The notes under the pieces were generated by a model. That model was not told the DNA's origin and did no database searches. It saw nothing but the letters and a program-made list of their open reading frames with translations. A DNA stretch of 64,000 nucleotides from contig NZ_CADEPL010000056.1 of NCBI RefSeq assembly GCF_902829295.1, forward strand, positions 1 through 64,000, written 5' to 3'. Every line of letters starts with the position of its first letter. Positions within the stretch are counted from its first letter, which is position 1. Both the position numbers and the translations under genes were made by a program. This document shows positions 1 to 64,000 of the stretch, piece by piece. Origin of the DNA: Vogesella oryzae (GTDB lineage: Bacteria > Pseudomonadota > Gammaproteobacteria > Burkholderiales > Chromobacteriaceae).

Positions 1-697
1 CCAGCACATCAGCCTGTTCGTGGCCGGGGTGAAGGACAAGGTCAGCCTCAAACTGATCGCCGCCAAGGGCAAGGTGCAGTTGCAGGCGCAGAGCGATGCG
101 ATGGAGCTGACGGCGGATAAGGATGTGGCCATCAGCAGCCTGAGCGCCAGCCAGCTGTTCAACGGCAAGAAAGAGGTGCTACTGACCTGCGGCGGCGCCT
201 ACATCTGCATCAAGGACGGCAAGATCGAACTGCACGCGCCGGGCAAGGTGAGCTTCAAGGGCGGCAGCCACGACTGGAGCGGGCCGGCGAAGATGACTCC
301 GGCCCATCCGTCCTTTCCGCAGCATGCGCCGACATTCCCGCTCAGCATCAAGGTCGACCAGTCGCCACTGGGCGTGAAGAGCGGTTGGGGCGGCATGCCC
401 TACAAGCTGTATGCCGATGGCGCCTTGCAGGGCGAAGGCGTGATAGACGAACAAGGGCACATTCAGGTGGAGCATCGCGTACCGGTACAGAAATACAAGT
501 TGGAGCTGGCCAATGGCGTGGTGTACGACATTCCGGTTGCCGTGGATTACCACAACCCGGCGCAGGGTGATGCGGCGAATGCCGGCTTTCACAAGCACAT
601 TGCCGGACCTGCACCAGACGGTGGTCGTGACGAGCACCAGGCATCGGCGCGTGAAGACTTTCTGGCGCTGTTCAAACCGGCAGACAAGGGCGAATAA
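1..697 (+). CDS. vgrG: Type VI secretion VgrG spike protein, C-terminal part (gene starts before the window)
   Basis: The reading frame is open from the left edge and ends in TAA at 695-697, so only the last 231 or so residues are present. The first part (HISLFVAGVKDKVSLKLIAAKG onward in short beta-repeats such as KGKVQLQAQSDAMELTADKD and GAYICIKDGKIELHAPG) matches the DUF2345 beta-helix extension typical of VgrG proteins. After about residue 105 a further domain (PLSIKVDQ, GMPYKLYADGALQGEGVID, YKLELANG) looks like a transthyretin-type beta-sandwich; in known VgrGs such domains help dock a phospholipase effector. The phospholipase gene begins 2 bases after the stop, which fits that role. The N-terminal gp27/gp5-like domains cannot be seen here. 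Confidence 0.9.
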   Translation, partial: QHISLFVAGVKDKVSLKLIAAKGKVQLQAQSDAMELTADKDVAISSLSASQLFNGKKEVLLTCGGAYICIKDGKIELHAPGKVSFKGGSHDWSGPAKMTPAHPSFPQHAPTFPLSIKVDQSPLGVKSGWGGMPYKLYADGALQGEGVIDEQGHIQVEHRVPVQKYKLELANGVVYDIPVAVDYHNPAQGDAANAGFHKHIAGPAPDGGRDEHQASAREDFLALFKPADKGE

Positions 698-699
698 GC

Positions 700-2691
700 A
701 TGGGAACCAAGATCAAAACGCCGATTGCGGCCAACCAGGGCCTGCAATGCACCATCACCCCGCCATGGTTTGTGCAGCAATCGGAATACACCCCGCTGAA
801 CGGCACTTTCGATTTCCTGATCAATGGCGAGCGCGCGTTTGGGGAAGTGCACCACGCCATCGCTGCAGCAAAACAGTCCGTTTGCATCATTTGCTGGGGC
901 TTTCAGCCATCGATGTATTTCATTCGTGATGGCAAATCGCCATCGATAGGCCAATTACTGGAACAGAAAGCCGCGGATGGCGTGAAAGTGCGGGTGCTGT
1001 GCTATGTGGTGGGCAATGATTACGCGACCAGCTTGACTGGATTCTCAATGGACGAGCCAAACATGCCGAACCGGTCAGGCCCTTACACCACCGGTTACAA
1101 GGATGTGCCAGCCACCAGCAGCAGGGAACAGAACAAGTTCGACAGTCATTGGTTTAGCCGCTACGACCGAGATCGCGGCAAGGCGCAAACACTGACAAAA
1201 GCCGCGCAGAATGTTCTTGGGGACAAACAGGTCAAGAATCTGATTTTCCGGGTAAGGGGATTTTCTGCCGCGGACCGCGCCTATCTTGCCAATCAGGAAT
1301 TCGAAGACAAAAAGGTCTCCGGCACCATGCGAACCGTACTGTCGGCCTTCCCCAGCCATCACCAGAAAATGGTGCTGGTGGATTACGGTAGCCCGAGTGA
1401 GCACGTTGGCTTTGTCATGGGGCACAACATGCTGGACGAGTATTGGGATACCTGTGCGCACAGCTACCACCGTAGAACAGCGAATACCGGACGAAACGGC
1501 ACGCTGCCACGAGAAGATCTTTCCAGTCGGGTAACAGGCCCGATTTGTGGCGCCCTGTTTCGTAATTTCGCCCAAGCCTGGGAAAAAGAAACCGGCGAAA
1601 GCCTGGACAAGCCGAGTACCGGCTTTGCCCACTATCCGCTACGCGAAGCATTGGGCAAGAAAATCCAGGGACAGATTCTGCGTACTCAGCCGCAGTACCG
1701 GGCGGAAGACATCAAGAAGGCCTATCTGCAGGCGGTAAGCAATGCCACTCAATGCATCTATGTCGAGAACCAGTATTTTCGCTGGCCGCCACTGGCAGAC
1801 AGGATCAAGCAGGCGGCTGCCAAACAATGCCAATGGGGGCGAGACCCAGCCAGCCATCAATCACTCTATCTGTTCGTGGTAACCAATAGCAGTGATGGCG
1901 GCATGGGGTCGGGAACGGTCAAGACTCAGGAAATGCTCAGCAGTCTTGGCCGGGCCGATGTCATGCCCGGTGTCGAGCTGCAAAACCGTATCCAGGATCA
2001 GACCACCGCCATTAACCAGGCTGAAAACCGGCTACGCCAGTACGATGCCAGCCTGGGCAAGGTAGCAAGTGCCCTGCCCAACCCCGCTGTCTTCAAGGGT
2101 GGCAAATACCCGCCCGCCTGGCTGCGGGACCCGAGAACCCGCGAACTGCTTGAAAAGCATAACCAGCTGGCCAGCCAGCGCGACCGGCTGCAACAGGAAA
2201 AAGACAAGATGCAAAAAGACCTGGAGCTGCTGGGCGCCAGGAGCGAAGACAAGCTCGGCCAGAAAATGAAAGCCGCCGAGGCCATCGTGCCGGAAGAACG
2301 CCCCGGTCTGAAGGTGCACATCTGTACCCTGGTGCCCCCAGACACCCCGGCAGGGGTTGCCTGGCCCGAGATATACGTGCACAGCAAGCTGCTGCTGGTC
2401 AACGATACCTACATGACGCTGGGCAGCGCCAACATCAATACCCGTAGCATGGAAGTGGACAGCGAGCTGAATGTTGCGCACTGCAACCCGCATATCAGTC
2501 GCCAGGCACGGCTGGACTTGTGGAACATCCATACCGGAGGCAAGGGAGCACAGGAGGATGTGAGTGAGGCGTTCAAGTCTTGGGAATGGATTATCGACGA
2601 AAACAAACGGCGCGAGCCACGAAAACAGGCTCCCCAAGCATCTCTACGAGGCTTTCTACGTTTCGACCCCACCCAATCCAACAAGGACTGA
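700..2691 (+). CDS. Phospholipase D-family T6SS effector (Tle5-like)
   Basis: This 663-residue protein has two phospholipase D motifs: HQKMVLVD at residues 221-228, and HSKLLLVN at 561-568 followed by GSANINTRS. The pair defines the PLD superfamily, which hydrolyses phosphodiester bonds of phospholipids. Placed directly after vgrG and before a Sel1 lipoprotein, it fits the Tle5 class of antibacterial lipase effectors delivered by VgrG. Two things are unusual. The segment between the motifs, about residues 425-520, is rich in Q/E/K/R heptads (NQLASQRDRLQQEKDKMQKD) and probably forms a coiled coil. The last Asp of the second HxKx4D motif is Asn. There is no signal peptide, as expected for T6SS cargo. 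ATG 700 is the natural start, 2 bases after the vgrG stop. Function is inferred from motifs and context. Confidence 0.85.
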   Translation: MGTKIKTPIAANQGLQCTITPPWFVQQSEYTPLNGTFDFLINGERAFGEVHHAIAAAKQSVCIICWGFQPSMYFIRDGKSPSIGQLLEQKAADGVKVRVLCYVVGNDYATSLTGFSMDEPNMPNRSGPYTTGYKDVPATSSREQNKFDSHWFSRYDRDRGKAQTLTKAAQNVLGDKQVKNLIFRVRGFSAADRAYLANQEFEDKKVSGTMRTVLSAFPSHHQKMVLVDYGSPSEHVGFVMGHNMLDEYWDTCAHSYHRRTANTGRNGTLPREDLSSRVTGPICGALFRNFAQAWEKETGESLDKPSTGFAHYPLREALGKKIQGQILRTQPQYRAEDIKKAYLQAVSNATQCIYVENQYFRWPPLADRIKQAAAKQCQWGRDPASHQSLYLFVVTNSSDGGMGSGTVKTQEMLSSLGRADVMPGVELQNRIQDQTTAINQAENRLRQYDASLGKVASALPNPAVFKGGKYPPAWLRDPRTRELLEKHNQLASQRDRLQQEKDKMQKDLELLGARSEDKLGQKMKAAEAIVPEERPGLKVHICTLVPPDTPAGVAWPEIYVHSKLLLVNDTYMTLGSANINTRSMEVDSELNVAHCNPHISRQARLDLWNIHTGGKGAQEDVSEAFKSWEWIIDENKRREPRKQAPQASLRGFLRFDPTQSNKD

Positions 2692-2693
2692 AT

Positions 2694-3767
2694 ATGCGGC
2701 ATGCCCTGCTTTTATTGCTTGCCTTGCTAGCGGCCTGCGGCAAACCCGCCGAAACCCGGAGTCATCCCATGTCCAACTCATCGCCACTGACGGCCATTCC
2801 CAACAAGCTGGAACAGCAGCTTACCTTCAGCTGCAGCCATGAACAGGCACGCATCCCCAAGCCGCACCCGGAAGCCGAGCAGCTATTCAAGCATGCACGC
2901 TGGCTGCAAAAACGGAACCTGCTCAAGGACGACCCGGCCCAGTATCCGGACATCGAGCGACTGTACCGTATTGCCGCCGCCTGGGGCCACGACAAGGCCA
3001 ACCACAATCTGGCACTGCTGCTGATTCGCGGCCACAGCGATGCCGACGATGTCATCAGCCTGCCGGTAGCACTGGCGCAAGACCTGATCCAGCGCGGCAT
3101 CCCGCAGGGCTACTACGATATGGGGGCTCTGCTCACCAAAGGCTATGGGGTGGTCGAAAGCGAGGCATCCGCCCTGCAATACCTGCGCCATGCCGCCGAC
3201 CTGGGCAATCCGGACGCACAATACTATGTGGGCGACCAGCTATTCAACCTTAGCATTGACTACCCAGTGCCATTCAATATCGGACTGCAAATGAAAAAAT
3301 GTGCGGCTGAACAGGGGCATAGTGAAGCTGCATTTGAATACGCCATTCGGATGAAGAATTCAAAAAACTATTCCGAAGCTCTCAAGTACTTCCAGTTGGC
3401 AGTAAAGGCTGGCAATGAAACTGTAGCCTTCAAACTAGGAAAGGTATTTCTCGCCCCGCCACCCAGCGATGAACTGGATTATCTCGCCCAGGAAAAAGAC
3501 GAAGAGCGCTCCCGTCGCTACAACATCCTGTCCGACATCCTGGAGCGCTACTCCTATCTCAACCCCACGGTAGACGACATCGACGACATCGTGCCCTTGC
3601 CGCCGGCCAAACTGCCGCCGTGGGATGGCAAGACTAAGTGGCTGAAGGACTGGGAAAGCAATGTGCCGCCGCCACTGCCCAGCGAAGCACGCATTGCCGA
3701 GATGGCCAAGGCCAAGGGCCTGGACCCGGCCACCGGCATGCCTGTCGCCAAGACGTCGCCGCGATGA
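2694..3767 (+). CDS. Sel1-repeat lipoprotein, probable immunity protein for the phospholipase effector
   Basis: The product is 357 residues long and begins with a lipoprotein signal peptide (MRHALLLLLALLAACGK) whose LAAC lipobox puts the lipidated Cys at about residue 15, so the mature protein should sit in the periplasm. The centre (about residues 100-240) contains Sel1/TPR-like helical repeats, for example YDMGALLTKGYGVVESEASA and LRHAADLGNPDAQYYVGDQL. Immunity proteins of Tle5-type phospholipases are commonly periplasmic Sel1-repeat proteins, and the gene lies 2 bases after the effector. ATG 2694 is chosen over in-frame upstream starts because it gives a clean signal peptide. The immunity role is inferred. 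An alternative is a general Sel1 envelope protein. Confidence 0.75.
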   Translation: MRHALLLLLALLAACGKPAETRSHPMSNSSPLTAIPNKLEQQLTFSCSHEQARIPKPHPEAEQLFKHARWLQKRNLLKDDPAQYPDIERLYRIAAAWGHDKANHNLALLLIRGHSDADDVISLPVALAQDLIQRGIPQGYYDMGALLTKGYGVVESEASALQYLRHAADLGNPDAQYYVGDQLFNLSIDYPVPFNIGLQMKKCAAEQGHSEAAFEYAIRMKNSKNYSEALKYFQLAVKAGNETVAFKLGKVFLAPPPSDELDYLAQEKDEERSRRYNILSDILERYSYLNPTVDDIDDIVPLPPAKLPPWDGKTKWLKDWESNVPPPLPSEARIAEMAKAKGLDPATGMPVAKTSPR

Positions 3768-3922
3768 GCTTTCGCTGTTCATGTCACCTGCGACTGCCGT
3801 TGCGGCCAACCTTGGCCGCAACCTCCCCGCCGCCGACGGCTATCCCCGACCATCTGGAACAGCAGCTTGTCTTTACCTGCCACGATGCACATACGCGTAA
3901 TCCTGTAATCCGGAATACCTGA
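3764..3922 (+). pseudogene. Truncated second copy of the Sel1 immunity gene (N-terminal remnant)
   Basis: A short 52-codon frame starts at ATG 3764, overlapping the stop of the Sel1 gene, and ends with TGA just before tssF. Its middle (TAIPDHLEQQLVFTCHDAHT) closely matches the mature N-terminus of the preceding lipoprotein (TAIPNKLEQQLTFSCSHEQA), and the DNA shares the run CTGGAACAGCAGCTT. All Sel1 repeats are missing. It therefore looks like what is left of a duplicated immunity gene. Whether the short frame is still translated is unknown; it has no recognisable signal peptide. A paired copy of the TGCGGCCAAC word sits inside it at 3800-3821. Confidence 0.7.
3800..3821. repeat. Paired TGCGGCCAAC word (inverted repeat)
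   Basis: TTGCGGCCAA and TTGGCCGCAA face each other across two C bases, a perfect 10 bp inverted repeat built from two copies of the window-wide word. It lies within the immunity-gene remnant, upstream of tssF. Confidence 0.9.
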
Positions 3923-3923
3923 C

Positions 3924-5780
3924 ATGCTCGAATCCCTCCTCCCTTATTACGAACGCGAGCTCGGCCATCTGCGCGAGCTGTCGGGCGAGTTCGCCCGGCG
4001 TTACCCCAAGATTGCCGGCCGGCTGCAGCTGGAAGGCGACCAGTGCGAAGACCCGCATACCGAGCGGCTGATCGAGGCGTTCGCCTTTTTGACGGCGCGG
4101 GTGCACAAGAAGCTGGATGACGACTACCCGGAGGTGGCCACCAGCTTTCTGGACGTGATGTACCCGCACTATCTGCAGCCGATGCCGGCGGCCACCGTGG
4201 TGCAGTTCGAGTGCGATGCGCAGCGGCCGGAGATCGGCAAGCGCTACCGCATCGAGCGCGGGCAGCAGGTGTTGGCGCCGGCCATCCAGGGGGTAAGTTG
4301 CAAGTTCCGCAGCGTGTATCCGGTGGATCTGTACCCGCTGCAACTGCAGGAAGCCAAGCTGGAACTGACCAGCGGCTCGCCCTATCTGCGCAGCCTGGCG
4401 CCGGATGCGGCGGCGGTGCTGACGCTGCGGCTGCAGACCCAGGGTGGGGTAGCGCTGAATGCCATCGATCTGCAATCGCTGCGCTTTTTCCTGGACGGGG
4501 AACCGGCGCTGATGCACCTGCTGTACGAGATGCTGCTGTCCAATGTGCTGCGGCTGCAGGTGGGAGATGGCAGCGAGGACCCGGTACGCACGCGCATGTT
4601 GGCCGCAGACAGCCTGCAGGCGGTGGGCTTTGGTGCCGACGAGGGCATGCTGGAGTACGACGAGCGCTCTTTCCTCGGCTACCGGCTATTGTCGGAATAC
4701 TTCAGCTATCCGGACAAATTCCTGTTTATCGACCTGCTCAATCTGGCGCCGTTGGTGGCCCGGCTGCAGGGCGATACGCTGCTGCTGCGCATCCAGCTGC
4801 GCGACTACCCGGATAGCGAGCGTCATCACCGTTTGCAAAGCCAGTTGCAGCCGGCGCACTTCAAGCTGGGTTGCACGCCGCTGATCAACCTGTTTACCCA
4901 GCCGGGCGAGCCGATCCGCGTCACGCACCAGAAAAGCAGTTACCCGGTGCTGGCCGACGGGCGAAAACAGCTTTCCTACGAGGTGGTAAATATCCGCCGC
5001 GTGGTGCGGGTGGAGAAATCCGGCGAAGGCGACAGCAGTGAAGAGGTGCCGCCGTTCTACGCAACGCGCCACGGCAGTGGCAAGACGCCGCGTTTCTACT
5101 GGCATGCCACGCGCGAGCCATCGGTGCGCCAGGGCGACCGCGGCACAGACATGGCGTTGCACCTGGTGGACCTGCAGTTCGACGCGGTGCGTCCGGCTGG
5201 CGAGGTGTTGAGTCTGGAACTGCTGTGCAGCAACCGCGATCTGCCGGAGCAGATTCCGTTTGGCGGCAGTCAGGCCAGCCAGCGTACCGATCTGCAGCTG
5301 CCGGGACACTCGGTGGTGAAGCGTGTACGCCTGTTGCGCAAGCCTGGCGCCAGCCAGCGCAGCCCGCTGGGACGGGCATTGCAGTGGCGGTTGATCTCGC
5401 ATCTGTCGCTCAACTACATGTCCATTGTCGATGCCGGGCGCGAGGCGCTGCAGGAAATGCTCACGCTGTACAACCTGGGCGAAGCAGCGGCCAACGTGCG
5501 GCAGATCCAGGGCATTGTCGGCATCAGCAGCCAGCCGGCGGTGCAGCGCGTCAGTGGCCGCCACTTCGCCGGCTTCGTGCGCGGCACCGAGATCACGCTG
5601 ACGCTGGACGCCGACTACTACGTCGGCGGCAGCGTCTACCTGTTTGCCTCGGTGCTGGAGCGTTTCTTTGCGCTGTACTGCGCGCCGAACAGCTTTACCC
5701 GGCTGCGGGTGCATACCGTACAGCACGACGCTGTGGTGGCCAGCTGGCCGGCCCGCGCCGGTGAAGCACTGGTGATCTGA
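3924..5780 (+). CDS. tssF: Type VI secretion baseplate subunit TssF
   Basis: The 618-residue product has the TssF/VasA/ImpG family opening (LLPYYERELGHLRELSGEFA, then YPKIAGRLQL, DPHTERLIEAFAFLTARV and SFLDVMYPHYLQPMPA) and is of family length. TssF forms the T6SS baseplate wedge with TssG, TssE and TssK and helps recruit the VgrG/Hcp tube in the cytoplasm. It is followed by tssG after 9 bases with a GGAG ribosome site, the usual tssF-tssG order. The ATG at 3924 directly precedes the conserved MLESLLPYYE start. A copy of the TGCGGCCAAC word occurs at 4598 (reverse) and 5487. Confidence 0.97.
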   Translation: MLESLLPYYERELGHLRELSGEFARRYPKIAGRLQLEGDQCEDPHTERLIEAFAFLTARVHKKLDDDYPEVATSFLDVMYPHYLQPMPAATVVQFECDAQRPEIGKRYRIERGQQVLAPAIQGVSCKFRSVYPVDLYPLQLQEAKLELTSGSPYLRSLAPDAAAVLTLRLQTQGGVALNAIDLQSLRFFLDGEPALMHLLYEMLLSNVLRLQVGDGSEDPVRTRMLAADSLQAVGFGADEGMLEYDERSFLGYRLLSEYFSYPDKFLFIDLLNLAPLVARLQGDTLLLRIQLRDYPDSERHHRLQSQLQPAHFKLGCTPLINLFTQPGEPIRVTHQKSSYPVLADGRKQLSYEVVNIRRVVRVEKSGEGDSSEEVPPFYATRHGSGKTPRFYWHATREPSVRQGDRGTDMALHLVDLQFDAVRPAGEVLSLELLCSNRDLPEQIPFGGSQASQRTDLQLPGHSVVKRVRLLRKPGASQRSPLGRALQWRLISHLSLNYMSIVDAGREALQEMLTLYNLGEAAANVRQIQGIVGISSQPAVQRVSGRHFAGFVRGTEITLTLDADYYVGGSVYLFASVLERFFALYCAPNSFTRLRVHTVQHDAVVASWPARAGEALVI

Positions 5781-5789
5781 GGAGCCGTC

Positions 5790-6833
5790 ATGTCTGTTCC
5801 GATGTTGCCGGTCTCCGGTTTGCCTGTGCCAGGTCGTCAACCACGCGATCTGCGGCAAGCGCTGGCAAAAGATGCCAGCCAGTTCGGCTTCTTCCAGGCA
5901 GTGCGCATTCTCGGGTTGTGCGAAGGCACGCGCCGCACGCGTCGCAGCCTGCCTGTGCGGTTGCGTTTCCGGACGCTGGCCAGTCTGGCTTTCCCGGCCA
6001 GCGAGCTGGTGAATTACCGGTCACATGAGGCCGATGGGGAGTCGTCTGCCGAGATGACTGTCAGCTTCATGGGGCTGACCGGTCCCAGCGGGGCGTTGCC
6101 CACTTCCTATACCGAGCTGCTGCTGGAGCGACGGCAGCAGTATCGCGATGACACATTGCATTCCTTTCTGGATTTGTTCAGTCACCGTGCGGTGTCGCTG
6201 TTCTACCAGGCATGGCGCAAGTACCGCTTCTGGCTGGCGGAGGAGGCCGGCGAGGGCGACGGTTTCCGTCGCAACTTGCTGGATCTGGCCGGCCTCGGGC
6301 TCGGGCGCTTGCGTAGCCAGACGGCAGAACAGGGGGTACTGGACGAGCGCCTGTTTATCTATTTTTCCGGCCTGCTGAGCCAGAAGCCGCTGTCGGCGCA
6401 GACCTTGCAAACGCTGGTGTCCGGCCTGTTCGGCGTGCGCGCGCAGCTTCAGCAGTTTGCCGGGCAGTGGTTGTCGGTTCCGCCGGAAGAGCAGAGCCAG
6501 CTGGGTTTACGCAACGGTGAGCTGGGCTTGTCGCTGTTCTGTGGCGAGCGGCAATGGGACCGCCAGACCCGCTTGCAATTGCGGCTGTGCGGGTTGCGGC
6601 GTGCGCAGTTCGAGGCATTGCTACAGGGAGGGGCAGGAGCCGTGGCCTTGCAATCACTGCTGCAGTACGCGGTGGGACATCAGCTGGCGGTGGACGTGTG
6701 TCTGGAGCTGGACAAGCGCGACGTGCCTCCGGCACGGCTTGACTCTGAACAACCATTACGACTCGGTGCCAGCAGCTGGCTGGGGCCACAACAGCGTGAC
6801 CCGGACGATGTGCGTTACGCGCTGCTGCACTAG
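5790..6833 (+). CDS. tssG: Type VI secretion baseplate subunit TssG
   Basis: The 347-residue protein matches the TssG/ImpH/VasB family: an N-terminal FGFFQAVRIL-type segment, the block VSFMGLTGPSGALPTSYTEL, then LHSFLDLFSHRAVSLFYQAW at about residues 125-145, which is the most conserved part of the family. TssG pairs with two TssF copies in the baseplate wedge. It is spaced 9 bases from tssF and 39 bases from clpV, so the three are probably co-transcribed. ATG 5790 has a GAGGAG-type ribosome site starting at the tssF stop. Confidence 0.96.
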   Translation: MSVPMLPVSGLPVPGRQPRDLRQALAKDASQFGFFQAVRILGLCEGTRRTRRSLPVRLRFRTLASLAFPASELVNYRSHEADGESSAEMTVSFMGLTGPSGALPTSYTELLLERRQQYRDDTLHSFLDLFSHRAVSLFYQAWRKYRFWLAEEAGEGDGFRRNLLDLAGLGLGRLRSQTAEQGVLDERLFIYFSGLLSQKPLSAQTLQTLVSGLFGVRAQLQQFAGQWLSVPPEEQSQLGLRNGELGLSLFCGERQWDRQTRLQLRLCGLRRAQFEALLQGGAGAVALQSLLQYAVGHQLAVDVCLELDKRDVPPARLDSEQPLRLGASSWLGPQQRDPDDVRYALLH

Positions 6834-6872
6834 CAGGCGGCGTTTCAATTTTCCTTACTGGATGGACTTGCT

Positions 6873-9500
6873 ATGTCGGTACCTTTGAAATCCCTGATCG
6901 AACGCCTTACACCTGCTGCTCGCCGGTGCGTGGAACAGGCGGCCAGTCGTGCCTTGGCGCGGACACACTTCGAAATCGAGATCGAGCATGTGCTGCTGAC
7001 CTTGCTGGACGAGAACGATAATGCCGCCATTGCCGCACTGCAGGCCGGTGGCGTGGATATTCCCGTTTTGCAACAGGCGCTGGAGCGGGCACTGGATGGT
7101 TTCCGCAGCGGCAACAGCCGTAACCCGGTGCTGTCGGCGTGGTTGCCAAAATGGCTGGAGAAAGCCTGGTTGCTGGCCAGCGCGGAATTCGGACAGGACA
7201 GCGTCTCTACCCTCGACCTGCTGCTGGCGTTGCTGCGTGACGAGAGTTTGCGCCCGGCCGTGCAAAGCGGCTGCCCGACGCTGTTGCAGCTGGATGCCGG
7301 CCGGCTGCTGCCGGCCTATGCCGCGTTACGCCAGCATGGCGGCGAGTCGGCCGAAGGCGGGCCGGCTGGCGCGGATCCGGCGGCGGCACCAGTCACGGCC
7401 GCCAAGGTACGGGGCGGGGCTGCGCTGGACAAGTACACCATCGATCTTACTGCCCAGGCCCGAGCCGGCAAGATCGACCCGGTGCTGGGGCGCGAGGTAG
7501 AAATCCGCCAGATGATCGACATCCTGATGCGCCGCCGGCAGAACAATCCCATCCTCACCGGCGAGCCTGGCGTGGGCAAGACCGCGGTGGTGGAAGGGCT
7601 GGCGCGCAAGATCGTGCACGGCGAGGTACCGCCGGTGCTGACCGGTGTGGCGCTGCGCACACTGGACCTGGGCCTGCTGCAGGCCGGCGCCAGCGTCAAG
7701 GGCGAGTTCGAGAACCGCCTGCGCCAGGTGATCGATGAGGTCAAGGCCAGTCCGGTGCCCATCATCCTGTTCATCGACGAGGCGCATACCCTGATCGGCG
7801 CCGGCGGTGCCGCCGGGCAGAACGATGCGGCCAACCTGTTGAAGCCGGCGCTGGCGCGTGGCGAGTTGCGTACCATCGCCGCTACCACCTGGGCGGAATA
7901 CAAGAAGTACTTCGAGAAAGACGCCGCACTGGCGCGTCGTTTCCAGGTGGTGAAGGTGGAGGAGCCGGCACCGGAGATCGCGGTGCAGATGGTGCGCGGC
8001 CTGGCGCAGGCCATGGCCGAGCACCACCAGGTGGAGATTCTGGAAGAGGCGGTAGCGGCGGCAGTACACCTGTCCAGCCGCTACATCACCGGCCGTCAGT
8101 TGCCGGACAAAGCCATCAGTGTGCTCGACACCGCCTGCGCCCGCGTGGCGCTGTCTCGTGCCGGCAAACCGGGGCCGGTCGAGGATGTGGCCGTGCTGAT
8201 CGCCAACGTGGAGCGCGAGATTGCCGCATTGCAGCGCGAGGAAGGTCATGGCGAGAGAATCGACGAGCTGGAAGCCCGCCGCGAGCAGCTGCAGGATGAT
8301 CTGGCGCAATTGCATGCCGCCTGGCAGACGCAGCAGCAACTGGTCGCCGAGATCGATGCTGCTCGCCAGCAGCCAGCTGAGAGCAAAGGCGGCAAAACCC
8401 GCAAGGCCAGCCCGTTGCAGAGCAAACGCAAGGCATTGCGCGAGCTGCAGCAGACGCAGCCACTGGCGTTCGAGTGCGTGGATGAAAACGTGATCGCCGA
8501 CGTGATAGCCGGCTGGACCGGCATTCCGCTGGGCCGCATGGTTAGCAACGAACTGGCGCAGGTGCAGCGCCTGGCTACCCTGCTGGGCGAGCGGGTGATC
8601 GGTCAGGACCACGCGCTGCGGCAGATTGCCGAGCGGGTGCAGATCGCCAAGGCCGGGCTGGAAGACCCGGGCAAGCCCAAGGGCGTGTTCCTGCTGGTGG
8701 GGCCGTCCGGCGTGGGCAAGACCGAAACCGCGCTGGCGCTGGCCGAGGCGCTGTACGGCGGCGAGCGCAATCTGGTCACCATCAATATGTCGGAATACCA
8801 GGAGGCGCACAGCGTATCCGGGCTGAAAGGCTCGCCGCCGGGCTATGTCGGCTATGGCGAGGGCGGTGTGCTCACCGAGGCAGTGCGGCGCAAGCCTTAT
8901 TCGGTGGTGTTGCTGGATGAAGTGGAAAAAGCGCACCCGGACGTGCTGGAGCTGTTCTTCCAGGTATTCGACAAGGGCGTGCTGGAAGACAGCGAAGGCC
9001 GCGAGGTGGACTTCAAGAACACCATCATCCTGCTCACCTCCAACGCCGGCACTGAGCTGGTGATGCGCGCCTGCGAACACGGCGTGACGGTGGAAGGCGA
9101 AACCCGCGCTCCTGGCGCCGAAGACCTGGTGGAAGTGCTGCGGCCAACCTTGCAGCAGGTGTTCAAACCTGCCTTCCTCGGCCGGCTGGACATCGTGCCT
9201 TACTTCCCGATCAGCGACGACGTACTGCATGCCATCGTGCAACTGAAGTTGGAGCGTATCCGTCGCCGCATTGCCGACAATCACGGCGCACAAGTGGAGT
9301 TCCCGGACGAGTTGGCCGCGACCATGGCCGCGCGCTGTCTGGACGTGGACAGCGGTGCCCGCAACGCCGATGCCATCCTCACCCGTACTCTGCTGGCGCA
9401 AATCTCCAGCGATCTGCTGGCGCGCATGGCCAGCGGCAAACCGGTGAAGAAGATTGCCGTGGCGCTGAAAGGCGAGGCGCTCAAGGTACGTGTGAGCTAA
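6873..9500 (+). CDS. clpV: Type VI secretion sheath-recycling ATPase ClpV/TssH
   Basis: This is an 875-residue class I AAA+ unfoldase. It has an N-terminal Clp-N domain, a first ATPase domain with Walker A GEPGVGKT (about residue 230) and Walker B FIDEAH (about 300), a middle domain of coiled-coil character (about 430-540), and a second ATPase domain with GPSGVGKTE (about 610) and LLDEVEKAH (about 680). ClpV disassembles contracted TssB/TssC sheaths in the cytoplasm. Location after tssF-tssG separates it from housekeeping ClpB, as do the extended N-terminus and middle region. The TGCGGCCAAC word occurs at 7827, 9140 and (reverse) 9311. Confidence 0.96.
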   Translation: MSVPLKSLIERLTPAARRCVEQAASRALARTHFEIEIEHVLLTLLDENDNAAIAALQAGGVDIPVLQQALERALDGFRSGNSRNPVLSAWLPKWLEKAWLLASAEFGQDSVSTLDLLLALLRDESLRPAVQSGCPTLLQLDAGRLLPAYAALRQHGGESAEGGPAGADPAAAPVTAAKVRGGAALDKYTIDLTAQARAGKIDPVLGREVEIRQMIDILMRRRQNNPILTGEPGVGKTAVVEGLARKIVHGEVPPVLTGVALRTLDLGLLQAGASVKGEFENRLRQVIDEVKASPVPIILFIDEAHTLIGAGGAAGQNDAANLLKPALARGELRTIAATTWAEYKKYFEKDAALARRFQVVKVEEPAPEIAVQMVRGLAQAMAEHHQVEILEEAVAAAVHLSSRYITGRQLPDKAISVLDTACARVALSRAGKPGPVEDVAVLIANVEREIAALQREEGHGERIDELEARREQLQDDLAQLHAAWQTQQQLVAEIDAARQQPAESKGGKTRKASPLQSKRKALRELQQTQPLAFECVDENVIADVIAGWTGIPLGRMVSNELAQVQRLATLLGERVIGQDHALRQIAERVQIAKAGLEDPGKPKGVFLLVGPSGVGKTETALALAEALYGGERNLVTINMSEYQEAHSVSGLKGSPPGYVGYGEGGVLTEAVRRKPYSVVLLDEVEKAHPDVLELFFQVFDKGVLEDSEGREVDFKNTIILLTSNAGTELVMRACEHGVTVEGETRAPGAEDLVEVLRPTLQQVFKPAFLGRLDIVPYFPISDDVLHAIVQLKLERIRRRIADNHGAQVEFPDELAATMAARCLDVDSGARNADAILTRTLLAQISSDLLARMASGKPVKKIAVALKGEALKVRVS

Positions 9501-9512
9501 GAGGCGGGAACC

Positions 9513-10919
9513 ATGCTGAAACTGCTGGCCCTGCTGGGCCTGTCTACCTTGCTGTGGTGGGCGGCGTTGTGGCTGCTCATCCCGGTGAACTGGCAACAAG
9601 TCAGCCCGACTGCCATGTTGCTGCTGCACCTGCTGCCGCCGCTGTTGTTGACGGCGTTGGCCTTTTTCTGGCGACAGCGCCGCCTGCGCCAGGAGCAGGC
9701 AGCCGCCAAGGCGCAGGCGGATGCCGACGCTGCCATCTTGCAGTCGCAGCGCGATGAAGCGCGCGCACAGCATCTGCATGCATTGCAACAGCGGCAACAG
9801 GTAGTGCATTGCCGCTGGCTGTGGGTGCAGGCGCTGCCGCAGCGCGACGAGCCGGCCTGGCTGGCAGAGCTGCCGGATGCGTGCGCATGGGAGCTGCTGG
9901 CAAACGACGACCTGGAAACCGGCGAGGTGCTCGATAGCCTGCAACAGAGCGCCGCTGCCGGTCTGGAAGCGCTGTACGCCGAACTGCCGGGGGCCGCGGC
10001 CTTGCCGCTGCTGCTGGAAGTGCTGCCCGGAACCAGCGGTGTGGAACAGGTTGGCCGCATCAAGCAGTGGCAGCAACAGGCATGGCAACAGCTGCACGGC
10101 GATATGCCACCTCCGGCCAGCGATTGTCGCTTCCTGCCGGGGAGTGGCACGGTAGCCGATCGCGTGCAGCAGTTCCTGGCGCAGGATCCGGAGCTGCCGG
10201 GGGCGGTACTGCTGTCGCTGGATGCACCGCGGGCGGCATGGGATCCGGATGACGAGGCCGACGCCACGACCCGGCAACAATGGCGGGAGCAGGGGCGCCC
10301 CGGCGCCGCAGTCGTATTGATGTTGTTCCTGCGTGACGGGCTGAGTGCGGTAGAGGGCGATATGCAAGCCTTGGCGGCTGATCCCTATCAGCCGTACTGG
10401 GAGCGCGACCCGGCCGGTGCCAGTGCCGGTTGGGGGCGGGTGCCGGCTGGCGCGCAGCAAGCGCTGGCAGCTTTGCCGCTGCTCGGCTGCCTGGCGCAAT
10501 CCGCCCAGGGAGTACCGGGACGGGTGGGGACGCTGCAGCTTACCCGGCAGTTGCAGCCGTTGCTGGACAACGCGCTGGTGAATGCCAGCCTGCTGGATTT
10601 CCCTTTCAGCGCCGAAGATGCGGACCCGGCACGCAACCAGGCCGACAGTGTGGCCTGGCTGGTGCATAACGGTGGCGATGTGGATGTCGGCGGTGTGCGC
10701 ATGGCGGCCATCGGCAGCAATCTTTCCCGCCACCAGATCGGGCTCGATCTGGTGGAAGAAGCCAGCAATCTGGTGCGCGAATGGGGAGATGTCGGCGCGG
10801 CCGCGCCAGCACTGCTGGCGGCATTGGCGGTCAGCCACTGTGCCCGCTTGTCCGCACCGGCCGTGCTGGCGCAGTTTCAACATGATCATGCCGCATTGGG
10901 GCTGGTACGGCCGGCCTGA
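9513..10919 (+). CDS. Unrecognised membrane-anchored protein in the T6SS cluster
   Basis: I do not recognise the family of this 468-residue protein. Two hydrophobic segments near the N-terminus (about residues 3-24 and 33-52) suggest an inner-membrane anchor. A Gln/Ala/Arg-rich helical stretch (about 55-95) follows, then a long soluble part rich in Ala, Leu and Gln. A C-terminal block (NLSRHQIGLDLVEEASN, LLAALAVSHCARL) looks globular. It lies 12 bases after clpV and 12 bases before the PAAR gene, so it is almost certainly in the T6SS operon. It is neither TssJ, TssL nor TssM by sequence. A structural accessory or effector-handling role is possible but not shown. Confidence 0.6.
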   Translation: MLKLLALLGLSTLLWWAALWLLIPVNWQQVSPTAMLLLHLLPPLLLTALAFFWRQRRLRQEQAAAKAQADADAAILQSQRDEARAQHLHALQQRQQVVHCRWLWVQALPQRDEPAWLAELPDACAWELLANDDLETGEVLDSLQQSAAAGLEALYAELPGAAALPLLLEVLPGTSGVEQVGRIKQWQQQAWQQLHGDMPPPASDCRFLPGSGTVADRVQQFLAQDPELPGAVLLSLDAPRAAWDPDDEADATTRQQWREQGRPGAAVVLMLFLRDGLSAVEGDMQALAADPYQPYWERDPAGASAGWGRVPAGAQQALAALPLLGCLAQSAQGVPGRVGTLQLTRQLQPLLDNALVNASLLDFPFSAEDADPARNQADSVAWLVHNGGDVDVGGVRMAAIGSNLSRHQIGLDLVEEASNLVREWGDVGAAAPALLAALAVSHCARLSAPAVLAQFQHDHAALGLVRPA

Positions 10920-10931
10920 CGGGAGAACGGG

Positions 10932-11195
10932 ATGAAACGAGTGATACGGTTGGGCGATCCGACCAGCCATGGCGGTCAGGTAGTCAGTGCCGCCTCGACT
11001 ACGACGCTGTTTGGCAAACAGGTGGCGTTGCTGGGCGACAAGGTGACTTGCCCGCAGCAGGGCCATGTCAACTGCAGCATTGTGGAAGGTGATGGCAGCT
11101 GGCTGGTAGGTGGCAAGCCGGTAGCGCTGGAAGGCCACAAGGTTAGTTGTGGTGCCACGCTGATTTCCACCATGCCGGAAGTGGGCAAAGGCTGA
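10932..11195 (+). CDS. PAAR-domain T6SS spike-tip protein
   Basis: This 87-residue protein is essentially one PAAR domain: RVIRLGDPTSHGGQVV, GKQVALLGDKVTCPQQGH, VGGKPVALEGHKVSCGATL. PAAR proteins form the sharp metal-binding tip on VgrG; the His and Cys residues (H13, C40, H44, H69, C73 approximately) are the likely metal ligands. It is the minimal form with no fused toxin domain. The gene sits between the unrecognised membrane protein and tssA with 12- and 24-base gaps. Confidence 0.95.
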   Translation: MKRVIRLGDPTSHGGQVVSAASTTTLFGKQVALLGDKVTCPQQGHVNCSIVEGDGSWLVGGKPVALEGHKVSCGATLISTMPEVGKG

Positions 11196-11219
11196 ATGCG
11201 ACAAGATTGGGAACACAAC

Positions 11220-12299
11220 ATGACACTGGAACAACTTCTGGCCCCGATCGCGGGGCCGCAGCCAGCGGGCGAGGACATGAGCTACTCGGCGCTGTTCGAC
11301 CAGATCCGCGAAGCGCGCCGCAGCGACGACCCGTCGCTGGCACAGGGCGACTGGGAGCAGACACTGAAGCAGGCCGACTGGCCCAAGGTAGTGAAACTGT
11401 GCGAGCAGGCCCTGGCGGAGCAGAGCAAGGATCTGCAGCTGCTGGTGTGGTATGCGGAAGCCAAGACCAAGGTGGAAGGGCTGGCGGGCTTGCAGTTGGC
11501 CCTGGGCGCACTGGATGGCTGGCTGCAGCAGTATTGGGAGAGCGGTTATCCGGAACTGGATCCGCATGACTTTGACGAACGGGTTGGCAAGCTGGAGTGG
11601 CTCAATCTGCAGCTTGGGGTGGCGGTACGCGAGGTCGCGCTGACCCGGCCGGAATCCGGAGGTTACAGCTGGCAGCAGTGGCAGCAGTCGCGCGAGGTCG
11701 ACAACCTCGGGCTGAAGAATCCGGAAGCGCGCGAGGCGGCATTGGCCGAGGGCAAGCTGGCTGGCGAAACTTTCGACAAAGCAGCACAGCAATCGGGGGC
11801 CGCATGGTTCCAGCAGTGCATGGAGCAACTGGTGGCGGTATTGGCAAGTTACGAGGCGCTGGATGCCAGCATCGACCTGCGGTTTGGCGCGCAAGCGCCT
11901 AGTTTGGCCGAGCTGCGCAATGCGTTGTATGCCTGCCAGGATCTGGTGCTGCGCTATCGCCAGCAGCTGGCTCCGGCCACTGCGAGTCCGGCAGTCCCCC
12001 CCCGCACCGTTATCGAGGAGAAAGTCGTGAGCCAGCCGATTACCGTTACGCCCGCTGCGTTGGCCGCGCCGGTTGCCGATTTCGGTGGCCCGATCGCCAA
12101 CCGCCAGCAGGCTGTGCAGATGCTGACCGAGGTAGCGCGCTATTTTCGTCGTAACGAGCCGCATAGCCCGGTGTCGCTGCTGGCGGAACGGGCCGCACGC
12201 TGGGCAGAGATGAGCCTGGAAGAATGGCTGCAGCATGTGGTAAAGGATGACTCCACCCTGCGGCAACTGCAGGAACTGCTGGACGTGCGCGACAACTGA
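11220..12299 (+). CDS. tssA: Type VI secretion protein TssA
   Basis: The product (359 residues from ATG 11220) opens with the ImpA_N domain signature [20 protein letters not shown] followed by [20 protein letters not shown], typical of TssA, which primes sheath assembly at the baseplate and caps the growing sheath. After about residue 255 a linker ([13 protein letters not shown]) leads to a C-terminal helical region containing [20 protein letters not shown], the conserved C-terminal block of one TssA class. An in-frame ATG at 11196 is also possible, but 11220 fits the conserved start. The linker is encoded over a run of eight C bases at 11996-12003, where slippage would frameshift the gene. 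Confidence 0.93.
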
Positions 12300-12306
12300 G
12301 TCGGTA

Positions 12307-12315
12307 GTTGGCCGC
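12307..12315 (-). repeat. Single intergenic copy of GCGGCCAAC (reverse)
   Basis: GTTGGCCGC lies 8 bases after the tssA stop, in the gap before dusA. It is followed by GC-rich inverted sequence (CCCTCCCGGGGCCGGG) without a T run, so termination here is uncertain. Confidence 0.85.
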
Positions 12316-12377
12316 AGGCAGGCGTGGCGGAGCCCTCCCGGGGCCGGGCGGTACACCTGCCATTTGCCGCAGGAGTG

Positions 12378-12406
12378 TTGACCCAAGGCAGGGGGCTGGG
12401 GATAAT
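12378..12406 (+). promoter_or_regulatory. Candidate sigma-70 promoter for dusA
   Basis: TTGACC at 12378-12383 and GATAAT at 12401-12406 are separated by 17 bases, a good match to the -35/-10 consensus. The -10 lies 44 bases before the dusA ATG. It also marks the end of the T6SS operon. Confidence 0.6.
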
Positions 12407-12450
12407 CCAGCCTCTTTTCAAATGCTTAGCGCAGATTGCCACCTGTTTCG

Positions 12451-13446
12451 ATGACCGTAGCACCCACCGCCTTGCCCCCGCGCCGCCTGTCCGTAGCTCC
12501 GATGCTGGACTGGACCGACCGCCACTACCGCTACTTCGCGCGCCTGATCACCAAGCACACCTGGCTGTACACCGAGATGGTGACCACCGGTGCGCTGCTG
12601 CATGGCGATGTTGGCCGCCACCTGCGCTACCACGAAGCGGAGCATCCGATTGCGCTGCAGCTGGGTGGCAGCGAGCCGGCCGAGCTGGCGCAGTGCGCGC
12701 GACTGGCGCAGCAGTGGGGCTATGACGAGGTGAATCTGAACGTGGGCTGTCCGTCGGAGCGGGTGCAGAAGGGCGCGTTCGGTGCCTGCCTGATGGCCGA
12801 GCCGCAACTGGTAGCCGATTGCGTGAAGGCGATGCGCGACGTGGTGGATATCGACGTGACGGTGAAGCATCGCATCGGTATCGACCAGATCGACAGCTAC
12901 GACTACATGCGCGAGTTTGTGGATACCGTGGCCGAGGCCGGCTGCCGTACCTTCATCGTGCATGCGCGCAACGCCATCCTGAAGGGCCTGAGCCCGAAGG
13001 AGAACCGCGAGATTCCGCCGCTGAAGTACGACTACGTCTACCGGCTGAAGCAGGAGCGTCCGGAGCTGGAAATCATCATCAACGGCGGCATCAAGACCAA
13101 TGCCGAGATTGCCGGCCACCTGCAGCATGTGGATGGCGTGATGGTTGGCCGCGAGGCGTATCACAACCCCTACCTGATGGCGAGCTGGGATGCCGACTTC
13201 TACGGCGACGCCAGCCCGGTGCGTTCGCGCGGCAAGGTGGTGGAGGCGCTGCTGCCCTATGTGGCCGAGCGCTTGCAGGATGGCAGCAGCGTGCGTCACA
13301 TCGCACGCCATGTGCTGGGGCTGTTCCACGGCGAGCCGGGTGGCCGCCAGTGGCGGCGCCTGCTGTCCGATGCCAAGGCGCTGAAGGATGCGGACGAGCG
13401 TCTGTTTATCGAAGCCATGCTGGCCACCCAGGGCCAGCCGGTCTGA
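12451..13446 (+). CDS. dusA: tRNA-dihydrouridine(20/20a) synthase
   Basis: The 331-residue FMN-dependent enzyme reduces uridine to dihydrouridine in the tRNA D-loop. Family features: SVAPMLDWTDRHYRYFARL at the N-terminus (the DusA-specific form), LNVGCPSERVQKGAFGACLM with the catalytic Cys at about residue 99, VKHRIGID in the barrel core, and the FMN-phosphate loop INGGIKTNAEI followed by DGVMVGREAYHNPY. ATG 12451 is preferred to an upstream TTG five codons earlier because length and start then match the family. The TGCGGCCAAC word occurs reversed at 12610 and 13144. Confidence 0.95.
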   Translation: MTVAPTALPPRRLSVAPMLDWTDRHYRYFARLITKHTWLYTEMVTTGALLHGDVGRHLRYHEAEHPIALQLGGSEPAELAQCARLAQQWGYDEVNLNVGCPSERVQKGAFGACLMAEPQLVADCVKAMRDVVDIDVTVKHRIGIDQIDSYDYMREFVDTVAEAGCRTFIVHARNAILKGLSPKENREIPPLKYDYVYRLKQERPELEIIINGGIKTNAEIAGHLQHVDGVMVGREAYHNPYLMASWDADFYGDASPVRSRGKVVEALLPYVAERLQDGSSVRHIARHVLGLFHGEPGGRQWRRLLSDAKALKDADERLFIEAMLATQGQPV

Positions 13447-13536
13447 TGATTTGGTAACATGGCGCCTTTCCCGCCCGGCCAGTCCGGGCGTTTTCACTGC
13501 CGGGGCCGTAAGGCTACCGGCGGGCTTGGAGCAAGC

Positions 13537-14133
13537 ATGATTGAAAAACTAGTGCTGGCCAGCAATAACGCCGGCAAGTTGAAGGAATTCTCGGCGCTGC
13601 TGGCGCCGCTGGGCGTAGAAGTGATCCCGCAGGGACAGCTGAATGTGCCGGAGTGCCCGGAGCCGCACGGCACCTTCCTGGAGAATGCGCTGGAGAAGGC
13701 GCGCCACGCCTGTCGCGTCACCGGCCTGCCGGCGCTGGCCGACGATTCCGGCATCTGCGTGGAAGCGCTGGGCGGTAAGCCCGGTGTGCTGTCGGCACGC
13801 TATGCCGGCGAGCCGAAATCGGACGCGCGCAACAACGCGCAGCTGATCGCCGATCTGCAAGGCCAGGGCAACCGCCGCGCCTACTACTATTGCGTGCTGG
13901 TGCTGCTGCGCCATGCCGACGACCCGCAGCCGCTGGTGGCGGACGGCGCCTGGTATGGCGAGGTGGTGGACACTGCATCCGGCAACGGCGGCTTCGGCTA
14001 CGACCCGCACTTCTGGCTGCCGGCGCATGGCTGCACCGTGGCCGATCTGCCGGCCGGCGTGAAGAACGGCATCAGCCACCGCGGCCAGGCAATGCAGGCG
14101 TTGCTGGCCAAGCTGCAGGCGCAGCTGGCATGA
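13537..14133 (+). CDS. rdgB: Non-canonical purine NTP pyrophosphatase (RdgB/HAM1 family)
   Basis: The 198-residue protein removes dITP, dXTP and ITP from the nucleotide pool by hydrolysing them to monophosphates. It has the family blocks LVLASNNAGKLKEF at the N-terminus, ADDSGICVEALGGKPGVLSA (about residues 68-88, metal/substrate binding) and GFGYDPHF (about 150). The ATG at 13537 is chosen because conserved sequence begins MIEKLVLASNN; the frame is open further upstream but has no family similarity. Its stop codon overlaps the hemW start (ATGA), so the two are translationally linked. Confidence 0.96.
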   Translation: MIEKLVLASNNAGKLKEFSALLAPLGVEVIPQGQLNVPECPEPHGTFLENALEKARHACRVTGLPALADDSGICVEALGGKPGVLSARYAGEPKSDARNNAQLIADLQGQGNRRAYYYCVLVLLRHADDPQPLVADGAWYGEVVDTASGNGGFGYDPHFWLPAHGCTVADLPAGVKNGISHRGQAMQALLAKLQAQLA

Positions 14134-15377
14134 GCGTGATCGACCTGTCGGCGTTGAAGGGCGGGCTGAGAGAACTGCCGCCGCTGTCGCTGTACATCCA
14201 TTTCCCGTGGTGCGTGAAGAAGTGCCCGTACTGCGACTTCAACTCGCATGAATTCCGTGCCGGCAGCATCCCGATTGCCAATGCGGCCAACACTGGCCGC
14301 AGCCGGGTGGGCGAGGGCTTCGACGAGATGGCCTATGTCGAGGCGCTGCTGCGCGACTTCGAATACAGCCTGCCGTCGATCTGGGGCCGCAGCATTAGCA
14401 CCATCTTCATGGGCGGCGGTACCCCCAGCCTGTTCAGTCCGCAGGCGATGGACGCGCTGCTGGCCGGTATCCGCGCCCGCGTGCGGCTGCAGCCGGATGC
14501 CGAGATCACCATGGAGGCCAATCCGGGCACTTTCGAGCGCGAGCGCTTCCACGGTTACCGCGATGCCGGCATCAACCGGCTGTCCATCGGGATCCAGAGC
14601 TTCAACCCGCGCCACCTGCAGGCGCTGGGCCGTATCCACGACGACGCCGAGGCGCGCCGCGCGGTGGAAACTGCGCTGAGCTGCTTCGATAACGTCAACC
14701 TCGACCTGATGTACGCGCTGCCGCAGCAGACGCTGGCCGAGGCGCTGGCGGATATCGACACCGCGCTGTCGTATGGCGTCAGCCACATTTCCGCCTACCA
14801 CCTCACCATCGAGCCGAACACGCTGTTCGCGGTGCAGCTGCCGCAGAACCTGCCGGACGACGAGCTGTCCGCCGACATGCAGGAGGCGATCGAGGCGCGG
14901 CTGGAAGGCGCCGGTTTCGTGCATTACGAGACTTCCGCCTTTGCGCAGCCGGGGCGCTTCGCCCGCCACAACGTCAACTACTGGCAGTTTGGCGACTACG
15001 TCGGCATCGGTGCCGGCGCGCATGGCAAGATCAGCTCGCACGCAGGTATCGTGCGCGAGATGCGCTACAAGCAGCCGGCGGCCTATCTGCAGGCGATTGC
15101 CGAGGGCAAGCCGGTGCAGAGCAGCCACAAGGTTGGCCGCAAGGACCTGCCGTTCGAATTCATGATGAACTTGCTGCGCCTTACTGGCGGTTTCGAGCTG
15201 CGACTGTTCAGCGAGCGCACCGGTTTGCCGGTATCCTGTATCCAATCGCAATTGCAGCAAGCGCGGGCGGAAGGGCTGATCGAACATGATCTCACCCACC
15301 CGCGGCCAACTTTGAAGGGCCAGCGCTTCCTGAATGACCTGTTAAACCTGTTCCTGCACGAAGACGGAGAAAACTGA
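14130..15377 (+). CDS. hemW: Radical SAM heme chaperone HemW (HemN-like)
   Basis: The 415-residue product has the radical-SAM cluster motif [11 protein letters not shown] (C-x3-C-x2-C) near residue 28, then [37 protein letters not shown] and YHLTIEPNT, and a C-terminal HemN domain ([16 protein letters not shown]). HemW proteins carry heme to target enzymes and are often mis-annotated as coproporphyrinogen oxidase; the shorter N-terminus and rdgB linkage support HemW. An insertion after [12 protein letters not shown] is longer than in E. coli. Start ATG 14130 overlaps the rdgB stop. The window-wide word occurs at 14283, 15132 (reverse) and 15302. Confidence 0.93.
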
Positions 15378-15379
15378 AA

Positions 15380-15766
15380 ATGGCTAAAGAGATCATCCAC
15401 ACCGACAAGGCCCCGGCAGCAATCGGCGCTTACTCCCAGGCAGTCAAAGCCGGCGATACCGTATACCTGTCCGGCCAGATCCCGCTCGACCCGGTGACCA
15501 TGACCGTGGTGGAAGGCGGTTTTGCTGCCGAGGCGCATCAGGTGTTCAAGAACCTGAAAGCCGTGTGTGAGGCCGCCGGTGGCAGCCTGGACCAGATCGT
15601 GAAGCTGAATGCCTTCCTGACCGACCTGTCCAACTTCGCCACTTTCAACGAAGTGATGAGCCAGTACATGAGCCAGCCGTTCCCGGCCCGCGCCGCCATC
15701 GGCGTGGCCAGCCTGCCGAAGGGCGTGCAGGTGGAAGCCGACGCGGTAATGGTGCTGGGCAACTGA
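15380..15766 (+). CDS. ridA: RidA-family 2-iminobutanoate/2-iminopropanoate deaminase
   Basis: This 128-residue protein shows the RidA (YjgF) signature throughout: [45 protein letters not shown] and [20 protein letters not shown], including the Arg (in PARAAIG) that binds the substrate carboxylate. RidA hydrolyses reactive enamines/imines made by PLP enzymes such as threonine dehydratase. It starts 2 bases after hemW and is followed by a terminator, so it is the last gene of the rdgB-hemW-ridA unit. Confidence 0.96.
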
Positions 15767-15789
15767 TCACGCGATCAGCCTGGTAGTGA

Positions 15790-15813
15790 AAAGCGGCCTG
15801 CGGGCCGCTTTTT
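15790..15813 (+). terminator. Rho-independent terminator after ridA
   Basis: AAGCGGCC and GGCCGCTT pair around a TGCG loop, followed by TTTCTTT. It starts about 24 bases after the ridA stop. Confidence 0.85.
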
Positions 15814-15869
15814 CTTTGTGGCGACGGCTGCAGCGGGCAGCAGGGTTTTTCGTGCCGCGGCTGGCGCGT

Positions 15870-15878
15870 GCGGCCAAC
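15870..15878 (+). repeat. Single intergenic copy of GCGGCCAAC
   Basis: One copy (TGCGGCCAACGC) lies in the 214-base gap between ridA and the LysE-type gene. Apart from this and the terminator I see no other feature in that gap. Confidence 0.85.
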
Positions 15879-15980
15879 GCTGTGCCTCTGCGCGGTTTGG
15901 CAAAACAGACTGTTCCCGTGGCCGGCTCGGCTCGCTGCCGGCAGGCGGTTACACTGGCCGGCATTACCTGGGAGCCCGCC

Positions 15981-16616
15981 ATGATTGCCGAATCCACGCT
16001 GCTGCTGTTCCTGATGACCGTGCTGCTGCTGTTCCTGTCGCCGGGGCCGAACATGGCCTTCCTGCTGTCGCACAGCACCGTGATGGGGCCGCGTGGCGGT
16101 TACGCGGTAGCGCTGGGCATTGCGCTGGCCGACCTGGTGCTGACCGTGCTCACCGCCAGCGGCATCACCGCCATGTTGGCCGCCTGGCCGCCGATGTTCG
16201 ATCTGTTGCGCCTTGGCGGGGCGCTGTATCTGGGCTGGATGGCGTGGCAGGCGTGGCGCAGCGGTGGCATGGCTGCACTGGCGCAGGCACCGCAGCGCAG
16301 CCATCGCCAGATTGTGCGCATGGCGATGCTCAATAGCCTGCTCAACCCCAAGGCGCTGCTGTTCTTCATGGTGTTTCTGCCGCAGTTTGTCGATACCGCG
16401 CGCGGTGCGGTGGCGCAGCAGGTGCTGCTGCTGGGGGCGTTGCTGGCGCTGGTCGGGCTGGGGTTCAACTTTGTGCTGGCGCATGGCAGCGGAGTGATCG
16501 GCCGTCAGCTGGCGCGGGCGCCGCAATTTGCCCGCTGGCAGGGGCGGGCGCTGGCGCTGGTGTTGCTGGGCCTGGCGCTGCGCTTGCTGCTGTTGCAGCG
16601 GCCAACGGCGCAGTAG
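15981..16616 (+). CDS. LysE/RhtB-family amino acid exporter
   Basis: The 211-residue protein has the LysE superfamily pattern of about six membrane segments, with the conserved opening LLLFLSPGPNMAFLLSHSTV and ALGIALADLVLTVL, then LRLGGALYLGWMAWQAWRS and the second conserved block LLNPKALLFFMVFLPQFVD. Members export amino acids or related metabolites across the inner membrane. The substrate cannot be told from sequence. ATG 15981 is selected because the first membrane segment starts right after it; a longer open frame upstream lacks similarity and covers the ridA terminator. It converges with sstT. Confidence 0.9.
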   Translation: MIAESTLLLFLMTVLLLFLSPGPNMAFLLSHSTVMGPRGGYAVALGIALADLVLTVLTASGITAMLAAWPPMFDLLRLGGALYLGWMAWQAWRSGGMAALAQAPQRSHRQIVRMAMLNSLLNPKALLFFMVFLPQFVDTARGAVAQQVLLLGALLALVGLGFNFVLAHGSGVIGRQLARAPQFARWQGRALALVLLGLALRLLLLQRPTAQ

Positions 16617-16629
16617 CCGGTAGCACCGA

Positions 16630-16661
16630 TAAAAAAAGCACCCCGCATGGGGTGCTTTTTT
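16630..16661. terminator. Bidirectional terminator between the LysE-type gene and sstT
   Basis: A perfect 13 bp stem (AAAAAAGCACCCC paired with GGGGTGCTTTTTT) with a GCAT loop has T runs on both strands and lies between two convergent genes. Confidence 0.95.
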
Positions 16662-16679
16662 CGTGCCGGCGGCGGGCGA

Positions 16680-17930
16680 TCAGATTTCGTTGCTCGCCAG
16701 CTGCGGAACTTCTTCGCTGACATCGCCGGCGGCGATGCAGGCAGCGGCGGTGAACAGCACGTCGGTGGAGCTGTTGAGCGCGGTTTCGGCGGAATCCTGC
16801 ACCACGCCGATGATGAAGCCGACAGCAACGACCTGCATCGCCACGTCGTTGCTGATGCCGAACAGGCTGCAGGCCATCGGGATCAGCAGCAGCGAACCAC
16901 CGGCTACGCCGGAGGCACCGCAGGCGGCGACGGCGGACAGCACCGACAGCAGCAGCGCGGTCGGCATGTCCACGTGGATGCCCAGGGTGTGTACCGCGGC
17001 CAGGCTCAGCACCGAGATGGTGATGGCGGCACCGGCCATATTGATGGTGGCGCCCAGCGGGATCGACACCGCGTAGGTATCCTCGTTCAGCCCCAGCTTC
17101 TTGCACAGGTTCATGTTCACCGGGATGTTGGCCGCCGAGCTGCGGGTGAAGAAGGCGGTGACACCGCTTTCACGCAGGCAGGTCAGCACTAACGGGTACG
17201 GGTTGCGGCGGATGGTCAGGCCGACGATCAGCGGGTTCACCACCAGCGCGATAACCAGCATGGCGCCTACCAGTACCAGCAGCAGCTGGCTGTAACCCAG
17301 CAGCGAGGACAGGCCGGTGGTGGCCACCGATTCGGCCACCAGACCGAACACGCCCACCGGCGCGAAACGGATGATCACGCTGACAATGCGCGATACGCCG
17401 TCGGCCAGCTCGTTCAGCAGCAGTTTGGTGCTGTCGCTGGCGTGATGCAGCGCCATGCCCAGCGCTACGGCCCAGGTCAGGATGCCGATGTAGTTGCCTG
17501 TGGCAATGGCATTGATCGGGTTGTCCACGATCTGGAATACCAGGTTGTTCAGCACCTGGCCAATGCCGGCCGGCGGGGTGGTGCCGGTGGCGGCGGCGAC
17601 CAGGGTCAGCCGGGTCGGGAAGGCAAAGCTGGCCAGCACGCCGGTGACGGCGGCCAGGAAGGTGCCCAGCAGGTACAGGGTCAGCACCGGGCGCATATTG
17701 GTCTGCACGCCCTTTTTCTTGTTGGCGATGGCGCTGGCAACCAGCACGAACACCAGTACCGGCGCCACGGCCTTCAGCCCTTTGACGAACAGGCTGCCCA
17801 GAAAGGTTAGCGACTTGGCGGTGTCGGGGGAGAAGCTGGCCAGAGCGATACCGGCCAGCATGCCGATCATGATCTGCAGCACGATGCTGCCGTTCATGAT
17901 TTTGCTGAGAAGGGTTGGGTTCTGCTGCAT
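16680..17930 (-). CDS. sstT: Serine/threonine:sodium symporter
   Basis: This 416-residue DAACS-family (dicarboxylate/amino acid:cation symporter) protein is close in length to E. coli SstT (414). Conserved parts include [36 protein letters not shown], and the transport-core blocks [34 protein letters not shown] and [17 protein letters not shown]. It imports serine and threonine with Na+. It is monocistronic, ending at a shared terminator. The start at 17930 ([17 protein letters not shown]) matches family length. The window-wide word occurs reversed at 17127. Confidence 0.93.
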
Positions 17931-17990
17931 ATCGGTTCCACGTTACTGTCGTTATTGGTTTGATGCCTGCGCCCGGCGCATGACAGGACG

Positions 17991-18003
17991 GTTGGCGGCC
18001 AAC
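17991..18003. repeat. Palindromic copy of the window-wide word
   Basis: GTTGGCGGCCAAC contains GCGGCCAAC and reads nearly the same on the other strand, so two copies are effectively overlapped. Confidence 0.8.
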
Positions 18004-18080
18004 CTGGTGACAGTCCGGAAACAGCAGAACAATCAACGGGGTATGGCCAATCGACTCCATCCGGCGCGCAGTGTAACAAA

Positions 18081-18148
18081 GTTTTTATGGTGACAGAATC
18101 CAGTATCCAATCTTGCGTAACTGTCACCATTGTTGGCGCCATAAAAAC
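18081..18148. promoter_or_regulatory. Nested inverted repeat, possible operator or hairpin
   Basis: ATGGTGACAG (18087-18096) and CTGTCACCAT (18121-18130) are a perfect 10 bp inverted repeat 24 bases apart. Just outside, GTTTTTAT (18081-18088) and ATAAAAAC (18141-18148) are also complementary, with ten unpaired bases on one side. This could be two operator half-sites or an RNA hairpin. The regulator is unknown. Confidence 0.5.
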
Positions 18149-18236
18149 AATCTGTTTGCATGGCGCTGCTTTATTGCACCGCGGATGGCATGGCTTAATG
18201 ACAGTATCGATTGCAGTCCAGCACAAGGAGTGAGGC

Positions 18237-19082
18237 ATGACAGCCAGCTTTGATTACCGCATCGTCAACGTGTTTGCCGAGAGCCGTTTCGGCGGCAACC
18301 CGCTGGCGGTATTTACCGATGCCTGTGGCCTGGGCGACGAGGATATGCAGCTGATCGCGCGCCAGTTCAATCTGTCGGAGACGGTGTTCCTGCTGCCGGG
18401 GGACGCCGAGGCGGTGGCCAGCCTGCGCATCTTCACCCCCAGTTACGAGCTGCCGTTTGCCGGCCATCCCACCATTGGCAGCGCCGCGGTGCTGCACGCG
18501 CTGCATGGGCTGGATGAGCGTTTCACCCTGCGCACCAGCGCCGGCTTGATTCCGATCCGCCTGCAGGATGGTGTGTTCCGCCTCACCGCGGTGGCCGCCA
18601 CACAGCGTACGGCCAACCTTGCCGCCGCGGAGGCTGCCGCCATGCTGGGCATTGGCGCGGAAGACATCGCCGCCGAGCCGGTGTGGGTGAATGCCGGCAG
18701 CGAGCAGCTGTTGATCCGCGCTGCCAGCCGTGCGGCGGTGCTGGCGGCCAAACCGCAGCATGAATTGTTTGTGCGTCATGCCACCTTGCGTCCCGGGCGC
18801 AGCATCGCCTACCTGTGGCATGAGGCTGCTGGCGTGGCCACCGTGCGGCTGTTCTTCGAGCAGCAAGGCGCAGTGATCGAGGATCCGGGCACCGGCAGCG
18901 CCTGCGCCAACCTCGGCGGCTGGTGTGCGCTCAACGGGCTGGCGCCGCTGTCGTGGCGCATCGAGCAGGGCGCGGTGATCCAGCGTCCCAACGTGCTGTA
19001 TCTGGATGTCGATGCGGCCGGTGGCGTGCAAGTGGGTGGCAAGGTGCAGCAGTTGGGCGTGGGGCAGTTCAGCTTGCCGTAG
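18237..19082 (+). CDS. PhzF-family isomerase/epimerase-like protein
   Basis: The 281-residue product has the PhzF/YddE fold markers: IVNVFAESRFGGNPLAVF at the N-terminus, QFNLSETVFL with the conserved Glu at about residue 45, the FAGHPTIGSAAVL block (about 77-90) and EDPGTGSACANLGGW (about 215-230), which mirrors it in the second half. PhzF itself isomerises a phenazine precursor, but most family members have unknown substrates. No other phenazine genes are present, so a phenazine role is not supported. It is followed 24 bases later by a hairpin made of the window-wide word. Confidence 0.88.
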   Translation: MTASFDYRIVNVFAESRFGGNPLAVFTDACGLGDEDMQLIARQFNLSETVFLLPGDAEAVASLRIFTPSYELPFAGHPTIGSAAVLHALHGLDERFTLRTSAGLIPIRLQDGVFRLTAVAATQRTANLAAAEAAAMLGIGAEDIAAEPVWVNAGSEQLLIRAASRAAVLAAKPQHELFVRHATLRPGRSIAYLWHEAAGVATVRLFFEQQGAVIEDPGTGSACANLGGWCALNGLAPLSWRIEQGAVIQRPNVLYLDVDAAGGVQVGGKVQQLGVGQFSLP

Positions 19083-19105
19083 CCGCGGGCTGTTGCCACT
19101 ATCAA

Positions 19106-19130
19106 GGCGGCCATGTTGGCCGCCATTTTT
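19106..19130 (+). terminator. Terminator built from a paired uptake-like word, after the PhzF-family gene
   Basis: GGCGGCCA and TGGCCGCC pair (8 bp) around a TGT loop and are followed by ATTTTT. The right arm contains GTTGGCCGC at 19115-19123. Stem plus T run makes this a plausible Rho-independent terminator. Confidence 0.75.
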
Positions 19131-19146
19131 ATTGCGAGGAACAGCC

Positions 19147-19890
19147 ATGCTGCCAGATCGTTTTGCGGTCTTGTCCGACATCCACGGCAACCTGCCGGCG
19201 CTGCAGGCGGTGCTGGCCGATATGCGCGGCCGCGGCGTCAGCCAGGCGGTCAACCTCGGCGACATCCTCTCCGGTCCGTTGTGGCCGGCGGAAACGGCCG
19301 AGCTGCTGATGGGGCTGAAGCTGCCCTCCATTGCCGGCAATCACGAGCGCCAGTTGCTGGCCTGTGCCGATCGCCCGGGCGGACCGTCCGACCAGTACGC
19401 CTATGAGCACACCACCGCGACCCAGCGCGCCTGGCTGGCTGCGCTGCCGCCAGGGGGGCAGCTGGGCGAGGTGCAACTGACGCACGGCAGCCCGCAATCG
19501 GACCTGCAGTATCTGCTGGACGATATTGTTGCGGCCAACCTGGTGCCGGCCAGTCCGCAGACAGTGGCGGCAAGGCTGGGGCCGACGGCGGCGACGCTGG
19601 TGTTGTGTGGCCACAGCCACCTGCCGCGCTTGCTGCAATTGCCGGATGGACCGTTGCTGCTGAATCCGGGCAGCGTCGGTCTGCCGGCGTACGACGACAG
19701 CGACGGTGGCTACCACCGGGTGCAGACAGGTGCTCCGCACGCCAGTTACGCCATCGTCGAGCGGCTGGCCACCGGTTGGCAGCTGCAGCTGTTGCGCGTG
19801 CAGTACAACTGGCAGGCGGCAGCAGCGCAGGCGGCACGCAATGGCCGGCCGGACTGGGCGCAGTGGCTGCAAAGCGGCGTGGTGGCGTAG
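19147..19890 (+). CDS. Calcineurin-like metallophosphoesterase
   Basis: The 247-residue protein has the metal-binding motifs of the family in order: SDIHGN (about residue 10), GDILSGPLWP (about 39), GNHE (about 63), and CGHSHLP (about 155). These ligate two metals for phosphoester hydrolysis. It resembles the YfcE/MPE group of small bacterial phosphodiesterases; the natural substrate is unknown. The ATG at 19147 is used because the conserved core starts right after it and a GAGGA ribosome site precedes it; an upstream start would overlap the PhzF-family gene. A copy of the window-wide word lies at 19531. Confidence 0.9.
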   Translation: MLPDRFAVLSDIHGNLPALQAVLADMRGRGVSQAVNLGDILSGPLWPAETAELLMGLKLPSIAGNHERQLLACADRPGGPSDQYAYEHTTATQRAWLAALPPGGQLGEVQLTHGSPQSDLQYLLDDIVAANLVPASPQTVAARLGPTAATLVLCGHSHLPRLLQLPDGPLLLNPGSVGLPAYDDSDGGYHRVQTGAPHASYAIVERLATGWQLQLLRVQYNWQAAAAQAARNGRPDWAQWLQSGVVA

Positions 19891-20016
19891 CGGGGCGTTG
19901 ACGCTGGCGCAAGTGACTGATAATTTTGCGCAATACGGCTAGAGCCGTAGCACCAAACTGGCGTTTGAAAAGGCATGAGGGGTGCCCGCGCCAGACACAA
20001 TACGAGGGAGATACAC

Positions 20017-20448
20017 ATGAAAGCACTGGTAAAACTGGCGGCGGTGAGTGCACTGGCCCTGTCGGCACAGGCTGCACTGGCGTTAAGCGCCGGCGGTACC
20101 TGGAAGACCATCGACGACGAGAGCCATCAGGCCAAGTCGCTGGTGGAAATCAGCGAGGCCGCCAACGGCGAGCTGACCGGCAAGGTCGTGAAACTGTTCA
20201 ATAATCCGGATGCGGTATGCGACAAGTGCGACGGCGCACTGAAAGGCAAACCGATCGTCGGCCTGACCATCATCACCGGCCTGAAAAAAGACGGCGAGGC
20301 CTGGGAAAACGGCAAGATTCTCGATCCGAAATCCGGCAAGGTGTACAGCGCCAAGGCCAAGCTGGTCGATGGCGGCAAGAAGCTGGAAGTGCGCGGCTTC
20401 CTCGGCTTCTCGCTGCTGGGGCGCACCCAGGTGTGGGAACGCCAGTAA
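20017..20448 (+). CDS. DUF2147-type secreted protein
   Basis: This 143-residue protein has an N-terminal Sec signal peptide (MKALVKLAAVSALALSAQAALA, cleavage about residue 22), then a beta-rich domain: GTWKTIDDESHQAKSLVEIS, ELTGKVVKLF, CDKCDGALKGKPIVGLTI and GKILDPKSGKVYSAKAKL, ending FLGFSLLGRTQVWER. That pattern matches the DUF2147 family, periplasmic proteins of unknown function found widely in proteobacteria. A CxxC pair is visible. GGGAG lies upstream of ATG 20017. It is monocistronic, bounded by the phosphoesterase gene and a palindromic word copy. Confidence 0.88.
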   Translation: MKALVKLAAVSALALSAQAALALSAGGTWKTIDDESHQAKSLVEISEAANGELTGKVVKLFNNPDAVCDKCDGALKGKPIVGLTIITGLKKDGEAWENGKILDPKSGKVYSAKAKLVDGGKKLEVRGFLGFSLLGRTQVWERQ

Positions 20449-20460
20449 TCGCGTGCTGAG

Positions 20461-20476
20461 GTTGGCCGCGGCCAAC
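20461..20476. repeat. Perfect palindrome of two overlapping word copies
   Basis: GTTGGCCGCGGCCAAC is a 16 bp perfect palindrome, 12 bases after the stop of the DUF2147 gene; two copies of the word overlap by two bases. Confidence 0.95.
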
Positions 20477-20488
20477 CTTGACGCTTGC

Positions 20489-20514
20489 AACGGGACGGCA
20501 GCTGCCGTCCCGTT
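20489..20514. terminator. 26 bp perfect palindrome, possible terminator
   Basis: AACGGGACGGCAG is followed at once by its exact complement, then GTGCTTTC. With a zero-base nominal loop and only a weak T tract it may be a terminator for the DUF2147 gene or a protein-binding palindrome. Confidence 0.55.
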
Positions 20515-20591
20515 GTGCTTTCTGCCGACACCAGTGGCGGTAGCCGGTGCGAGCAAAAGATCGCGGCGCGGTTCTTGGGTACAATCGTGGC

Positions 20592-22640
20592 ATGAACCAT
20601 CCCGTCGACATCGCCAGCCAGCCGCCAGCGGCGCCGGCCGCCACCGCCAAGAAACTGGAGAAGCTGGGCATCCGCCGCCGCTTCGATCTGGTGCTGCACC
20701 TGCCGCTGCGTTACGAAGACGAAACCCACCTCTACCCCATCGCGCAGGCACCGTATGGCCAGGCAGTGCTGGTGGAAGGCGAGGTGAGCAAGTGCGAGGT
20801 GCAGTTCCGCCCGCGGCGCCAGCTGGTGGCGCAGATCGAGGACAAGTCCGGCAAGCTGGTACTGCGCTTCATTCATTTCTACCCCAATACCCAGCAGGCA
20901 CTGGCCGTCGGGAGTCGCGTGCGCGCACTGGGCGAGATCCGCCGTGGTTTCTTTGGCGACGAGATGGTGCACCCCAAGCTGCGCAGCGTGCGCGAGGGCG
21001 ATGCGCTGGCCGACAGCCTCACCCCGGTATACCCGACGGTAAACGGCCTGACCCAGCCGGTGCTGCGCAAGCTGATCCACGCCGAGCTGAAAACCCTGCC
21101 GCTGCCGGAAACGCTGCCGGACGAGGTGCGCCGCAGCCACGGACTGATGCCGTTTGCCGACGCGGTGCAACTGCTGCACAAGCCGGGGCCGGAGTATTCC
21201 GCCACCCAGCTGACCGACGGCAATCTGCCGGCCTGGCAGCGCTTGAAGTTCGATGAGCTGCTGGCGCAGCAGCTGTCGATGCGGCTGGCCTACCGTGCGC
21301 GGCGAGAAGGCACTGCGCCGGTGATCCAGGGCGACGGCAGCCTGCGCGGCCAACTGGCGGCCAGCCTGCCGTTCGCACTGACCGGTGCGCAGCAGAAAGT
21401 GCTGGCCGAGATCACCGCCGACCTGGCGCTGCCGCACCCGATGAACCGCCTGCTACAGGGCGATGTCGGCAGCGGCAAGACTATCGTGGCGGCGATGAGC
21501 GCGCTGGCGGCGATCGAGGCCGGCTTCCAGGTGGCGCTGATGGCGCCGACCGAAATCCTGGCCGAACAGCATTATCTGAAACTGTCGGCGTGGATGGCGC
21601 CGCTGGGCATCGAGGTGGCCTGGCTGTCCGGCAGCCTGCGCAAGAAGGCGCGCGGCGAGATGGCGGCCAGCATTGCCAGCGGCAGTGCGCGGCTGGCCGT
21701 CGGCACCCACGCGCTGTTCCAGGATGACGTCAACTTCGAGCGGCTGGGGCTGGTGATCGTCGACGAGCAGCACCGCTTCGGCGTCGGCCAGCGGCTGGCG
21801 CTGCAGCAGAAGGGCGCCGAACCGCACCAGCTGATGATGTCGGCGACACCGATTCCGCGCACATTGGCAATGAGTTTCTACGCCGACCTGGACGTGTCGG
21901 TGATCGACGAGCTGCCGCCGGGACGTACCCCCATCGTCACCAAGCTGATCAGCGCCGAACGCCGCGATGCGGTAGTGGCCTATGTCAACAAGACCTGCGG
22001 CGAAGGCAACCAGGTGTACTGGGTGTGTCCGCTGATCGAGGAGTCGGAGGCGCTGCAACTGCAGACTGCAGTGGATACCCATGTGGTGTTGCAGCAGGAT
22101 CTGCCGCAGTGGGGCATCGGCCTGGTGCACGGCCGCATGAAGGCGGCGGAGAAGGCGGCGGTGATGGCGCAGTTCGCCGCCGGTGAGCTGCATATCCTGG
22201 TGGCGACCACGGTGATCGAAGTAGGGGTCGACGTGCCCAATGCCAGCCTGATGGTGATCGAGCACGCCGAACGCATGGGGTTGGCACAATTGCACCAGCT
22301 ACGTGGCCGGGTTGGCCGCGGCGCCGCCAAGTCCACCTGCGTGCTGTTGTTTGAGACGCCGCTGTCGGAGCTGGCCAAGGCGCGACTGAAGGTGATCTAC
22401 GAGAATACCGATGGCTTCGAGATCGCGCGGCAGGATCTGAACATCCGCGGCCCGGGCGAGTTTCTCGGTGCCCGGCAGAGCGGGTTGCCGATGCTGCGCT
22501 TTGCCGACCTGGAGGCGGATATCGAGCTGCTGGAAGCCGCCCGTCAGCTGGCGCCGCAGCTGCTGCAACGTTGGCCGCAATATGCCAACGCCCACCTGGT
22601 ACGCTGGCTGGCCGGACGCGAGCATTTCCTCAAGGCCTAG
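20592..22640 (+). CDS. recG: ATP-dependent DNA helicase RecG
   Basis: The 682-residue protein has the N-terminal wedge/OB domain (LGIRRRFDLVLHLPLRYED) and superfamily 2 helicase motifs: Walker A LLQGDVGSGKTIVAAMSAL (about residue 290), APTEILAEQH, DEQHRFGVGQR (Walker B, DEQH), MSATPIPRTLAM, and motifs V-VI (ATTVIEVGVDVPNAS, HQLRGRVGRG). RecG remodels stalled replication forks and Holliday junctions. Length matches the family when started at ATG 20592. The frame is open 15 codons further up. The window-wide word occurs reversed at 22311 and 22570. Confidence 0.97.
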   Translation: MNHPVDIASQPPAAPAATAKKLEKLGIRRRFDLVLHLPLRYEDETHLYPIAQAPYGQAVLVEGEVSKCEVQFRPRRQLVAQIEDKSGKLVLRFIHFYPNTQQALAVGSRVRALGEIRRGFFGDEMVHPKLRSVREGDALADSLTPVYPTVNGLTQPVLRKLIHAELKTLPLPETLPDEVRRSHGLMPFADAVQLLHKPGPEYSATQLTDGNLPAWQRLKFDELLAQQLSMRLAYRARREGTAPVIQGDGSLRGQLAASLPFALTGAQQKVLAEITADLALPHPMNRLLQGDVGSGKTIVAAMSALAAIEAGFQVALMAPTEILAEQHYLKLSAWMAPLGIEVAWLSGSLRKKARGEMAASIASGSARLAVGTHALFQDDVNFERLGLVIVDEQHRFGVGQRLALQQKGAEPHQLMMSATPIPRTLAMSFYADLDVSVIDELPPGRTPIVTKLISAERRDAVVAYVNKTCGEGNQVYWVCPLIEESEALQLQTAVDTHVVLQQDLPQWGIGLVHGRMKAAEKAAVMAQFAAGELHILVATTVIEVGVDVPNASLMVIEHAERMGLAQLHQLRGRVGRGAAKSTCVLLFETPLSELAKARLKVIYENTDGFEIARQDLNIRGPGEFLGARQSGLPMLRFADLEADIELLEAARQLAPQLLQRWPQYANAHLVRWLAGREHFLKA

Positions 22641-22647
22641 CCACGGC

Positions 22648-22665
22648 GGCCGCGGTGCGGCCAAC
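22648..22665. repeat. Paired word copy after recG
   Basis: GGCCGC and GCGGCC pair around a GGT loop; the right arm is the full TGCGGCCAACCTT. It lies between the recG stop and the recG/pit terminator. Confidence 0.8.
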
Positions 22666-22676
22666 CTTCCGGCATG

Positions 22677-22706
22677 AAAAAAGGGCTGCCAGCAGGCAGC
22701 CCTTGT
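22677..22706. terminator. Bidirectional terminator between recG and pit
   Basis: AAGGGCTGCC and GGCAGCCCTT form a perfect 10 bp stem with an AGCA loop; an A run on the left acts as the T run for the minus-strand pit gene. It lies between convergent genes. Confidence 0.85.
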
Positions 22707-22723
22707 CATGTACGGATCAGCGA

Positions 22724-24172
22724 TCAGGCAATCAGTTTGATACCGCAGTAATACATGCCCAGCGCCAGGCACAGGCTGGCCGGCAGGGTCAGGATCCAGG
22801 TCAGGGCGATGGTTTTCACCGTCGAGAAGTGGATGCCGGCGCGGTTGACCAGCATGGTGCCGGCGACGGCGCTGGACAGGATCTGGGTGGTGGACACCGG
22901 TGCGCCGATCAGACTGGCCAGGCCAATGGAGGCGGCCGACATGGTCTGTGCGGCCATCCCCTGAGCGTAGGTCATGTCCTGCTTGCCGATCTTCTCGCCA
23001 ATGGTGTGTACCACGCGCTTCCAGCCCACCATGGTGCCCATGCCGATGGCCAGTGCCACGGCGATGATGACCCAGGTCGGTGCGTATTCGGTCAGGTTGC
23101 TCAGGTCCTTCTGCATGCCCTTGAGCTGCTTCTGGTCAACTTCGCTGATGCCTGGCACCTTGGCGATCTTCTTGGCGGCATCGGCCAGGCAGATCAGCTG
23201 GGTGCGGGTGCTGCTGCGGGCGTTTTCCGGCAGCTGGTCCAGCGACTTGGCATCGCCGATGGCGGAGAGCAGGGCGCCGCTTTCGTCGACGACCTTGCTT
23301 ACCTCGCAGGTGTGGTTGCCACCGGCCGGGTACTTGGCATCGATAATGGCCTGATTGCGCTGGTACATCTCTTTCAGTTGTACCACGGCGATCTTGGTGT
23401 GCTCGATCTGCAGCGGCTCGGCGTCCAGGTTCACCACAAACTGGGCCGGAGCCAGGGCGATCAGCACCAGCATGACCATGCCGACACCTTTCTGGCCGTC
23501 ATTGGAGCCGTGGGTGAAGCTCATGCCCATCGACGACACGATCAGCATGAAGCGCGCCCAGAACGGAGGGTGCTTGCGGCCTTCGATCTGCTGGCGCTGG
23601 AACGGCGACTTGTGGATGTTGCTCAGCGGGCGGATTTTCAGCAGTGCGTACAGCATCAGGCCGGCCAGGCCAGCGCCGAAGATCGGCGATACCAGCAGCG
23701 ACATGAACACGTCGAGAGCCTTGCCCCAGTTGATACCGTTGGCGATGGAATCACCGGTGAGCAGGGCGTTGCCGATGCCGACACCCAGGATGGAACCGAT
23801 CAGCGTGTGCGAGCTGGAGGCCGGAATGCCGAAATACCAGGTGCCCAGGTTCCACAGGATGGCGGAGGCGAACAGCGAGAACACCATCACCATGCCTTGT
23901 GCCGACTGGATATGCAGCAGCATCTCGGTAGGAATCAGGTTGACGATGGCGTAGGCCACGGCCAGACCGCCAAAGAACACACCCAGGAAGTTGAAGAAGC
24001 CGGACATCAGTACGGCGGTCTGCGGCTTCATGGATTGGGTGTAGATGACGGTGGCCACTGCGTTGGCTGTGTCGTGGAAACCGTTGATGAATTCGAAGGC
24101 CAGTACGAAGCCGACGGAAAGGACCAGTGCGACAGCAAGCGAGGTGTCGAGGCCCGAGAGCAATTCCAGCAT
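22724..24172 (-). CDS. pit: Low-affinity inorganic phosphate transporter (PiT family)
   Basis: The 482-residue protein has the two PiT signature repeats: FINGFHDTANAVATVIYT near residue 30 and MSFTHGSNDGQKGVGM in the second half, with about ten membrane segments and the NLGTWYFGIPASSSHTLIGS block. It takes up phosphate as a metal complex driven by the proton gradient. The start at 24172 (MLELLSGLDTS) aligns with E. coli PitA (MLHLFAGLD); a frame open 17 codons upstream is less likely. It sits beside the high-affinity pst operon, so both phosphate uptake systems are adjacent. Confidence 0.93.
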   Translation of the reverse strand: MLELLSGLDTSLAVALVLSVGFVLAFEFINGFHDTANAVATVIYTQSMKPQTAVLMSGFFNFLGVFFGGLAVAYAIVNLIPTEMLLHIQSAQGMVMVFSLFASAILWNLGTWYFGIPASSSHTLIGSILGVGIGNALLTGDSIANGINWGKALDVFMSLLVSPIFGAGLAGLMLYALLKIRPLSNIHKSPFQRQQIEGRKHPPFWARFMLIVSSMGMSFTHGSNDGQKGVGMVMLVLIALAPAQFVVNLDAEPLQIEHTKIAVVQLKEMYQRNQAIIDAKYPAGGNHTCEVSKVVDESGALLSAIGDAKSLDQLPENARSSTRTQLICLADAAKKIAKVPGISEVDQKQLKGMQKDLSNLTEYAPTWVIIAVALAIGMGTMVGWKRVVHTIGEKIGKQDMTYAQGMAAQTMSAASIGLASLIGAPVSTTQILSSAVAGTMLVNRAGIHFSTVKTIALTWILTLPASLCLALGMYYCGIKLIA

Positions 24173-24339
24173 GATTTTGGCTGTGGTTATTGGGGAAAGG
24201 CGGGATTCTTGGGGCTGTAACATGACACGTCAAGAGTCTGTAATAAACTTTTTGACGGCGGTCGGCTTCTGGTGTCAAAAGCAGGTGTTTTACTTGACAA
24301 CAGGGTATTTGTTTGTGTGCTAGGTATTTGATGTAGAAA

Positions 24340-24375
24340 AGAAAAAGCTCTTACGGCGTAAACCGTAAGAGCTTT
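24340..24375 (-). terminator. Terminator of the pst operon
   Basis: AAAGCTCTTACGG and CCGTAAGAGCTTT form a perfect 13 bp stem with a 6-base loop. On the minus strand it is followed by TTCTTTTC, 18 bases after the pstB stop. The rest of the 220-base gap up to pit shows nothing further that I can call. Confidence 0.92.
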
Positions 24376-24392
24376 GTAATATAACTGTAATA

Positions 24393-25157
24393 TTAGCCGA
24401 ATTTACCGGTGATGTAGTCTTCGGTTTCCTTGCGCTTCGGTGCGGTAAAGATGCTGTCGGTATCGCCGAATTCCATCAGCTCGCCCAGATACATGTAGGC
24501 CGTGTAGTCGGAAACCCGGGCGGCCTGCTGCATGTTGTGGGTCACGATGGCGATGGTGTAATCCTCTTTCAGTTCATGGATCAGCTCTTCGATGTGCCCG
24601 GTGGAGATCGGATCCAGTGCCGAGGTCGGTTCGTCCAGCAGCAGCACTTCCGGGCGGGTGGCGACGGCACGGGCAATGCACAGGCGCTGTTGCTGGCCAC
24701 CGGACAGCGAGTTACCAGACTGCTTGAGTTTGTCCTTAACTTCGCCCCACAGTGCGGCCTTGCGCAAGGCCCACTCCACGCGGTCATCCATTTCGGCGCG
24801 GTTCAGGTTCTCGTACAGCTTTACGCCAAAAGTGATGTTGTCGTAGATCGACATCGGGAACGGGGTCGGCTTCTGGAACACCATGCCGACTTTGGCGCGC
24901 AGCATGTTCACGTCCACATTGCGTGCCAGCAGATTGTTACCGTCAAACAGGATTTCGCCTTCGGCGCGCATGCCCGGATACAGTTCGAACATGCGGTTGA
25001 ATGTGCGCAGCAGGGTGGATTTACCGCAACCGGACGGGCCGATGAAGGCCGTAACCTTGCCGGTAGGAATGGCGAGGTTGATGTTCTTCAGCGCGTGAAA
25101 CTTGCCGTAGTAGAAGTTCAGGTTGTTTACCTGGAGCTTGATATCGTTAGTGGTCAT
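24393..25157 (-). CDS. pstB: Phosphate ABC transporter ATP-binding protein
   Basis: The 254-residue ATPase has Walker [14 protein letters not shown] (about residue 40), the ABC signature [15 protein letters not shown] (about 148), Walker [14 protein letters not shown] and the switch His in IAIVTHNM. PstB energises high-affinity phosphate import through PstC/PstA. The start at 25157 ([18 protein letters not shown]) fits the family; upstream codons in frame overlap pstA. Gene order is S-C-A-B with a 13-base gap from pstA. No phoU follows, unlike in E. coli. Confidence 0.97.
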
Positions 25158-25170
25158 GAGGCGCCAAACC

Positions 25171-26079
25171 TTAATGAGATTGCGATTTCTGGCTACCAAG
25201 CCAGCGGGCAACGATGTTGAGAGTCAGTACGCTGAAGGTGATCAGGATGGAGCCTGCCCACGCCAGGTGATGCCAGTCTTCGTACGGGCTCATGGCGAAC
25301 TGGAAGATCACGATGGGCAGGTTGGCCATCGGCTGGTTCATATTGCTCCAGAACTGGTTATTCAGTGCGGTGAACAGCAGCGGGGCGGTTTCACCGGAAA
25401 TACGGGCCACCGCCAGCAGAATGCCGGTGATCACGCCGGATTTGGCGGCGCGCAGGGTTACCAGCAGGGTGACTTTCCACTGCGGTGCGCCCAAGGCGAA
25501 TGCTGCCTCGCGCAGGCTGCCCGGTACCAGGCGCAGCATGTTCTCGGTGGTGCGGACCACCACCGGAATCACCAGCAGCGCCAGTGCCAGCGAGCCAGCC
25601 CAGCCGGAGAAGTGGCCTACCGAGATGACATACACCTCGTAGATAAACAGGCCAATCACGATGGAGGGTGCCGACAGCAGGATGTCGTTGATGAAGCGGG
25701 TTGCCGGAGCGAGCCAGCCGCGATCACCGAATTCGGCCAGATAGATACCGGCCAGGATGCCTACCGGGGTACCGATCAGTGTGCCGAAGAAGGTCATCTG
25801 CAACGAGCCGGCAATGGCATTGGCCAGCCCGCCGGCCGACCCCGGGGGCGGGGTGATCTTGGTAAACACATCCATGGACAGGCCGGAAAGGCCGTAGTGC
25901 AACAGTGTCCACAGGATCCAGAGCAACCAGAACAGGCCAAAGGCCATTGCCAGGGTGGCCCCAAACATATTGAACTTGTTGACTAGCCGGCGGCGGGCAT
26001 AAATTGCGCGACTGCGGTGTGGTTGACTTGCCATGGGCTTGCTTGCCTTGTCAGTGCGGGCAACATTATTGGTAGTCAT
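25171..26079 (-). CDS. pstA: Phosphate ABC transporter permease PstA
   Basis: The 302-residue inner-membrane permease has about six transmembrane segments and the PstA blocks [38 protein letters not shown] and the EAA-loop region [20 protein letters not shown] that contacts PstB. A basic N-terminal tail of about 35 residues precedes the first segment. It forms the channel with PstC, whose gene ends 9 bases upstream. Confidence 0.96.
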
Positions 26080-26088
26080 GTTGCCTCC

Positions 26089-27060
26089 TCAGGATGCGCG
26101 GCCTTCCTGCTTCTTCAAGCGCAACAACAGCAGCTTGGAGCAGGCCAGCACGACAAATGTAATAAAGAACAAGATCAGGCCGAGTTCAATCAGCGACCCG
26201 AGATACAGCTCGCCATTGGCCTCGGCAAACTCGTTGGCCAGTGTCGATGCAATGGAGTTGCCGGCATCAAACAGGCCGGTGGAAAAGTTGGAGGAGTTAC
26301 CGATGACAAAGGTTACCGCCATGGTTTCACCCAGTGCCCGGCCCAGACCGAGCATGATGCCGCCCACCACGCCGGTCTTGGTGAATGGCAATACGACATG
26401 GCGCACGACCTCCCAGGTGGTGCCGCCCAGTCCATAGGCGGACTCTTTCAGCATCGGGGGGACGACCTCGAACACGTCGCGCATCACCGACGAGATGAAG
26501 GGGATCACCATGATGGCCAGAATCAGGCCGGCGGTGAACATGCCGATGCCCATTGGCGCGCCCTGGAACAGGAAGCCGACCAGCGGCAGATCGCCCATGT
26601 TTTCCAGAACCCAGGGCTGGACGTACTCGCCGAACAGCGGGGCAAACACGAACAGACCCCACATGCCGTAAATAATCGAAGGAATGCCGGCCAGTAGCTC
26701 GACCGCGATCCCCAGGGGGCGCTTGAGCATCGGCGGACACAGTTCTGTCAGGAACAATGCAATACCAAAGCTGATCGGAACGCCGATCAGCAGAGCAATA
26801 ACCGAGGTCACCAGCGTGCCGAAGATGGGCACCAGGGCGCCGAATTTTTCCGAAACCGGATCCCAGTCACTGCTGGTCAGAAAACCCCAGCCAAAGTGTT
26901 TGATGGTTGGCAGGGCGCCGATCAGCAGCGAAAGCAGGATGCCGAGCAGCAGCGCCAGAACCAGGAAGGCGAAGCTTCGGGTCAGCAGGCGGAACAGGGC
27001 GTCAAGCATCATCTGTCGTTTGAGATGTGCTGCGTTCTGGGTGTTTTCCATGTTGCTCAC
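26089..27060 (-). CDS. pstC: Phosphate ABC transporter permease PstC
   Basis: The 323-residue permease has about six membrane segments, with PstC-type blocks [59 protein letters not shown] and the EAA loop [20 protein letters not shown]. It pairs with PstA. It is separated from pstS by 70 bases containing a hairpin that probably reduces read-through, so that the binding protein is made in excess. Confidence 0.96.
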
Positions 27061-27077
27061 ATTAGCGTATTACAGAC

Positions 27078-27107
27078 AAAAAGCCGGGAGACTTTCGTCC
27101 CCGGCTT
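27078..27107 (-). terminator. Attenuating hairpin between pstS and pstC
   Basis: AAGCCGGG and CCCGGCTT pair around an internal mismatch and loop; read on the minus strand the stem is followed by TTTTTGTC. It sits inside the operon, so it is likely a partial terminator that sets PstS above the membrane subunits. Confidence 0.75.
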
Positions 27108-27130
27108 ATCTGGTAGTCAACTCTACCGGG

Positions 27131-28168
27131 TTACTTCCATACTTGGGCGCCGGAGGCGTTGGTGATCTGCTTCCAGCTGGTGCGGATCAGCGACTTCACG
27201 GTAGCCGGCATCGGAACATAGTCAAGCTGGGTGGCGGTAGCGTCGCCATTGTTGTAAGCCCAGTCGAAGAACTTCAGTGCTTCGGTGCCCTGTTCCGGCT
27301 TGTCCTGCTTCTTGTGCATCAGGATAAAGGTCGCACTGGCGATCGGCCAGCTGTCCTTGCCCGGCTGGTTGGTCAGGATCAGGTAGAAATCCTTGGCCTT
27401 GGCCCAGTCGGCACCAGCGGCAGCCGCCTTGAAGGTGGTGTCATCCGGCTGAACAAAGCTGCCGGCGCTGTTCTGCATGGCTGCGTGGGCAATCTTGTTC
27501 TGCTTGGCGTAAGCATATTCAACGTAGCCGATAGCACCCTTGATACGGGTTACATAGTTGGCCACACCTTCATTGCCCTTGCCGCCAACACCGGTTTTCC
27601 AGTTAACAGCGGTATTGGAACCGATGCTGCTGCTCCATTCCGGCGACACTTTGGACAGGTAGTTGGTAAATACAAAAGTGGTGCCGGAGCCGTCGGAGCG
27701 ACGAACAACGGTAATTTTCTGATCCGGCAGCTTCACGCCCGGGTTCAGCTTGGCCAGGGCAGCATCGTTCCAGTTGCTGATCTTGCCCAGGTAAATGTCT
27801 GCCAGCAGGGGACCGGTCAGCTTCAGTTGGCCTGCGGTGATGCCTGGCAGGTTTACTACCGGTACAACGCCACCGATAACGGTCGGGAACTGGGTCAGAC
27901 CGGATTTTTCCAGATCTTCAGGCTTCAGCGGCATGTCGGAGGCGCCGAAATCGACAGTCTTGGACTGGATCTGCTTGATGCCACCGCCGGAGCCGATCGA
28001 CTGGTAGTTCATGTTGTTGTTGGTCTTGGCCTTGTAGGCCTCAGCCCACTTGGCGTACAGCGGATACGGGAAAGTGGCGCCAGCGCCAGTGATATCGGCT
28101 GCCATTGCATTGCCAACAACAAAACCGGACATTGCCAGGGTGACGGCCCAACGAGTAGTGAAGTTCAT
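27131..28168 (-). CDS. pstS: Phosphate ABC transporter substrate-binding protein
   Basis: The 345-residue periplasmic protein has a Sec signal peptide (MNFTTRWAVTLAMSGFVVGNAMA, cleavage about residue 23) and PstS phosphate-binding loops: ITGAGATFPYPLYAKWAEAY at the mature N-terminus, GSGGGIKQIQSKTVDFGASD, and RRSDGSGTTFVFTNYL. It captures phosphate and delivers it to PstCA. It is the first gene of the operon, and a Pho-box-like site lies about 56 bases upstream of its start. Confidence 0.97.
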   Translation of the reverse strand: MNFTTRWAVTLAMSGFVVGNAMAADITGAGATFPYPLYAKWAEAYKAKTNNNMNYQSIGSGGGIKQIQSKTVDFGASDMPLKPEDLEKSGLTQFPTVIGGVVPVVNLPGITAGQLKLTGPLLADIYLGKISNWNDAALAKLNPGVKLPDQKITVVRRSDGSGTTFVFTNYLSKVSPEWSSSIGSNTAVNWKTGVGGKGNEGVANYVTRIKGAIGYVEYAYAKQNKIAHAAMQNSAGSFVQPDDTTFKAAAAGADWAKAKDFYLILTNQPGKDSWPIASATFILMHKKQDKPEQGTEALKFFDWAYNNGDATATQLDYVPMPATVKSLIRTSWKQITNASGAQVWK

Positions 28169-28223
28169 GCTTGCTCCGAAGTTGAAGTACGCGTTTCGAC
28201 GGTTCGGATGCTAGAGCTTTGTC

Positions 28224-28241
28224 GTTTCAGAAATATTACAG
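28224..28241 (-). promoter_or_regulatory. Candidate Pho box upstream of pstS
   Basis: On the minus strand the sequence reads CTGTAAT-ATTT-CTGAAAC. The Pho-box consensus is two CTGTCAT units spaced by four A/T-rich bases; here the first unit matches 6 of 7 and the second 4 of 7, with the right spacing. It would bind PhoB under phosphate starvation. Confidence 0.5.
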
Positions 28242-28275
28242 TTAGTCACATACGGTCCGACTAATGGTCAACTGC

Positions 28276-28281
28276 TATAAT
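28276..28281 (+). promoter_or_regulatory. Candidate -10 element for tpiA
   Basis: A consensus TATAAT lies 37 bases before the tpiA ATG. No good -35 is visible at 16-18 bases upstream (CGGTCC). The element sits in the 149-base region shared with the divergent pstS promoter. Confidence 0.45.
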
Positions 28282-28317
28282 CCGCCGCTGTAAAAAGGAT
28301 AGACACGGAGACGGGCG

Positions 28318-29064
28318 ATGCAAGACAAGCTGGTGTTGGGTAACTGGAAGATGAACGGTCGCCTTGCGGCCAACCTTGCATTACTGCAGGCCATGCTGGC
28401 AGATGTAGACATTAATAGGGAGGGGGTCGGTATCGCGGCGCCCTATCCTTATCTTGCGCAACTGGGCGAGCTGTTTGCTGGTAGCAAGCTGGCGGTCGCA
28501 GCGCAGGATGTCAGTCGCTATGCAGCAGATGGTGCCTTTACCGGTGAAGTCAGTGCCGCAATGCTGGCCGATATGGGGTGCCGCTATGTGTTGATTGGTC
28601 ATTCCGAGCGCCGCCAGTATTTTGCCGAGGATGATGCATGTTTGCGCCAGAAGTTGCTGGCTGCGGTGGCTGAGGGCCTGATCCCGGTTTACTGCGTAGG
28701 CGAGACGTTGGGGGAGCGCGAAGCCGGGCGTTTTGCCGACGTCATCGGCGAGCAACTCATGGTGCTGGATGCAATTGCCGGCAAGGAATATGTTGTGGCA
28801 TACGAGCCGGTTTGGGCGATCGGAACCGGGCGTGTCGCCAGTATCGAGCAAATCGACGAAGCGCATCGCCTGATTCTGGAGCGCGTGTTGCATTGCCATG
28901 GGGCGTCTGCTAGTATTCGCGTCCTCTATGGCGGAAGCGTCAAAGCCGATAACGCCGACGCAATCCTGTCGCTTGCAAGTGTTGGCGGCGCCTTAGTTGG
29001 CGGGGCCTCCCTCGAAGTTCAAGGGTTTGGCAAGATTTGTCAGTCGGCTAAAAAGACTTTATAA
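28318..29064 (+). CDS. tpiA: Triose-phosphate isomerase
   Basis: This 248-residue glycolytic enzyme interconverts dihydroxyacetone phosphate and glyceraldehyde 3-phosphate. All catalytic parts are present: GNWKMNGR with the Lys near residue 11, [10 protein letters not shown] with the catalytic His (about 96), [11 protein letters not shown] with the catalytic Glu (about 165), and the phosphate loop [11 protein letters not shown]. It lies just before secG, a common tpiA-secG-tRNA-Leu-nuo arrangement in betaproteobacteria. The window-wide word, in its extended form, occurs at 28366. Confidence 0.98.
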
Positions 29065-29065
29065 T

Positions 29066-29410
29066 ATGGAACTTCTGAATACTTTTGCACTTGTCGCGCT
29101 AATTGTTTCGGCGCTGACTATTATCGTCCTTGTCCTGATGCAGCATGGCAAGGGGGCAGATATGGGTGCCGCTTTTGGTAGTGGTGCATCTGGCAGTCTG
29201 TTTGGTGCAACGGGTTCCGCAAATTTCCTGAGTAGGGCTACTGCGTTGGCGGCAGTCGTATTCTTTTCGATGTTGATGCTGATCAGTTATTTGCATGTTG
29301 CTGCTACCAGCAAGCTTGGCGTGATGGATACGGCAGTCGAAAATGTTGCTCCGCAAATCCCGAGCGGAGCAGCAAAGGATAAAAGCTCCGGCAAAGTAAT
29401 TCCGGAGTAA
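29066..29410 (+). CDS. secG: Preprotein translocase subunit SecG
   Basis: The 114-residue inner-membrane protein has two membrane segments (about 4-24 and 54-73) joined by the conserved Gly-rich loop LMQHGKGADMGAAFGSGAS. SecG assists SecYE-SecA protein export. ATG 29066 lies one base after the tpiA stop codon; AAAAGACTT upstream gives little ribosome-site match, so translational coupling to tpiA is likely. Confidence 0.96.
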   Translation: MELLNTFALVALIVSALTIIVLVLMQHGKGADMGAAFGSGASGSLFGATGSANFLSRATALAAVVFFSMLMLISYLHVAATSKLGVMDTAVENVAPQIPSGAAKDKSSGKVIPE

Positions 29411-29425
29411 CAATCTAGAGTATTG

Positions 29426-29510
29426 CCGACATGGTGAAATTGGTAGACACGCTATCTTGAGGGGGTAGTGGCCGTAGGCTGTGTGAGTTCGAGTCTCACT
29501 GTCGGCACCA
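29426..29510 (+). tRNA. tRNA-Leu (anticodon GAG)
   Basis: An 85-base cloverleaf with acceptor arms GCCGACA/TGTCGGC, the long variable arm typical of tRNA-Leu, T-arm GAGTTCGAGTCTC and an encoded CCA end. The anticodon stem CTATC/GGTAG encloses loop TTGAGGG, giving GAG, which reads CUC and CUU. It lies 15 bases after secG. Confidence 0.97.
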
Positions 29511-29518
29511 CATTCAAT

Positions 29519-29552
29519 AAACAGGCCGCCGGGATTCCGGTGGCCTGTTTTG
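29519..29552 (+). terminator. Terminator after tRNA-Leu
   Basis: A 14 bp stem (AAACAGGCCGCCGG with CCGGTGGCCTGTTT, one G-U pair) with a GATT loop, followed by TGTTTGG. It lies between the tRNA and the nuo operon. Confidence 0.85.
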
Positions 29553-29562
29553 TTTGGAGTCT

Positions 29563-29590
29563 AAGGAGGTCTTTGGCCTCCTTTCTTTTA
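29563..29590 (+). terminator. Second hairpin directly before nuoA
   Basis: AAGGAGG and CCTCCTT pair around a 7-base loop, followed by TCTTTTA. The left arm is an anti-Shine-Dalgarno-complementary AGGAGG but sits too far (about 35 bases) from the nuoA ATG to act as its ribosome site. Confidence 0.55.
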
Positions 29591-29604
29591 GGGGTGTGCG
29601 GGAA

Positions 29605-29961
29605 ATGCTGCAAAATTACTTTCCCATTCTGTTGTTTGTCATCGTCGGCCTGCTGGTCGGGGTGGGGCCTCTGTTACTGGGTTGGCTGTTGGCGCCCAAT
29701 CGGCCTGATCCCGAAAAGCTGTCTCCCTACGAGTGCGGCTTCGAAGCTTTTGAAGACGCACGGATGAAGTTTGACGTTCGGTATTACCTGATCGCCATCT
29801 TGTTCATCCTGTTCGATCTGGAGATCGCCTTTCTGTTCCCATGGGCCGTCGTGTTCAAGGAACTGGGTGCGTATGGCTTCGGCGTGATGCTGGAGTTTCT
29901 CACCGTCCTGACGCTTGGCTTCGTATACATGTGGAAAAAAGGAGCTCTGGAATGGGAGTAG
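29605..29961 (+). CDS. nuoA: NADH-quinone oxidoreductase subunit A
   Basis: The 118-residue membrane subunit of complex I has three membrane segments and the family block [20 protein letters not shown] followed by [20 protein letters not shown]. It opens the nuoABCDEFGHIJKLMN operon. ATG 29605 is chosen because the conserved sequence begins [11 protein letters not shown]; the frame is open further upstream. The end overlaps nuoB by 10 bases. Confidence 0.97.
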
Positions 29962-30428
29962 AGGGCGTTCTCGAAAAGGGGTTTGTCACCACGACGGCGG
30001 ACAAACTCATCAACTGGACCCGTACTGGTTCCCTGTGGCCGATGACTTTCGGTCTCGCCTGCTGTGCGGTTGAAATGATGCACGCGGGCGCTGCGCGTTA
30101 TGACCTGGACCGCTTCGGTATCGTATTTCGTCCAAGTCCACGCCAATCCGACCTGATGATCGTGGCTGGCACCTTGTGTAACAAGATGGCTCCGGCTTTG
30201 CGCAAGGTGTACGACCAGATGGCGGAGCCCCGCTGGGTGATTTCCATGGGGTCCTGTGCCAATGGTGGTGGCTACTATCATTACTCCTATTCCGTCGTGC
30301 GCGGTTGCGACCGCATCGTGCCGGTGGATGTCTATGTTCCGGGCTGTCCTCCGACTGCCGAGGCGCTGCTGTACGGCATCATCCAGCTGCAGAACAAGAT
30401 CAAGCGAACCAATACCATCGCCCGTTGA
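29952..30428 (+). CDS. nuoB: NADH-quinone oxidoreductase subunit B
   Basis: The 158-residue subunit ligates the terminal iron-sulfur cluster N2 that reduces quinone. The ligands are visible in [10 protein letters not shown] (adjacent Cys pair), [12 protein letters not shown] and [14 protein letters not shown] 29952 overlaps the nuoA stop, and the protein start [11 protein letters not shown] is typical of the betaproteobacterial enzyme. Confidence 0.98.
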
Positions 30429-30437
30429 GGTAAAACC

Positions 30438-31031
30438 ATGTCCGTGAAAATGGAAAAGCTCAAAACGGCGGTTGAAGAGGTGCTGGGCGATAAGCTCGTT
30501 AGCACCAAGATCGCACTGGATGAGCTGACCGTGGTGTGCAAGGCCGCCGATACTCTGGCAGTGATGACCGCCCTGCGCGACCACGACACCCTGTCGTTCG
30601 AACAATGTATCGACGTCTGTGGTATGGACTACAGCACTTACAAGGACCAGCCTTGGGATGGTCCGCGTTTTGCTGTGGTCTACCATCTGCTGTCGCTCAA
30701 ACATAATGTGCGCGTGCGCGTGCGCATCTTCGCCGAGGACGACAGCTTCCCGGTCGTGCCGTCGGTTGCGGATATCTGGTCTGCGGCCAACTGGTTCGAG
30801 CGTGAAGCCTTCGATCTGTACGGTATCGTATTCGATGGCCACCCGGACCTGCGTCGTCTGCTGACAGACTACGGTTTTGTCGGCCATCCGTTCCGCAAGG
30901 ATTTCCCGCTGTCCGGTCACGTCGAGATGCGTTACGACGCAGCCCAGCAGCGCGTTATCTATCAGCCGGTTACCATCGAGCCGCGCGAAATCACGCCGCG
31001 CATCATCCGCGAGGAGAACTACGGTGGCTGA
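30438..31031 (+). CDS. nuoC: NADH-quinone oxidoreductase subunit C
   Basis: The 197-residue peripheral-arm subunit has the 30 kDa-subunit signature [20 protein letters not shown] and [16 protein letters not shown]. It is a separate gene here, not fused to nuoD as in enterobacteria. It starts 9 bases after nuoB with a GAGGT ribosome site and overlaps the nuoD start. The window-wide word occurs at 30783. Confidence 0.97.
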
Positions 31032-32277
31032 AATCCGTAACTACACGCTGAACTTCGGTCCGCAACACCCGGCAGCGCACGGTGTGCTGCGTCTGGTGCT
31101 GGAGCTGGATGGTGAGGTTGTACAGCGTGCCGACCCGCATATTGGCCTGCTGCACCGCGGTACCGAGAAGCTGGCCGAAAGCAAGACATTTATCCAGTCT
31201 CTGCCGTACATGGACCGTCTGGACTATGTGTCCATGATGTGTAACGAGCACGCTTACTGCCTGGCTATCGAAAAGCTGGCCGGTATCGAAGTGCCGCTGC
31301 GTGCGCAATACATCCGTGTGATGTTTGCCGAGATCACCCGAATCCTGAACCACCTGTTGTGGATCGGTGCTCACGCACTGGATATCGGCGCAATGACCAT
31401 GTTCTTATACGCCTTCCGTGAGCGTGAAGACCTGATGGACTGCTATGAGGCCGTGTCCGGTGCCCGTATGCATGCTGCCTACTTCCGCCCCGGTGGTGTC
31501 TATCGTGATCTGCCGGACTCCATGCCGCAGTACACCGTTTCCAAGATCAAGAACGCTCGTGAACTGGCCAAGCTCAATGAAGGCCGCCAGGGCACCATGC
31601 TCGATTTCATCGAAGACTTCACCAAGCGCTTCCCGGAAAAAATCGACGAGTACGAAACCCTGCTTACCGATAACCGTATCTGGAAGCAGCGTACCGTCGG
31701 TATTGGCGTTGTGTCACCGGAGCGTGCCAAGAACATGGGCCTCACCGGCGCCATGCTGCGCGGTTCGGGTATCGCCTGGGATCTGCGCAAGACCCAACCG
31801 TACGATGTATACGATCGCGTCGAGTTCGACGTACCTGTCGGCGTGACTGGTGACTGTTACGACCGTTACCTGGTGCGCGTGGAAGAAATGCGTCAGTCCA
31901 ACCGCATCGTCGAACAGTGCGTTGCTTGGCTGAAGGCCAACCCGGGTCCGGTCATCACCGAGAACCACAAGTTCGCTCCGCCGAGCCGTGAAGACATGAA
32001 GTCGAACATGGAGGAGCTGATCCACCACTTCAAACTGTTTACCGAAGGCATGCATGTGCCGGAAGGCGAAGCCTATGCCGCGGTGGAACATCCGAAGGGT
32101 GAGTTCGGTATTTACCTTGTGTCCGACGGTGCCAACAAGCCGTACCGCCTGAAGATCCGCGCACCTGGCTATGCCCACCTGGCAGCCCTGGACGAAATGT
32201 CGCGCGGCCACATGATTGCCGACGTGGTGGCAATCATCGGTACCCAGGATATCGTATTTGGGGAGATCGACCGCTGA
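31024..32277 (+). CDS. nuoD: NADH-quinone oxidoreductase subunit D
   Basis: The 417-residue 49 kDa-type subunit lines the quinone site. Conserved parts: [34 protein letters not shown], the central [14 protein letters not shown] and the C-terminal [18 protein letters not shown] at 31024 is taken as start since the conserved N-terminus [11 protein letters not shown] follows directly and GAGGAG lies 10 bases upstream; this overlaps the nuoC stop by 8 bases. Confidence 0.97.
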
Positions 32278-32777
32278 TGCTATCCGCTGAATCCCTGGCA
32301 AAAATTGATCGCGAGCTGGCGAAGTATCCGGCCGATCAGGCTCGTTCTGCTGTGATGGGCGCCCTGCGCATCGCATTGACCGAGCGCCGTGAGAAAGGTG
32401 CAACGCCGGAAGAGCGTTGTCTCAATTCGGAAGTGATCGAATTCGTCGCCAACTATATCGGCATTGCGCCGGTGGCCGCGTACGAAGTCGCCACTTTCTA
32501 CAACATGTACGACATGAAGCCGGTGGGCAAGCACAAGATTACCGTGTGCACCAATCTGCCCTGTGCGCTGCGTGGCGGCATGAATGCTGCCGAATACATC
32601 GGCAAGAAACTGGGCATCCATCTGGGCGAAACCACTGCCGACGGCAAGTTCACCCTGCTGGAAGGCGAGTGCATGGGTGCCTGTGGCGATGCGCCGGTAC
32701 TGCTGGTGAATAACCACTCCATGTGCAGCTTCATGACCCCTGAAGCCATCGATAAGAAACTGGCGGAGTTGGAATAA
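32277..32777 (+). CDS. nuoE: NADH-quinone oxidoreductase subunit E
   Basis: The 166-residue thioredoxin-like subunit carries the 2Fe-2S cluster N1a; ligands are in [12 protein letters not shown] (C-x4-C) and [16 protein letters not shown] (C-x3-C). It is part of the NADH dehydrogenase module with NuoF and NuoG. Start and stop overlap the neighbours (TGATG with nuoD, TAATG with nuoF). Confidence 0.97.
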
Positions 32778-34072
32778 TGGCTATCTTCGTCAAAGGCGTG
32801 ATTTTCGAGGGTGTGGACACTACTGCACCTGATTGCTGGCACATCGATGCCTACATGGCGCGCGGCGGTTACCAGGCTCTGAAGAAGATCTTGGACAACA
32901 AGATGCCGCAGGAAGACGTCATCGCGGAAGTGAAGAACTCCGGTTTGCGTGGTCGTGGCGGTGCAGGCTTCCCCACCGGCCTGAAGTGGAGCTTCATGCC
33001 GCGTTCGTTCCCGGGCGACAAATACGTGGTATGCAACACCGACGAGGGCGAACCGGGTACCTTCAAGGACCGCGACATCCTGCTGTATAACCCGCATGCA
33101 CTGATCGAAGGCATGATCATTGCGGGCTACGCCATGGGTTGCAAGGCCGGCTACAACTATATCCACGGCGAAATTTTCGAAGCCTACGAGCTGTTCGAAG
33201 CGGCGCTGGACGAGGCCCGCAAGGCCGGTTTCCTGGGGCAGAACATCCTGGGTACCGACTTCAGCTTCGACCTGTTTGCCCACCATGGTTATGGCGCCTA
33301 CATCTGTGGCGAGGAAACCGCGCTGCTGGAGTCGCTGGAAGGCAAGAAAGGCCAACCGCGCTTCAAGCCGCCGTTCCCGGCCAGCTTCGGTCTTTACGGC
33401 AAGCCGACCACCATCAACAACACCGAATCTTTCGCCTCGGTACCGTTCATCATCCGTGATGGCGGGCAGAAATTCCTGGAAGCCGGCAAGCCGAACAACG
33501 GTGGTACCAAGCTGTTCTCGATTTCCGGCCATGTGAACCGTCCGGGTAACTACGAGATTCCGCTGGGCACCCCGTTTGCCACGTTGCTGGAAATGGCCGG
33601 CGGCATGAAGGATGGCAAGAAGCTCAAGGCGGTGATCCCCGGTGGCTCCTCCGCACCGGTGCTGCCGGGCGAGGTGATGATGGAGCTGACCATGGATTAC
33701 GACAGCATCGCCAAGGCCGGCTCCATGCTGGGCTCCGGTGCGGTCATCGTGATGAATGAAGACGTATGCATGGTGAAGGCGCTGGAGCGTCTGGCCTACT
33801 TCTATCACGAAGAGTCTTGCGGTCAGTGTACGCCGTGCCGTGAAGGTACCGGCTGGCTGTACAAGGTCATCCACCGCATTGCCAACGGCGAAGGCCGCGA
33901 AGGCGATCTGGAATTGCTGGAGTCCGTCGGCAACAACATGGCAGGCCGCACCATCTGCGCGCTGGCCGATGCTGCCGTGTTCCCGGTTCGAAGCTTCACC
34001 AAACACTTCCGACACGAGTTCGAACATCTGATCGAGCACAAGAAGTCTTTGGTAGATCACAAATGGTGTTGA
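32777..34072 (+). CDS. nuoF: NADH-quinone oxidoreductase subunit F
   Basis: The 431-residue subunit binds NADH and FMN and holds cluster N3. Motifs: [15 protein letters not shown] (NADH loop, about residue 62), [13 protein letters not shown] (FMN, about 90), [17 protein letters not shown], and [14 protein letters not shown] with three of the N3 Cys ligands (about 347-357). It starts at the overlapped nuoE stop and is followed after 3 bases by nuoG. Confidence 0.98.
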
Positions 34073-34075
34073 GCG

Positions 34076-36433
34076 ATGCTTGAAATCGAAATCGACGGTA
34101 AAAAACTGACAGTCAATCAGGGTAGCACCGTAATGGATGCTGCCCACGCTGCCGGTACCTACATTCCGCACTTCTGCTACCACAAGAAACTGTCGATTGC
34201 GGCCAACTGCCGCATGTGTCTGGTAGAAGTCGAGAAAGCACCGAAGCCGCTGCCGGCTTGTGCCACACCGGTTACGGATGGCATGAAGGTGTATACCGCC
34301 TCGCCGCTGGCTAAAAAGGCCCAGGCAGGCGTGATGGAATTCCTGCTGATCAACCACCCGCTGGATTGCCCGATTTGCGATCAGGGCGGCGAGTGCCAGC
34401 TGCAGGATCTGGCGGTGGGCTATGGCAACTCTGCTTCCCGCTACCAGGAAGAAAAACGCGTTGTGGTCGGCAAGGACATGGGCCCGCTGGTTTCCGCCGA
34501 GGAAATGAGCCGCTGCATTCATTGCACCCGCTGCGTACGTTTCACCGAAGAAATCGGCGGCTTCCAGGAAATCGGCATGGCGAACCGTAGCGAGTTCTCC
34601 GAGATCATGCCGTTCCTGGGCAAGACCGTTGATTCGGAAATTTCCGGTAACGTGATTGATCTGTGCCCGGTAGGCGCGCTGACTTCCAAGCCGTTCCGCT
34701 ACAGCACCCGCGCGTGGGAACTGTCGCGCCGCAAGTCGGTGAGCCCGCACGACGGTCTGGGTGCCAACCTGATCGTACAGGTGAAGCAGAACGAAGTAAT
34801 GCGCGTGCTGCCGCTGGAAAACGAAGCCATCAACGAATGCTGGCTGTCCGACCGTGATCGTTTCGCCTACGAAGGCCTGAACAGCGCCGAACGTCTGCAG
34901 AAGCCGATGATCAAGTTCGACGGCAAGTGGCATGAGACCGACTGGCAGACTGCGCTGGAATACGTGGTTAAGGGGCTGAACGGCGTATCTGCCGATCATG
35001 GCAAGGATGCCATCGGCTTCCTGCTGTCGCCGCACAGTACGACCGAAGAACTGTATCTGGCCCAGAAACTGGCCCGCGCTTTTGGCGTGAACAACGTCGA
35101 TGCCGCATTGCGTCGCAGCGATACCCGCGTGGCCAAACAGCAGCAGGGCGCGCTGTGGCTGGGTTCCTCCATCGTGGAGCTGGCCGCCAGCAAGTCCATC
35201 CTGGTCGTGGGCGCCACCCAGCGCAGCGAGCAGCCGTTGCTGGCTTCCCGTCTGCGTCAGTCGGTGAAGAAGGGTAGCCAGCTGAACGTGATTCACGTGG
35301 CTGACGACGAACTGTTCACCAGCCTGAATGCCAAGCTGATCGTGGCACCGCAACAGCTGGTGAATGCTTTGGCTCAGGTGCTGAAGGCGGTGGTTACTGC
35401 CAAGGCCGGTGAAACCGCTATCGACCTGGCTGCGGCCAACGTGTCCGCCGAGGCGCAAGCGATTGCCGACAGCCTGTGCGCTGCCGACAGCGCGTCTATC
35501 GTGCTGGGCAACGTGGCACAGAACCACCCTGCGTTCTCCGAACTGCTGGCGCTGGCACAGGAAATCGCCCGTCTGACGGGGGCGCGCTTCGGTATCGCCG
35601 CTGCTGCGGCCAACACCGTGGGTGCGGATGTGGCCGGTGCCAACCCGGTACGTGGCGCATTTGGCCAGAACGTGACTGCGGGTCTGTCGGCAGCAGAAAT
35701 GTTGGCCGCACCGCGCAAGGCCTACGTACTGCTGAACAACGAAGTGGAAGCCGATAGCTATAACGGCCAGCAAGCCGTTGCCGCCATGAAGCAGGCCGCA
35801 ACCGTGATCGCGCTGACCGCATACAAGGGCGCTGGTCTGCTGGACTACGCCGACGTGCTGCTGCCGATCGCGCCGTTCTCCGAAACGGCCGGTTCCTTTA
35901 TCAACATGGAAGGCAAGCTGCAGTCCTTCAACGGTGTGGTGCGTCCGCTGGGCGAAACCCGTCCGGCCTGGAAGGTGCTGCGCGTGCTGGGCAACATGCT
36001 GAGCCTGAACGGCTTCGAGCAGAATTCCTGCGAAGAAGTGCGTGCCGAACTGCTGGCGCTGGGTGACATCGCTGCGCAGCTGAACAACGGCCAAAGCGTG
36101 CTTGCGGCCAACGTTGCTGCCGGTAACGGCGAGCTGGTACGTGTCGGTGATGTGCCGCTGTACCACGCTGATCCGATCTGCCGCCGTGCCGACTCGCTGC
36201 AGCAGACTGCCGCTGCCGCCGTGCCGCAGCTGCAACTGAACCCGGCTGATGCCGAGCGTCTGGGACTGCAGGATGGTCAGGCTGTGACCGTGGCACAAGG
36301 TGCTGCAGAAGTCAGCCTGCAGCTGCGTACCGATGCGGCGCTGGCACAGGGTGCGGCCCGTGTTGCGGCAGCACATCCGGCGACCGTGGCGCTGGGTGGC
36401 CTGTTCGAACCGATTCAGATCAAGCGAGGTTAA
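34076..36433 (+). CDS. nuoG: NADH-quinone oxidoreductase subunit G
   Basis: The 785-residue subunit starts with a ferredoxin-like 2Fe-2S domain (CYHKKLSIAANCRMCLVEVE), followed by HPLDCPICDQGGECQLQDLA (4Fe-4S with a His ligand) and CIHCTRCVRFTEEIGGFQEI, then a molybdopterin-oxidoreductase-like domain that in complex I has no cofactor. Length is in the usual range for betaproteobacteria. The window-wide word is dense here, at 34199, 35432, 35606, 35701 (reverse) and 36104. Confidence 0.97.
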   Translation: MLEIEIDGKKLTVNQGSTVMDAAHAAGTYIPHFCYHKKLSIAANCRMCLVEVEKAPKPLPACATPVTDGMKVYTASPLAKKAQAGVMEFLLINHPLDCPICDQGGECQLQDLAVGYGNSASRYQEEKRVVVGKDMGPLVSAEEMSRCIHCTRCVRFTEEIGGFQEIGMANRSEFSEIMPFLGKTVDSEISGNVIDLCPVGALTSKPFRYSTRAWELSRRKSVSPHDGLGANLIVQVKQNEVMRVLPLENEAINECWLSDRDRFAYEGLNSAERLQKPMIKFDGKWHETDWQTALEYVVKGLNGVSADHGKDAIGFLLSPHSTTEELYLAQKLARAFGVNNVDAALRRSDTRVAKQQQGALWLGSSIVELAASKSILVVGATQRSEQPLLASRLRQSVKKGSQLNVIHVADDELFTSLNAKLIVAPQQLVNALAQVLKAVVTAKAGETAIDLAAANVSAEAQAIADSLCAADSASIVLGNVAQNHPAFSELLALAQEIARLTGARFGIAAAAANTVGADVAGANPVRGAFGQNVTAGLSAAEMLAAPRKAYVLLNNEVEADSYNGQQAVAAMKQAATVIALTAYKGAGLLDYADVLLPIAPFSETAGSFINMEGKLQSFNGVVRPLGETRPAWKVLRVLGNMLSLNGFEQNSCEEVRAELLALGDIAAQLNNGQSVLAANVAAGNGELVRVGDVPLYHADPICRRADSLQQTAAAAVPQLQLNPADAERLGLQDGQAVTVAQGAAEVSLQLRTDAALAQGAARVAAAHPATVALGGLFEPIQIKRG

Positions 36434-36436
36434 TCC

Positions 36437-37483
36437 ATGGAACTGCTGCAAAGCTTGTTGGGTGCCGATGCCGGTCTCGCAGTGTGGACACTGCTGAAGA
36501 TCCTGGTCATCGTTGGCCCGATGATGGGGGCTGTAGCCTACCTGACGCTCGCCGAGCGCAAGGTGATTGGCTACATGCAGATTCGTATCGGTCCGAACCG
36601 TGTCGGTCCTAAAGGCCTGCTGCAGCCGCTGGCCGATGGCGTCAAGCTGCTGATGAAGGAAATCATTCTGCCGACCAAGTCGAGCAAGGGTCTTTTCCTG
36701 CTGGCACCGGTGCTGTCCATCATGCCGGCGCTGGCTGCCTGGGCGGTTATCCCGTTCGATGAGGGCCTGCAGGTCACCAACATCGATGCCTCGCTGCTGT
36801 ACATCATGGCCATCACCTCGATGGGCGTGTACGGCGTGATCGTGGCTGGTTGGGCGGGTAACTCCAAGTACTCGTTCCTGGGCGCGCTGCGTTCTTCCGC
36901 GCAGATCGTGTCCTACGAGATCGCCATGGGTTTCGCGCTGGTTGGCGTGCTGATGGTGTCCAGCAGCCTGAACCTGGTGGATATCGTGAAACAGCAGGGT
37001 GTCGGCATCGCCGGCGGCTCCATTCTGTCCTGGAACTGGCTGCCGCTGTTTCCGCTGTTCCTGGTGTACCTGATCTCCGGTGTGGCTGAAACCAACCGTG
37101 CGCCGTTCGACGTGGCCGAAGGTGAATCCGAAATCGTGGCCGGTTTCCATGTGGAATACTCCGGCATGGCGTTCGCGATCTTCTTCCTGGCCGAATACGC
37201 CAACATGATCCTGATCGCGGCACTGACTTCGATCATGTTCCTGGGGGGGTGGCTGTCGCCGTTCCCGGCATCGTGGGGCATTCTGGGCGCCGGTAGCATC
37301 TTGTGGCTGTTTGCCAAGATGTCCGTGGTGCTGTTTCTGTTCCTGTGGTTCCGCGCCACCTTCCCGCGTTACCGCTACGACCAGATCATGCGTCTGGGCT
37401 GGAAAGTGTTCATTCCGGTGACGCTGGTTTGGGTGCTGGTACTCGGCGTGTGGATGTTGTCTCCGCTGTCGCTGTGGAAGTGA
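36437..37483 (+). CDS. nuoH: NADH-quinone oxidoreductase subunit H
   Basis: The 348-residue membrane subunit connects the peripheral arm and the proton channels. Family blocks: [60 protein letters not shown] and [20 protein letters not shown]. About eight membrane segments. A G7 run occurs at 37243-37249 within FLGGWLSP, which is unusual but in frame. Confidence 0.98.
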
Positions 37484-37503
37484 TGGAGCTTGGGTGAAAT
37501 AGC

Positions 37504-37992
37504 ATGGAAATGATCCGCAACTTTTTCAAAACCTTCCTGCTGGTAGAACTGGTGCAGGGCCTGATGGTGACTGGTCGTCACTTTTTCGCCCGCAAGATCA
37601 CCGTACAGTTCCCGGAAGAGAAGACCCCGATCTCGCCGCGCTTCCGTGGCCTGCACGCGCAACGCCGTTATGCCAACGGTGAAGAGCGTTGCATTGCCTG
37701 TAAGCTGTGCGAGGCTGTGTGCCCGGCAATGGCCATTACCATCGAGTCGGAACAGCGTGAAGACGGCACCCGCCGCACCTCGCGTTACGACATCGACCTG
37801 ACCAAGTGCATCTTCTGTGGTTTCTGTGAAGAAGCCTGCCCGGTGGATGCCATCGTCGAGACGCACATTTTTGAATACCACGGCGAGAAACGTGGCGACC
37901 TGTACTACACCAAGCCGATGCTGCTGGCCGTCGGTGACAAGTACGAAGCGCAAATCGCGGCCAACAAGGCTGCGGACGCCAAGTATCGCTAA
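37504..37992 (+). CDS. nuoI: NADH-quinone oxidoreductase subunit I
   Basis: The 162-residue subunit carries clusters N6a and N6b on two ferredoxin motifs: [16 protein letters not shown] (about residues 62-77) and [16 protein letters not shown] (about 102-117), each with a CxxCxxCxxxCP pattern. An N-terminal amphipathic segment anchors it to NuoH. The window-wide word occurs at 37957. Confidence 0.98.
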
Positions 37993-38001
37993 GGGGGACC
38001 C

Positions 38002-38646
38002 ATGGACTTTCAGGCTGTCGTTTTTTATATCCTGTCGGCGATCCTGATTTTCGCGGGTTTCCGCGTGGTCACGGCTAAAAACCCGGTACATGCTGCGCTG
38101 TACCTGGTGCTGGCTTTCTTTACCGCCTCCGGCCACTGGCTGCTGCTGCAGGCCGAATTCCTGGCTATTGCACTGGTACTGGTGTACGTGGGGGCGGTTA
38201 CGGTGCTGTTCCTGTTTGTGGTGATGATGCTCGACATCAATGTGGAGAAGCTGCGCGCCGGGTTCTGGAGCCACTTCCCGCAAGCTGCCATCGTGGCGCT
38301 GATCATGATGGCCGAGATCATCCTGGTGCTGTCCAGCCCCGAGGCCGGTCTGTCCAAACTGCAGCCGGCGGCTGATGCCATGGCCAAAATCAGCAACGTG
38401 AAGGTGCTGGGCGGCCAGCTTTACACCACCTACCTGCTGCCGTTTGAAGCGGCTGCGGTAATCCTGCTGGTTGCCATGGTGGCCGCCATCGGCATTACCC
38501 AGCGTCAGCGCAAAGACAGCAAGGCAGTTGATCCGGGGGTGCAAGTACGTGTCCGTCGTGACGATCGGGTTCGCATCGTCAAGATGGAAGCGGTAAAGCC
38601 GGAAGTGGCTACTGCATCCGAGTCCAATAACGAGCAACAGGCCTGA
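38002..38646 (+). CDS. nuoJ: NADH-quinone oxidoreductase subunit J
   Basis: The 214-residue membrane subunit has about five membrane segments, with NuoJ blocks [38 protein letters not shown] and [20 protein letters not shown]. It also has a polar C-terminal tail of about 45 residues rich in basic residues and glutamate, which is common in betaproteobacteria. Confidence 0.96.
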
Positions 38647-38666
38647 CGGCCGTAACGGGAGTAAAT

Positions 38667-38972
38667 GTGCTTACACTGACTCACTTCCTGGTGCTGGCCG
38701 GCATCCTGTTCGCCATCAGCGTCCTGGGTATTTTCCTGAACCGGAAAAACCTCATCGTGCTGTTGATGGCTATCGAATTGATGCTGCTTGCGGTGAACTA
38801 CAACTTCATCGCTTTCTCGCACTACCTGTCGGATTCGGCAGGGCAGATTTTTGTCTTCTTCATCCTGACCGTGGCGGCCGCCGAATCGGCAATCGGCCTC
38901 GCGATCCTGGTGGTGCTGTTCCGTAATCTGAACAGTATCAACGTGGAAGACTTGGGCAGCCTCAAAGGCTAA
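38667..38972 (+). CDS. nuoK: NADH-quinone oxidoreductase subunit K
   Basis: The 101-residue protein has three membrane segments and the two conserved membrane glutamates of NuoK ([13 protein letters not shown] and [14 protein letters not shown]), which take part in proton pumping. It starts with GTG at 38667, with a GGGAG ribosome site 7 bases before. An ATG two bases earlier is out of frame. Confidence 0.97.
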
Positions 38973-39008
38973 CAAAACCGGATTTCAATTCTAAAAAGCA
39001 CGACAAAC

Positions 39009-41060
39009 ATGGATATGAAGAGCTTATACCTGCTGATTGCGCTCTCACCGCTGGTGGGGTCGATCATTGCAGGCCTGTTTGGCTGGGCGATTGGTCGCCG
39101 TGCTGCCCACGTTGTGACGATTCTCGGCGTGGCAGTATCGGCGGTGCTGTCGATCGGAGTACTGAAGGGCTTCCTTGATGGCAGCGCTCAGGTATTCAAC
39201 GGCCCTGTGTATACCTGGCTGACGGTAGGCGGTTTCGAATTCTCCGTCGGTTTCCTGGTGGATTCGCTGACTGCGATGATGTTGGTGGTGGTGACCTTCG
39301 TGTCGCTGATGGTGCATATCTACACCATCGGCTACATGCAGGAAGATCCGGGCTACCAGCGCTTCTTCAGCTACATTTCGCTGTTTACCTTCTCGATGCT
39401 GATGCTGGTGATGTCCAACAACTTCATCCAGCTGTTCTTCGGCTGGGAAGCGGTTGGTCTGGTGTCCTACTTGCTGATCGGTTTCTGGTTCAAGCGTCCG
39501 ACTGCCGTCTTCGCCAACCTGAAGGCGTTCCTGGTTAACCGCGTCGGTGACTTCGGTTTCCTGCTCGGCATCGGTTTGGTGCTGGCTTACTTCGGCGGTT
39601 AGCTGAACTACAGCGATGTGTTTGCTGCTGCGCCTGCGCTGGCCAGCAAGACTATCGAGCTGATTCCGGGTACCCACTGGTCGCTGCTGACCGTGACCTG
39701 CATCCTGCTGTTCGTCGGTGCAATGGGTAAATCGGCGCAGTTCCCGCTGCATGTGTGGCTGCCTGACTCCATGGAAGGTCCGACCCCGATCTCGGCACTG
39801 ATTCACGCCGCGACCATGGTGACTGCCGGTATCTTCATGGTGTCGCGGATGAGCCCGCTGTATGAAATGTCCGATGTAGCGCTGAACGTGGTGCTGGTGG
39901 CTGGTGCCATTACTGCTCTGTTCATGGGCTTCCTCGGCGTGGTACAGAACGACATCAAGCGTGTCGTGGCTTACTCCACCCTGTCGCAGCTGGGTTACAT
40001 GACTGTGGCGCTGGGCGCATCTGCCTACTCGGTGGCCATGTTCCACGTGATGACCCACGCCTTCTTCAAGGCTCTGCTGTTCCTCGGCGCCGGTTCCGTG
40101 ATCATGGGCATGCATCACGATCAGGACATGCGCAATATGGGTGGCCTGCGCAAGTACATGCCGATTACCTGGATTACTTCGCTGCTGGGTTCGTTGGCAC
40201 TGATCGGTACCCCGTTCTTCTCCGGCTTCTACTCGAAGGATTCCATCATCGAGGCGGTGCATGCATCGCATCTGCCGGCGGCCGGTTTTGCCTACTTCGC
40301 CGTAATTGCCGGTGTGTTTGTTACCGCTTTCTACTCCTTCCGCATGTACTTCCTGGTATTCCATGGCAAGGAGCGCTGGATGGAGAACCATGGCAGTGAG
40401 CATGCCCATCATGGCGATCATGATGATGAAGAGCCGTCCGACGACCACCACCATGGTCTGGGCCCGAACGACAAGCCGCACGAAAGCCCGTGGGTGGTAA
40501 CCCTGCCGCTGGTGCTGCTGGCCATCCCGTCGGTGCTGGTAGGTTTCTTTGCTATCGATCCGCTGCTGTACGGTGACTTCTTCAAGGGTGTGATTCACAT
40601 CAATCACGAACTGCATCCGGCGCTGGAAGAAATGGGGCACGAATTCCACGGTCCGGTCGGCATGGCGCTGCATGCGCTGACCAGCCTGCCGTTCCTGCTG
40701 GCGGCCTCTGGCGTTATCGTTGCCTGGTACTTCTATATGAAGGCACCGCACATCCCGGCGGCTATCAAGCAGAAGTTTGCACCGGTGCACACCCTGCTGG
40801 AGAACAAGTACTACCTGGATGAGATCTACTTTGCCGTGTTCGCCAAGGGCTCGCGCCTGCTAGGTACTTTCTTCTGGAAAGTCGGCGATATGCTGCTGAT
40901 TGACGGTTTGCTGGTTAACGGCACTGCCCGTCTGGTGGGCTACTTCTCTGGCGTGGTACGCAAGCTGCAGACCGGTTTCATCTATAGCTACGCAGCCATC
41001 ATGATTATTGGTGTGCTGGTGCTGATGACCTACTGGTTGAAGCCGCTGATCCTGCGCTAA
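39009..41060 (+). pseudogene. nuoL: NADH-quinone oxidoreductase subunit L, interrupted by an in-frame TAG
   Basis: The frame from ATG 39009 encodes a normal NuoL N-terminus (197 residues, including FFGWEAVGLVSYLLIGFWF and NRVGDFGFLLGIGLVLAYFG) and then hits TAG at 39600-39602. With no change of frame the sequence continues LNYSDVFAAAPALA and the fully conserved proton-channel core GAMGKSAQFPLHVWLPDSME, through to a proper C-terminus at 41060. One base change (for example from CAG, TCG, TTG or AAG) would restore an about 683-residue protein of normal length. Both flanks keep good codon use and family similarity, so this is either a recent mutation, a sequencing or assembly error, or a suppressed stop. 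Internal restarts at GTG 39618 or ATG 39723 could make only a C-terminal fragment. NuoL is a main proton pump subunit of complex I. Confidence 0.9.
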
Positions 41061-41100
41061 GGGTCGGTTACCGGAATCGCAAAAAGAATAGGTTATCGAT

Positions 41101-42597
41101 ATGTTTGCTAATACCTTGAGTCTGGTGATCTGGACTCCGATTGTGGCAGGCCTCCTGGTGCTGGCCACCGGCGGCGACCAGCGGGCAATGCTGGCGCGCT
41201 GGCTGGCGGTCGCCGGTGCCCTCGCGGGTTTTGTGGTGTCTCTGCCGCTGTTTACCCAGTTCAACAACCTGCATGGTGGCATGCAGTTTGTTGAGCAGAT
41301 GCCGTGGATCAAGTCTCTCGGCATTAACTACCACCTGGGCGTGGACGGTATCTCGATGCTGTTCATTGTGCTCAACAGCTTCACTACCCTGATGGTGGTA
41401 CTGGCTGGCTGGGAGGTGATCCAGAAACGCACTGCACAGTACATGGCGGCGTTCCTGATCATGTCCGGTCTGATCAACGGTGCCTTTGCCGCACTGGATG
41501 CCATCCTGTTCTACGTGTTCTTCGAGGGCATGCTGATCCCGATGTACCTGATCATCGGTGTCTGGGGTGGTCCGCGTCGTGTCTATGCATCGGTAAAGTT
41601 CTTCCTTTACACCCTGCTGGGCTCGCTGCTGATGCTGGTTGCGTTTATCTACCTGTATTTCCAGGCTGGTAAAACCTTCGAGATCGAAGCCTTCCAGGCG
41701 TTGGCGAAAATCCCGCGTGATGTGCAGATTCTGCTGTTTATCGCTTTCTTCCTGTCCTTCGCGGTGAAGGTGCCGATGTGGCCGGTACATACCTGGTTGC
41801 CGGATGCCCACGTGGAAGCGCCAACCGGTGGCTCCATGGTGCTGGCCGCGATTACCCTGAAGATCGGTGCTTACGGCTTCCTGCGGTTTGCACTGCCTAT
41901 CGTGCCGGATGCCGCGCTGCAGCTGTCGCCGGTGATTGTTGCCATGTCGTTGGTGGCCGTGGTGTACATCGGTCTGGTGGCGCTGGTGCAGACCGACATG
42001 AAGAAACTGGTGGCTTACTCCTCCATTTCGCACATGGGTTTCGTTACCCTGGGCATGTTCCTGTTTACCGGTAGCAACCAGAACGTGTGGGCGGTAGAGG
42101 GCGCGCTGGTACAGATGGTGTCGCACGGTTTCGTGTCCGCCGCGATGTTCTTCTGTATCGGTGTGATGTACGACCGCGTGCATAGCCGCAACATTGCCGA
42201 CTACGGTGGCGTTGCCAACAAGATGCCGATCTTTGCTGCCTTCATGATGCTGTTTGCCATGGCCAACTCCGGTCTGCCGGCAACTTCCGGCTTCGTGGGC
42301 GAGTTCATGGTGATCATGGGCGCCGTGCAGGTGAATTTCTGGGTTGCTGCCCTTGCTGCCACCACGCTGATCTTCGGCGCTGCTTACACCCTGTGGATGT
42401 ACAAGCGCGTGATTTTCGGCGAAGTGGGTAACCATCATGTGGCCGAGCTGACCGACGTGAACAAGCGCGAGTTCCTGGTGCTGGCGATCCTGGCGATTGC
42501 CGTGCTGGGCATGGGTCTGTACCCGCAAGCCTTTGTCGAGAAGATGCACCTCTCCGTTAATGACCTGATTGCGCACGTAGCGATCAGCAAGCTCTAA
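41101..42597 (+). CDS. nuoM: NADH-quinone oxidoreductase subunit M
   Basis: The 498-residue antiporter-like membrane subunit has about 14 membrane segments and NuoM blocks NYHLGVDGISMLFIVLNSF, FFEGMLIPMYLIIGVWGG, the channel Lys region AVKVPMWPVHTWLPDAHVEA and KKLVAYSSISHMGFVTLG. It pumps protons in complex I next to NuoL and NuoN. The reading frame is intact, in contrast to nuoL. Confidence 0.98.
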   Translation: MFANTLSLVIWTPIVAGLLVLATGGDQRAMLARWLAVAGALAGFVVSLPLFTQFNNLHGGMQFVEQMPWIKSLGINYHLGVDGISMLFIVLNSFTTLMVVLAGWEVIQKRTAQYMAAFLIMSGLINGAFAALDAILFYVFFEGMLIPMYLIIGVWGGPRRVYASVKFFLYTLLGSLLMLVAFIYLYFQAGKTFEIEAFQALAKIPRDVQILLFIAFFLSFAVKVPMWPVHTWLPDAHVEAPTGGSMVLAAITLKIGAYGFLRFALPIVPDAALQLSPVIVAMSLVAVVYIGLVALVQTDMKKLVAYSSISHMGFVTLGMFLFTGSNQNVWAVEGALVQMVSHGFVSAAMFFCIGVMYDRVHSRNIADYGGVANKMPIFAAFMMLFAMANSGLPATSGFVGEFMVIMGAVQVNFWVAALAATTLIFGAAYTLWMYKRVIFGEVGNHHVAELTDVNKREFLVLAILAIAVLGMGLYPQAFVEKMHLSVNDLIAHVAISKL

Positions 42598-42615
42598 GCC
42601 AACAAGGACAAAGCT

Positions 42616-44070
42616 ATGAATTGGGCTGATCTCAACCTGATGCCGGCATTGCCCGAGATGTTTCTGCTCGGAGCATTGCTGGTCATCCTGATGCTGGATC
42701 TGTTTATCTCGGATGCCAAACGCGTTATCACCTACAGCCTGTCGCTGGTGACGCTGGCGGTGTGCGCGTTCCTGCAGATCAACACGTTTGAACCGTTTGC
42801 CAGCTACACCTTCAGTGGCATGTTTATTGACGATCCGATGTCCGATATCGTCAAGGTGGCCATGTACGGCGTTACCGCTACCGTGCTGGTTTACACCCGC
42901 CAGTACGCTACCGATCGCGGTCTGTTCAAGGGCGAGTATTTCACCCTGTCGCTGTTTGCCCTGCTGGGTATGAACTTCATGGTGTCGGCCAGCAACTTCG
43001 TCAGCCTGTATCTGGGCCTGGAGTTGCTGTCGCTGTCGCTGTACTCGCTGATCGCGCTGCAGCGAGATTCCGCGCGTGCTACCGAGTCGGCAATGAAGTA
43101 TTTCGTACTCGGCGCACTGGCCTCGGGTCTGCTGCTGTACGGCATGTCCATGCTGTACGGTGCGACCGGCTCGCTGGATCTGGCGCTGATTGCCAAGTCG
43201 ATTGCTTCCGGTTCTGCCAACCAGACCCTGCTGGTATTTGGCCTGGTATTCATCGTTGCTGGTCTGGCGTTCAAACTGGGTGCCGTTCCGTTCCACATGT
43301 GGGTGCCGGACGTTTACCATGGTGCGCCTACCGCGCTGACACTGATGATCGGTGCTGCGCCCAAGTTGGCCGCATTCGTATTCGTGGTGCGTATCCTGGT
43401 TCAGGGCTTGGGTGGCATGGTGGCCGACTGGCAGGGCATGCTGGCGATCATTGCGGTGCTGTCGATGGCAATCGGCAACATTACCGCCATTGCCCAGACC
43501 AACCTCAAGCGTATGCTGGCTTACTCCACCATTTCGCACATGGGTTTCCTGCTGCTGGGCCTGATTGCCGGCACCCCGGAAGGCTATTCCGCGGCGATGT
43601 TCTACGCCATCGTTTACGTGCTGACCACCCTGGTGGGCTTCGGTATCCTGCTGGGCTTGTCCCGTGCCGGTTTCGAGTGCGAGACACTGGACGATCTGAA
43701 AGGTCTGAACAGCCGCAATAGCTGGTACGCGCTGCTGATGCTGCTGGCACTGTTCTCCATGGCCGGTATTCCGCCGCTGGCAGGCTTCTATGCCAAGTTT
43801 GCCGTGATCCAGGCCATCGTCAACGTGAACCTGGTGTGGCTGGCAGTCGTGGCCGTGCTGATGTCGCTGATCGGCGCTTTCTACTACCTGCGTGCGGTGA
43901 AGGCCATGTACTTCGATGATGTGCAGGACAACAGCCCGATCAGCATGGCCGGCGACATGAAGCTGGTACTGTCGATCAATGCCATCGCATTGCTGGTGCT
44001 GGGGGTGATGCCGGAACGTCTGGTCGCCATGTGTGTCCAAGCGATGAAACTGTCGCTCACTACCCTGTAA
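42616..44070 (+). CDS. nuoN: NADH-quinone oxidoreductase subunit N
   Basis: The 484-residue antiporter-like subunit has about 14 membrane segments and the NuoN marks LGLELLSLSLYSLIALQRD, AFKLGAVPFHMWVPDVYHGA and LKRMLAYSTISHMGFLLLG. It is the last core nuo gene and starts 18 bases after nuoM with an AAGGA ribosome site. The window-wide word occurs reversed at 43365. Confidence 0.98.
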   Translation: MNWADLNLMPALPEMFLLGALLVILMLDLFISDAKRVITYSLSLVTLAVCAFLQINTFEPFASYTFSGMFIDDPMSDIVKVAMYGVTATVLVYTRQYATDRGLFKGEYFTLSLFALLGMNFMVSASNFVSLYLGLELLSLSLYSLIALQRDSARATESAMKYFVLGALASGLLLYGMSMLYGATGSLDLALIAKSIASGSANQTLLVFGLVFIVAGLAFKLGAVPFHMWVPDVYHGAPTALTLMIGAAPKLAAFVFVVRILVQGLGGMVADWQGMLAIIAVLSMAIGNITAIAQTNLKRMLAYSTISHMGFLLLGLIAGTPEGYSAAMFYAIVYVLTTLVGFGILLGLSRAGFECETLDDLKGLNSRNSWYALLMLLALFSMAGIPPLAGFYAKFAVIQAIVNVNLVWLAVVAVLMSLIGAFYYLRAVKAMYFDDVQDNSPISMAGDMKLVLSINAIALLVLGVMPERLVAMCVQAMKLSLTTL

Positions 44071-44080
44071 GGACCTGATT

Positions 44081-44377
44081 GTGGAAACCAGCGTTACCGT
44101 TCTGTTGCTTGTCGCCTTTGTTGCGGCCAACCTGCCGTTCGTCAGCAACCGTGTTGCCGGCGTCAAGCAGGTCAGTCGCAAGCATTTCGGCTGGCATCTG
44201 GCAGAGCTGGTAACGCTGTTTCTGCTGCTGGGTTTGTTTGCCCGACTACTGGAAGGGCAGCTGGCACCGGTGCACCCGCAGAACTGGCAGTTCTACGTGA
44301 CTACCGTTGCCTTGTTCCTGGTGTTTGCGTTTCCCGGCTTTGTCGCACGCTACTTCTGGAAACGTCGCAGTAATTAA
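44081..44377 (+). CDS. DUF2818 membrane protein at the end of the nuo operon
   Basis: The 98-residue hydrophobic protein has about three membrane segments (about 5-20, 43-60, 71-90), with NLPFVSNRVAGVKQVSRKHF near the start and a basic C-terminus. Small DUF2818 proteins commonly follow nuoN in betaproteobacteria; their role is unknown, perhaps in complex I assembly. It starts with GTG 10 bases after the nuoN stop, behind AAGGA. The window-wide word occurs at 44123. Confidence 0.85.
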   Translation: METSVTVLLLVAFVAANLPFVSNRVAGVKQVSRKHFGWHLAELVTLFLLLGLFARLLEGQLAPVHPQNWQFYVTTVALFLVFAFPGFVARYFWKRRSN

Positions 44378-44393
44378 TGCCTGGCATCCAGAT

Positions 44394-44421
44394 AAAACAG
44401 CCCGCTCATGCGGGCTGTTTT
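44394..44421 (+). terminator. Terminator of the nuo operon
   Basis: AAAACAGCCCGC and GCGGGCTGTTTT form a perfect 12 bp stem with a TCAT loop, 16 bases after the last stop codon. The sequence is symmetric enough to act on both strands. Confidence 0.93.
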
Positions 44422-44510
44422 GCTTGGCAAACTAGTGACCCATGCTGTTGGTGTTAGTCCAGAAGTCATGCCGTGTTTATAGCCGGGCAAGGTGCGGCAG
44501 GGGAAAGTAT

Positions 44511-44519
44511 GCGGCCAAC
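44511..44519 (+). repeat. Single intergenic copy of GCGGCCAAC
   Basis: ATGCGGCCAACCTGAG lies between the nuo terminator and the terminator of the acyltransferase genes. A 7 bp hairpin, GATTCAG paired with CTGAATC (44534-44557), follows it. Confidence 0.85.
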
Positions 44520-44565
44520 CTGAGTATCCATATGATTCAGTGCAGTGCAGCTGAATCACTGGCAA

Positions 44566-44604
44566 GAAAAAACGGCCGGCTGCAATGCAGCGGGCCGTTT
44601 TGTT
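44566..44604 (-). terminator. Terminator of the acyltransferase pair
   Basis: AAAACGGCC and GGCCGTTTT pair as an outer stem, with an inner CTGCA/TGCAG stem. Read on the minus strand it ends in TTTTTTC, 15 bases after the stop of the first acyltransferase gene. Confidence 0.85.
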
Positions 44605-44618
44605 TGGCGCAGTGTGTT

Positions 44619-45485
44619 TCAGTACAGCTTGGCTTGTCCGGCTGGACGGGTCTTGAAGCGTTTGTGCAGCCAGAAGTACTGCTCGGGCGCCTCCAGAATT
44701 CGCTGCTCGAGAAAGGCGTTCATCGCACGGGTATCAGCAACGACGTCTTCGCTGGGGAAGTTTTCCAGCGGCGGATGAATGTCCAGCACGAAGCGACTGC
44801 CCTCGCGGCGCGCAATAGCCGGGACCACCTTTGCCTTGGCAAGCGCGGCGATGCGGGACAGGCCGGTAATGGTGGCGGCGTCAGTGGCAAAGAACTTCAC
44901 GAACACTGAGTCGCGGGCGCCGAAATCCTGATCCGGCAGATACAGGAACGGGGTGTGATTCTTGCGCATGGCCTTGATGATGCTGCGCAAGCTCTCCTGC
45001 CGCGACACGATGAAGGCATTGTCGAAGCGGTTGCGCCCCTTGTAGAACTGCGCATCCAGTGTCTTGTTCTTCTGCTGGGAATAGACGCTGACCAGCGGTA
45101 CTTCCAGGTTCAGGCGGTAGGCGCAGATTTCGAATGCCACAAAATGGGGGTAGAACAGGATCACATCTTCGCCGGCCTCACGCAGCCGGGTGAGGTTCTC
45201 CAGACCGCGAATCTCGACCAGTTTGCGCAAGCGTTCCGGCGATGACCACCAGACAATGCCGTATTCCAGCATCAGCTTCATCATCTCCACGCAATGACGA
45301 CGGATCAGGCGGCGACGTTCTTGCGGGCTCATGTCGGGAAAACACAGGCGCAGATTGATCAGGCCGACGCGACGGCGCTCTTTGGCCAAGCGGTAAACGA
45401 TCTGGCCCAGCAGCCAGGCCAGGGCGTGAATCAATTGCAGGGGCAGCAGGCGCAGCAGCCACAACAAGGCTAGTGCAATTTTCAT
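44619..45485 (-). CDS. Lipid A biosynthesis acyltransferase (LpxL/HtrB family), downstream copy
   Basis: The 288-residue enzyme has an N-terminal membrane segment and the LPLAT catalytic motif HFVAFE (HX4E, about residue 120), with the family regions RRVGLINLRLCFPDMSPQER, FLYLPDQDFGARDSVFVKFF and LEAPEQYFWLHKRFKTRP. It would add a secondary acyl chain to Kdo-lipid A at the inner membrane. The start at 45485 (MKIALALLWLL) gives family length; the frame is open upstream into the neighbour. It lies 11 bases after the other acyltransferase gene. Which acyl position it uses cannot be told. Confidence 0.9.
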   Translation of the reverse strand: MKIALALLWLLRLLPLQLIHALAWLLGQIVYRLAKERRRVGLINLRLCFPDMSPQERRRLIRRHCVEMMKLMLEYGIVWWSSPERLRKLVEIRGLENLTRLREAGEDVILFYPHFVAFEICAYRLNLEVPLVSVYSQQKNKTLDAQFYKGRNRFDNAFIVSRQESLRSIIKAMRKNHTPFLYLPDQDFGARDSVFVKFFATDAATITGLSRIAALAKAKVVPAIARREGSRFVLDIHPPLENFPSEDVVADTRAMNAFLEQRILEAPEQYFWLHKRFKTRPAGQAKLY

Positions 45486-45496
45486 GCAGGCATCTT

Positions 45497-46378
45497 TCAG
45501 ACGGAGTCGGGAGCCGGGGCGCCGGCAGGGCGCTTGTAACGGTTGTAGCTCCACAGGTATTGGGATGGAAAGCGGCGGATCAGCCGCTCCACTTCGGCAT
45601 TCAGGATGGCAACATCGGCTTCGCGCTGGCCGGTGAACGGCTGTGATTGCGGGGCAATATGGACGACAAAACCGGCACCATGCGGCAAACGTTCGCCGGT
45701 AAACCACAGCACTGCGACGTTATCCATTTGCGCCAGGCGTGGCAGCAGGCTCATGGTGAAAGCCGGCTTGCCGAAAAAAGGTGCCCAGACCCCCTCGCCA
45801 CTGCCGGGCACCTGATCCGGCAGGATAATGGTGGCTTCGCCGGATTTCAGGGCCTTCATCAGCAAGCGCACGCCAGCGCCGGTGGCCGGCGCAGTTTTGG
45901 CCCCGCCGCGGACGCGGCCCTCGTTCATGATCGGCTCCAGCCAGGCAAGCTTAGGCGGGCGGTACATGGCGGTGAGCGGGAAGGGCAGGCGCGAGGATAT
46001 ATAGCGGCCGGCAATATCGTAACTGCCAAGATGGGGCGTGACGAAGATCAGCCCCTTGCCGGCGGCAAGAGCGGCTTCAACGTGCTCCCACCCCTGACAG
46101 CCCTTGATCAGGCTGACAATCGCCGCCGGTTCGCGGCACCAGGCAATCGCCAGTTCCAGTGCGCCCTTGCCGGTTTCTGCCGCAGACTGTTTGACGAGCT
46201 GTTCACAAACCTGATAATTTCCACCGATTTTACTATTCGCAATGTTCGTGCGCATGCGCGCGCGAAATCCCGGCGAAAACCAGTACAGCGCTCGCCCGAG
46301 CACGCTGCCTAATGCATGCAGCAGCGGAAGCGGTAAGGCGGCAAGCGCCTGCAGAACAAAACGTGCGAGTCGGGTCAT
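45497..46378 (-). CDS. Lipid A biosynthesis acyltransferase (LpxL/HtrB family), upstream copy
   Basis: The 293-residue protein has an N-terminal membrane segment ([20 protein letters not shown]), the catalytic motif HLGSYD (HX4D, about residue 118), and the family blocks [20 protein letters not shown] and [17 protein letters not shown]. It is clearly paralogous to its neighbour but diverged, so the two likely acylate different lipid A positions. It is transcribed away from metK, with 68 bases between starts. Confidence 0.9.
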
Positions 46379-46382
46379 GGAC

Positions 46383-46410
46383 TTGGACGGACAAAAAAAC
46401 GCGCTATTTT
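46383..46410 (+). promoter_or_regulatory. Candidate promoter for metK
   Basis: TTGGAC (46383-46388) and TATTTT (46405-46410) are 16 bases apart, 37 bases before the metK ATG, in the short divergent gap. The match is moderate. Confidence 0.4.
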
Positions 46411-46446
46411 ACATTAACTCACTGGCCATTTTCTGGAACGAAGACA

Positions 46447-47616
<1,170 letters not shown>

Positions 47617-47638
47617 GCGTTACCGCGCAAGCCGATGG

Positions 47639-47668
47639 AAAACCGCCAGCGATTGCTGGCGGTTTTTT
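47639..47668 (+). terminator. Terminator after metK
   Basis: AAAACCGCCAGC and GCTGGCGGTTTT form a perfect 12 bp stem with a GATT loop and a T6 run. Confidence 0.95.
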
Positions 47669-47671
47669 CAT

Positions 47672-47680
47672 GTTGGCCGC
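47672..47680 (-). repeat. Single intergenic copy of GCGGCCAAC (reverse)
   Basis: GTTGGCCGCAG lies four bases past the metK terminator, upstream of the ahcY promoter. Confidence 0.85.
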
Positions 47681-47703
47681 AGCTAAAGTACGGAAAAACC
47701 ACG

Positions 47704-47709
47704 TATAAT
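47704..47709 (+). promoter_or_regulatory. Candidate -10 of the ahcY promoter
   Basis: A perfect TATAAT sits 8 bases before the first pairing bases of the SAH riboswitch, the right place for the ahcY transcript to begin within the aptamer 5' edge. No clear -35 is visible. Confidence 0.6.
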
Positions 47710-47716
47710 CGCGCGA

Positions 47717-47850
47717 TTCCGGGGAGCGCTGCGAGGCTACGCCCCAGGCCCGGAACCTCCAAAACGGCGCTCACCTGCTGATTACTCTGCCACCTTCCGA
47801 CCGGAGGCGGCTGGAAACCCCGTGCCGGGCACGGGATGCGCGGGTGAGCC
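47717..47850 (+). promoter_or_regulatory. S-adenosylhomocysteine (SAH) riboswitch
   Basis: The core GGGGAGCGCTGC, then CCCAGGC, then AACGGCGCTCACC reproduces the conserved SAH aptamer: CCGGG/CCCGG form P1 (47718-47753 approximately) and GAGCGC pairs with GGCGCTC (47762-47773) as the pseudoknot helix. SAH riboswitches sit before ahcY in betaproteobacteria and switch the gene on when the toxic product SAH accumulates. Downstream, a CCGTGCC/GGCACGG hairpin at about 47820-47834 and the following GC-rich bases up to the ribosome site (AAAGGA) probably form the expression platform. The exact 3' edge is uncertain. Confidence 0.95.
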
Positions 47851-47883
47851 ATCCCTCCCGGCCTTCGTGAAAAGGATTGCACG

Positions 47884-49284
47884 ATGGCTGACTTCAACGA
47901 CTTCGTTGTTGCCGATATCAACCTGGCCGCTTGGGGCCGCAAAGAACTCAATATCGCCGAAACCGAAATGCCGGGCCTGATGGCGATCCGCAAGGAATAC
48001 CAGCACGCGCAGCCGCTGCGTGGCGCCCGTATCGCCGGTTCGCTGCACATGACCGTACAGACCGCGGTGCTGATCGAGACCCTGACCGCGTTGGGCGCCG
48101 AAGTGCGCTGGGCATCGTGCAACATCTTTTCCACCCAGGACCATGCTGCCGCTGCCATCGCTGCGGCCAACATTCCGGTGTTCGCCTTCAAGGGCGAGAG
48201 CCTGGATGAGTACTGGGAATTCAGCCACAAGATCTTCGAATGGCCGGAAGGTCAGCCGGCGAACATGATTCTCGACGACGGTGGCGATGCCACCCTGCTG
48301 CTGATGCTGGGCAGCAAGGCCGAGAAAGATCTGGGCGTGATCAGCCACCCGAGCAACGAGGAAGAAACCGCGCTGTTCGCCGCCATCAAGCGCTATCTGG
48401 CCATCGATCCGCAGTGGTATTCCAAGCGTCTGCAGCACATCAAGGGCGTCACCGAAGAAACCACCACTGGCGTACATCGCCTGTACCAGCTGGAAAAAGA
48501 CGGCGCGCTGCCGTTCCCGGCCTTCAACGTCAACGACTCGGTGACCAAGTCCAAGTTCGACAACCTGTACGGCTGCCGCGAGTCGCTGGTCGACGGTATC
48601 AAGCGTGCCACCGACGTGATGATCGCCGGTAAAGTGGCCGTGGTGCTGGGTTACGGCGACGTGGGCAAGGGTTGCGCACAGAGCCTGCGTGGCCTGGGCG
48701 CCACCGTGTGGGTGACCGAAATCGATCCGATCTGCGCGCTGCAGGCGGCGATGGAAGGCTACCGCGTGGTCCGCATGGATGAAGTGGCCGATCAGGCCGA
48801 TATCTTCGTCACCACCACCGGCAACGTCGGCGTGATCAGCCACGAGCACATGAAGCGCATGCGCAACAACGCCATCGTGTGCAATATCGGCCACTTCGAC
48901 AGCGAAATCGAAGTCGCCTCGCTGCGTCAGTACCAGTGGGAGAACATCAAGCCGCAGGTGGATCACATCATCTTCCCGGACGGCAAACGCATCATCCTGC
49001 TGGCCGAAGGCCGCCTGGTGAACCTGGGCTGCGCCACCGGCCACCCGAGCTTCGTGATGTCCAACTCCTTCACCAACCAGGTGCTGGCGCAGATCGAGAT
49101 TTTCGCCAACGAGCACAAGTACGAAAACAAGGTGTACGTGCTGCCGAAGCATCTGGACGAGAAAGTGGCGCGTCTGCACCTGGAGCGCATCGGCGCCCGC
49201 CTGACCGAGCTGTCCGACCAGCAGGCCGCCTATATCAGCGTGCCGAAGGAAGGTCCTTATAAGCCGGCACACTATCGTTATTGA
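47884..49284 (+). CDS. ahcY: Adenosylhomocysteinase (SAH hydrolase)
   Basis: The 466-residue NAD-dependent enzyme splits SAH into adenosine and homocysteine. Conserved parts: [40 protein letters not shown], the Rossmann motif [20 protein letters not shown] (about residue 250), GHFDSEIEV and the C-terminal PYKPAHYRY that contributes to NAD binding of the partner subunit. It is controlled by the riboswitch directly upstream. The window-wide word occurs at 48163. Confidence 0.98.
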
Positions 49285-49297
49285 TATTTGATGTCGG

Positions 49298-49338
49298 TAA
49301 AAAGCGGGCAGGCGGCTAGAATTTCCTGCCCGCTTTTT
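49298..49338 (+). terminator. Terminator after ahcY
   Basis: AAAAAGCGGGCAGG and CCTGCCCGCTTTTT form a perfect 14 bp stem with a 12-base loop and a T6 run. It abuts a palindromic word pair. Confidence 0.95.
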
Positions 49339-49339
49339 T

Positions 49340-49357
49340 GCGGCCAACGTTGGCCGC
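49340..49357. repeat. Perfect palindrome of two word copies
   Basis: GCGGCCAACGTTGGCCGC is a perfect 18 bp palindrome of the 9-base word and its complement, starting at the last base of the ahcY terminator T run. Confidence 0.95.
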
Positions 49358-49424
49358 CAGGCGACAATCGGCATAGACCGGTACGCCTTGCCAGGGAATC
49401 CAGAACTCAGCGACCAGAACGGCC

Positions 49425-50261
49425 ATGACAGAACGCAAACATACTTTCAGCTTCGAATTCTTCCCGCCGCGCACGGCGGAGGGGATGAGCAAGCTGCGCA
49501 CTACCCGCCAGCAGCTGGCGCAATTCAATCCGGAATTTTTCTCGGTGACGTTCGGTGCCGGCGGCACCACGCGTGAAGGTACGCTGGCCACGGTGCTGGA
49601 GATTCGCGGCGAAGGCTATGCCGCCGCACCGCACCTGTCGTGTATCGGCTCCACCCGCGACAATATCCGCTCCATCCTCAATGAATACCGCAACCACGGC
49701 ATCCGCCATATCGTGGCGCTGCGCGGCGATATGCCGTCCGGCATGGTGGAGGCGGGCGAGTTCCGTTACGCCAACGAGCTGGTGGCCTTCATCCGCGAAG
49801 AGCACGGCGATCATTTCCATATCGAAGTCGCCGCCTATCCGGAGTTCCATCCGCAGGCCCGTTCCGCCGAAGACGACATCAACAACTTCGTGCGCAAGAT
49901 GAAGGCTGGCGCCAACTCGGCGATGACGCAGTATTTCTTCAACGCCGATTCCTACTTCCGCTTCGTGGACGAGGTGCAGGCACGCGGCGTGGATGTACCT
50001 ATCGTGCCGGGCATCATGCCGATCGCCAACTTCGGCCAGCTGTGCCGCTTCTCCGATATGTGCGGCGCGGAAGTGCCGCGCTGGTTGCGTCTGCGCATGC
50101 AGGCCTACATGGACGACACCGCGTCGATCCGCGCGCTGGGGCTGGATGTGGTAACCGAGCTGTGCGATCGCCTGCTGGCAAACGGCGCGCCCGGGCTGCA
50201 TTTCTACACCCTGAACCAGGCCGGCATCGTCTCCACCGTGTGGCAGCGTCTCGGCCTGTAA
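49425..50261 (+). CDS. metF: 5,10-methylenetetrahydrofolate reductase
   Basis: The 278-residue FAD enzyme makes 5-methyl-THF, the methyl donor for homocysteine to methionine. Family blocks: FSFEFFPPRTAEGMSKL (with the catalytic Glu), VTFGAGGTTREGTLATV, LRGDMPSG (flavin), and MTQYFFNADSYFRFVDEV. With metK and ahcY it covers methyl-cycle steps; the methionine synthase gene is not in this window. It has its own gap of 140 bases after ahcY, with a terminator and word pair in it, so it is probably separately transcribed. Confidence 0.97.
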   Translation: MTERKHTFSFEFFPPRTAEGMSKLRTTRQQLAQFNPEFFSVTFGAGGTTREGTLATVLEIRGEGYAAAPHLSCIGSTRDNIRSILNEYRNHGIRHIVALRGDMPSGMVEAGEFRYANELVAFIREEHGDHFHIEVAAYPEFHPQARSAEDDINNFVRKMKAGANSAMTQYFFNADSYFRFVDEVQARGVDVPIVPGIMPIANFGQLCRFSDMCGAEVPRWLRLRMQAYMDDTASIRALGLDVVTELCDRLLANGAPGLHFYTLNQAGIVSTVWQRLGL

Positions 50262-50266
50262 TCGGC

Positions 50267-50284
50267 TGCGGCCAACCTTGCCGC
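50267..50284. repeat. Imperfectly paired word copy after metF
   Basis: TGCGGCCAACCTTGCCGC carries the full extended word plus a partial inverse (one base short), between the metF stop and its terminator. Confidence 0.8.
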
Positions 50285-50285
50285 G

Positions 50286-50327
50286 AAAAAAAACCGCCGG
50301 CTGCCATGCAGTGCGGCGGTTTTTTTA
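50286..50327. terminator. Bidirectional terminator between metF and the diguanylate cyclase gene
   Basis: A stem of AAAACCGCCG with CGGCGGTTTT, A8 before and T7 after, separates two convergent genes. Confidence 0.93.
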
Positions 50328-50345
50328 TGGCGGGCGGGCTGCCTT

Positions 50346-52136
50346 TTACGGCCCGACCACGCGGTTGCGGCCCTGATGTTTGGCCTGGTAAAGCCGGCTA
50401 TCGGCTTCGGCCAGCAAATCGTCGATGCTGTCATGGCGGCTCAGGTCGAGGCTGGCGACGCCGATGCTGATGGTGACATGGGTGGAGACTGCCGAGGCCA
50501 TGTGCGGGATGGCCAGCTGCCAGACGCGCTGACGCAGCTGTTCCGCTTGCTGGAGGGCATGCTCGCTGTCGGTGCGTGGCAGCAGTACGGCAAACTCCTC
50601 GCCGCCGATGCGGGCCACCAGTTCCTCGTCGTGCGGAAACTGCTGTTGCAGTTCACTGGCCAGCTGGCGCAGGCACTGGTCGCCTTCCAGGTGGCCGAAG
50701 CAGTCGTTGTAGGCCTTGAACAGGTCCACATCGAGCAGCAGCACCGATAACGGCTGTTGCAGTGAACAGGCGGCGCTAAATTCTTGCTGCTTGCGCAGGT
50801 CAAACAGCCGGCGATTGGCCAGCCCGGTCAGTCCGTCGGTGTTGGCGATGCTTTCCAGTTTGGCATTGGCCTGCGCCAGCGCGTGCTGGGCATTGTCCAG
50901 TTCTTCCATGTGCTGCTTGCGCAGCAGCACGTTGCATAGCATTTCCCCGACCAGCCGCAGTAGCGACAGCTCCTTGTCCAGCCAGCTGCGCGAGCGGTTT
51001 ACCGCATCGCAGCCGACAAAGCCCAGCACCTGCCCCTGATGCGACAGCGTCACTACCGCAATACTCTGGATGCCGTGCTCGGCAAAGCGCTCGCGCTCGT
51101 AATGGCCTTCCTGCGGAATCTCATCGAGACTGGAAAAGGCCAGCAGCTGCTGGCGCATCAGCTGCGGCACAAACCATAACGACTCGCTGATCGGATAGTC
51201 TTCATAAAAGCCGGCGGTGCTTTTTACTCCGCTGGCACACCACTCCTGATTGTCGTGAATGGTCATCTCCGGCGTGACGCGGAACAGGTAGCAGCGGTCG
51301 ACTTCCAGCAGGGTGCCGATGCGTTCCAGCGCGCTGTCCACCGCCTGATGCTGTTCTTCCAGCGGTAGATGGATGAAGCGGGTGGACAGCTCGGAGATCA
51401 GGTGCTGGAAGCGGCTGAGGTGCTCCAGCTCGGCGGTACGCATGGCCACCAGTTCGGCCAGGTGGTCGCGGTGGCGCGCCAGCTCGTGTTCCTGGCGCAG
51501 GTGTGTCGCTTCGTAACCCTGTTGTTGCTGCTGCAATTGTTGCAGGGCCGTGCTCAGGGCGGATATTTCATCTTCGGCATCAAGGTTGGCCGCCGGCAGG
51601 ATACGCTCCTGCAGCTGTCGCAACGGCTGCAGGAAGCGCTGCTGCTGGAAGCGGTAGCACAGCACGGTCAGGCCGCTCAGTCCTGCCAGCAGTTCCAGCA
51701 AAATCAGCAGATTGTCGCGCCACAATTGCTGTTCCAGCGCGGCCTGTGACAGGCCGATATGCAGCATGCCCAGCGGCTGGTCGCCGGTGCGGTGCGACTG
51801 TACCGGCAGCTCTATCGCATGGCTTACGCCATTGATGTTGCCAAGCTCCAGCAATATTGCACCCTGGTTGTTGCGGAGTGAAATCTGGCGGATGCCGTCT
51901 TGTTGCAGCAAGTCCTGCAGCAGTTGCTGGGTGGCGGCCTGGTCAACATCCCAGACACTCTGCGCCAGCATCGGCATGACCTGCTGTTCGATGCGCTGCG
52001 GCACTTCGGCCAGTTGCTGCTGCTTGGCGCGATGACCGAGGTACATGTGCAGCAACAACGCCGCGGCGCAGAACAGCGCGCTGAACAGCAGTGCGCGTTG
52101 CAGCAGTTGCTGGTTGAGTGGTTTGGCTAGCGTCAA
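50346..52136 (-). CDS. Membrane-bound diguanylate cyclase with a GAF domain
   Basis: The 596-residue protein has a first membrane segment (about residues 15-33), a periplasmic sensor stretch of about 110 residues, a second membrane segment (about 140-160), a coiled-coil/HAMP-like linker (QLQQQQQGYEATHLRQEHE), a GAF-type domain (about 255-420, ALERIGTLLEVDRCYLFRVT) and a C-terminal GGDEF domain with the active-site RIGGEEFAVLLP. It should make cyclic di-GMP from two GTP. The usual inhibitory RxxD site nine residues before GGEEF is replaced by HDEE, so product inhibition at that site is unlikely. Signal unknown. Confidence 0.93.
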   Translation of the reverse strand: MTLAKPLNQQLLQRALLFSALFCAAALLLHMYLGHRAKQQQLAEVPQRIEQQVMPMLAQSVWDVDQAATQQLLQDLLQQDGIRQISLRNNQGAILLELGNINGVSHAIELPVQSHRTGDQPLGMLHIGLSQAALEQQLWRDNLLILLELLAGLSGLTVLCYRFQQQRFLQPLRQLQERILPAANLDAEDEISALSTALQQLQQQQQGYEATHLRQEHELARHRDHLAELVAMRTAELEHLSRFQHLISELSTRFIHLPLEEQHQAVDSALERIGTLLEVDRCYLFRVTPEMTIHDNQEWCASGVKSTAGFYEDYPISESLWFVPQLMRQQLLAFSSLDEIPQEGHYERERFAEHGIQSIAVVTLSHQGQVLGFVGCDAVNRSRSWLDKELSLLRLVGEMLCNVLLRKQHMEELDNAQHALAQANAKLESIANTDGLTGLANRRLFDLRKQQEFSAACSLQQPLSVLLLDVDLFKAYNDCFGHLEGDQCLRQLASELQQQFPHDEELVARIGGEEFAVLLPRTDSEHALQQAEQLRQRVWQLAIPHMASAVSTHVTISIGVASLDLSRHDSIDDLLAEADSRLYQAKHQGRNRVVGP

Positions 52137-52288
52137 GGCAGGGCTTTCTCAAGAGTCGGCACGAGCAGGTTGCGGCGAGCTGCTGCTAGCAACTGTCAAT
52201 CAAAAAGCGCGCACTGGCAAGCCGCGCGATGTGCTCACGGCAGGCAGGGCGGCAAGCGCAAGTTGCGGCAATGATAGCCGGATGCGAC

Positions 52289-52311
52289 AAGGCCCGGCGG
52301 AGCCGGGCCTT
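52289..52311 (-). terminator. Terminator after the Lrp-family gene
   Basis: AAGGCCCGGC and GCCGGGCCTT form a perfect 10 bp stem with a GGA loop, without a long T run (TTGTCGC on the minus strand). It lies between two minus-strand genes. I see nothing else in the 243-base gap. Confidence 0.6.
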
Positions 52312-52379
52312 GGTGCTGGCATCGGGGCAGGCCGTTGTCGCCCAACGCTGCTGTCACACGGCGGCGGGCACCGCGCCGC

Positions 52380-52862
52380 TTATTGTCCCAGATGCGAGAT
52401 CGGCAGTGCGGTGGTTTTCTTGAACTCTTTCAGCACGAAGCTGGATTTGACGTCCTCGACGCCCGGCTGCTGCAGCAGATCATCCATCACGAAGCGCGAG
52501 AAGTGCTCCAGATCTTCAAAGTACACCTGCAGCAGGTAATCCATTTCGCCGGTCATGGCGTAACAGTTCACCACTTCCGGCCAGCGTTGTACCGCTTCCA
52601 TGAAGTTTTCCAGGTGGCCACCGCCACGTTTTTCCAGCGATACGCGGACAAAAGCCTGCAGGCCGAGGCCGATTTTGGCTGGCTCCAGCAGGGCCACGTA
52701 CTGGCGGATGACGCCGGATTCTTCCAGCTGTTTCAGGCGGCGCAGGCAGGGTGAGGGGGAGAGGGCTACTTTTTCAGCCAGTTCGACGTTGGTCAGGCGT
52801 CCATTGGCTTGTAATGCGGCCAACATCTTGATGTCGGTCTTGTCCAGTGTTGCCACGGGCAT
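52380..52862 (-). CDS. Lrp/AsnC-family transcriptional regulator
   Basis: The 160-residue protein has an N-terminal winged helix-turn-helix (LDKTDIKMLAALQANGRLTN, VELAEKVALSPSPCLRRLKQ, about residues 6-60) and the C-terminal RAM ligand-binding domain (LEKRGGGHLENFMEAVQRWP, YAMTGEMDYLLQVYFEDLEH). It is divergent from hpd, so it likely senses an aromatic amino acid or a derivative and controls tyrosine breakdown. Target and effector are inferred from position only. Confidence 0.93.
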   Translation of the reverse strand: MPVATLDKTDIKMLAALQANGRLTNVELAEKVALSPSPCLRRLKQLEESGVIRQYVALLEPAKIGLGLQAFVRVSLEKRGGGHLENFMEAVQRWPEVVNCYAMTGEMDYLLQVYFEDLEHFSRFVMDDLLQQPGVEDVKSSFVLKEFKKTTALPISHLGQ

Positions 52863-53222
52863 GATGTCTCCTGATTATGGGTTTGCTCTGGAATTTTGTT
52901 TTATGTTTTTGATTTTCTGCGCATTATATCGCAAGAAAATTGCCGGCAAGTTTACTTAGAATACTCCGCTATAGCCAGTCATTTATTACGGCGGCAGCAG
53001 ATCGCCGGATAGCAAAATACAAGAGGAGAGTGCCGTCAGGCCGCTGTTTGGCGGCATTTTACGGCGCTGCAGGCAGTACTTCGCGAGATGGTATCTGCTT
53101 GTAGTGGTGTTGCATTTTTATCTCCCGTTGTCCGGCATGACGTCGTGATCTGGCCAGGACGGCCTTGTGCCGCACACCTACAGAGCTGCAGCCCGCATCG
53201 AGGCCGCAAAGAGGAGAACAGC
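52863..53222. other. Divergent control region between the Lrp-family gene and hpd
   Basis: This 360-base region is markedly A/T-rich next to the regulator gene (about 52880-52990) and should hold both promoters. An imperfect inverted repeat at 52912-52940 is a candidate operator. A small GCCGC/GCGGC hairpin followed by ATTTTA lies near 53040-53060, in the likely hpd leader. No gene is supported here. Confidence 0.6.
52912..52940. promoter_or_regulatory. Candidate operator upstream of the Lrp-family gene
   Basis: ATTTTCTGCG and CGCAAGAAAAT are inverted repeats with one extra A in the right arm and a TATA-containing spacer. Lrp-family proteins bind such A/T-rich dyads and often control their own gene. 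Confidence 0.45.
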
Positions 53223-54296
53223 ATGAAAATGGAACACCACCTGATGAATCCGCTGGCAACCGACGGCTTCGAGTTTGTCGAGTACACCGCACCCGATGCC
53301 GACGGTGTCGACAAGCTCAAAGCGCTGTTCCTGTCGCTGGGCTTTATCGAAGTGGCCCGCCACCGCAGCAAGAATGTCAGCCTGTTCCGCCAGGGGGATA
53401 TCAACTTCATCCTCAATGCCGAACCCACCCAGCCGGCTACCGAATTTGCCGGCCAGCATGGCCCGTCGGCCTGCGCCATGGCCTGGCGCGTGCAGGACGC
53501 CGCCAAAGCCTACGAGTACGCGTTGGCGCACGGCGCCAAACCGTATACCCGCCCGATCGGCTATATGGAGCTGAACATCCCGGCAGTAGAAGGCATTGGC
53601 GGTTCCGCGCTGTACTTTGTGGATCGTTACGGCAGCAAAGACATTTACGACATCGACTTCGTGCCGCTGGAAGGTGTCGACCCGCATCCGGTAGGCGTGG
53701 GCCTCAAGGTGATCGATCACCTGACCCACAACGTGTTCCGCGGCAATATGGCGCACTGGGCCGGTTTCTACGAGAACATCGGCAACTTCAAGGAAATCCG
53801 CTACTTCGACATCGAAGGCAAGCTCACCGGCCTGGTGTCCAAGGCGATGACCAGCCCGTGCGGCAAGATCCGCATCCCGATCAACGAGTCGTCCGATGAC
53901 AAGAGCCAGATCGAGGAATTCCTCAAGCAGTACAACGGCGAGGGTATCCAGCACATCGCGCTGACCACAGAGGACATCTACACTACGGTGGAAACCCTGA
54001 AGGCACGTGGCACCCGCTTCCTCGACACCCCGGCCACCTACTACGAGAAAGTGGACCAGCGCGTGCCGAACCACGGCGAAGACCTGGCGCGCCTGCAAAA
54101 GAACAGCATCCTGATCGACGGTGCGCCGGTGGAAGGCATCCTGCTGCAGATCTTCACCGAAACCGTGATCGGGCCGATCTTCTTCGAGATCATCCAGCGC
54201 AAGGGCAATGAAGGCTTTGGCGAAGGCAACTTCCGCGCGCTGTTCGAGTCGATCGAGGAAGACCAGATTCGCCGCGGCGTGCTGTCCGCCGACTAA
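53223..54296 (+). CDS. hpd: 4-hydroxyphenylpyruvate dioxygenase
   Basis: The 357-residue iron enzyme converts 4-hydroxyphenylpyruvate to homogentisate in tyrosine catabolism. Two vicinal-oxygen-chelate halves are seen, with the metal-site regions VIDHLTHNVFRGNMAHWAGF (His, about residue 163), GEGIQHIALTTEDI (His, about 241) and the C-terminal GPIFFEIIQRKGNEGFGEGN (Glu, about 322). ATG 53223 has a GAGGAG ribosome site. It is divergent from an Lrp regulator and followed by maiA. The hmgA and fahA genes of the pathway are not in this window. Confidence 0.97.
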   Translation: MKMEHHLMNPLATDGFEFVEYTAPDADGVDKLKALFLSLGFIEVARHRSKNVSLFRQGDINFILNAEPTQPATEFAGQHGPSACAMAWRVQDAAKAYEYALAHGAKPYTRPIGYMELNIPAVEGIGGSALYFVDRYGSKDIYDIDFVPLEGVDPHPVGVGLKVIDHLTHNVFRGNMAHWAGFYENIGNFKEIRYFDIEGKLTGLVSKAMTSPCGKIRIPINESSDDKSQIEEFLKQYNGEGIQHIALTTEDIYTTVETLKARGTRFLDTPATYYEKVDQRVPNHGEDLARLQKNSILIDGAPVEGILLQIFTETVIGPIFFEIIQRKGNEGFGEGNFRALFESIEEDQIRRGVLSAD

Positions 54297-54373
54297 GTTT
54301 CGGCTGCGGTGCCGGGGGCAGGGTGTGGACGATCTGGGCCGCGCCGGCACCGCCTGCCGATCCTGCAAGCGTC

Positions 54374-54401
54374 TGGCCGCAGCATCCGTGCTGCGGCCAA
54401 C
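54374..54401. repeat. Paired word copy between hpd and maiA
   Basis: TGGCCGCAGCA and TGCTGCGGCCA form a perfect 11 bp inverted repeat around TCCG; the right arm carries GCGGCCAAC. There is no T run, so it is a hairpin rather than a clear terminator. Confidence 0.85.
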
Positions 54402-54429
54402 GTGTTGCTGCAATCTGCTGGAGCAAACC

Positions 54430-55089
54430 ATGACTGATCTCACCAACGTTGGCCGCACGCTGTTCGGCTACTTCCGTTCCTCTGCCGCCTATCGGGTGCG
54501 TATTGCCCTCAATCACAAGGGGCTGGCTTACCGGCAGCAGCCGGTCAGCCTGGTCAGGGGCGAGCAACGCAGCGAAGACTATTTGGCGCTGAATCCGCAA
54601 GGGCTGGTGCCGGCATTGCTGGATAACGGCGTGCTGCTTACCCAGTCGCTGGCGATCTGCGAGTACCTCGACGAAGCCTATCCGCACACGGCAGCATTAT
54701 TGCCAACCGCCGCGGCGATGCGGGCGCGGGTACGTGCCGCGGCGCAAAGCATTGCCTGCGACATCCATCCGCTGAATAACCTGCGGGTACTCAACTATCT
54801 GAAGAACGAGCTGCAGCAGCCGGAAGAGGCGCGCAATGCCTGGTACCGGCACTGGCTGCAGGAAGGCTTTGCCGCGCTGGAGCTGCAGTTGGCTGATAGC
54901 GCCGGCCAGTACTGTTTTGGCGATGACATTACGCTGGCTGATGTATGCCTGCTGCCGCAGGTCTTCAACGCACGGCGTTTCAATGTGGAGATGGCGCCAT
55001 ATCCGCTGCTGGCCGCGATTGCCGACCGCCTGGAGCTGCTACCCGCTTTTGCCGCGGCGCACCCGGCGCAACAGCCGGACGCGGTATAA
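54430..55089 (+). CDS. maiA: Maleylacetoacetate isomerase (zeta-class GST family)
   Basis: The 219-residue protein has the thioredoxin-like N-terminal domain with the zeta-class motif FRSSAAYRVRIALNHKGL (SSxxxRVRIAL; catalytic Ser-Ser), NPQGLVPALLDNGVLLTQSL for glutathione binding, and the helical C-terminal domain with SIACDIHPLNNLRVLNYL. It isomerises maleylacetoacetate to fumarylacetoacetate, two steps after Hpd. ATG 54430 is used as the conserved fold starts soon after. The window-wide word overlaps its start region at 54448 (reverse). Confidence 0.93.
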   Translation: MTDLTNVGRTLFGYFRSSAAYRVRIALNHKGLAYRQQPVSLVRGEQRSEDYLALNPQGLVPALLDNGVLLTQSLAICEYLDEAYPHTAALLPTAAAMRARVRAAAQSIACDIHPLNNLRVLNYLKNELQQPEEARNAWYRHWLQEGFAALELQLADSAGQYCFGDDITLADVCLLPQVFNARRFNVEMAPYPLLAAIADRLELLPAFAAAHPAQQPDAV

Positions 55090-55143
55090 AAAGCAGCAGA
55101 TTTGAAAAAGAAGCCGTTTTCGGCAGTATTTACCGGAAAAGCC

Positions 55144-55172
55144 TTGACGCTTAAATCGCGATCTGCTTTAAT
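55144..55172 (+). promoter_or_regulatory. Promoter of the tRNA-Phe genes
   Basis: TTGACG (55144-55149) and TTTAAT (55167-55172) are 17 bases apart, 38 bases before the first tRNA, with a GCGTGCC discriminator region typical of stable RNA promoters. Confidence 0.75.
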
Positions 55173-55210
55173 GCGTGCCTCTGATGCAGCACGCAAGTGC
55201 ACGGCGAAGA

Positions 55211-55286
55211 GGCCAATTAGCTCAGTTGGTAGAGCAACGGATTGAAAATCCGTGTGTCCTTGGTTCGATTCCGAGATTGGCCACCA
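55211..55286 (+). tRNA. tRNA-Phe (anticodon GAA), first copy
   Basis: A 76-base cloverleaf with acceptor arms GGCCAAT/ATTGGCC, anticodon stem ACGGA/TCCGT around loop TTGAAAA (anticodon GAA), T-arm GGTTCGATTCC and encoded CCA. Confidence 0.98.
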
Positions 55287-55307
55287 CTTTTCCCGCTTCA
55301 GATGTCT

Positions 55308-55383
55308 GGCCAATTAGCTCAGTTGGTAGAGCAACGGATTGAAAATCCGTGTGTCCTTGGTTCGATTCCGAGATTGGCCACCA
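55308..55383 (+). tRNA. tRNA-Phe (anticodon GAA), second copy
   Basis: Identical in all 76 bases to the first copy, 21 bases downstream; both share one promoter and terminator. Confidence 0.98.
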
Positions 55384-55389
55384 GAATAT

Positions 55390-55423
55390 AAAAAAGCCGC
55401 AATCGTTTGATTGCGGCTTTTTT
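55390..55423 (+). terminator. Terminator of the tRNA-Phe operon
   Basis: AAAAAAGCCGCAATC and GATTGCGGCTTTTTT form a perfect 15 bp stem with a GTTT loop, 6 bases after the second tRNA. Confidence 0.96.
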
Positions 55424-55564
55424 GCGTCCTCGCTCGACGCGCGATGTCCGGGTTTGTCGTTCCTGCTTCTATACTGCATAACCTGACGTTGGTCAGGTGG
55501 TGAGAAACGTGAAGATGCTAGGCTGCAAGCTGTTCTGGAGCCTGGCTTAACGTGGGAATTGATA

Positions 55565-56602
55565 ATGGAAATGACAGTACTGATTGTTGACGACAATCAG
55601 GCCAACCTGATGGTGCTGGAGCACATGGTGGGCCGCATCTCCGGCTGCGAGGTCGTGACGATGACCGATCCGGAAGCGGCGCTGCAGTGGTGTCGTTTCC
55701 ACGAGCCCGATCTGGTGCTGACCGACTACATGATGCCGGGCATGGATGGCATCGCGCTGGTGAGCGAGATGCGTGCGCTGCCGCATGTCGCCGATGTGCC
55801 CATCATCATGGTGACGACCAGTGACATGAAGACGGTGCGGCAGAATGCGCTGGAGTCTGGTACGACCGACTTCCTGGCCAAACCGCTGGACCCGGCGGAA
55901 ACCCGGGCGCGCATCCAGAACCTGCTCAAACTGCGTCAGGCGCAGCGCCGGCTGAAGGAGGCGGCTGCACAGGATTTGATCATGCGACTGTCGCATATGG
56001 CGGAGTCGCGAGATCCGGAAACCGGACGCCATATCGAGCGCATGGCCAAGTACTCGTACCTCATTGCCCGGCAGATGGGGCTGGACGAACATGTCTGCGA
56101 GTTGCTGCAGCTGGCCGCGCCGATGCACGACATCGGCAAGGTGGCCATTCCGGACCATATTCTGCTCAAGCCGGGGCGACTGGAGCCGGCCGAGCTGGTT
56201 GTCATGCAGACACACGCCAGCCGCGGAGCCGAGTTCCTGCGCGGCAGTAGCTCGCCACTGCTGGAGATGGCTTACGACATAGCCATGACACATCACGAAA
56301 AATTCGACGGCAGCGGCTATCCGAACGCGCTGGCCGGTGATGCCATTCCGCTGGTTGGTCGCATCGTGGCGGTGGCCGATGTGTTTGATGCGCTGACCTC
56401 GGCGCGGCCGTACAAGCCGGCGTGGCCGCTGGAGCGCGCGCTGGGGCTATTGCAGGAGCAGCGCGGCAAGCATTTTGACCCGCAGGTGGTCGATGCTTTC
56501 TTTGCCGCCCAGGCGCAGATCATGCAGGTTTACCAGCAGCTGCACGATGGGGCGGATATGTCATCCCCTGCGGCTGGCGATCAGGCTAGGCCAGCTTCTT
56601 GA
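55565..56602 (+). CDS. Response regulator with HD-GYP cyclic di-GMP phosphodiesterase domain
   Basis: The 345-residue protein starts with a CheY-like receiver (VLIVDDNQAN, phospho-acceptor Asp54 in LVLTDYMMPGMDG, and Lys in DFLAKPLDP) and continues with an HD-GYP domain (about 135-325): HDIGKVAIPDHILLKPG, with His188-Asp189, and HHEKFDGSGYP. This is the RpfG architecture, hydrolysing cyclic di-GMP. No partner kinase gene is adjacent. ATG 55565 is chosen over an upstream TTG. The last 17 bases overlap the end of the convergent MarC gene. It balances the diguanylate cyclase 3.4 kb away. Confidence 0.93.
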   Translation: MEMTVLIVDDNQANLMVLEHMVGRISGCEVVTMTDPEAALQWCRFHEPDLVLTDYMMPGMDGIALVSEMRALPHVADVPIIMVTTSDMKTVRQNALESGTTDFLAKPLDPAETRARIQNLLKLRQAQRRLKEAAAQDLIMRLSHMAESRDPETGRHIERMAKYSYLIARQMGLDEHVCELLQLAAPMHDIGKVAIPDHILLKPGRLEPAELVVMQTHASRGAEFLRGSSSPLLEMAYDIAMTHHEKFDGSGYPNALAGDAIPLVGRIVAVADVFDALTSARPYKPAWPLERALGLLQEQRGKHFDPQVVDAFFAAQAQIMQVYQQLHDGADMSSPAAGDQARPAS

Positions 56603-57185
56603 TATAGGCGGCTACGCCACCTAGCAGCATCTCGATGGAGATGGCGGTCAGGATCAGGCCCATCAGCCGCTCCATCGCTGTCATCGCCTGCTCGCCCAGC
56701 AGGCGGTGGATCTTGCCGGAAAACAGGAATACCAGCAGCGTGACCAGCATGGTGAGGGTCAGCGCGCCGATCCACTCCGGCATGCGCTCCGGTTCGCGGG
56801 TGGACATCAGCAATACGGTAGCCATGGCCGATGGCCCGGCAATCAGCGGCACCGCAATCGGGACGATGAACGGTTCGCCGGTGATCTGGTTGCCCGCCAG
56901 GCTGCCTTCGCCCGGAAAGATCATCTTCAGCGCGATCAGGAACAGTATTACCCCGCCGGCCACGCGCAGGCTTTCATCGGTCAGGTGCATCAGCTCCAGA
57001 AAGCCTTTGCCGAAGAACATGAAAACCAGCAGTACCAGATAGGCGATCAGGCATTCGCGGTATACCACCTTTCGCCGGCGCTCCGGCTTCACCTTTTTCA
57101 GTGCCGAGATGAACAGCGGGATATTGCCCAGCGGGTCGGTGATCAGGATCAGCAGCACGGTGGCAGACAGAAAGGATGTATTCAT
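56586..57185 (-). CDS. MarC-family membrane protein (YhgN-like)
   Basis: The 199-residue protein has about six membrane segments and the MarC family marks LILITDPLGNIPLFISAL, VAGGVILFLIALKMIFPGEG and FIVPIAVPLIAGPSAMATVL. Family members are inner-membrane proteins of uncertain function, once wrongly linked to multidrug resistance. It converges with and overlaps the HD-GYP gene by 17 bases. Confidence 0.9.
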   Translation of the reverse strand: MNTSFLSATVLLILITDPLGNIPLFISALKKVKPERRRKVVYRECLIAYLVLLVFMFFGKGFLELMHLTDESLRVAGGVILFLIALKMIFPGEGSLAGNQITGEPFIVPIAVPLIAGPSAMATVLLMSTREPERMPEWIGALTLTMLVTLLVFLFSGKIHRLLGEQAMTAMERLMGLILTAISIEMLLGGVAAYIKKLA

Positions 57186-57213
57186 CAGGCGTTCCGTTCA
57201 GGGGCGGAATGAG

Positions 57214-57240
57214 AAAAAGGGCGCTGTGACACGCCCTTTT
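57214..57240 (-). terminator. Terminator after the rRNA methylase gene
   Basis: AAAAGGGCG and CGCCCTTTT form a 9 bp stem with an 8-base loop; on the minus strand the T run TTTTTCTC follows. It lies between rlmL and the MarC gene. Confidence 0.88.
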
Positions 57241-57262
57241 GCAACATAGCCTACAACCCGCC

Positions 57263-60046
57263 TTATTGGCTATCGTCGGCGGTCTTTTCCTTGCGGTTGG
57301 AGCCGGCAACCAGTTCGAAGCCATAGACGTGGCAGGCCAGCGGGCCGTTGAACAGCTGCGGGCGGCTGCTGGTGGACAGGCGCATCAGCGACGGCAGGCG
57401 GCTATCGGCGGTCATGAAGTGTGCGTGCCAGCCGGCAAAGTTGCGCTTCAGCCAGGTAGCCAGCTGCGGGTACAGCTCGGCCAGGCTCTCCTGTTCGTCC
57501 AGGCGCACACCGTACGGCGGGTTGCACACCATCAGGCCGTTGGCGGCGGGTGCGGCCAACGTGGTGGCATCGGCGCAGCTCAGGGTAACCAGCTGCTCGA
57601 TGTCGGCGCGCGCCAGATTGCGGCGGGTGATCTCTACCAGCTGCGGGTCGCGGTCGTTGCCGAACAGCGGCAGGGCGGCCAACTTGCGCTGTGCCAGCTC
57701 GGCATCGTTGCGGATGCTGTGCCACAGCAGGTCGTTATGGCCTTTCAGCTGTTCGAAGCCGAAGCGGCGGGCGCGGCCCGGGGCGCGGTTCATGGCGATG
57801 TCTGCAGCTTCTACCAGGAAGGTGCCGCTGCCGCACATCGGGTCCAGCAATGGCTGGCTGCCGGTGTAGCCGGCCAGCAGCAGAATGCCGGCGGCCAGAT
57901 TCTCGCGCAGCGGTGCCTCGCCGGTTTCTTCGCGCCAGCCGCGCTTGAACAGCGCTTCGCCGCTGGTGTCGAGGTAGATCTGCACGTCAAAGCCGGAGAT
58001 GAACACGCGGATGCGCATGTCCGGATGGCGGGTGTCGACGCTGGGGCGCTCGCCGCAGGCTTCGCGGAACCGGTCGCAGATGGCGTCTTTTACCAGCAGC
58101 GAGACGTAGTCCATGCTGCGCAGGCGCGAGTGACCATCGGTATTGACCTTGATGGTGCAGCCGACCTCGAACAGTGCCGGCCAGTCGATGCCGTGGGCCA
58201 GGGTGTAAATGTCGCGCTCTTCCTGGAAGCTGCCTTGCGCCAGTTGCATCAGCACGCGGCTGGCCACGCGCGAATGCAGGTTGACCCGCATCATCACTTC
58301 ACGGTTGCCGATGAAGGCGATGCCGCCATCGGTCAGCTGCAGCTCGCTGCCGCCTTGCAGGCTGATCTCGTCGGCCAGGATTTTTTCCAGGCCGCGCGGG
58401 CAGCTGGCAAATAGCGCCAGCTCGTTTTCCTGCAGGGCGCGGAACTGGGTTTTGACAAACGGCGTGCGGCCAACCTTGCCGCCGGTGTCATTGCCGGTGC
58501 TCTGGCCTTTGCCGAACAGCGTGCGCGGCTGCTCGCCTTCGCGCTTGAAGCCGTCGTCGCGGCGCTCGCCGCCGAAGCGCGGTTTGTCCTCGCCACCGAA
58601 GCGCGGCTTGTCGGCGCCATGGCGTGGGCGATCGAAATCGCGGTCGCCGCGTGGCTGGAAGCCGCCTTCACGACGTTCGCCGCCAAAGCGCGGTTTGTCG
58701 TCGCCACCGAAGCGTGGCTTGTCGCTGCCATGACGCGAACGATCGAAGTCGCGTTCGCCGCGCGGCTGGAACTCGCCTTCGCGCTTGAAGCCGCCTTCAC
58801 GACGCTCGCCGCCAAAGCGCGGTTTGTCCTCGCCACCGTAGCGCGGCTTGTCGCTGCCGTAACGCGGGCGGTCAAAGTCGCGTTCGGCGCGCGGCTGGGC
58901 GGCGCTGTTCTGGCTGCTGCTGTTGTCCGCTGCATCGTCGCTTACGCGTTTCAGAAAGCTGGTGCCGCTGCGTGGCGCGGCGGCAGGCGGGTTGGCCGCA
59001 GGGGCCTCTTCGCGAACCGGCGGGGCAACGTAATCCGGGTGGGCCTTGCCGCCACGGCCGGCGACGCGATCGCGGGGATAGCGACGCTCCGGCTGGGCTT
59101 CTTCACTGGCCGGGGCCGCTGGCGTAATCGTCTTGCCGCCAAACAGCGTGCGCGGTTTGTCGATGGCGTGATCGCCACGCGGCTGGAATTCGTGGCGCTG
59201 TTGTGAGCTGCTGTCGCGCTTCAGGCCATCGTTATGGCGGAAACCGCCTTCGCGGTGTTCGTTGCTGTAGCGCGGCTTGTCGACGTTGCCTTCGCTGCGC
59301 GGTTTGAACTCTCCTTCGCGCTTGAAGCTGCCTTCACGGTGCTCGTTGTTGTAGCGCGGCTTGTCGAAATTGCGCTCGCCGCGCGGCTGGAACTCGCCTT
59401 CGCGCTTGAAACCGCCTTCGCGACGCTCGCCGCCGCCGAAGCGTGGTTTGTCGTCGCCGCCAAAGCGTGGCTTGTCGAAATTACGCTCGCCGCGCGGCTG
59501 GAACTCGCCTTCGCGCTTGAAACCGCCTTCGCGACGTTCGTTGCCGGCAAAGCGTGGTTTGTCGTCGCCGCCGAAACGCGGCTTGTCGAAATTGCGTTCG
59601 CCTTCGCGCTTGAAGCCACCTTCACGACGCTCGCCGCCGCCGAAACGTGGTTTGTCGTCGCCAGCGAAACGCGGCTTGTCGAAATTGCGTTCGCCTTCGC
59701 GCTTGAAGCCGCCTTCACGACGCTCGTTGCCGCCAAAGCGTGGTTTGTCCTCGCCGCCGAAACGCGGCTTGTCGAAATTGCGTTCGCCTTCGCGCTTGAA
59801 GCCGCCTTCGCGACGTTCGTTGCCAGCAAAGCGTGGTTTGTCGTCGCCGCCGAAACGCGGCTTGTCGAAATTGCGTTCGCCTTCGCGCTTGAAGCCACCT
59901 TCGCGACGCTCGCCGCCAAAGCGCGGTTTGGCCGGAGCCTGCCCTGCCGCTGGCGTCTGGTGCCCGCTGGGGGGCGCGTTACGCTCGGTGGGCGTGGTGG
60001 GCTGTCGGCGCACGGAAGCGCGCTGGCGGGAACGGAAGGTGGACAT
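57263..60046 (-). CDS. rlmL: 23S rRNA guanine-N2 methyltransferase-type protein (RlmL-like) with a long Arg/Gly-rich repeat N-terminus
   Basis: The 927-residue protein has two parts. The last about 380 residues are an RNA methylase: a THUMP region (LFASCPRGLEKILADEISLQ, about 553 on), then KVNTDGHSRLRSMDYVSLLV, LLDPMCGSGTFLVEAADIAM (SAM site) and the catalytic MVCNPPYGVRL. This matches the RlmL/YcbY N-terminal half that methylates G2445 of 23S rRNA; the RlmK half is absent. The first about 540 residues are low complexity: repeated units like RREGGFKREGERNFDKPRFG in two blocks (about residues 40-270 and 385-510), highly charged and probably disordered. ATG 60046 (MSTFRSRQR) has an AAAGGA ribosome site; a TTG eight codons upstream is less likely. 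The gene symbol is by similarity of the catalytic part. Confidence 0.85.
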   Translation of the reverse strand: MSTFRSRQRASVRRQPTTPTERNAPPSGHQTPAAGQAPAKPRFGGERREGGFKREGERNFDKPRFGGDDKPRFAGNERREGGFKREGERNFDKPRFGGEDKPRFGGNERREGGFKREGERNFDKPRFAGDDKPRFGGGERREGGFKREGERNFDKPRFGGDDKPRFAGNERREGGFKREGEFQPRGERNFDKPRFGGDDKPRFGGGERREGGFKREGEFQPRGERNFDKPRYNNEHREGSFKREGEFKPRSEGNVDKPRYSNEHREGGFRHNDGLKRDSSSQQRHEFQPRGDHAIDKPRTLFGGKTITPAAPASEEAQPERRYPRDRVAGRGGKAHPDYVAPPVREEAPAANPPAAAPRSGTSFLKRVSDDAADNSSSQNSAAQPRAERDFDRPRYGSDKPRYGGEDKPRFGGERREGGFKREGEFQPRGERDFDRSRHGSDKPRFGGDDKPRFGGERREGGFQPRGDRDFDRPRHGADKPRFGGEDKPRFGGERRDDGFKREGEQPRTLFGKGQSTGNDTGGKVGRTPFVKTQFRALQENELALFASCPRGLEKILADEISLQGGSELQLTDGGIAFIGNREVMMRVNLHSRVASRVLMQLAQGSFQEERDIYTLAHGIDWPALFEVGCTIKVNTDGHSRLRSMDYVSLLVKDAICDRFREACGERPSVDTRHPDMRIRVFISGFDVQIYLDTSGEALFKRGWREETGEAPLRENLAAGILLLAGYTGSQPLLDPMCGSGTFLVEAADIAMNRAPGRARRFGFEQLKGHNDLLWHSIRNDAELAQRKLAALPLFGNDRDPQLVEITRRNLARADIEQLVTLSCADATTLAAPAANGLMVCNPPYGVRLDEQESLAELYPQLATWLKRNFAGWHAHFMTADSRLPSLMRLSTSSRPQLFNGPLACHVYGFELVAGSNRKEKTADDSQ
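58530..58890 (-). repeat. Second repeat block inside rlmL
   Basis: About four imperfect in-frame units of the type DKPRFGG-DDKPRFGG-ERREGGF-(KREGE)FQPRGERDFDRPRHGS. The units are recognisable as tandem DNA repeats too (GCCGCCGAAGCGCGGTTTGTC and variants). Confidence 0.9.
59230..59930 (-). repeat. First repeat block inside rlmL
   Basis: About seven imperfect in-frame units of 29-36 codons (ERREGGFKREGE, NFDKPRFGG, DDKPRFAGN), decaying at the C-terminal side into NEHREGSFKREGEFKPRSEG. High DNA identity between units suggests recent expansion. Confidence 0.92.
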
Positions 60047-60130
60047 AAAGCGGTAATCCTTTGAAAACAATCCATCATTCTAGCCTATTCGACCGTCCCC
60101 CGCTTGGTTGCCGCCAGCCTTTGGTTTACC

Positions 60131-61228
60131 ATGGCCGGTTCGATTTTCAACCGGCGATGGTGTTTGGCAGTGGAACAGCAATTCGCCCCGCGGCTGATAG
60201 CCTGGCAAAAAGACCATGGGCGACACGGTCTGCCTTGGCAAGTGAGTGACCCGTACCGGGTGTGGCTGTCGGAAATCATGCTGCAGCAGACCCAGGTCAG
60301 CACCGTGCTGGGCTACTACCCGCGCTTCCTGCAGCGCTTTCCGGATCTGGCAACGTTGGCCGCAGCGCCGGTCGATGACGTGCTAGCGTACTGGAGCGGC
60401 CTCGGCTACTACACGCGTGCCCGCAACCTGCACAAGGCCGCGCAAAAGGTGGTCAGCGAGTTTGGCGCCGTTTTTCCTGCCGAACGGGAGGCGATCGAGA
60501 CCTTGCCAGGCATCGGCCGCTCCACCGCGGCCGCCATTGCCGCCTTCTGCTTTGGCCGGCGCGAGACCATTCTTGATGGCAACGTGAAACGGGTGCTGGC
60601 CCGCTGTTTTGGCGTGGAAGGCTATCCCGGTGACAAGCCGGTCGAGACACAGCTGTGGCAACTGGCCGAGCGGCTGTTGCCGGCCGATAATCTCGACATG
60701 GTGCCGTATACCCAGGGGTTGATGGACCTAGGGGCGACGGTTTGTACCCGCAGCAAGCCGGTTTGCACGCTGTGTCCGATGGTGGATGGCTGTATTGCCG
60801 CCCGCGACGGACGCACCGCCGAATTGCCGGTAAAAAAACCTAAGAAAGCGGTGCCGGAACGCGAAACGGTGATGCTGCTGGCGCTACGCGATGGCGAGGT
60901 ATTGCTGGAGCGTCGCCCGCCAAGCGGTATCTGGGGCGGCCTGCTGTCGCTACCGCAGTTCGATTCCACGCTGGCGATCGTCGACTGGCTGGCGGCCAAC
61001 GGTGAGGGCGATCTGGCGCCGGCCTGGCCACCGCTGGTGCATGTATTTACCCATTTTAAATTAACGATTACGCCCCAATGTGTGGAGCTGGTGCGCTTGT
61101 CGGGCGACGTCTGTGCCGACAACGGCTGGCAATGGTGGCCGCTGGCCACGGCGCTGGATGCCGGGGTGCCGGCACCGGTACGCCGTTTGCTACAACAGGC
61201 GCTGGATGGTGCCGTTCCGGCGGAATGA
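60131..61228 (+). CDS. mutY: A/G-specific adenine DNA glycosylase
   Basis: The 365-residue repair enzyme removes A mispaired with 8-oxo-G. Features: LPWQVSDPYRVWLSEIMLQQ with the catalytic Glu, LGYYTRARNLH, helix-hairpin-helix ETLPGIGRSTAAAIAAFCFG followed by the catalytic Asp in ILDGNVKRVLAR, the 4Fe-4S site CTRSKPVCTLCPMVDGC, and a C-terminal NUDIX-like domain (MLLALRDGEVLLERRPPSGI) that reads 8-oxo-G. The start is uncertain: ATG 60131 is used; GTG 60170 (VEQQFAPRLIAW) would fit family length slightly better. It is divergent from rlmL. Word copies at 60355 (reverse) and 60992. Confidence 0.95.
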   Translation: MAGSIFNRRWCLAVEQQFAPRLIAWQKDHGRHGLPWQVSDPYRVWLSEIMLQQTQVSTVLGYYPRFLQRFPDLATLAAAPVDDVLAYWSGLGYYTRARNLHKAAQKVVSEFGAVFPAEREAIETLPGIGRSTAAAIAAFCFGRRETILDGNVKRVLARCFGVEGYPGDKPVETQLWQLAERLLPADNLDMVPYTQGLMDLGATVCTRSKPVCTLCPMVDGCIAARDGRTAELPVKKPKKAVPERETVMLLALRDGEVLLERRPPSGIWGGLLSLPQFDSTLAIVDWLAANGEGDLAPAWPPLVHVFTHFKLTITPQCVELVRLSGDVCADNGWQWWPLATALDAGVPAPVRRLLQQALDGAVPAE

Positions 61229-61240
61229 GTTTGCAGCGGC

Positions 61241-61249
61241 GTTGGCCGC
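61241..61249 (-). repeat. Single intergenic copy of GCGGCCAAC (reverse)
   Basis: GTTGGCCGCAAGG lies in the 37-base gap between mutY and relA. Confidence 0.85.
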
Positions 61250-61265
61250 AAGGTTGGATTGATAC

Positions 61266-63476
61266 ATGGTTTCCGTAGTCCGTTCCGTGGCCGATACCCT
61301 GGCCGATGCCGCAGATCCGGCCAACTGGCTGGCGCAACTGGGCGCCTCGCTCAGTGCCGAAGAGCGCGCCTTGCTCACCCGGGCCTTCGATGCCGCGCGC
61401 GAGCTGTACCACGACAAGACCCTGCCGCACACCGGCGAAGACATCTTCAGCCATGCGGTCGCGGCGGCGGCGATTGTTGCCGACCTCAACCTGCTGCCGG
61501 ATGCCATCGCCGCCACACTGCTGTTTGCGGTGCCGGAATTCCGCAAGGACTGGCAGGAGTGGCTGCCCAAGGCCTTCAACCGCACCGTGCTGACGCTGGT
61601 GGAAGGCGGCAACCGCGTGCAGCGCCTCACCGAGCTGGCGCGCATCGACAAGCTGGCGACACCGGAAGACCGTGCCAAGCAAGCGGAAACCATGCGCAAG
61701 ATGCTGCTGGCGATGGTAGCCGACATCCGCGTGGTGCTGATCGAGCTGGCGTGGCGCACCCAGACCATGCACTTCCTCACCAATGTGACCGACGAGCGGG
61801 TGCGGCGGCAGATCGCGCAGGAAACGCTGGACCTGTTCGCGCCGCTGGCCAATCGTCTGGGGGTGTGGCAGATCAAGTGGGAGCTGGAAGACCTGGGCTT
61901 TCGTCACACCGAGCCGGAAAACTACAAGAAGATCGCCAAGCTGCTGGACGAGCGCCGGCTGGAGCGCATCGACTACATCGAGCGCGTGCTGGAAACCCTG
62001 CGCGGCGAGCTGAAAAAAGCCGGCATCAAGGGCGATGTTGCCGGCCGTCCCAAGCACATCTACTCCATCTGGAAGAAGATGAAGAAGAAGCGGCTCGATT
62101 TCTCCGAGCTGTACGACATCCGCGCGGTACGCATCCTGGTGGAAAAGCTGCAGGACTGCTACACCGTGCTGGGCCTGATCCACAGCATGTGGCAGCCGAT
62201 TCCGGGCGAGTTCGACGATTACATCAGCAACCCCAAGGCCAATGACTATCGCAGCCTGCACACCGCGGTGATCGGGCCGGAAGACCGCGGCGTCGAGGTG
62301 CAGATCCGTACCTTCGAAATGCACGAGCATGCCGAGTTCGGCGTGGCGGCGCACTGGCGCTACAAGGAAGGCGGGCAGGGCGATGCGCAGTACGAGGAGA
62401 AAATCTCCTGGCTGCGCCAGCTGCTGGACTGGCGCGAAGACATGTCCGGCTCCGACAAGGAAGACCTGGCCGATGCCTTCAAGACTGAGCTGTTCTCCGA
62501 CACCATCTATGTGCTGACGCCGCAGGGGCGGGTGCTGGCGCTGCCGCACGGCGCCACGCCGATCGACTTTGCCTATGCGCTGCATACCGACGTGGGCCAC
62601 CGCTGCCGTGGCGCCAAGGTGGAAGGCAATATCGTGCCGCTGTCCACGCCGCTGCAGAATGGCCAGCGGGTAGAGGTGCTGACCGCCAAGGATGGCGGCC
62701 CGTCGGTGAACTGGCTGCACGAAGGCTGGGTAAAGAGCCCGCGTGCCATTGCCAAGATCCGCCAGTACATCCGCCAGCAGAACGCCGACGCGGTACGCGA
62801 GAACGGGCGACAGATTTTCGAGCGCGAGCTGGCGCGCCATCCGCATGTGCAGCCCAACCTGAGCGCGCTGGCGGAAAAGCTGGGCTACGACCGGCTGGAC
62901 GAGCTGTACGCCGCCATCGGCCATGGCGAGGTGGGCTTGCGCGCGATGGGCAACGCCATCGAGAGTTTCGCTCCGCCGCAGGTTACCGAGCTGACCGCCG
63001 ACGACATCGTCCGCCGCAGCAAGGGTGGGCACGATGCCGGCGGGGTGCTGATCGAAGGGGTGGGCAATCTGATGACCATCCTCGCCAAATGCTGCAAGCC
63101 GGCGCCGCCGGATGGTGTGGTCGGCTTTGTCACCCGCGGCCGCGGCATCTCGATCCACCGTAACAACTGCATCACCCTAAAACGCTTGTCCGCCGATGCG
63201 CCGGAGCGGCTGATCGCCGCCGACTGGGGCGAGCAGAAAAGCAGCGTGTTCCCGATCGATCTGGAAGTGCATGCTGCCGATCGGCCGGGACTGCTGCGCG
63301 ATATTTCCGATGTGTTCTCGCGCGAGAAGCTCAACGTCATTGGCGTCAACACCCTGTCGCGCAACCAGAAGGCCAAGCTGCGCTTCACCGTAGAGGTGCG
63401 TCATGTGCGCGACATCAGCCGGGTGCTGGCGCACGTGATGGAAGTGCGCGGCGTGCAGGAAGCGCGTCGCGTCTAG
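61266..63476 (+). CDS. relA: (p)ppGpp synthetase RelA
   Basis: The 736-residue long RSH enzyme has an N-terminal pseudo-hydrolase domain, a synthetase domain (DIRAVRILVEKLQDCYTVLG, NPKANDYRSLHTAVIGPE, VEVQIRTFEMHEHAEFGVAA), a TGS domain (YVLTPQGRVLALPHGATPID), and C-terminal zinc-finger and ACT regions (CCKPAPPDGVVGFVTRGRGI; DRPGLLRDISDVFSREKLNV). The hydrolase HDxxED motif is replaced (LLFAVPEF) and the EFDD form in the synthetase loop is the monofunctional RelA type. It makes (p)ppGpp on stalled ribosomes. ATG 61266 is the first in frame after the word copy. Confidence 0.96.
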   Translation: MVSVVRSVADTLADAADPANWLAQLGASLSAEERALLTRAFDAARELYHDKTLPHTGEDIFSHAVAAAAIVADLNLLPDAIAATLLFAVPEFRKDWQEWLPKAFNRTVLTLVEGGNRVQRLTELARIDKLATPEDRAKQAETMRKMLLAMVADIRVVLIELAWRTQTMHFLTNVTDERVRRQIAQETLDLFAPLANRLGVWQIKWELEDLGFRHTEPENYKKIAKLLDERRLERIDYIERVLETLRGELKKAGIKGDVAGRPKHIYSIWKKMKKKRLDFSELYDIRAVRILVEKLQDCYTVLGLIHSMWQPIPGEFDDYISNPKANDYRSLHTAVIGPEDRGVEVQIRTFEMHEHAEFGVAAHWRYKEGGQGDAQYEEKISWLRQLLDWREDMSGSDKEDLADAFKTELFSDTIYVLTPQGRVLALPHGATPIDFAYALHTDVGHRCRGAKVEGNIVPLSTPLQNGQRVEVLTAKDGGPSVNWLHEGWVKSPRAIAKIRQYIRQQNADAVRENGRQIFERELARHPHVQPNLSALAEKLGYDRLDELYAAIGHGEVGLRAMGNAIESFAPPQVTELTADDIVRRSKGGHDAGGVLIEGVGNLMTILAKCCKPAPPDGVVGFVTRGRGISIHRNNCITLKRLSADAPERLIAADWGEQKSSVFPIDLEVHAADRPGLLRDISDVFSREKLNVIGVNTLSRNQKAKLRFTVEVRHVRDISRVLAHVMEVRGVQEARRV

Positions 63477-63494
63477 CCGGACGCACGACAAAAC

Positions 63495-63518
63495 GTTGGC
63501 CGCATGGCTGCGGCCAAC
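63495..63518. repeat. Paired word copy between relA and deoC
   Basis: GTTGGCCGCA and TGCGGCCAAC form a perfect 10 bp inverted repeat with a TGGC loop; the right arm continues CTTGCAGG, the extended form. No T run follows. Confidence 0.95.
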
Positions 63519-63536
63519 CTTGCAGGGAGAGGCAGC

Positions 63537-64000
63537 ATGCAGGATGCGATTGCTACGGCGCGGCTGGCGCTCAGCCTGATGGATCTCACCAGCCTGAACG
63601 TGGACGACAGTGGCGACACTATACGCACCTTGTGTGCCGCTGCCGGCAGTGATGCCGGTATCGTCGCGGCGGTGTGCGTCTATCCGCGGCTGGTGGCCGC
63701 GGCGCGCCAGGCGCTGGCCGAGTATGGTGTGCCGCAGGTACGGGTGGCGACTGTGGTCAATTTTCCGCACGGCGATGCCGACGTCGCCGCGGCCGCGGCG
63801 GAAACCCATACCGCCATCGCCGCCGGTGCCGACGAGGTGGATGTGGTGTTTCCGTATCGCGCGCTACTGGCTGGCGAGGCCGAAGTTGGCGCCGCGCTGG
63901 TGGCCGCCTGCAAGGCAGCATGCGGCGAGCGGCTACTGAAAGTGATCATCGAAAGCGGCGAACTGGCTACGCCGGAGCGGATTCGCCAAGCCAGTGACAT
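63537..64000 (+). CDS. deoC: Deoxyribose-phosphate aldolase, N-terminal part (gene runs past the window)
   Basis: The frame from ATG 63537 stays open to the window edge (154 codons). It shows DeoC blocks: [20 protein letters not shown] at the start (MDLTSL form), [53 protein letters not shown] and [20 protein letters not shown]. DeoC splits 2-deoxyribose 5-phosphate into glyceraldehyde 3-phosphate and acetaldehyde. The Schiff-base lysine lies beyond the edge. A GGGAGAGG ribosome site precedes the ATG. Confidence 0.93.

What the first reader, a model, noticed from the sequence alone, without database searches (positions are those of the whole stretch)
1..64000. A 9-10 base word, (T)GCGGCCAAC, is hugely over-represented: a candidate new DNA uptake sequence
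Seen: by eye about 56 copies of the 9-base core on the two strands. Forward starts: 727, 3802, 5487, 7827, 9140, 14283, 15302, 15870, 16598, 17995, 19531, 20468, 22657, 28366, 30783, 34199, 35432, 35606, 36104, 37957, 44123, 44511, 48163, 49340, 50268, 52816, 54393, 57552, 57675, 58466, 60992, 63510. Reverse (GTTGGCCGC) starts: 4598, 9311, 10050, 12059, 12307, 12610, 13144, 15132, 16175, 17127, 19115, 20461, 22311, 22570, 35701, 43365, 47672, 49349, 51585, 54448, 58991, 60355, 61241, 63495. At about 60% GC a hand estimate gives about one copy expected on both strands. Most forward copies are preceded by T and many continue CTTG. In genes it is read in at least five frames (Ala-Ala-Asn, Val-Gly-Arg, Leu-Ala-Ala, Arg-Pro-Thr, Trp-Pro-Gln), so it is not one protein motif. 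About 17 copies are intergenic although gaps are a small share of the window. Both orientations are similarly frequent, unlike Chi or KOPS sites. Known: Neisseriaceae DUS (GCCGTCTGAA and dialects) behave this way; I saw no copy of that word here. Inference: a different uptake or recognition word in this lineage.
Basis: partly seen in the sequence, partly recalled or inferred. Interest (0 to 1): 0.92.

Follow-up and report, generated by a model that had tools for sequence, protein, structure and literature searches.

The report
New DNA uptake words in Vogesella
Vogesella bacteria carry about two thousand copies of a ten-letter DNA word that looks like the tag by which Neisseria cells recognise their own DNA before taking it up, in a bacterial family where such tags had been reported missing.

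Summary
In detail: 57 copies of GCGGCCAAC (shuffles 1.8). TGCGGCCAAC occurs 2,273 times in the 3.4-Mb genome, its reversed control 13; all 13 Vogesella genomes have 1,871-2,895 copies, 48 genomes of nine sister genera 8-58. In reverse complement, words with the same core GTTGGCCG are enriched in seven of ten genera of the family: -CA in Vogesella, -AG in one genus, -AA in five, one of these by a single genome. AGGTTGGCCGAA matches two neisserial DUS dialects at 9 of 12 letters, but the CTG core reported as universal is CCG. Copies are strand-neutral, 4.5 times denser between genes, and densest between convergent genes. All 23 word-bearing genomes have a minor pilin matching a profile that picks ComP, the neisserial uptake receptor, out of the PDB; so do 27 of 38 without the word. 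Best reading: new DUS dialects, probably read by ComP orthologues, in Chromobacteriaceae, where Frye et al. 2013 saw no obvious DUS in five genomes. Uptake itself is untested.

The parts
727..735 (+). GCGGCCAAC copy (in a gene)
   Evidence: gene placement
3802..3810 (+). GCGGCCAAC copy (between genes)
4598..4606 (-). GCGGCCAAC copy (in a gene)
5487..5495 (+). GCGGCCAAC copy (in a gene)
7827..7835 (+). GCGGCCAAC copy (in a gene)
9140..9148 (+). GCGGCCAAC copy (in a gene)
9311..9319 (-). GCGGCCAAC copy (in a gene)
10050..10058 (-). GCGGCCAAC copy (in a gene)
12059..12067 (-). GCGGCCAAC copy (in a gene)
12307..12315 (-). GCGGCCAAC copy (between genes)
12610..12618 (-). GCGGCCAAC copy (in a gene)
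13144..13152 (-). GCGGCCAAC copy (in a gene)
14283..14291 (+). GCGGCCAAC copy (in a gene)
15132..15140 (-). GCGGCCAAC copy (in a gene)
15302..15310 (+). GCGGCCAAC copy (in a gene)
15870..15878 (+). GCGGCCAAC copy (between genes)
16175..16183 (-). GCGGCCAAC copy (in a gene)
16598..16606 (+). GCGGCCAAC copy (in a gene)
17127..17135 (-). GCGGCCAAC copy (in a gene)
17995..18003 (+). GCGGCCAAC copy (between genes)
19115..19123 (-). GCGGCCAAC copy (between genes)
19531..19539 (+). GCGGCCAAC copy (in a gene)
20461..20469 (-). GCGGCCAAC copy (between genes), overlapping inverted pair with 20468
20468..20476 (+). GCGGCCAAC copy (between genes), overlapping inverted pair with 20461
21346..21354 (+).
22311..22319 (-). 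GCGGCCAAC copy (in a gene)
22570..22578 (-). GCGGCCAAC copy (in a gene)
22657..22665 (+). GCGGCCAAC copy (between genes)
28366..28374 (+). GCGGCCAAC copy (in a gene)
30783..30791 (+). GCGGCCAAC copy (in a gene)
34199..34207 (+). GCGGCCAAC copy (in a gene)
35432..35440 (+). GCGGCCAAC copy (in a gene)
35606..35614 (+). GCGGCCAAC copy (in a gene)
35701..35709 (-). GCGGCCAAC copy (in a gene)
36104..36112 (+). GCGGCCAAC copy (in a gene)
37957..37965 (+). GCGGCCAAC copy (in a gene)
43365..43373 (-). GCGGCCAAC copy (in a gene)
44123..44131 (+). GCGGCCAAC copy (in a gene)
44511..44519 (+). GCGGCCAAC copy (between genes)
47672..47680 (-). GCGGCCAAC copy (between genes)
48163..48171 (+). GCGGCCAAC copy (in a gene)
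49340..49348 (+). GCGGCCAAC copy (between genes), abutting inverted pair with 49349
49349..49357 (-). GCGGCCAAC copy (between genes), abutting inverted pair with 49340
50268..50276 (+). GCGGCCAAC copy (between genes)
51585..51593 (-). GCGGCCAAC copy (in a gene)
52816..52824 (+). GCGGCCAAC copy (in a gene)
54393..54401 (+). GCGGCCAAC copy (between genes)
54448..54456 (-). GCGGCCAAC copy (in a gene)
57552..57560 (+). GCGGCCAAC copy (in a gene)
57675..57683 (+). GCGGCCAAC copy (in a gene)
58466..58474 (+). GCGGCCAAC copy (in a gene)
58991..58999 (-). GCGGCCAAC copy (in a gene)
60355..60363 (-). GCGGCCAAC copy (in a gene)
60992..61000 (+). GCGGCCAAC copy (in a gene)
61241..61249 (-). GCGGCCAAC copy (between genes)
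63495..63503 (-). GCGGCCAAC copy (between genes), inverted pair with 63510
63510..63518 (+). GCGGCCAAC copy (between genes), inverted pair with 63495

Best explanation
The word is a DNA uptake sequence (DUS). In the register used for Neisseria it reads AG-GTTGGCCGCA (commonest 12-mer); TGCGGCCAAC is its reverse complement. A ComP-type minor pilin on the type IV pilus (in this genome G000 contig C22:14321-14746, next to the pilMNOPQ-aroK-aroB cluster; outside the window) most likely binds the word on free DNA. DNA bearing it is then pulled in through the pilus secretin PilQ and handed to ComEC. Because DNA with the word is taken up and recombined in preference, copies accumulate over the genome, on both strands and most densely where they do least harm (between genes, above all convergent ones). 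Related genera carry other letters at +9 and +10, so each lineage prefers DNA of its own kind. Shown here: abundance, strand neutrality, intergenic excess, lineage-specific dialects, the ComP orthologue, and the pilus and ComEC genes. Inferred: that ComP binds this word, that uptake is biased, and the molecular drive.
For: 2,273 copies in the genome against 13 for the reversed control. 13 of 13 Vogesella genomes have 1,871-2,895, 48 of 48 genomes of other genera 8-58. Dialects: GTTGGCCGAA 183-2,168 copies in 8 genomes of 5 genera, GTTGGCCGAG 1,940 and 1,590 in both genomes of one genus. Intergenic density 4.5 times coding density in a 420,715-base sample; convergent gaps 6.7 per kb, co-directional 3.25, divergent 1.2. 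Leading 148, lagging 142. One-letter variants show no overall excess in the Vogesella genome G059, as in three of five Neisseria controls run through the same script. ComP: the globular-domain profile of six Vogesella pilins matches in the PDB the three ComP entries (E 9.9e-12 to 3.2e-10), the next match being E 0.12; it finds the pilin of this genome, not one of its rows, at 137.5 bits. ComPs of this family and of f44, which bears the known neisserial words, form one clade apart from PilE (97/90). 23 of 23 word-bearing genomes have a match to that profile, 27 of 38 others do (p 0.004, not corrected for descent). pilMNOPQ confirmed by Pfam. ComEC/Rec2 is over its cut-off in 57 of 61 genomes, 11 of 13 Vogesella.
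Against: No uptake, binding or transformation data exist. ComP orthologues also occur in genera without the word, so the pilin alone does not predict it. Outside Vogesella the gene next to comP is PilX-like or PilY1-like in 8 of 10 loci checked, so there it sits where a minor-pilin operon ends and could have a general pilus role. The two extra cysteines of the neisserial DD region are absent. The CTG core that N. meningitidis needs is CCG here. The Vogesella 12-mer itself matches its best neisserial dialect at only 8 of 12, reached by 8.3% of its shuffles. Inverted pairs are not followed by T-runs, unlike neisserial terminator pairs. In this genome position +10 is loose (164 one-letter variants, 15 expected; small excess at +8 and +9 too). 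Two Vogesella genomes, G057 and G058, show only weak ComEC matches although they hold over 2,000 copies. This genome's own ComP matches no Pfam or NCBIfam model at E 0.001.
Confidence: 0.79

Rival explanations
1. It is an uptake word, but the receptor is not ComP: the FimT/GspH-like minor pilin encoded beside comP in Vogesella, or another pilin, reads it, and ComP has a general pilus role.
For: A gene of one similarity cluster, FimT/GspH-like in two of three members tested, lies beside comP in 13 of 13 Vogesella genomes (Pfam GspH E 5.8e-8 in this genome, 4.5e-6 in G060, no match in G051). FimT-mediated DNA uptake is the title of PMC8897410 (search listing only). ComP orthologues are kept in genera without the word and outside Vogesella mostly follow pilX- or pilY1-like genes.
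Against: That cluster was found only in the Vogesella loci among the 30 compared, each with about 1.5 kb of flank or less, while the words occur in six more genera. ComP is the DUS-binding pilin in Neisseria (PMC4906244 passages).
Confidence: 0.11
2. It is the target of a chromosome-upkeep or recombination protein (Chi, KOPS, nucleoid or segregation site).
For: Genome-wide, genus-specific, dense and strictly conserved over most positions.
Against: No replication-strand bias: 148 leading, 142 lagging, p 0.77, where Chi and KOPS are polar (recalled). Excess between convergent genes and abutting inverted pairs. All 23 word-bearing genomes have the ComP match.
Confidence: 0.05
3. It is a restriction or methylation target kept for protection or regulation; it holds GGCC.
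For: Tight 9-10 base specificity with a palindromic GGCC inside.
Against: Restriction targets are usually avoided (recalled), not enriched about eightyfold (274 against 3.4). The same core with other end letters in seven genera and its likeness to the neisserial DUS are not explained. Methylation data were not available.
Confidence: 0.03
4. Codon-pair or amino-acid bias, or a short dispersed repeat element.
For: 18 of 40 coding copies in the window read Ala-Ala-Asn.
Against: Density is 4.5 times higher between genes; all six reading frames occur; flanks beyond about 12-14 bases are not conserved; sister genera of similar GC lack the word.
Confidence: 0.02

Closest known systems
Neisserial DNA uptake sequence (DUS) and its eight dialects (Frye et al. 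2013, PMC3630211)
   Same: About 2,000 copies of a 10-12-mer, both strands alike, excess between genes, end letters change by lineage, A the commonest letter at -2 with -1 variable; AGGTTGGCCGAA shares 9 of 12 letters with AG-simDUS and with mucDUS. Only +5 (G) and +7 (C), and +10 (G) in one genus, fall outside the letters of the seven neisserial dialects compared (wadDUS left out).
   Different: Core CCG in place of the CTG reported as conserved and essential; close inverted pairs mostly in the opposite order, often abutting, and not followed by T-runs (against PMC1852404 passages); found in the family of Chromobacterium, where Frye et al. saw no obvious DUS in five genomes.
ComP, the DUS receptor (PDB 2NBA, 2M3K, 5HZ7; Berry et al. 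2016, PMC4906244)
   Same: Minor pilin of about 140 residues; family profile of the globular domain matches the three ComP structures at E 1.1e-20 to 3.6e-18, next pilin 6e-8; one clade with the f44 ComPs.
   Different: Two cysteines in the domain, hence at most one disulfide, in 29 of 31 family sequences, where ComP of N. meningitidis and N. subflava has four and a DD region; outside Vogesella mostly next to pilX- or pilY1-like genes; Vogesella branch long.
Pasteurellaceae uptake signal sequence (USS)
   Same: Works alike by analogy: abundant short self-word.
   Different: No ComP homologue there and no resemblance to DUS motifs according to PMC4906244 (passage).

Membership tests
DUS (neisserial type) | Thousands of exact copies of a 10-12-mer far above Markov expectation | tested here: met
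   274 against 3.4 expected in 420,715 bases; 2,273 in the genome, control 13
DUS (neisserial type) | Both orientations equally frequent, no replication-strand bias | tested here: met
   1,163 and 1,110; 148 leading, 142 lagging in 20 stretches of G059
DUS (neisserial type) | Dialects that follow the phylogeny | tested here: met
   61 genomes, ten genera: one dialect per genus; exception: in g2 one of ten genomes has the word. No species tree was built
DUS (neisserial type) | CTG core at +6 to +8 and A at +10 | tested here: not met
   CCG in the three dialects; +10 is A in Vogesella and the AA genera, G in one genus
DUS (neisserial type) | Excess between genes | tested here: met
   4.5-fold; 46 copies in 6,852 b of convergent gaps
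DUS (neisserial type) | Inverted pairs used as terminators | tested here: not met
   47 of 50 close pairs in G000 and 22 of 24 in G059 are inverted, but of pairs at most 12 b apart, each read on both strands, T5 follows in 1 of 72 readings in G000 and 1 of 30 in G059
DUS (neisserial type) | Raises DNA uptake or transformation | not testable with these tools
   needs an experiment
ComP receptor | Homology to ComP beyond the pilin N-terminus | tested here: met
ComP receptor | Prepilin N-terminal motif | tested here: inconclusive
   Clear in V. indigofera (Pfam N_methyl 2.5e-7); the copy of this genome reads GFSLPE by eye but matches no model at E 0.001
ComP receptor | DD region held by two disulfides (four Cys) | tested here: not met
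   29 of 31 family sequences have two Cys in the domain, two have three; of 11 f44 rows nine have four, one (king/sim words) two, one five
ComP receptor | Electropositive DNA-binding face | tested here: inconclusive
   Net charge of the domain -4 to +6 over the family, +1 to +8 in f44; no reliable model (pLDDT 60.6)
ComP receptor | Binds cognate DUS; needed for transformation | not testable with these tools
   needs an experiment
Chi/KOPS-type sites | Polar with respect to replication | tested here: not met
   p 0.77

The most novel reading that the evidence does not exclude
DUS-ComP self-recognition is older than the split of Neisseriaceae and Chromobacteriaceae, has been re-lettered (CTG to CCG core) and lost several times, and ComP can read a word with a changed core without the second disulfide of the DD region. 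Chromobacteriaceae genera without the word then keep a ComP that has lost, or never had, word specificity.
Probability: 0.48. Interest if true: 0.82.

Novelty: new variant of a known kind. Interest (0 to 1): 0.76.

Why it matters
Frye et al. 2013 placed the origin of DUS after the split from C. violaceum, saw no obvious DUS in five genomes of this group and no ComP in C. violaceum by BLAST, and found the CTG core in every dialect. Three dialects with another core in seven genera, each word-bearing genome with a ComP-like pilin, would move the origin back or show a second origin on the same receptor family. Presence and absence contrasts inside one family make ComP-DUS co-evolution directly testable outside the pathogens, and the changed core with fewer disulfides gives a natural test of how ComP reads DNA.

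Tried and rejected
PF16732 (ComP_DUS) as a marker of the receptor: it hits 234 of 300 genomes of the order, so it catches common PilE-like pilins; the hit in this genome on contig C21 lies beside FimT-, PilV- and PilW-like pilins (named by eye) and was dropped in favour of the C22 pilin. Presence of ComP as a predictor of the word: fails, since genera without the word keep it. The A2 profile was built from Vogesella rows, so its higher scores in word-bearing genomes partly measure nearness to Vogesella; with the wider profile A4, which held rows of word-free genera, four word-free g2 genomes score 146-149 bits, as high as the best word-bearing one. Terminator function: rejected. One-letter halo: in G059 none overall; in G000 mainly at +10, slight at +8 and +9; some in g5, g6, g7, g9 and G010, none in g10; the samples of the other genera are small. 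Lower density in AT-rich tiles (1.86 against 4.49 per 4 kb) could mean depletion in foreign DNA, but the word is itself GC-rich, so I do not claim it. Likeness to neisserial dialects: 9 of 12 for AGGTTGGCCGAA arises in 1.0% of shuffles over seven dialects, both strands and seven offsets; 8 of 12 for the Vogesella word in 8.3%; its allowed-letters score of 10 of 12 in 0.36%; the 12-mer was taken after seeing that it was the commonest. Structure: single-sequence model too poor (pLDDT 60.6), so no fold search was run. Papers seen: PMC3630211 (section 6 whole, other passages), PMC12061091, PMC7371117, PMC4906244, PMC12607826, PMC1852404 and PMC3868556 (passages only), PMC6612550 (start of abstract in a listing), PMC8897410 (listing only). 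Table S1D of Frye et al., with over-represented words of Laribacter, Lutiella, Pseudogulbenkiania and Chromobacterium, was not seen. Not in print, as far as searched: 'DNA uptake sequence' with 'Vogesella' 0 papers; 'uptake sequence' with 'GTTGGCCG' 0, with 'CGGCCAAC' 1, a primer; of the 60 papers, 25 were listed and none of those, by title and start of abstract, reports such a word in Chromobacteriaceae; of the 222 papers and the 166 only 30 each were listed.

Full report
WHAT IS THERE. The window holds 57 copies of GCGGCCAAC against 1.78 in shuffles, and 37 of TGCGGCCAAC against 0.70 under an order-2 Markov model. The genome (G000, 3,415,129 bases, 58 contigs) holds 1,163 + 1,110 = 2,273 copies of the 10-mer; the word read backwards has 13. 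That is one per 1.5 kb, 0.67% of the genome. In a 420,715-base sample (the window plus 20 stretches, one of 1,558 bases all N) an order-3 model expects 3.4 and 274 are seen.

WHO HAS IT. The genus is Vogesella: one of its genomes, G052, has a contig of 106,023 bases, the length of NZ_RBID01000002.1 of V. indigofera DSM 3303, and the pilin read from that record is the same as from G052. All 13 genomes of the genus held have 1,871-2,895 copies; 48 of 48 genomes from nine other genera of the family have 8-58. NCBI places Vogesella with Chromobacterium, Aquitalea, Paludibacterium and others in Chromobacteriaceae, Neisseriales; the tool's family grouping is its own and I take it to correspond.

DIALECTS. 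A k-mer scan of sister-genus stretches showed other words with the same core. Whole-genome counts over 61 genomes: TTCGGCCAAC (= GTTGGCCGAA) 1,245 in g7, 1,851 in g9, 2,168 and 579 in g6, 1,104, 893 and 183 in g10, and 1,368 in G010 of g2; at most 78 in the rest. CTCGGCCAAC (= GTTGGCCGAG) 1,940 and 1,590 in the two g5 genomes, 165 in G036, at most 92 in the rest. So 23 of 61 genomes in seven of ten genera carry a word of this set. The other 38 (nine of ten g2, 19 g3, four g4, six g8) do not, though two g8 genomes are slightly raised. Outside the family, TCGGCCAACNTTG reached at most 4 copies in any of the 386 genomes of other families in a draw of 399 from the order; that pattern does not cover the Vogesella letters. 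Named genomes: GTTGGCCGMR (reversed control) 2,348 (44) in V. indigofera, 245 (115) in Paludibacterium purpuratum, 206 (100) in Chromobacterium haemolyticum, 12 (24) in Snodgrassella communis, 60 (53) in Chitinibacter sp. GC72. The genus names behind g2 and g4-g10 are not known to me; g3 is probably Chromobacterium, which is inference.

BEHAVIOUR IN THE GENOME. 107 of the 272 copies of the 10-mer that fall cleanly lie between genes, which are 12.6% of the sample by my own simple codon-based gene model: 4.5 times the coding density. Copies of the 9-mer are densest between convergent genes (46 in 6,852 bases, 6.7 per kb), less so between co-directional (79, 3.25 per kb) and divergent genes (15, 1.2 per kb). 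There is no replication-strand bias (148 leading, 142 lagging over 20 stretches of the one-contig genome G059, sides told by GC skew). Spacing is near random (coefficient of variation 0.99). Of 50 neighbour pairs within 60 bases in G000, 47 are inverted, 19 of them abutting as GCGGCCAACGTTGGCCGC; in G059 22 of 24, nine abutting. Of inverted pairs at most 12 bases apart, read on both strands, T5 follows in 1 of 72 readings in G000 and 1 of 30 in G059. In Neisseria the order of the pair is the opposite and pairs serve as terminators (PMC1852404 passages). One-letter variants are not in excess overall in G059 (89 seen, 91 expected); in G000 they are (239, 97), mainly at +10. Three of five Neisseria controls show no excess, two show some. 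The same pipeline recovered the known AT/AG-DUS in five control genomes of family f44 and king/sim words in a sixth, so I take f44 as Neisseriaceae; a very AT-rich f44 genome, G147, showed none.

LIKENESS TO THE NEISSERIAL DUS. The commonest 12-mers, in reverse complement, are AGGTTGGCCGCA (94 of 477 core hits in G000), AGGTTGGCCGAA (7 of 17 in g6, 9 of 22 in g7, 9 of 41 in g10, 6 of 27 in G010) and AGGTTGGCCGAG (8 of 24 in g5); the 16 hits of g9 show no clear 12-mer. AGGTTGGCCGAA agrees with AG-simDUS and with mucDUS at 9 of 12 positions (1.0% of shuffles reach that); the Vogesella word reaches 8 of 12 (8.3% of shuffles). Every letter of the Vogesella word except +5 G and +7 C is found at its place in one of seven neisserial dialects (10 of 12; 0.36% of shuffles, best of two strands). 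The change A to C at +9 also separates king3DUS from kingDUS. The likeness is thus moderate by itself; the shared receptor family makes homology likely.

RECEPTOR. Pfam's ComP_DUS model is too broad (234 of 300 genomes of the order). Searching the genus for pilins and reading stretches gave a 138-142-residue minor pilin in six genomes. A profile of the globular domain of these six matches, of 177,635 PDB sequences, 2NBA (9.9e-12), 2M3K (2.3e-11) and 5HZ7 (3.2e-10), which are ComP structures (so used in PMC12061091, passage), then nothing better than 0.12. A family-wide profile gives 1.1e-20, 2.7e-19 and 3.6e-18, then 6e-8. The Vogesella profile finds the pilin of this genome, which was not among its rows, at 137.5 bits, and one hit in each of the 13 Vogesella genomes. 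In this genome comP is a 141-codon GTG frame beside pilMNOPQ-aroK-aroB (names confirmed by Pfam, PilQ as a secretin with AMIN domains), with a FimT/GspH-like pilin next to it; these neighbours, aroB included, recur in 13 of 13 Vogesella genomes. Outside Vogesella the setting differs: of ten neighbouring frames checked, six are PilX-like and two PilY1-like, one has no match and one is a second PF16732 pilin. There comP therefore stands where a minor-pilin operon ends, which fits a pilus part and does not by itself speak for a DNA receptor. Over 399 genomes of the order the family-wide profile scores 112-149 bits in the 13 genomes of this family drawn, 64-97 in 11 f44 genomes, at most 63.5 in f41 and at most 52 elsewhere. 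One f41 member, G254, has the 2,820,660-base chromosome given for Aquella oligotrophica in the abstract of PMC6612550; no uptake-like word was seen in 63 kb of it. In the tree of 55 sequences, family ComPs and f44 ComPs form one clade (97/90) apart from PilE-like pilins (99/94), and the Vogesella ComPs one clade (100/99) on a long branch; the backbone is unresolved and the program warns of long branches.

LIMITS. ComP is matched in 27 of 38 genomes without the word, so the receptor gene does not by itself imply the word; 23 of 23 with it have a match (p 0.004 without correction for descent). The family's ComPs have two cysteines in 29 of 31 cases, so the double-disulfide DD region of Neisseria ComP (PMC4906244 passages) is not met; one f44 genome with king/sim words also has two. 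ComEC/Rec2 is over its cut-off in 57 of 61 genomes; two Vogesella genomes, G057 and G058, give weak matches only. Nothing here shows uptake.

VERDICT. An uptake word, most likely read by a ComP orthologue, is by far the best account of a strand-neutral, gap-loving, lineage-specific, re-lettered word tied to this receptor family. It is a new variant of a known kind: new dialects with a changed core, in a family where the literature searched reports none.

Noticed in passing
window 39009-39602 and 39618-41060, +: nuoL appears split into two frames: the first matches the N-terminus of the NuoL family, the second NuoL from position 205 on. A true split or a sequence error; not resolved.
   Followed up: partly
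window 57263-60046, -: An RlmL-like methyltransferase frame carries an N-terminal stretch of about 540 residues; the DNA there (58482-59969) is rich in repeats spaced 93 or 111 bases.
   Followed up: no
window 55211-55286 and 55308-55383, +: Two identical tRNA-Phe genes in tandem.
   Followed up: no
genomes G040 and G043 (g8): Slightly raised word counts (TTCGGCCAAC 62 and 45, CTCGGCCAAC 92 and 85) but no match to the Vogesella ComP profile: perhaps remnants after loss of the receptor.
   Followed up: no
genome G010 against the nine other g2 genomes: G010 has 1,368 copies of TTCGGCCAAC, its nine congeners 11-36; a natural pair for studying gain or loss.
   Followed up: partly
G000 sample against G059 sample: Within Vogesella, position +10 is loose in G000 (A in 274 of 438 copies of the 9-mer) and stricter in G059 (290 of 326), a hint of species-level drift in specificity.
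   Followed up: partly
G000 C22:13782-14330 (L120:866-1414, +): FimT/GspH-like minor pilin beside comP; a gene of the same similarity cluster stands there in all 13 Vogesella genomes; possible partner in DNA uptake.
   Followed up: partly
L129, L130, L133, L135, L136, L127, L124, L125: Outside Vogesella comP follows a PilX-like or PilY1-like gene, so in Vogesella it seems to have moved to the pilQ-aroB region.
   Followed up: partly
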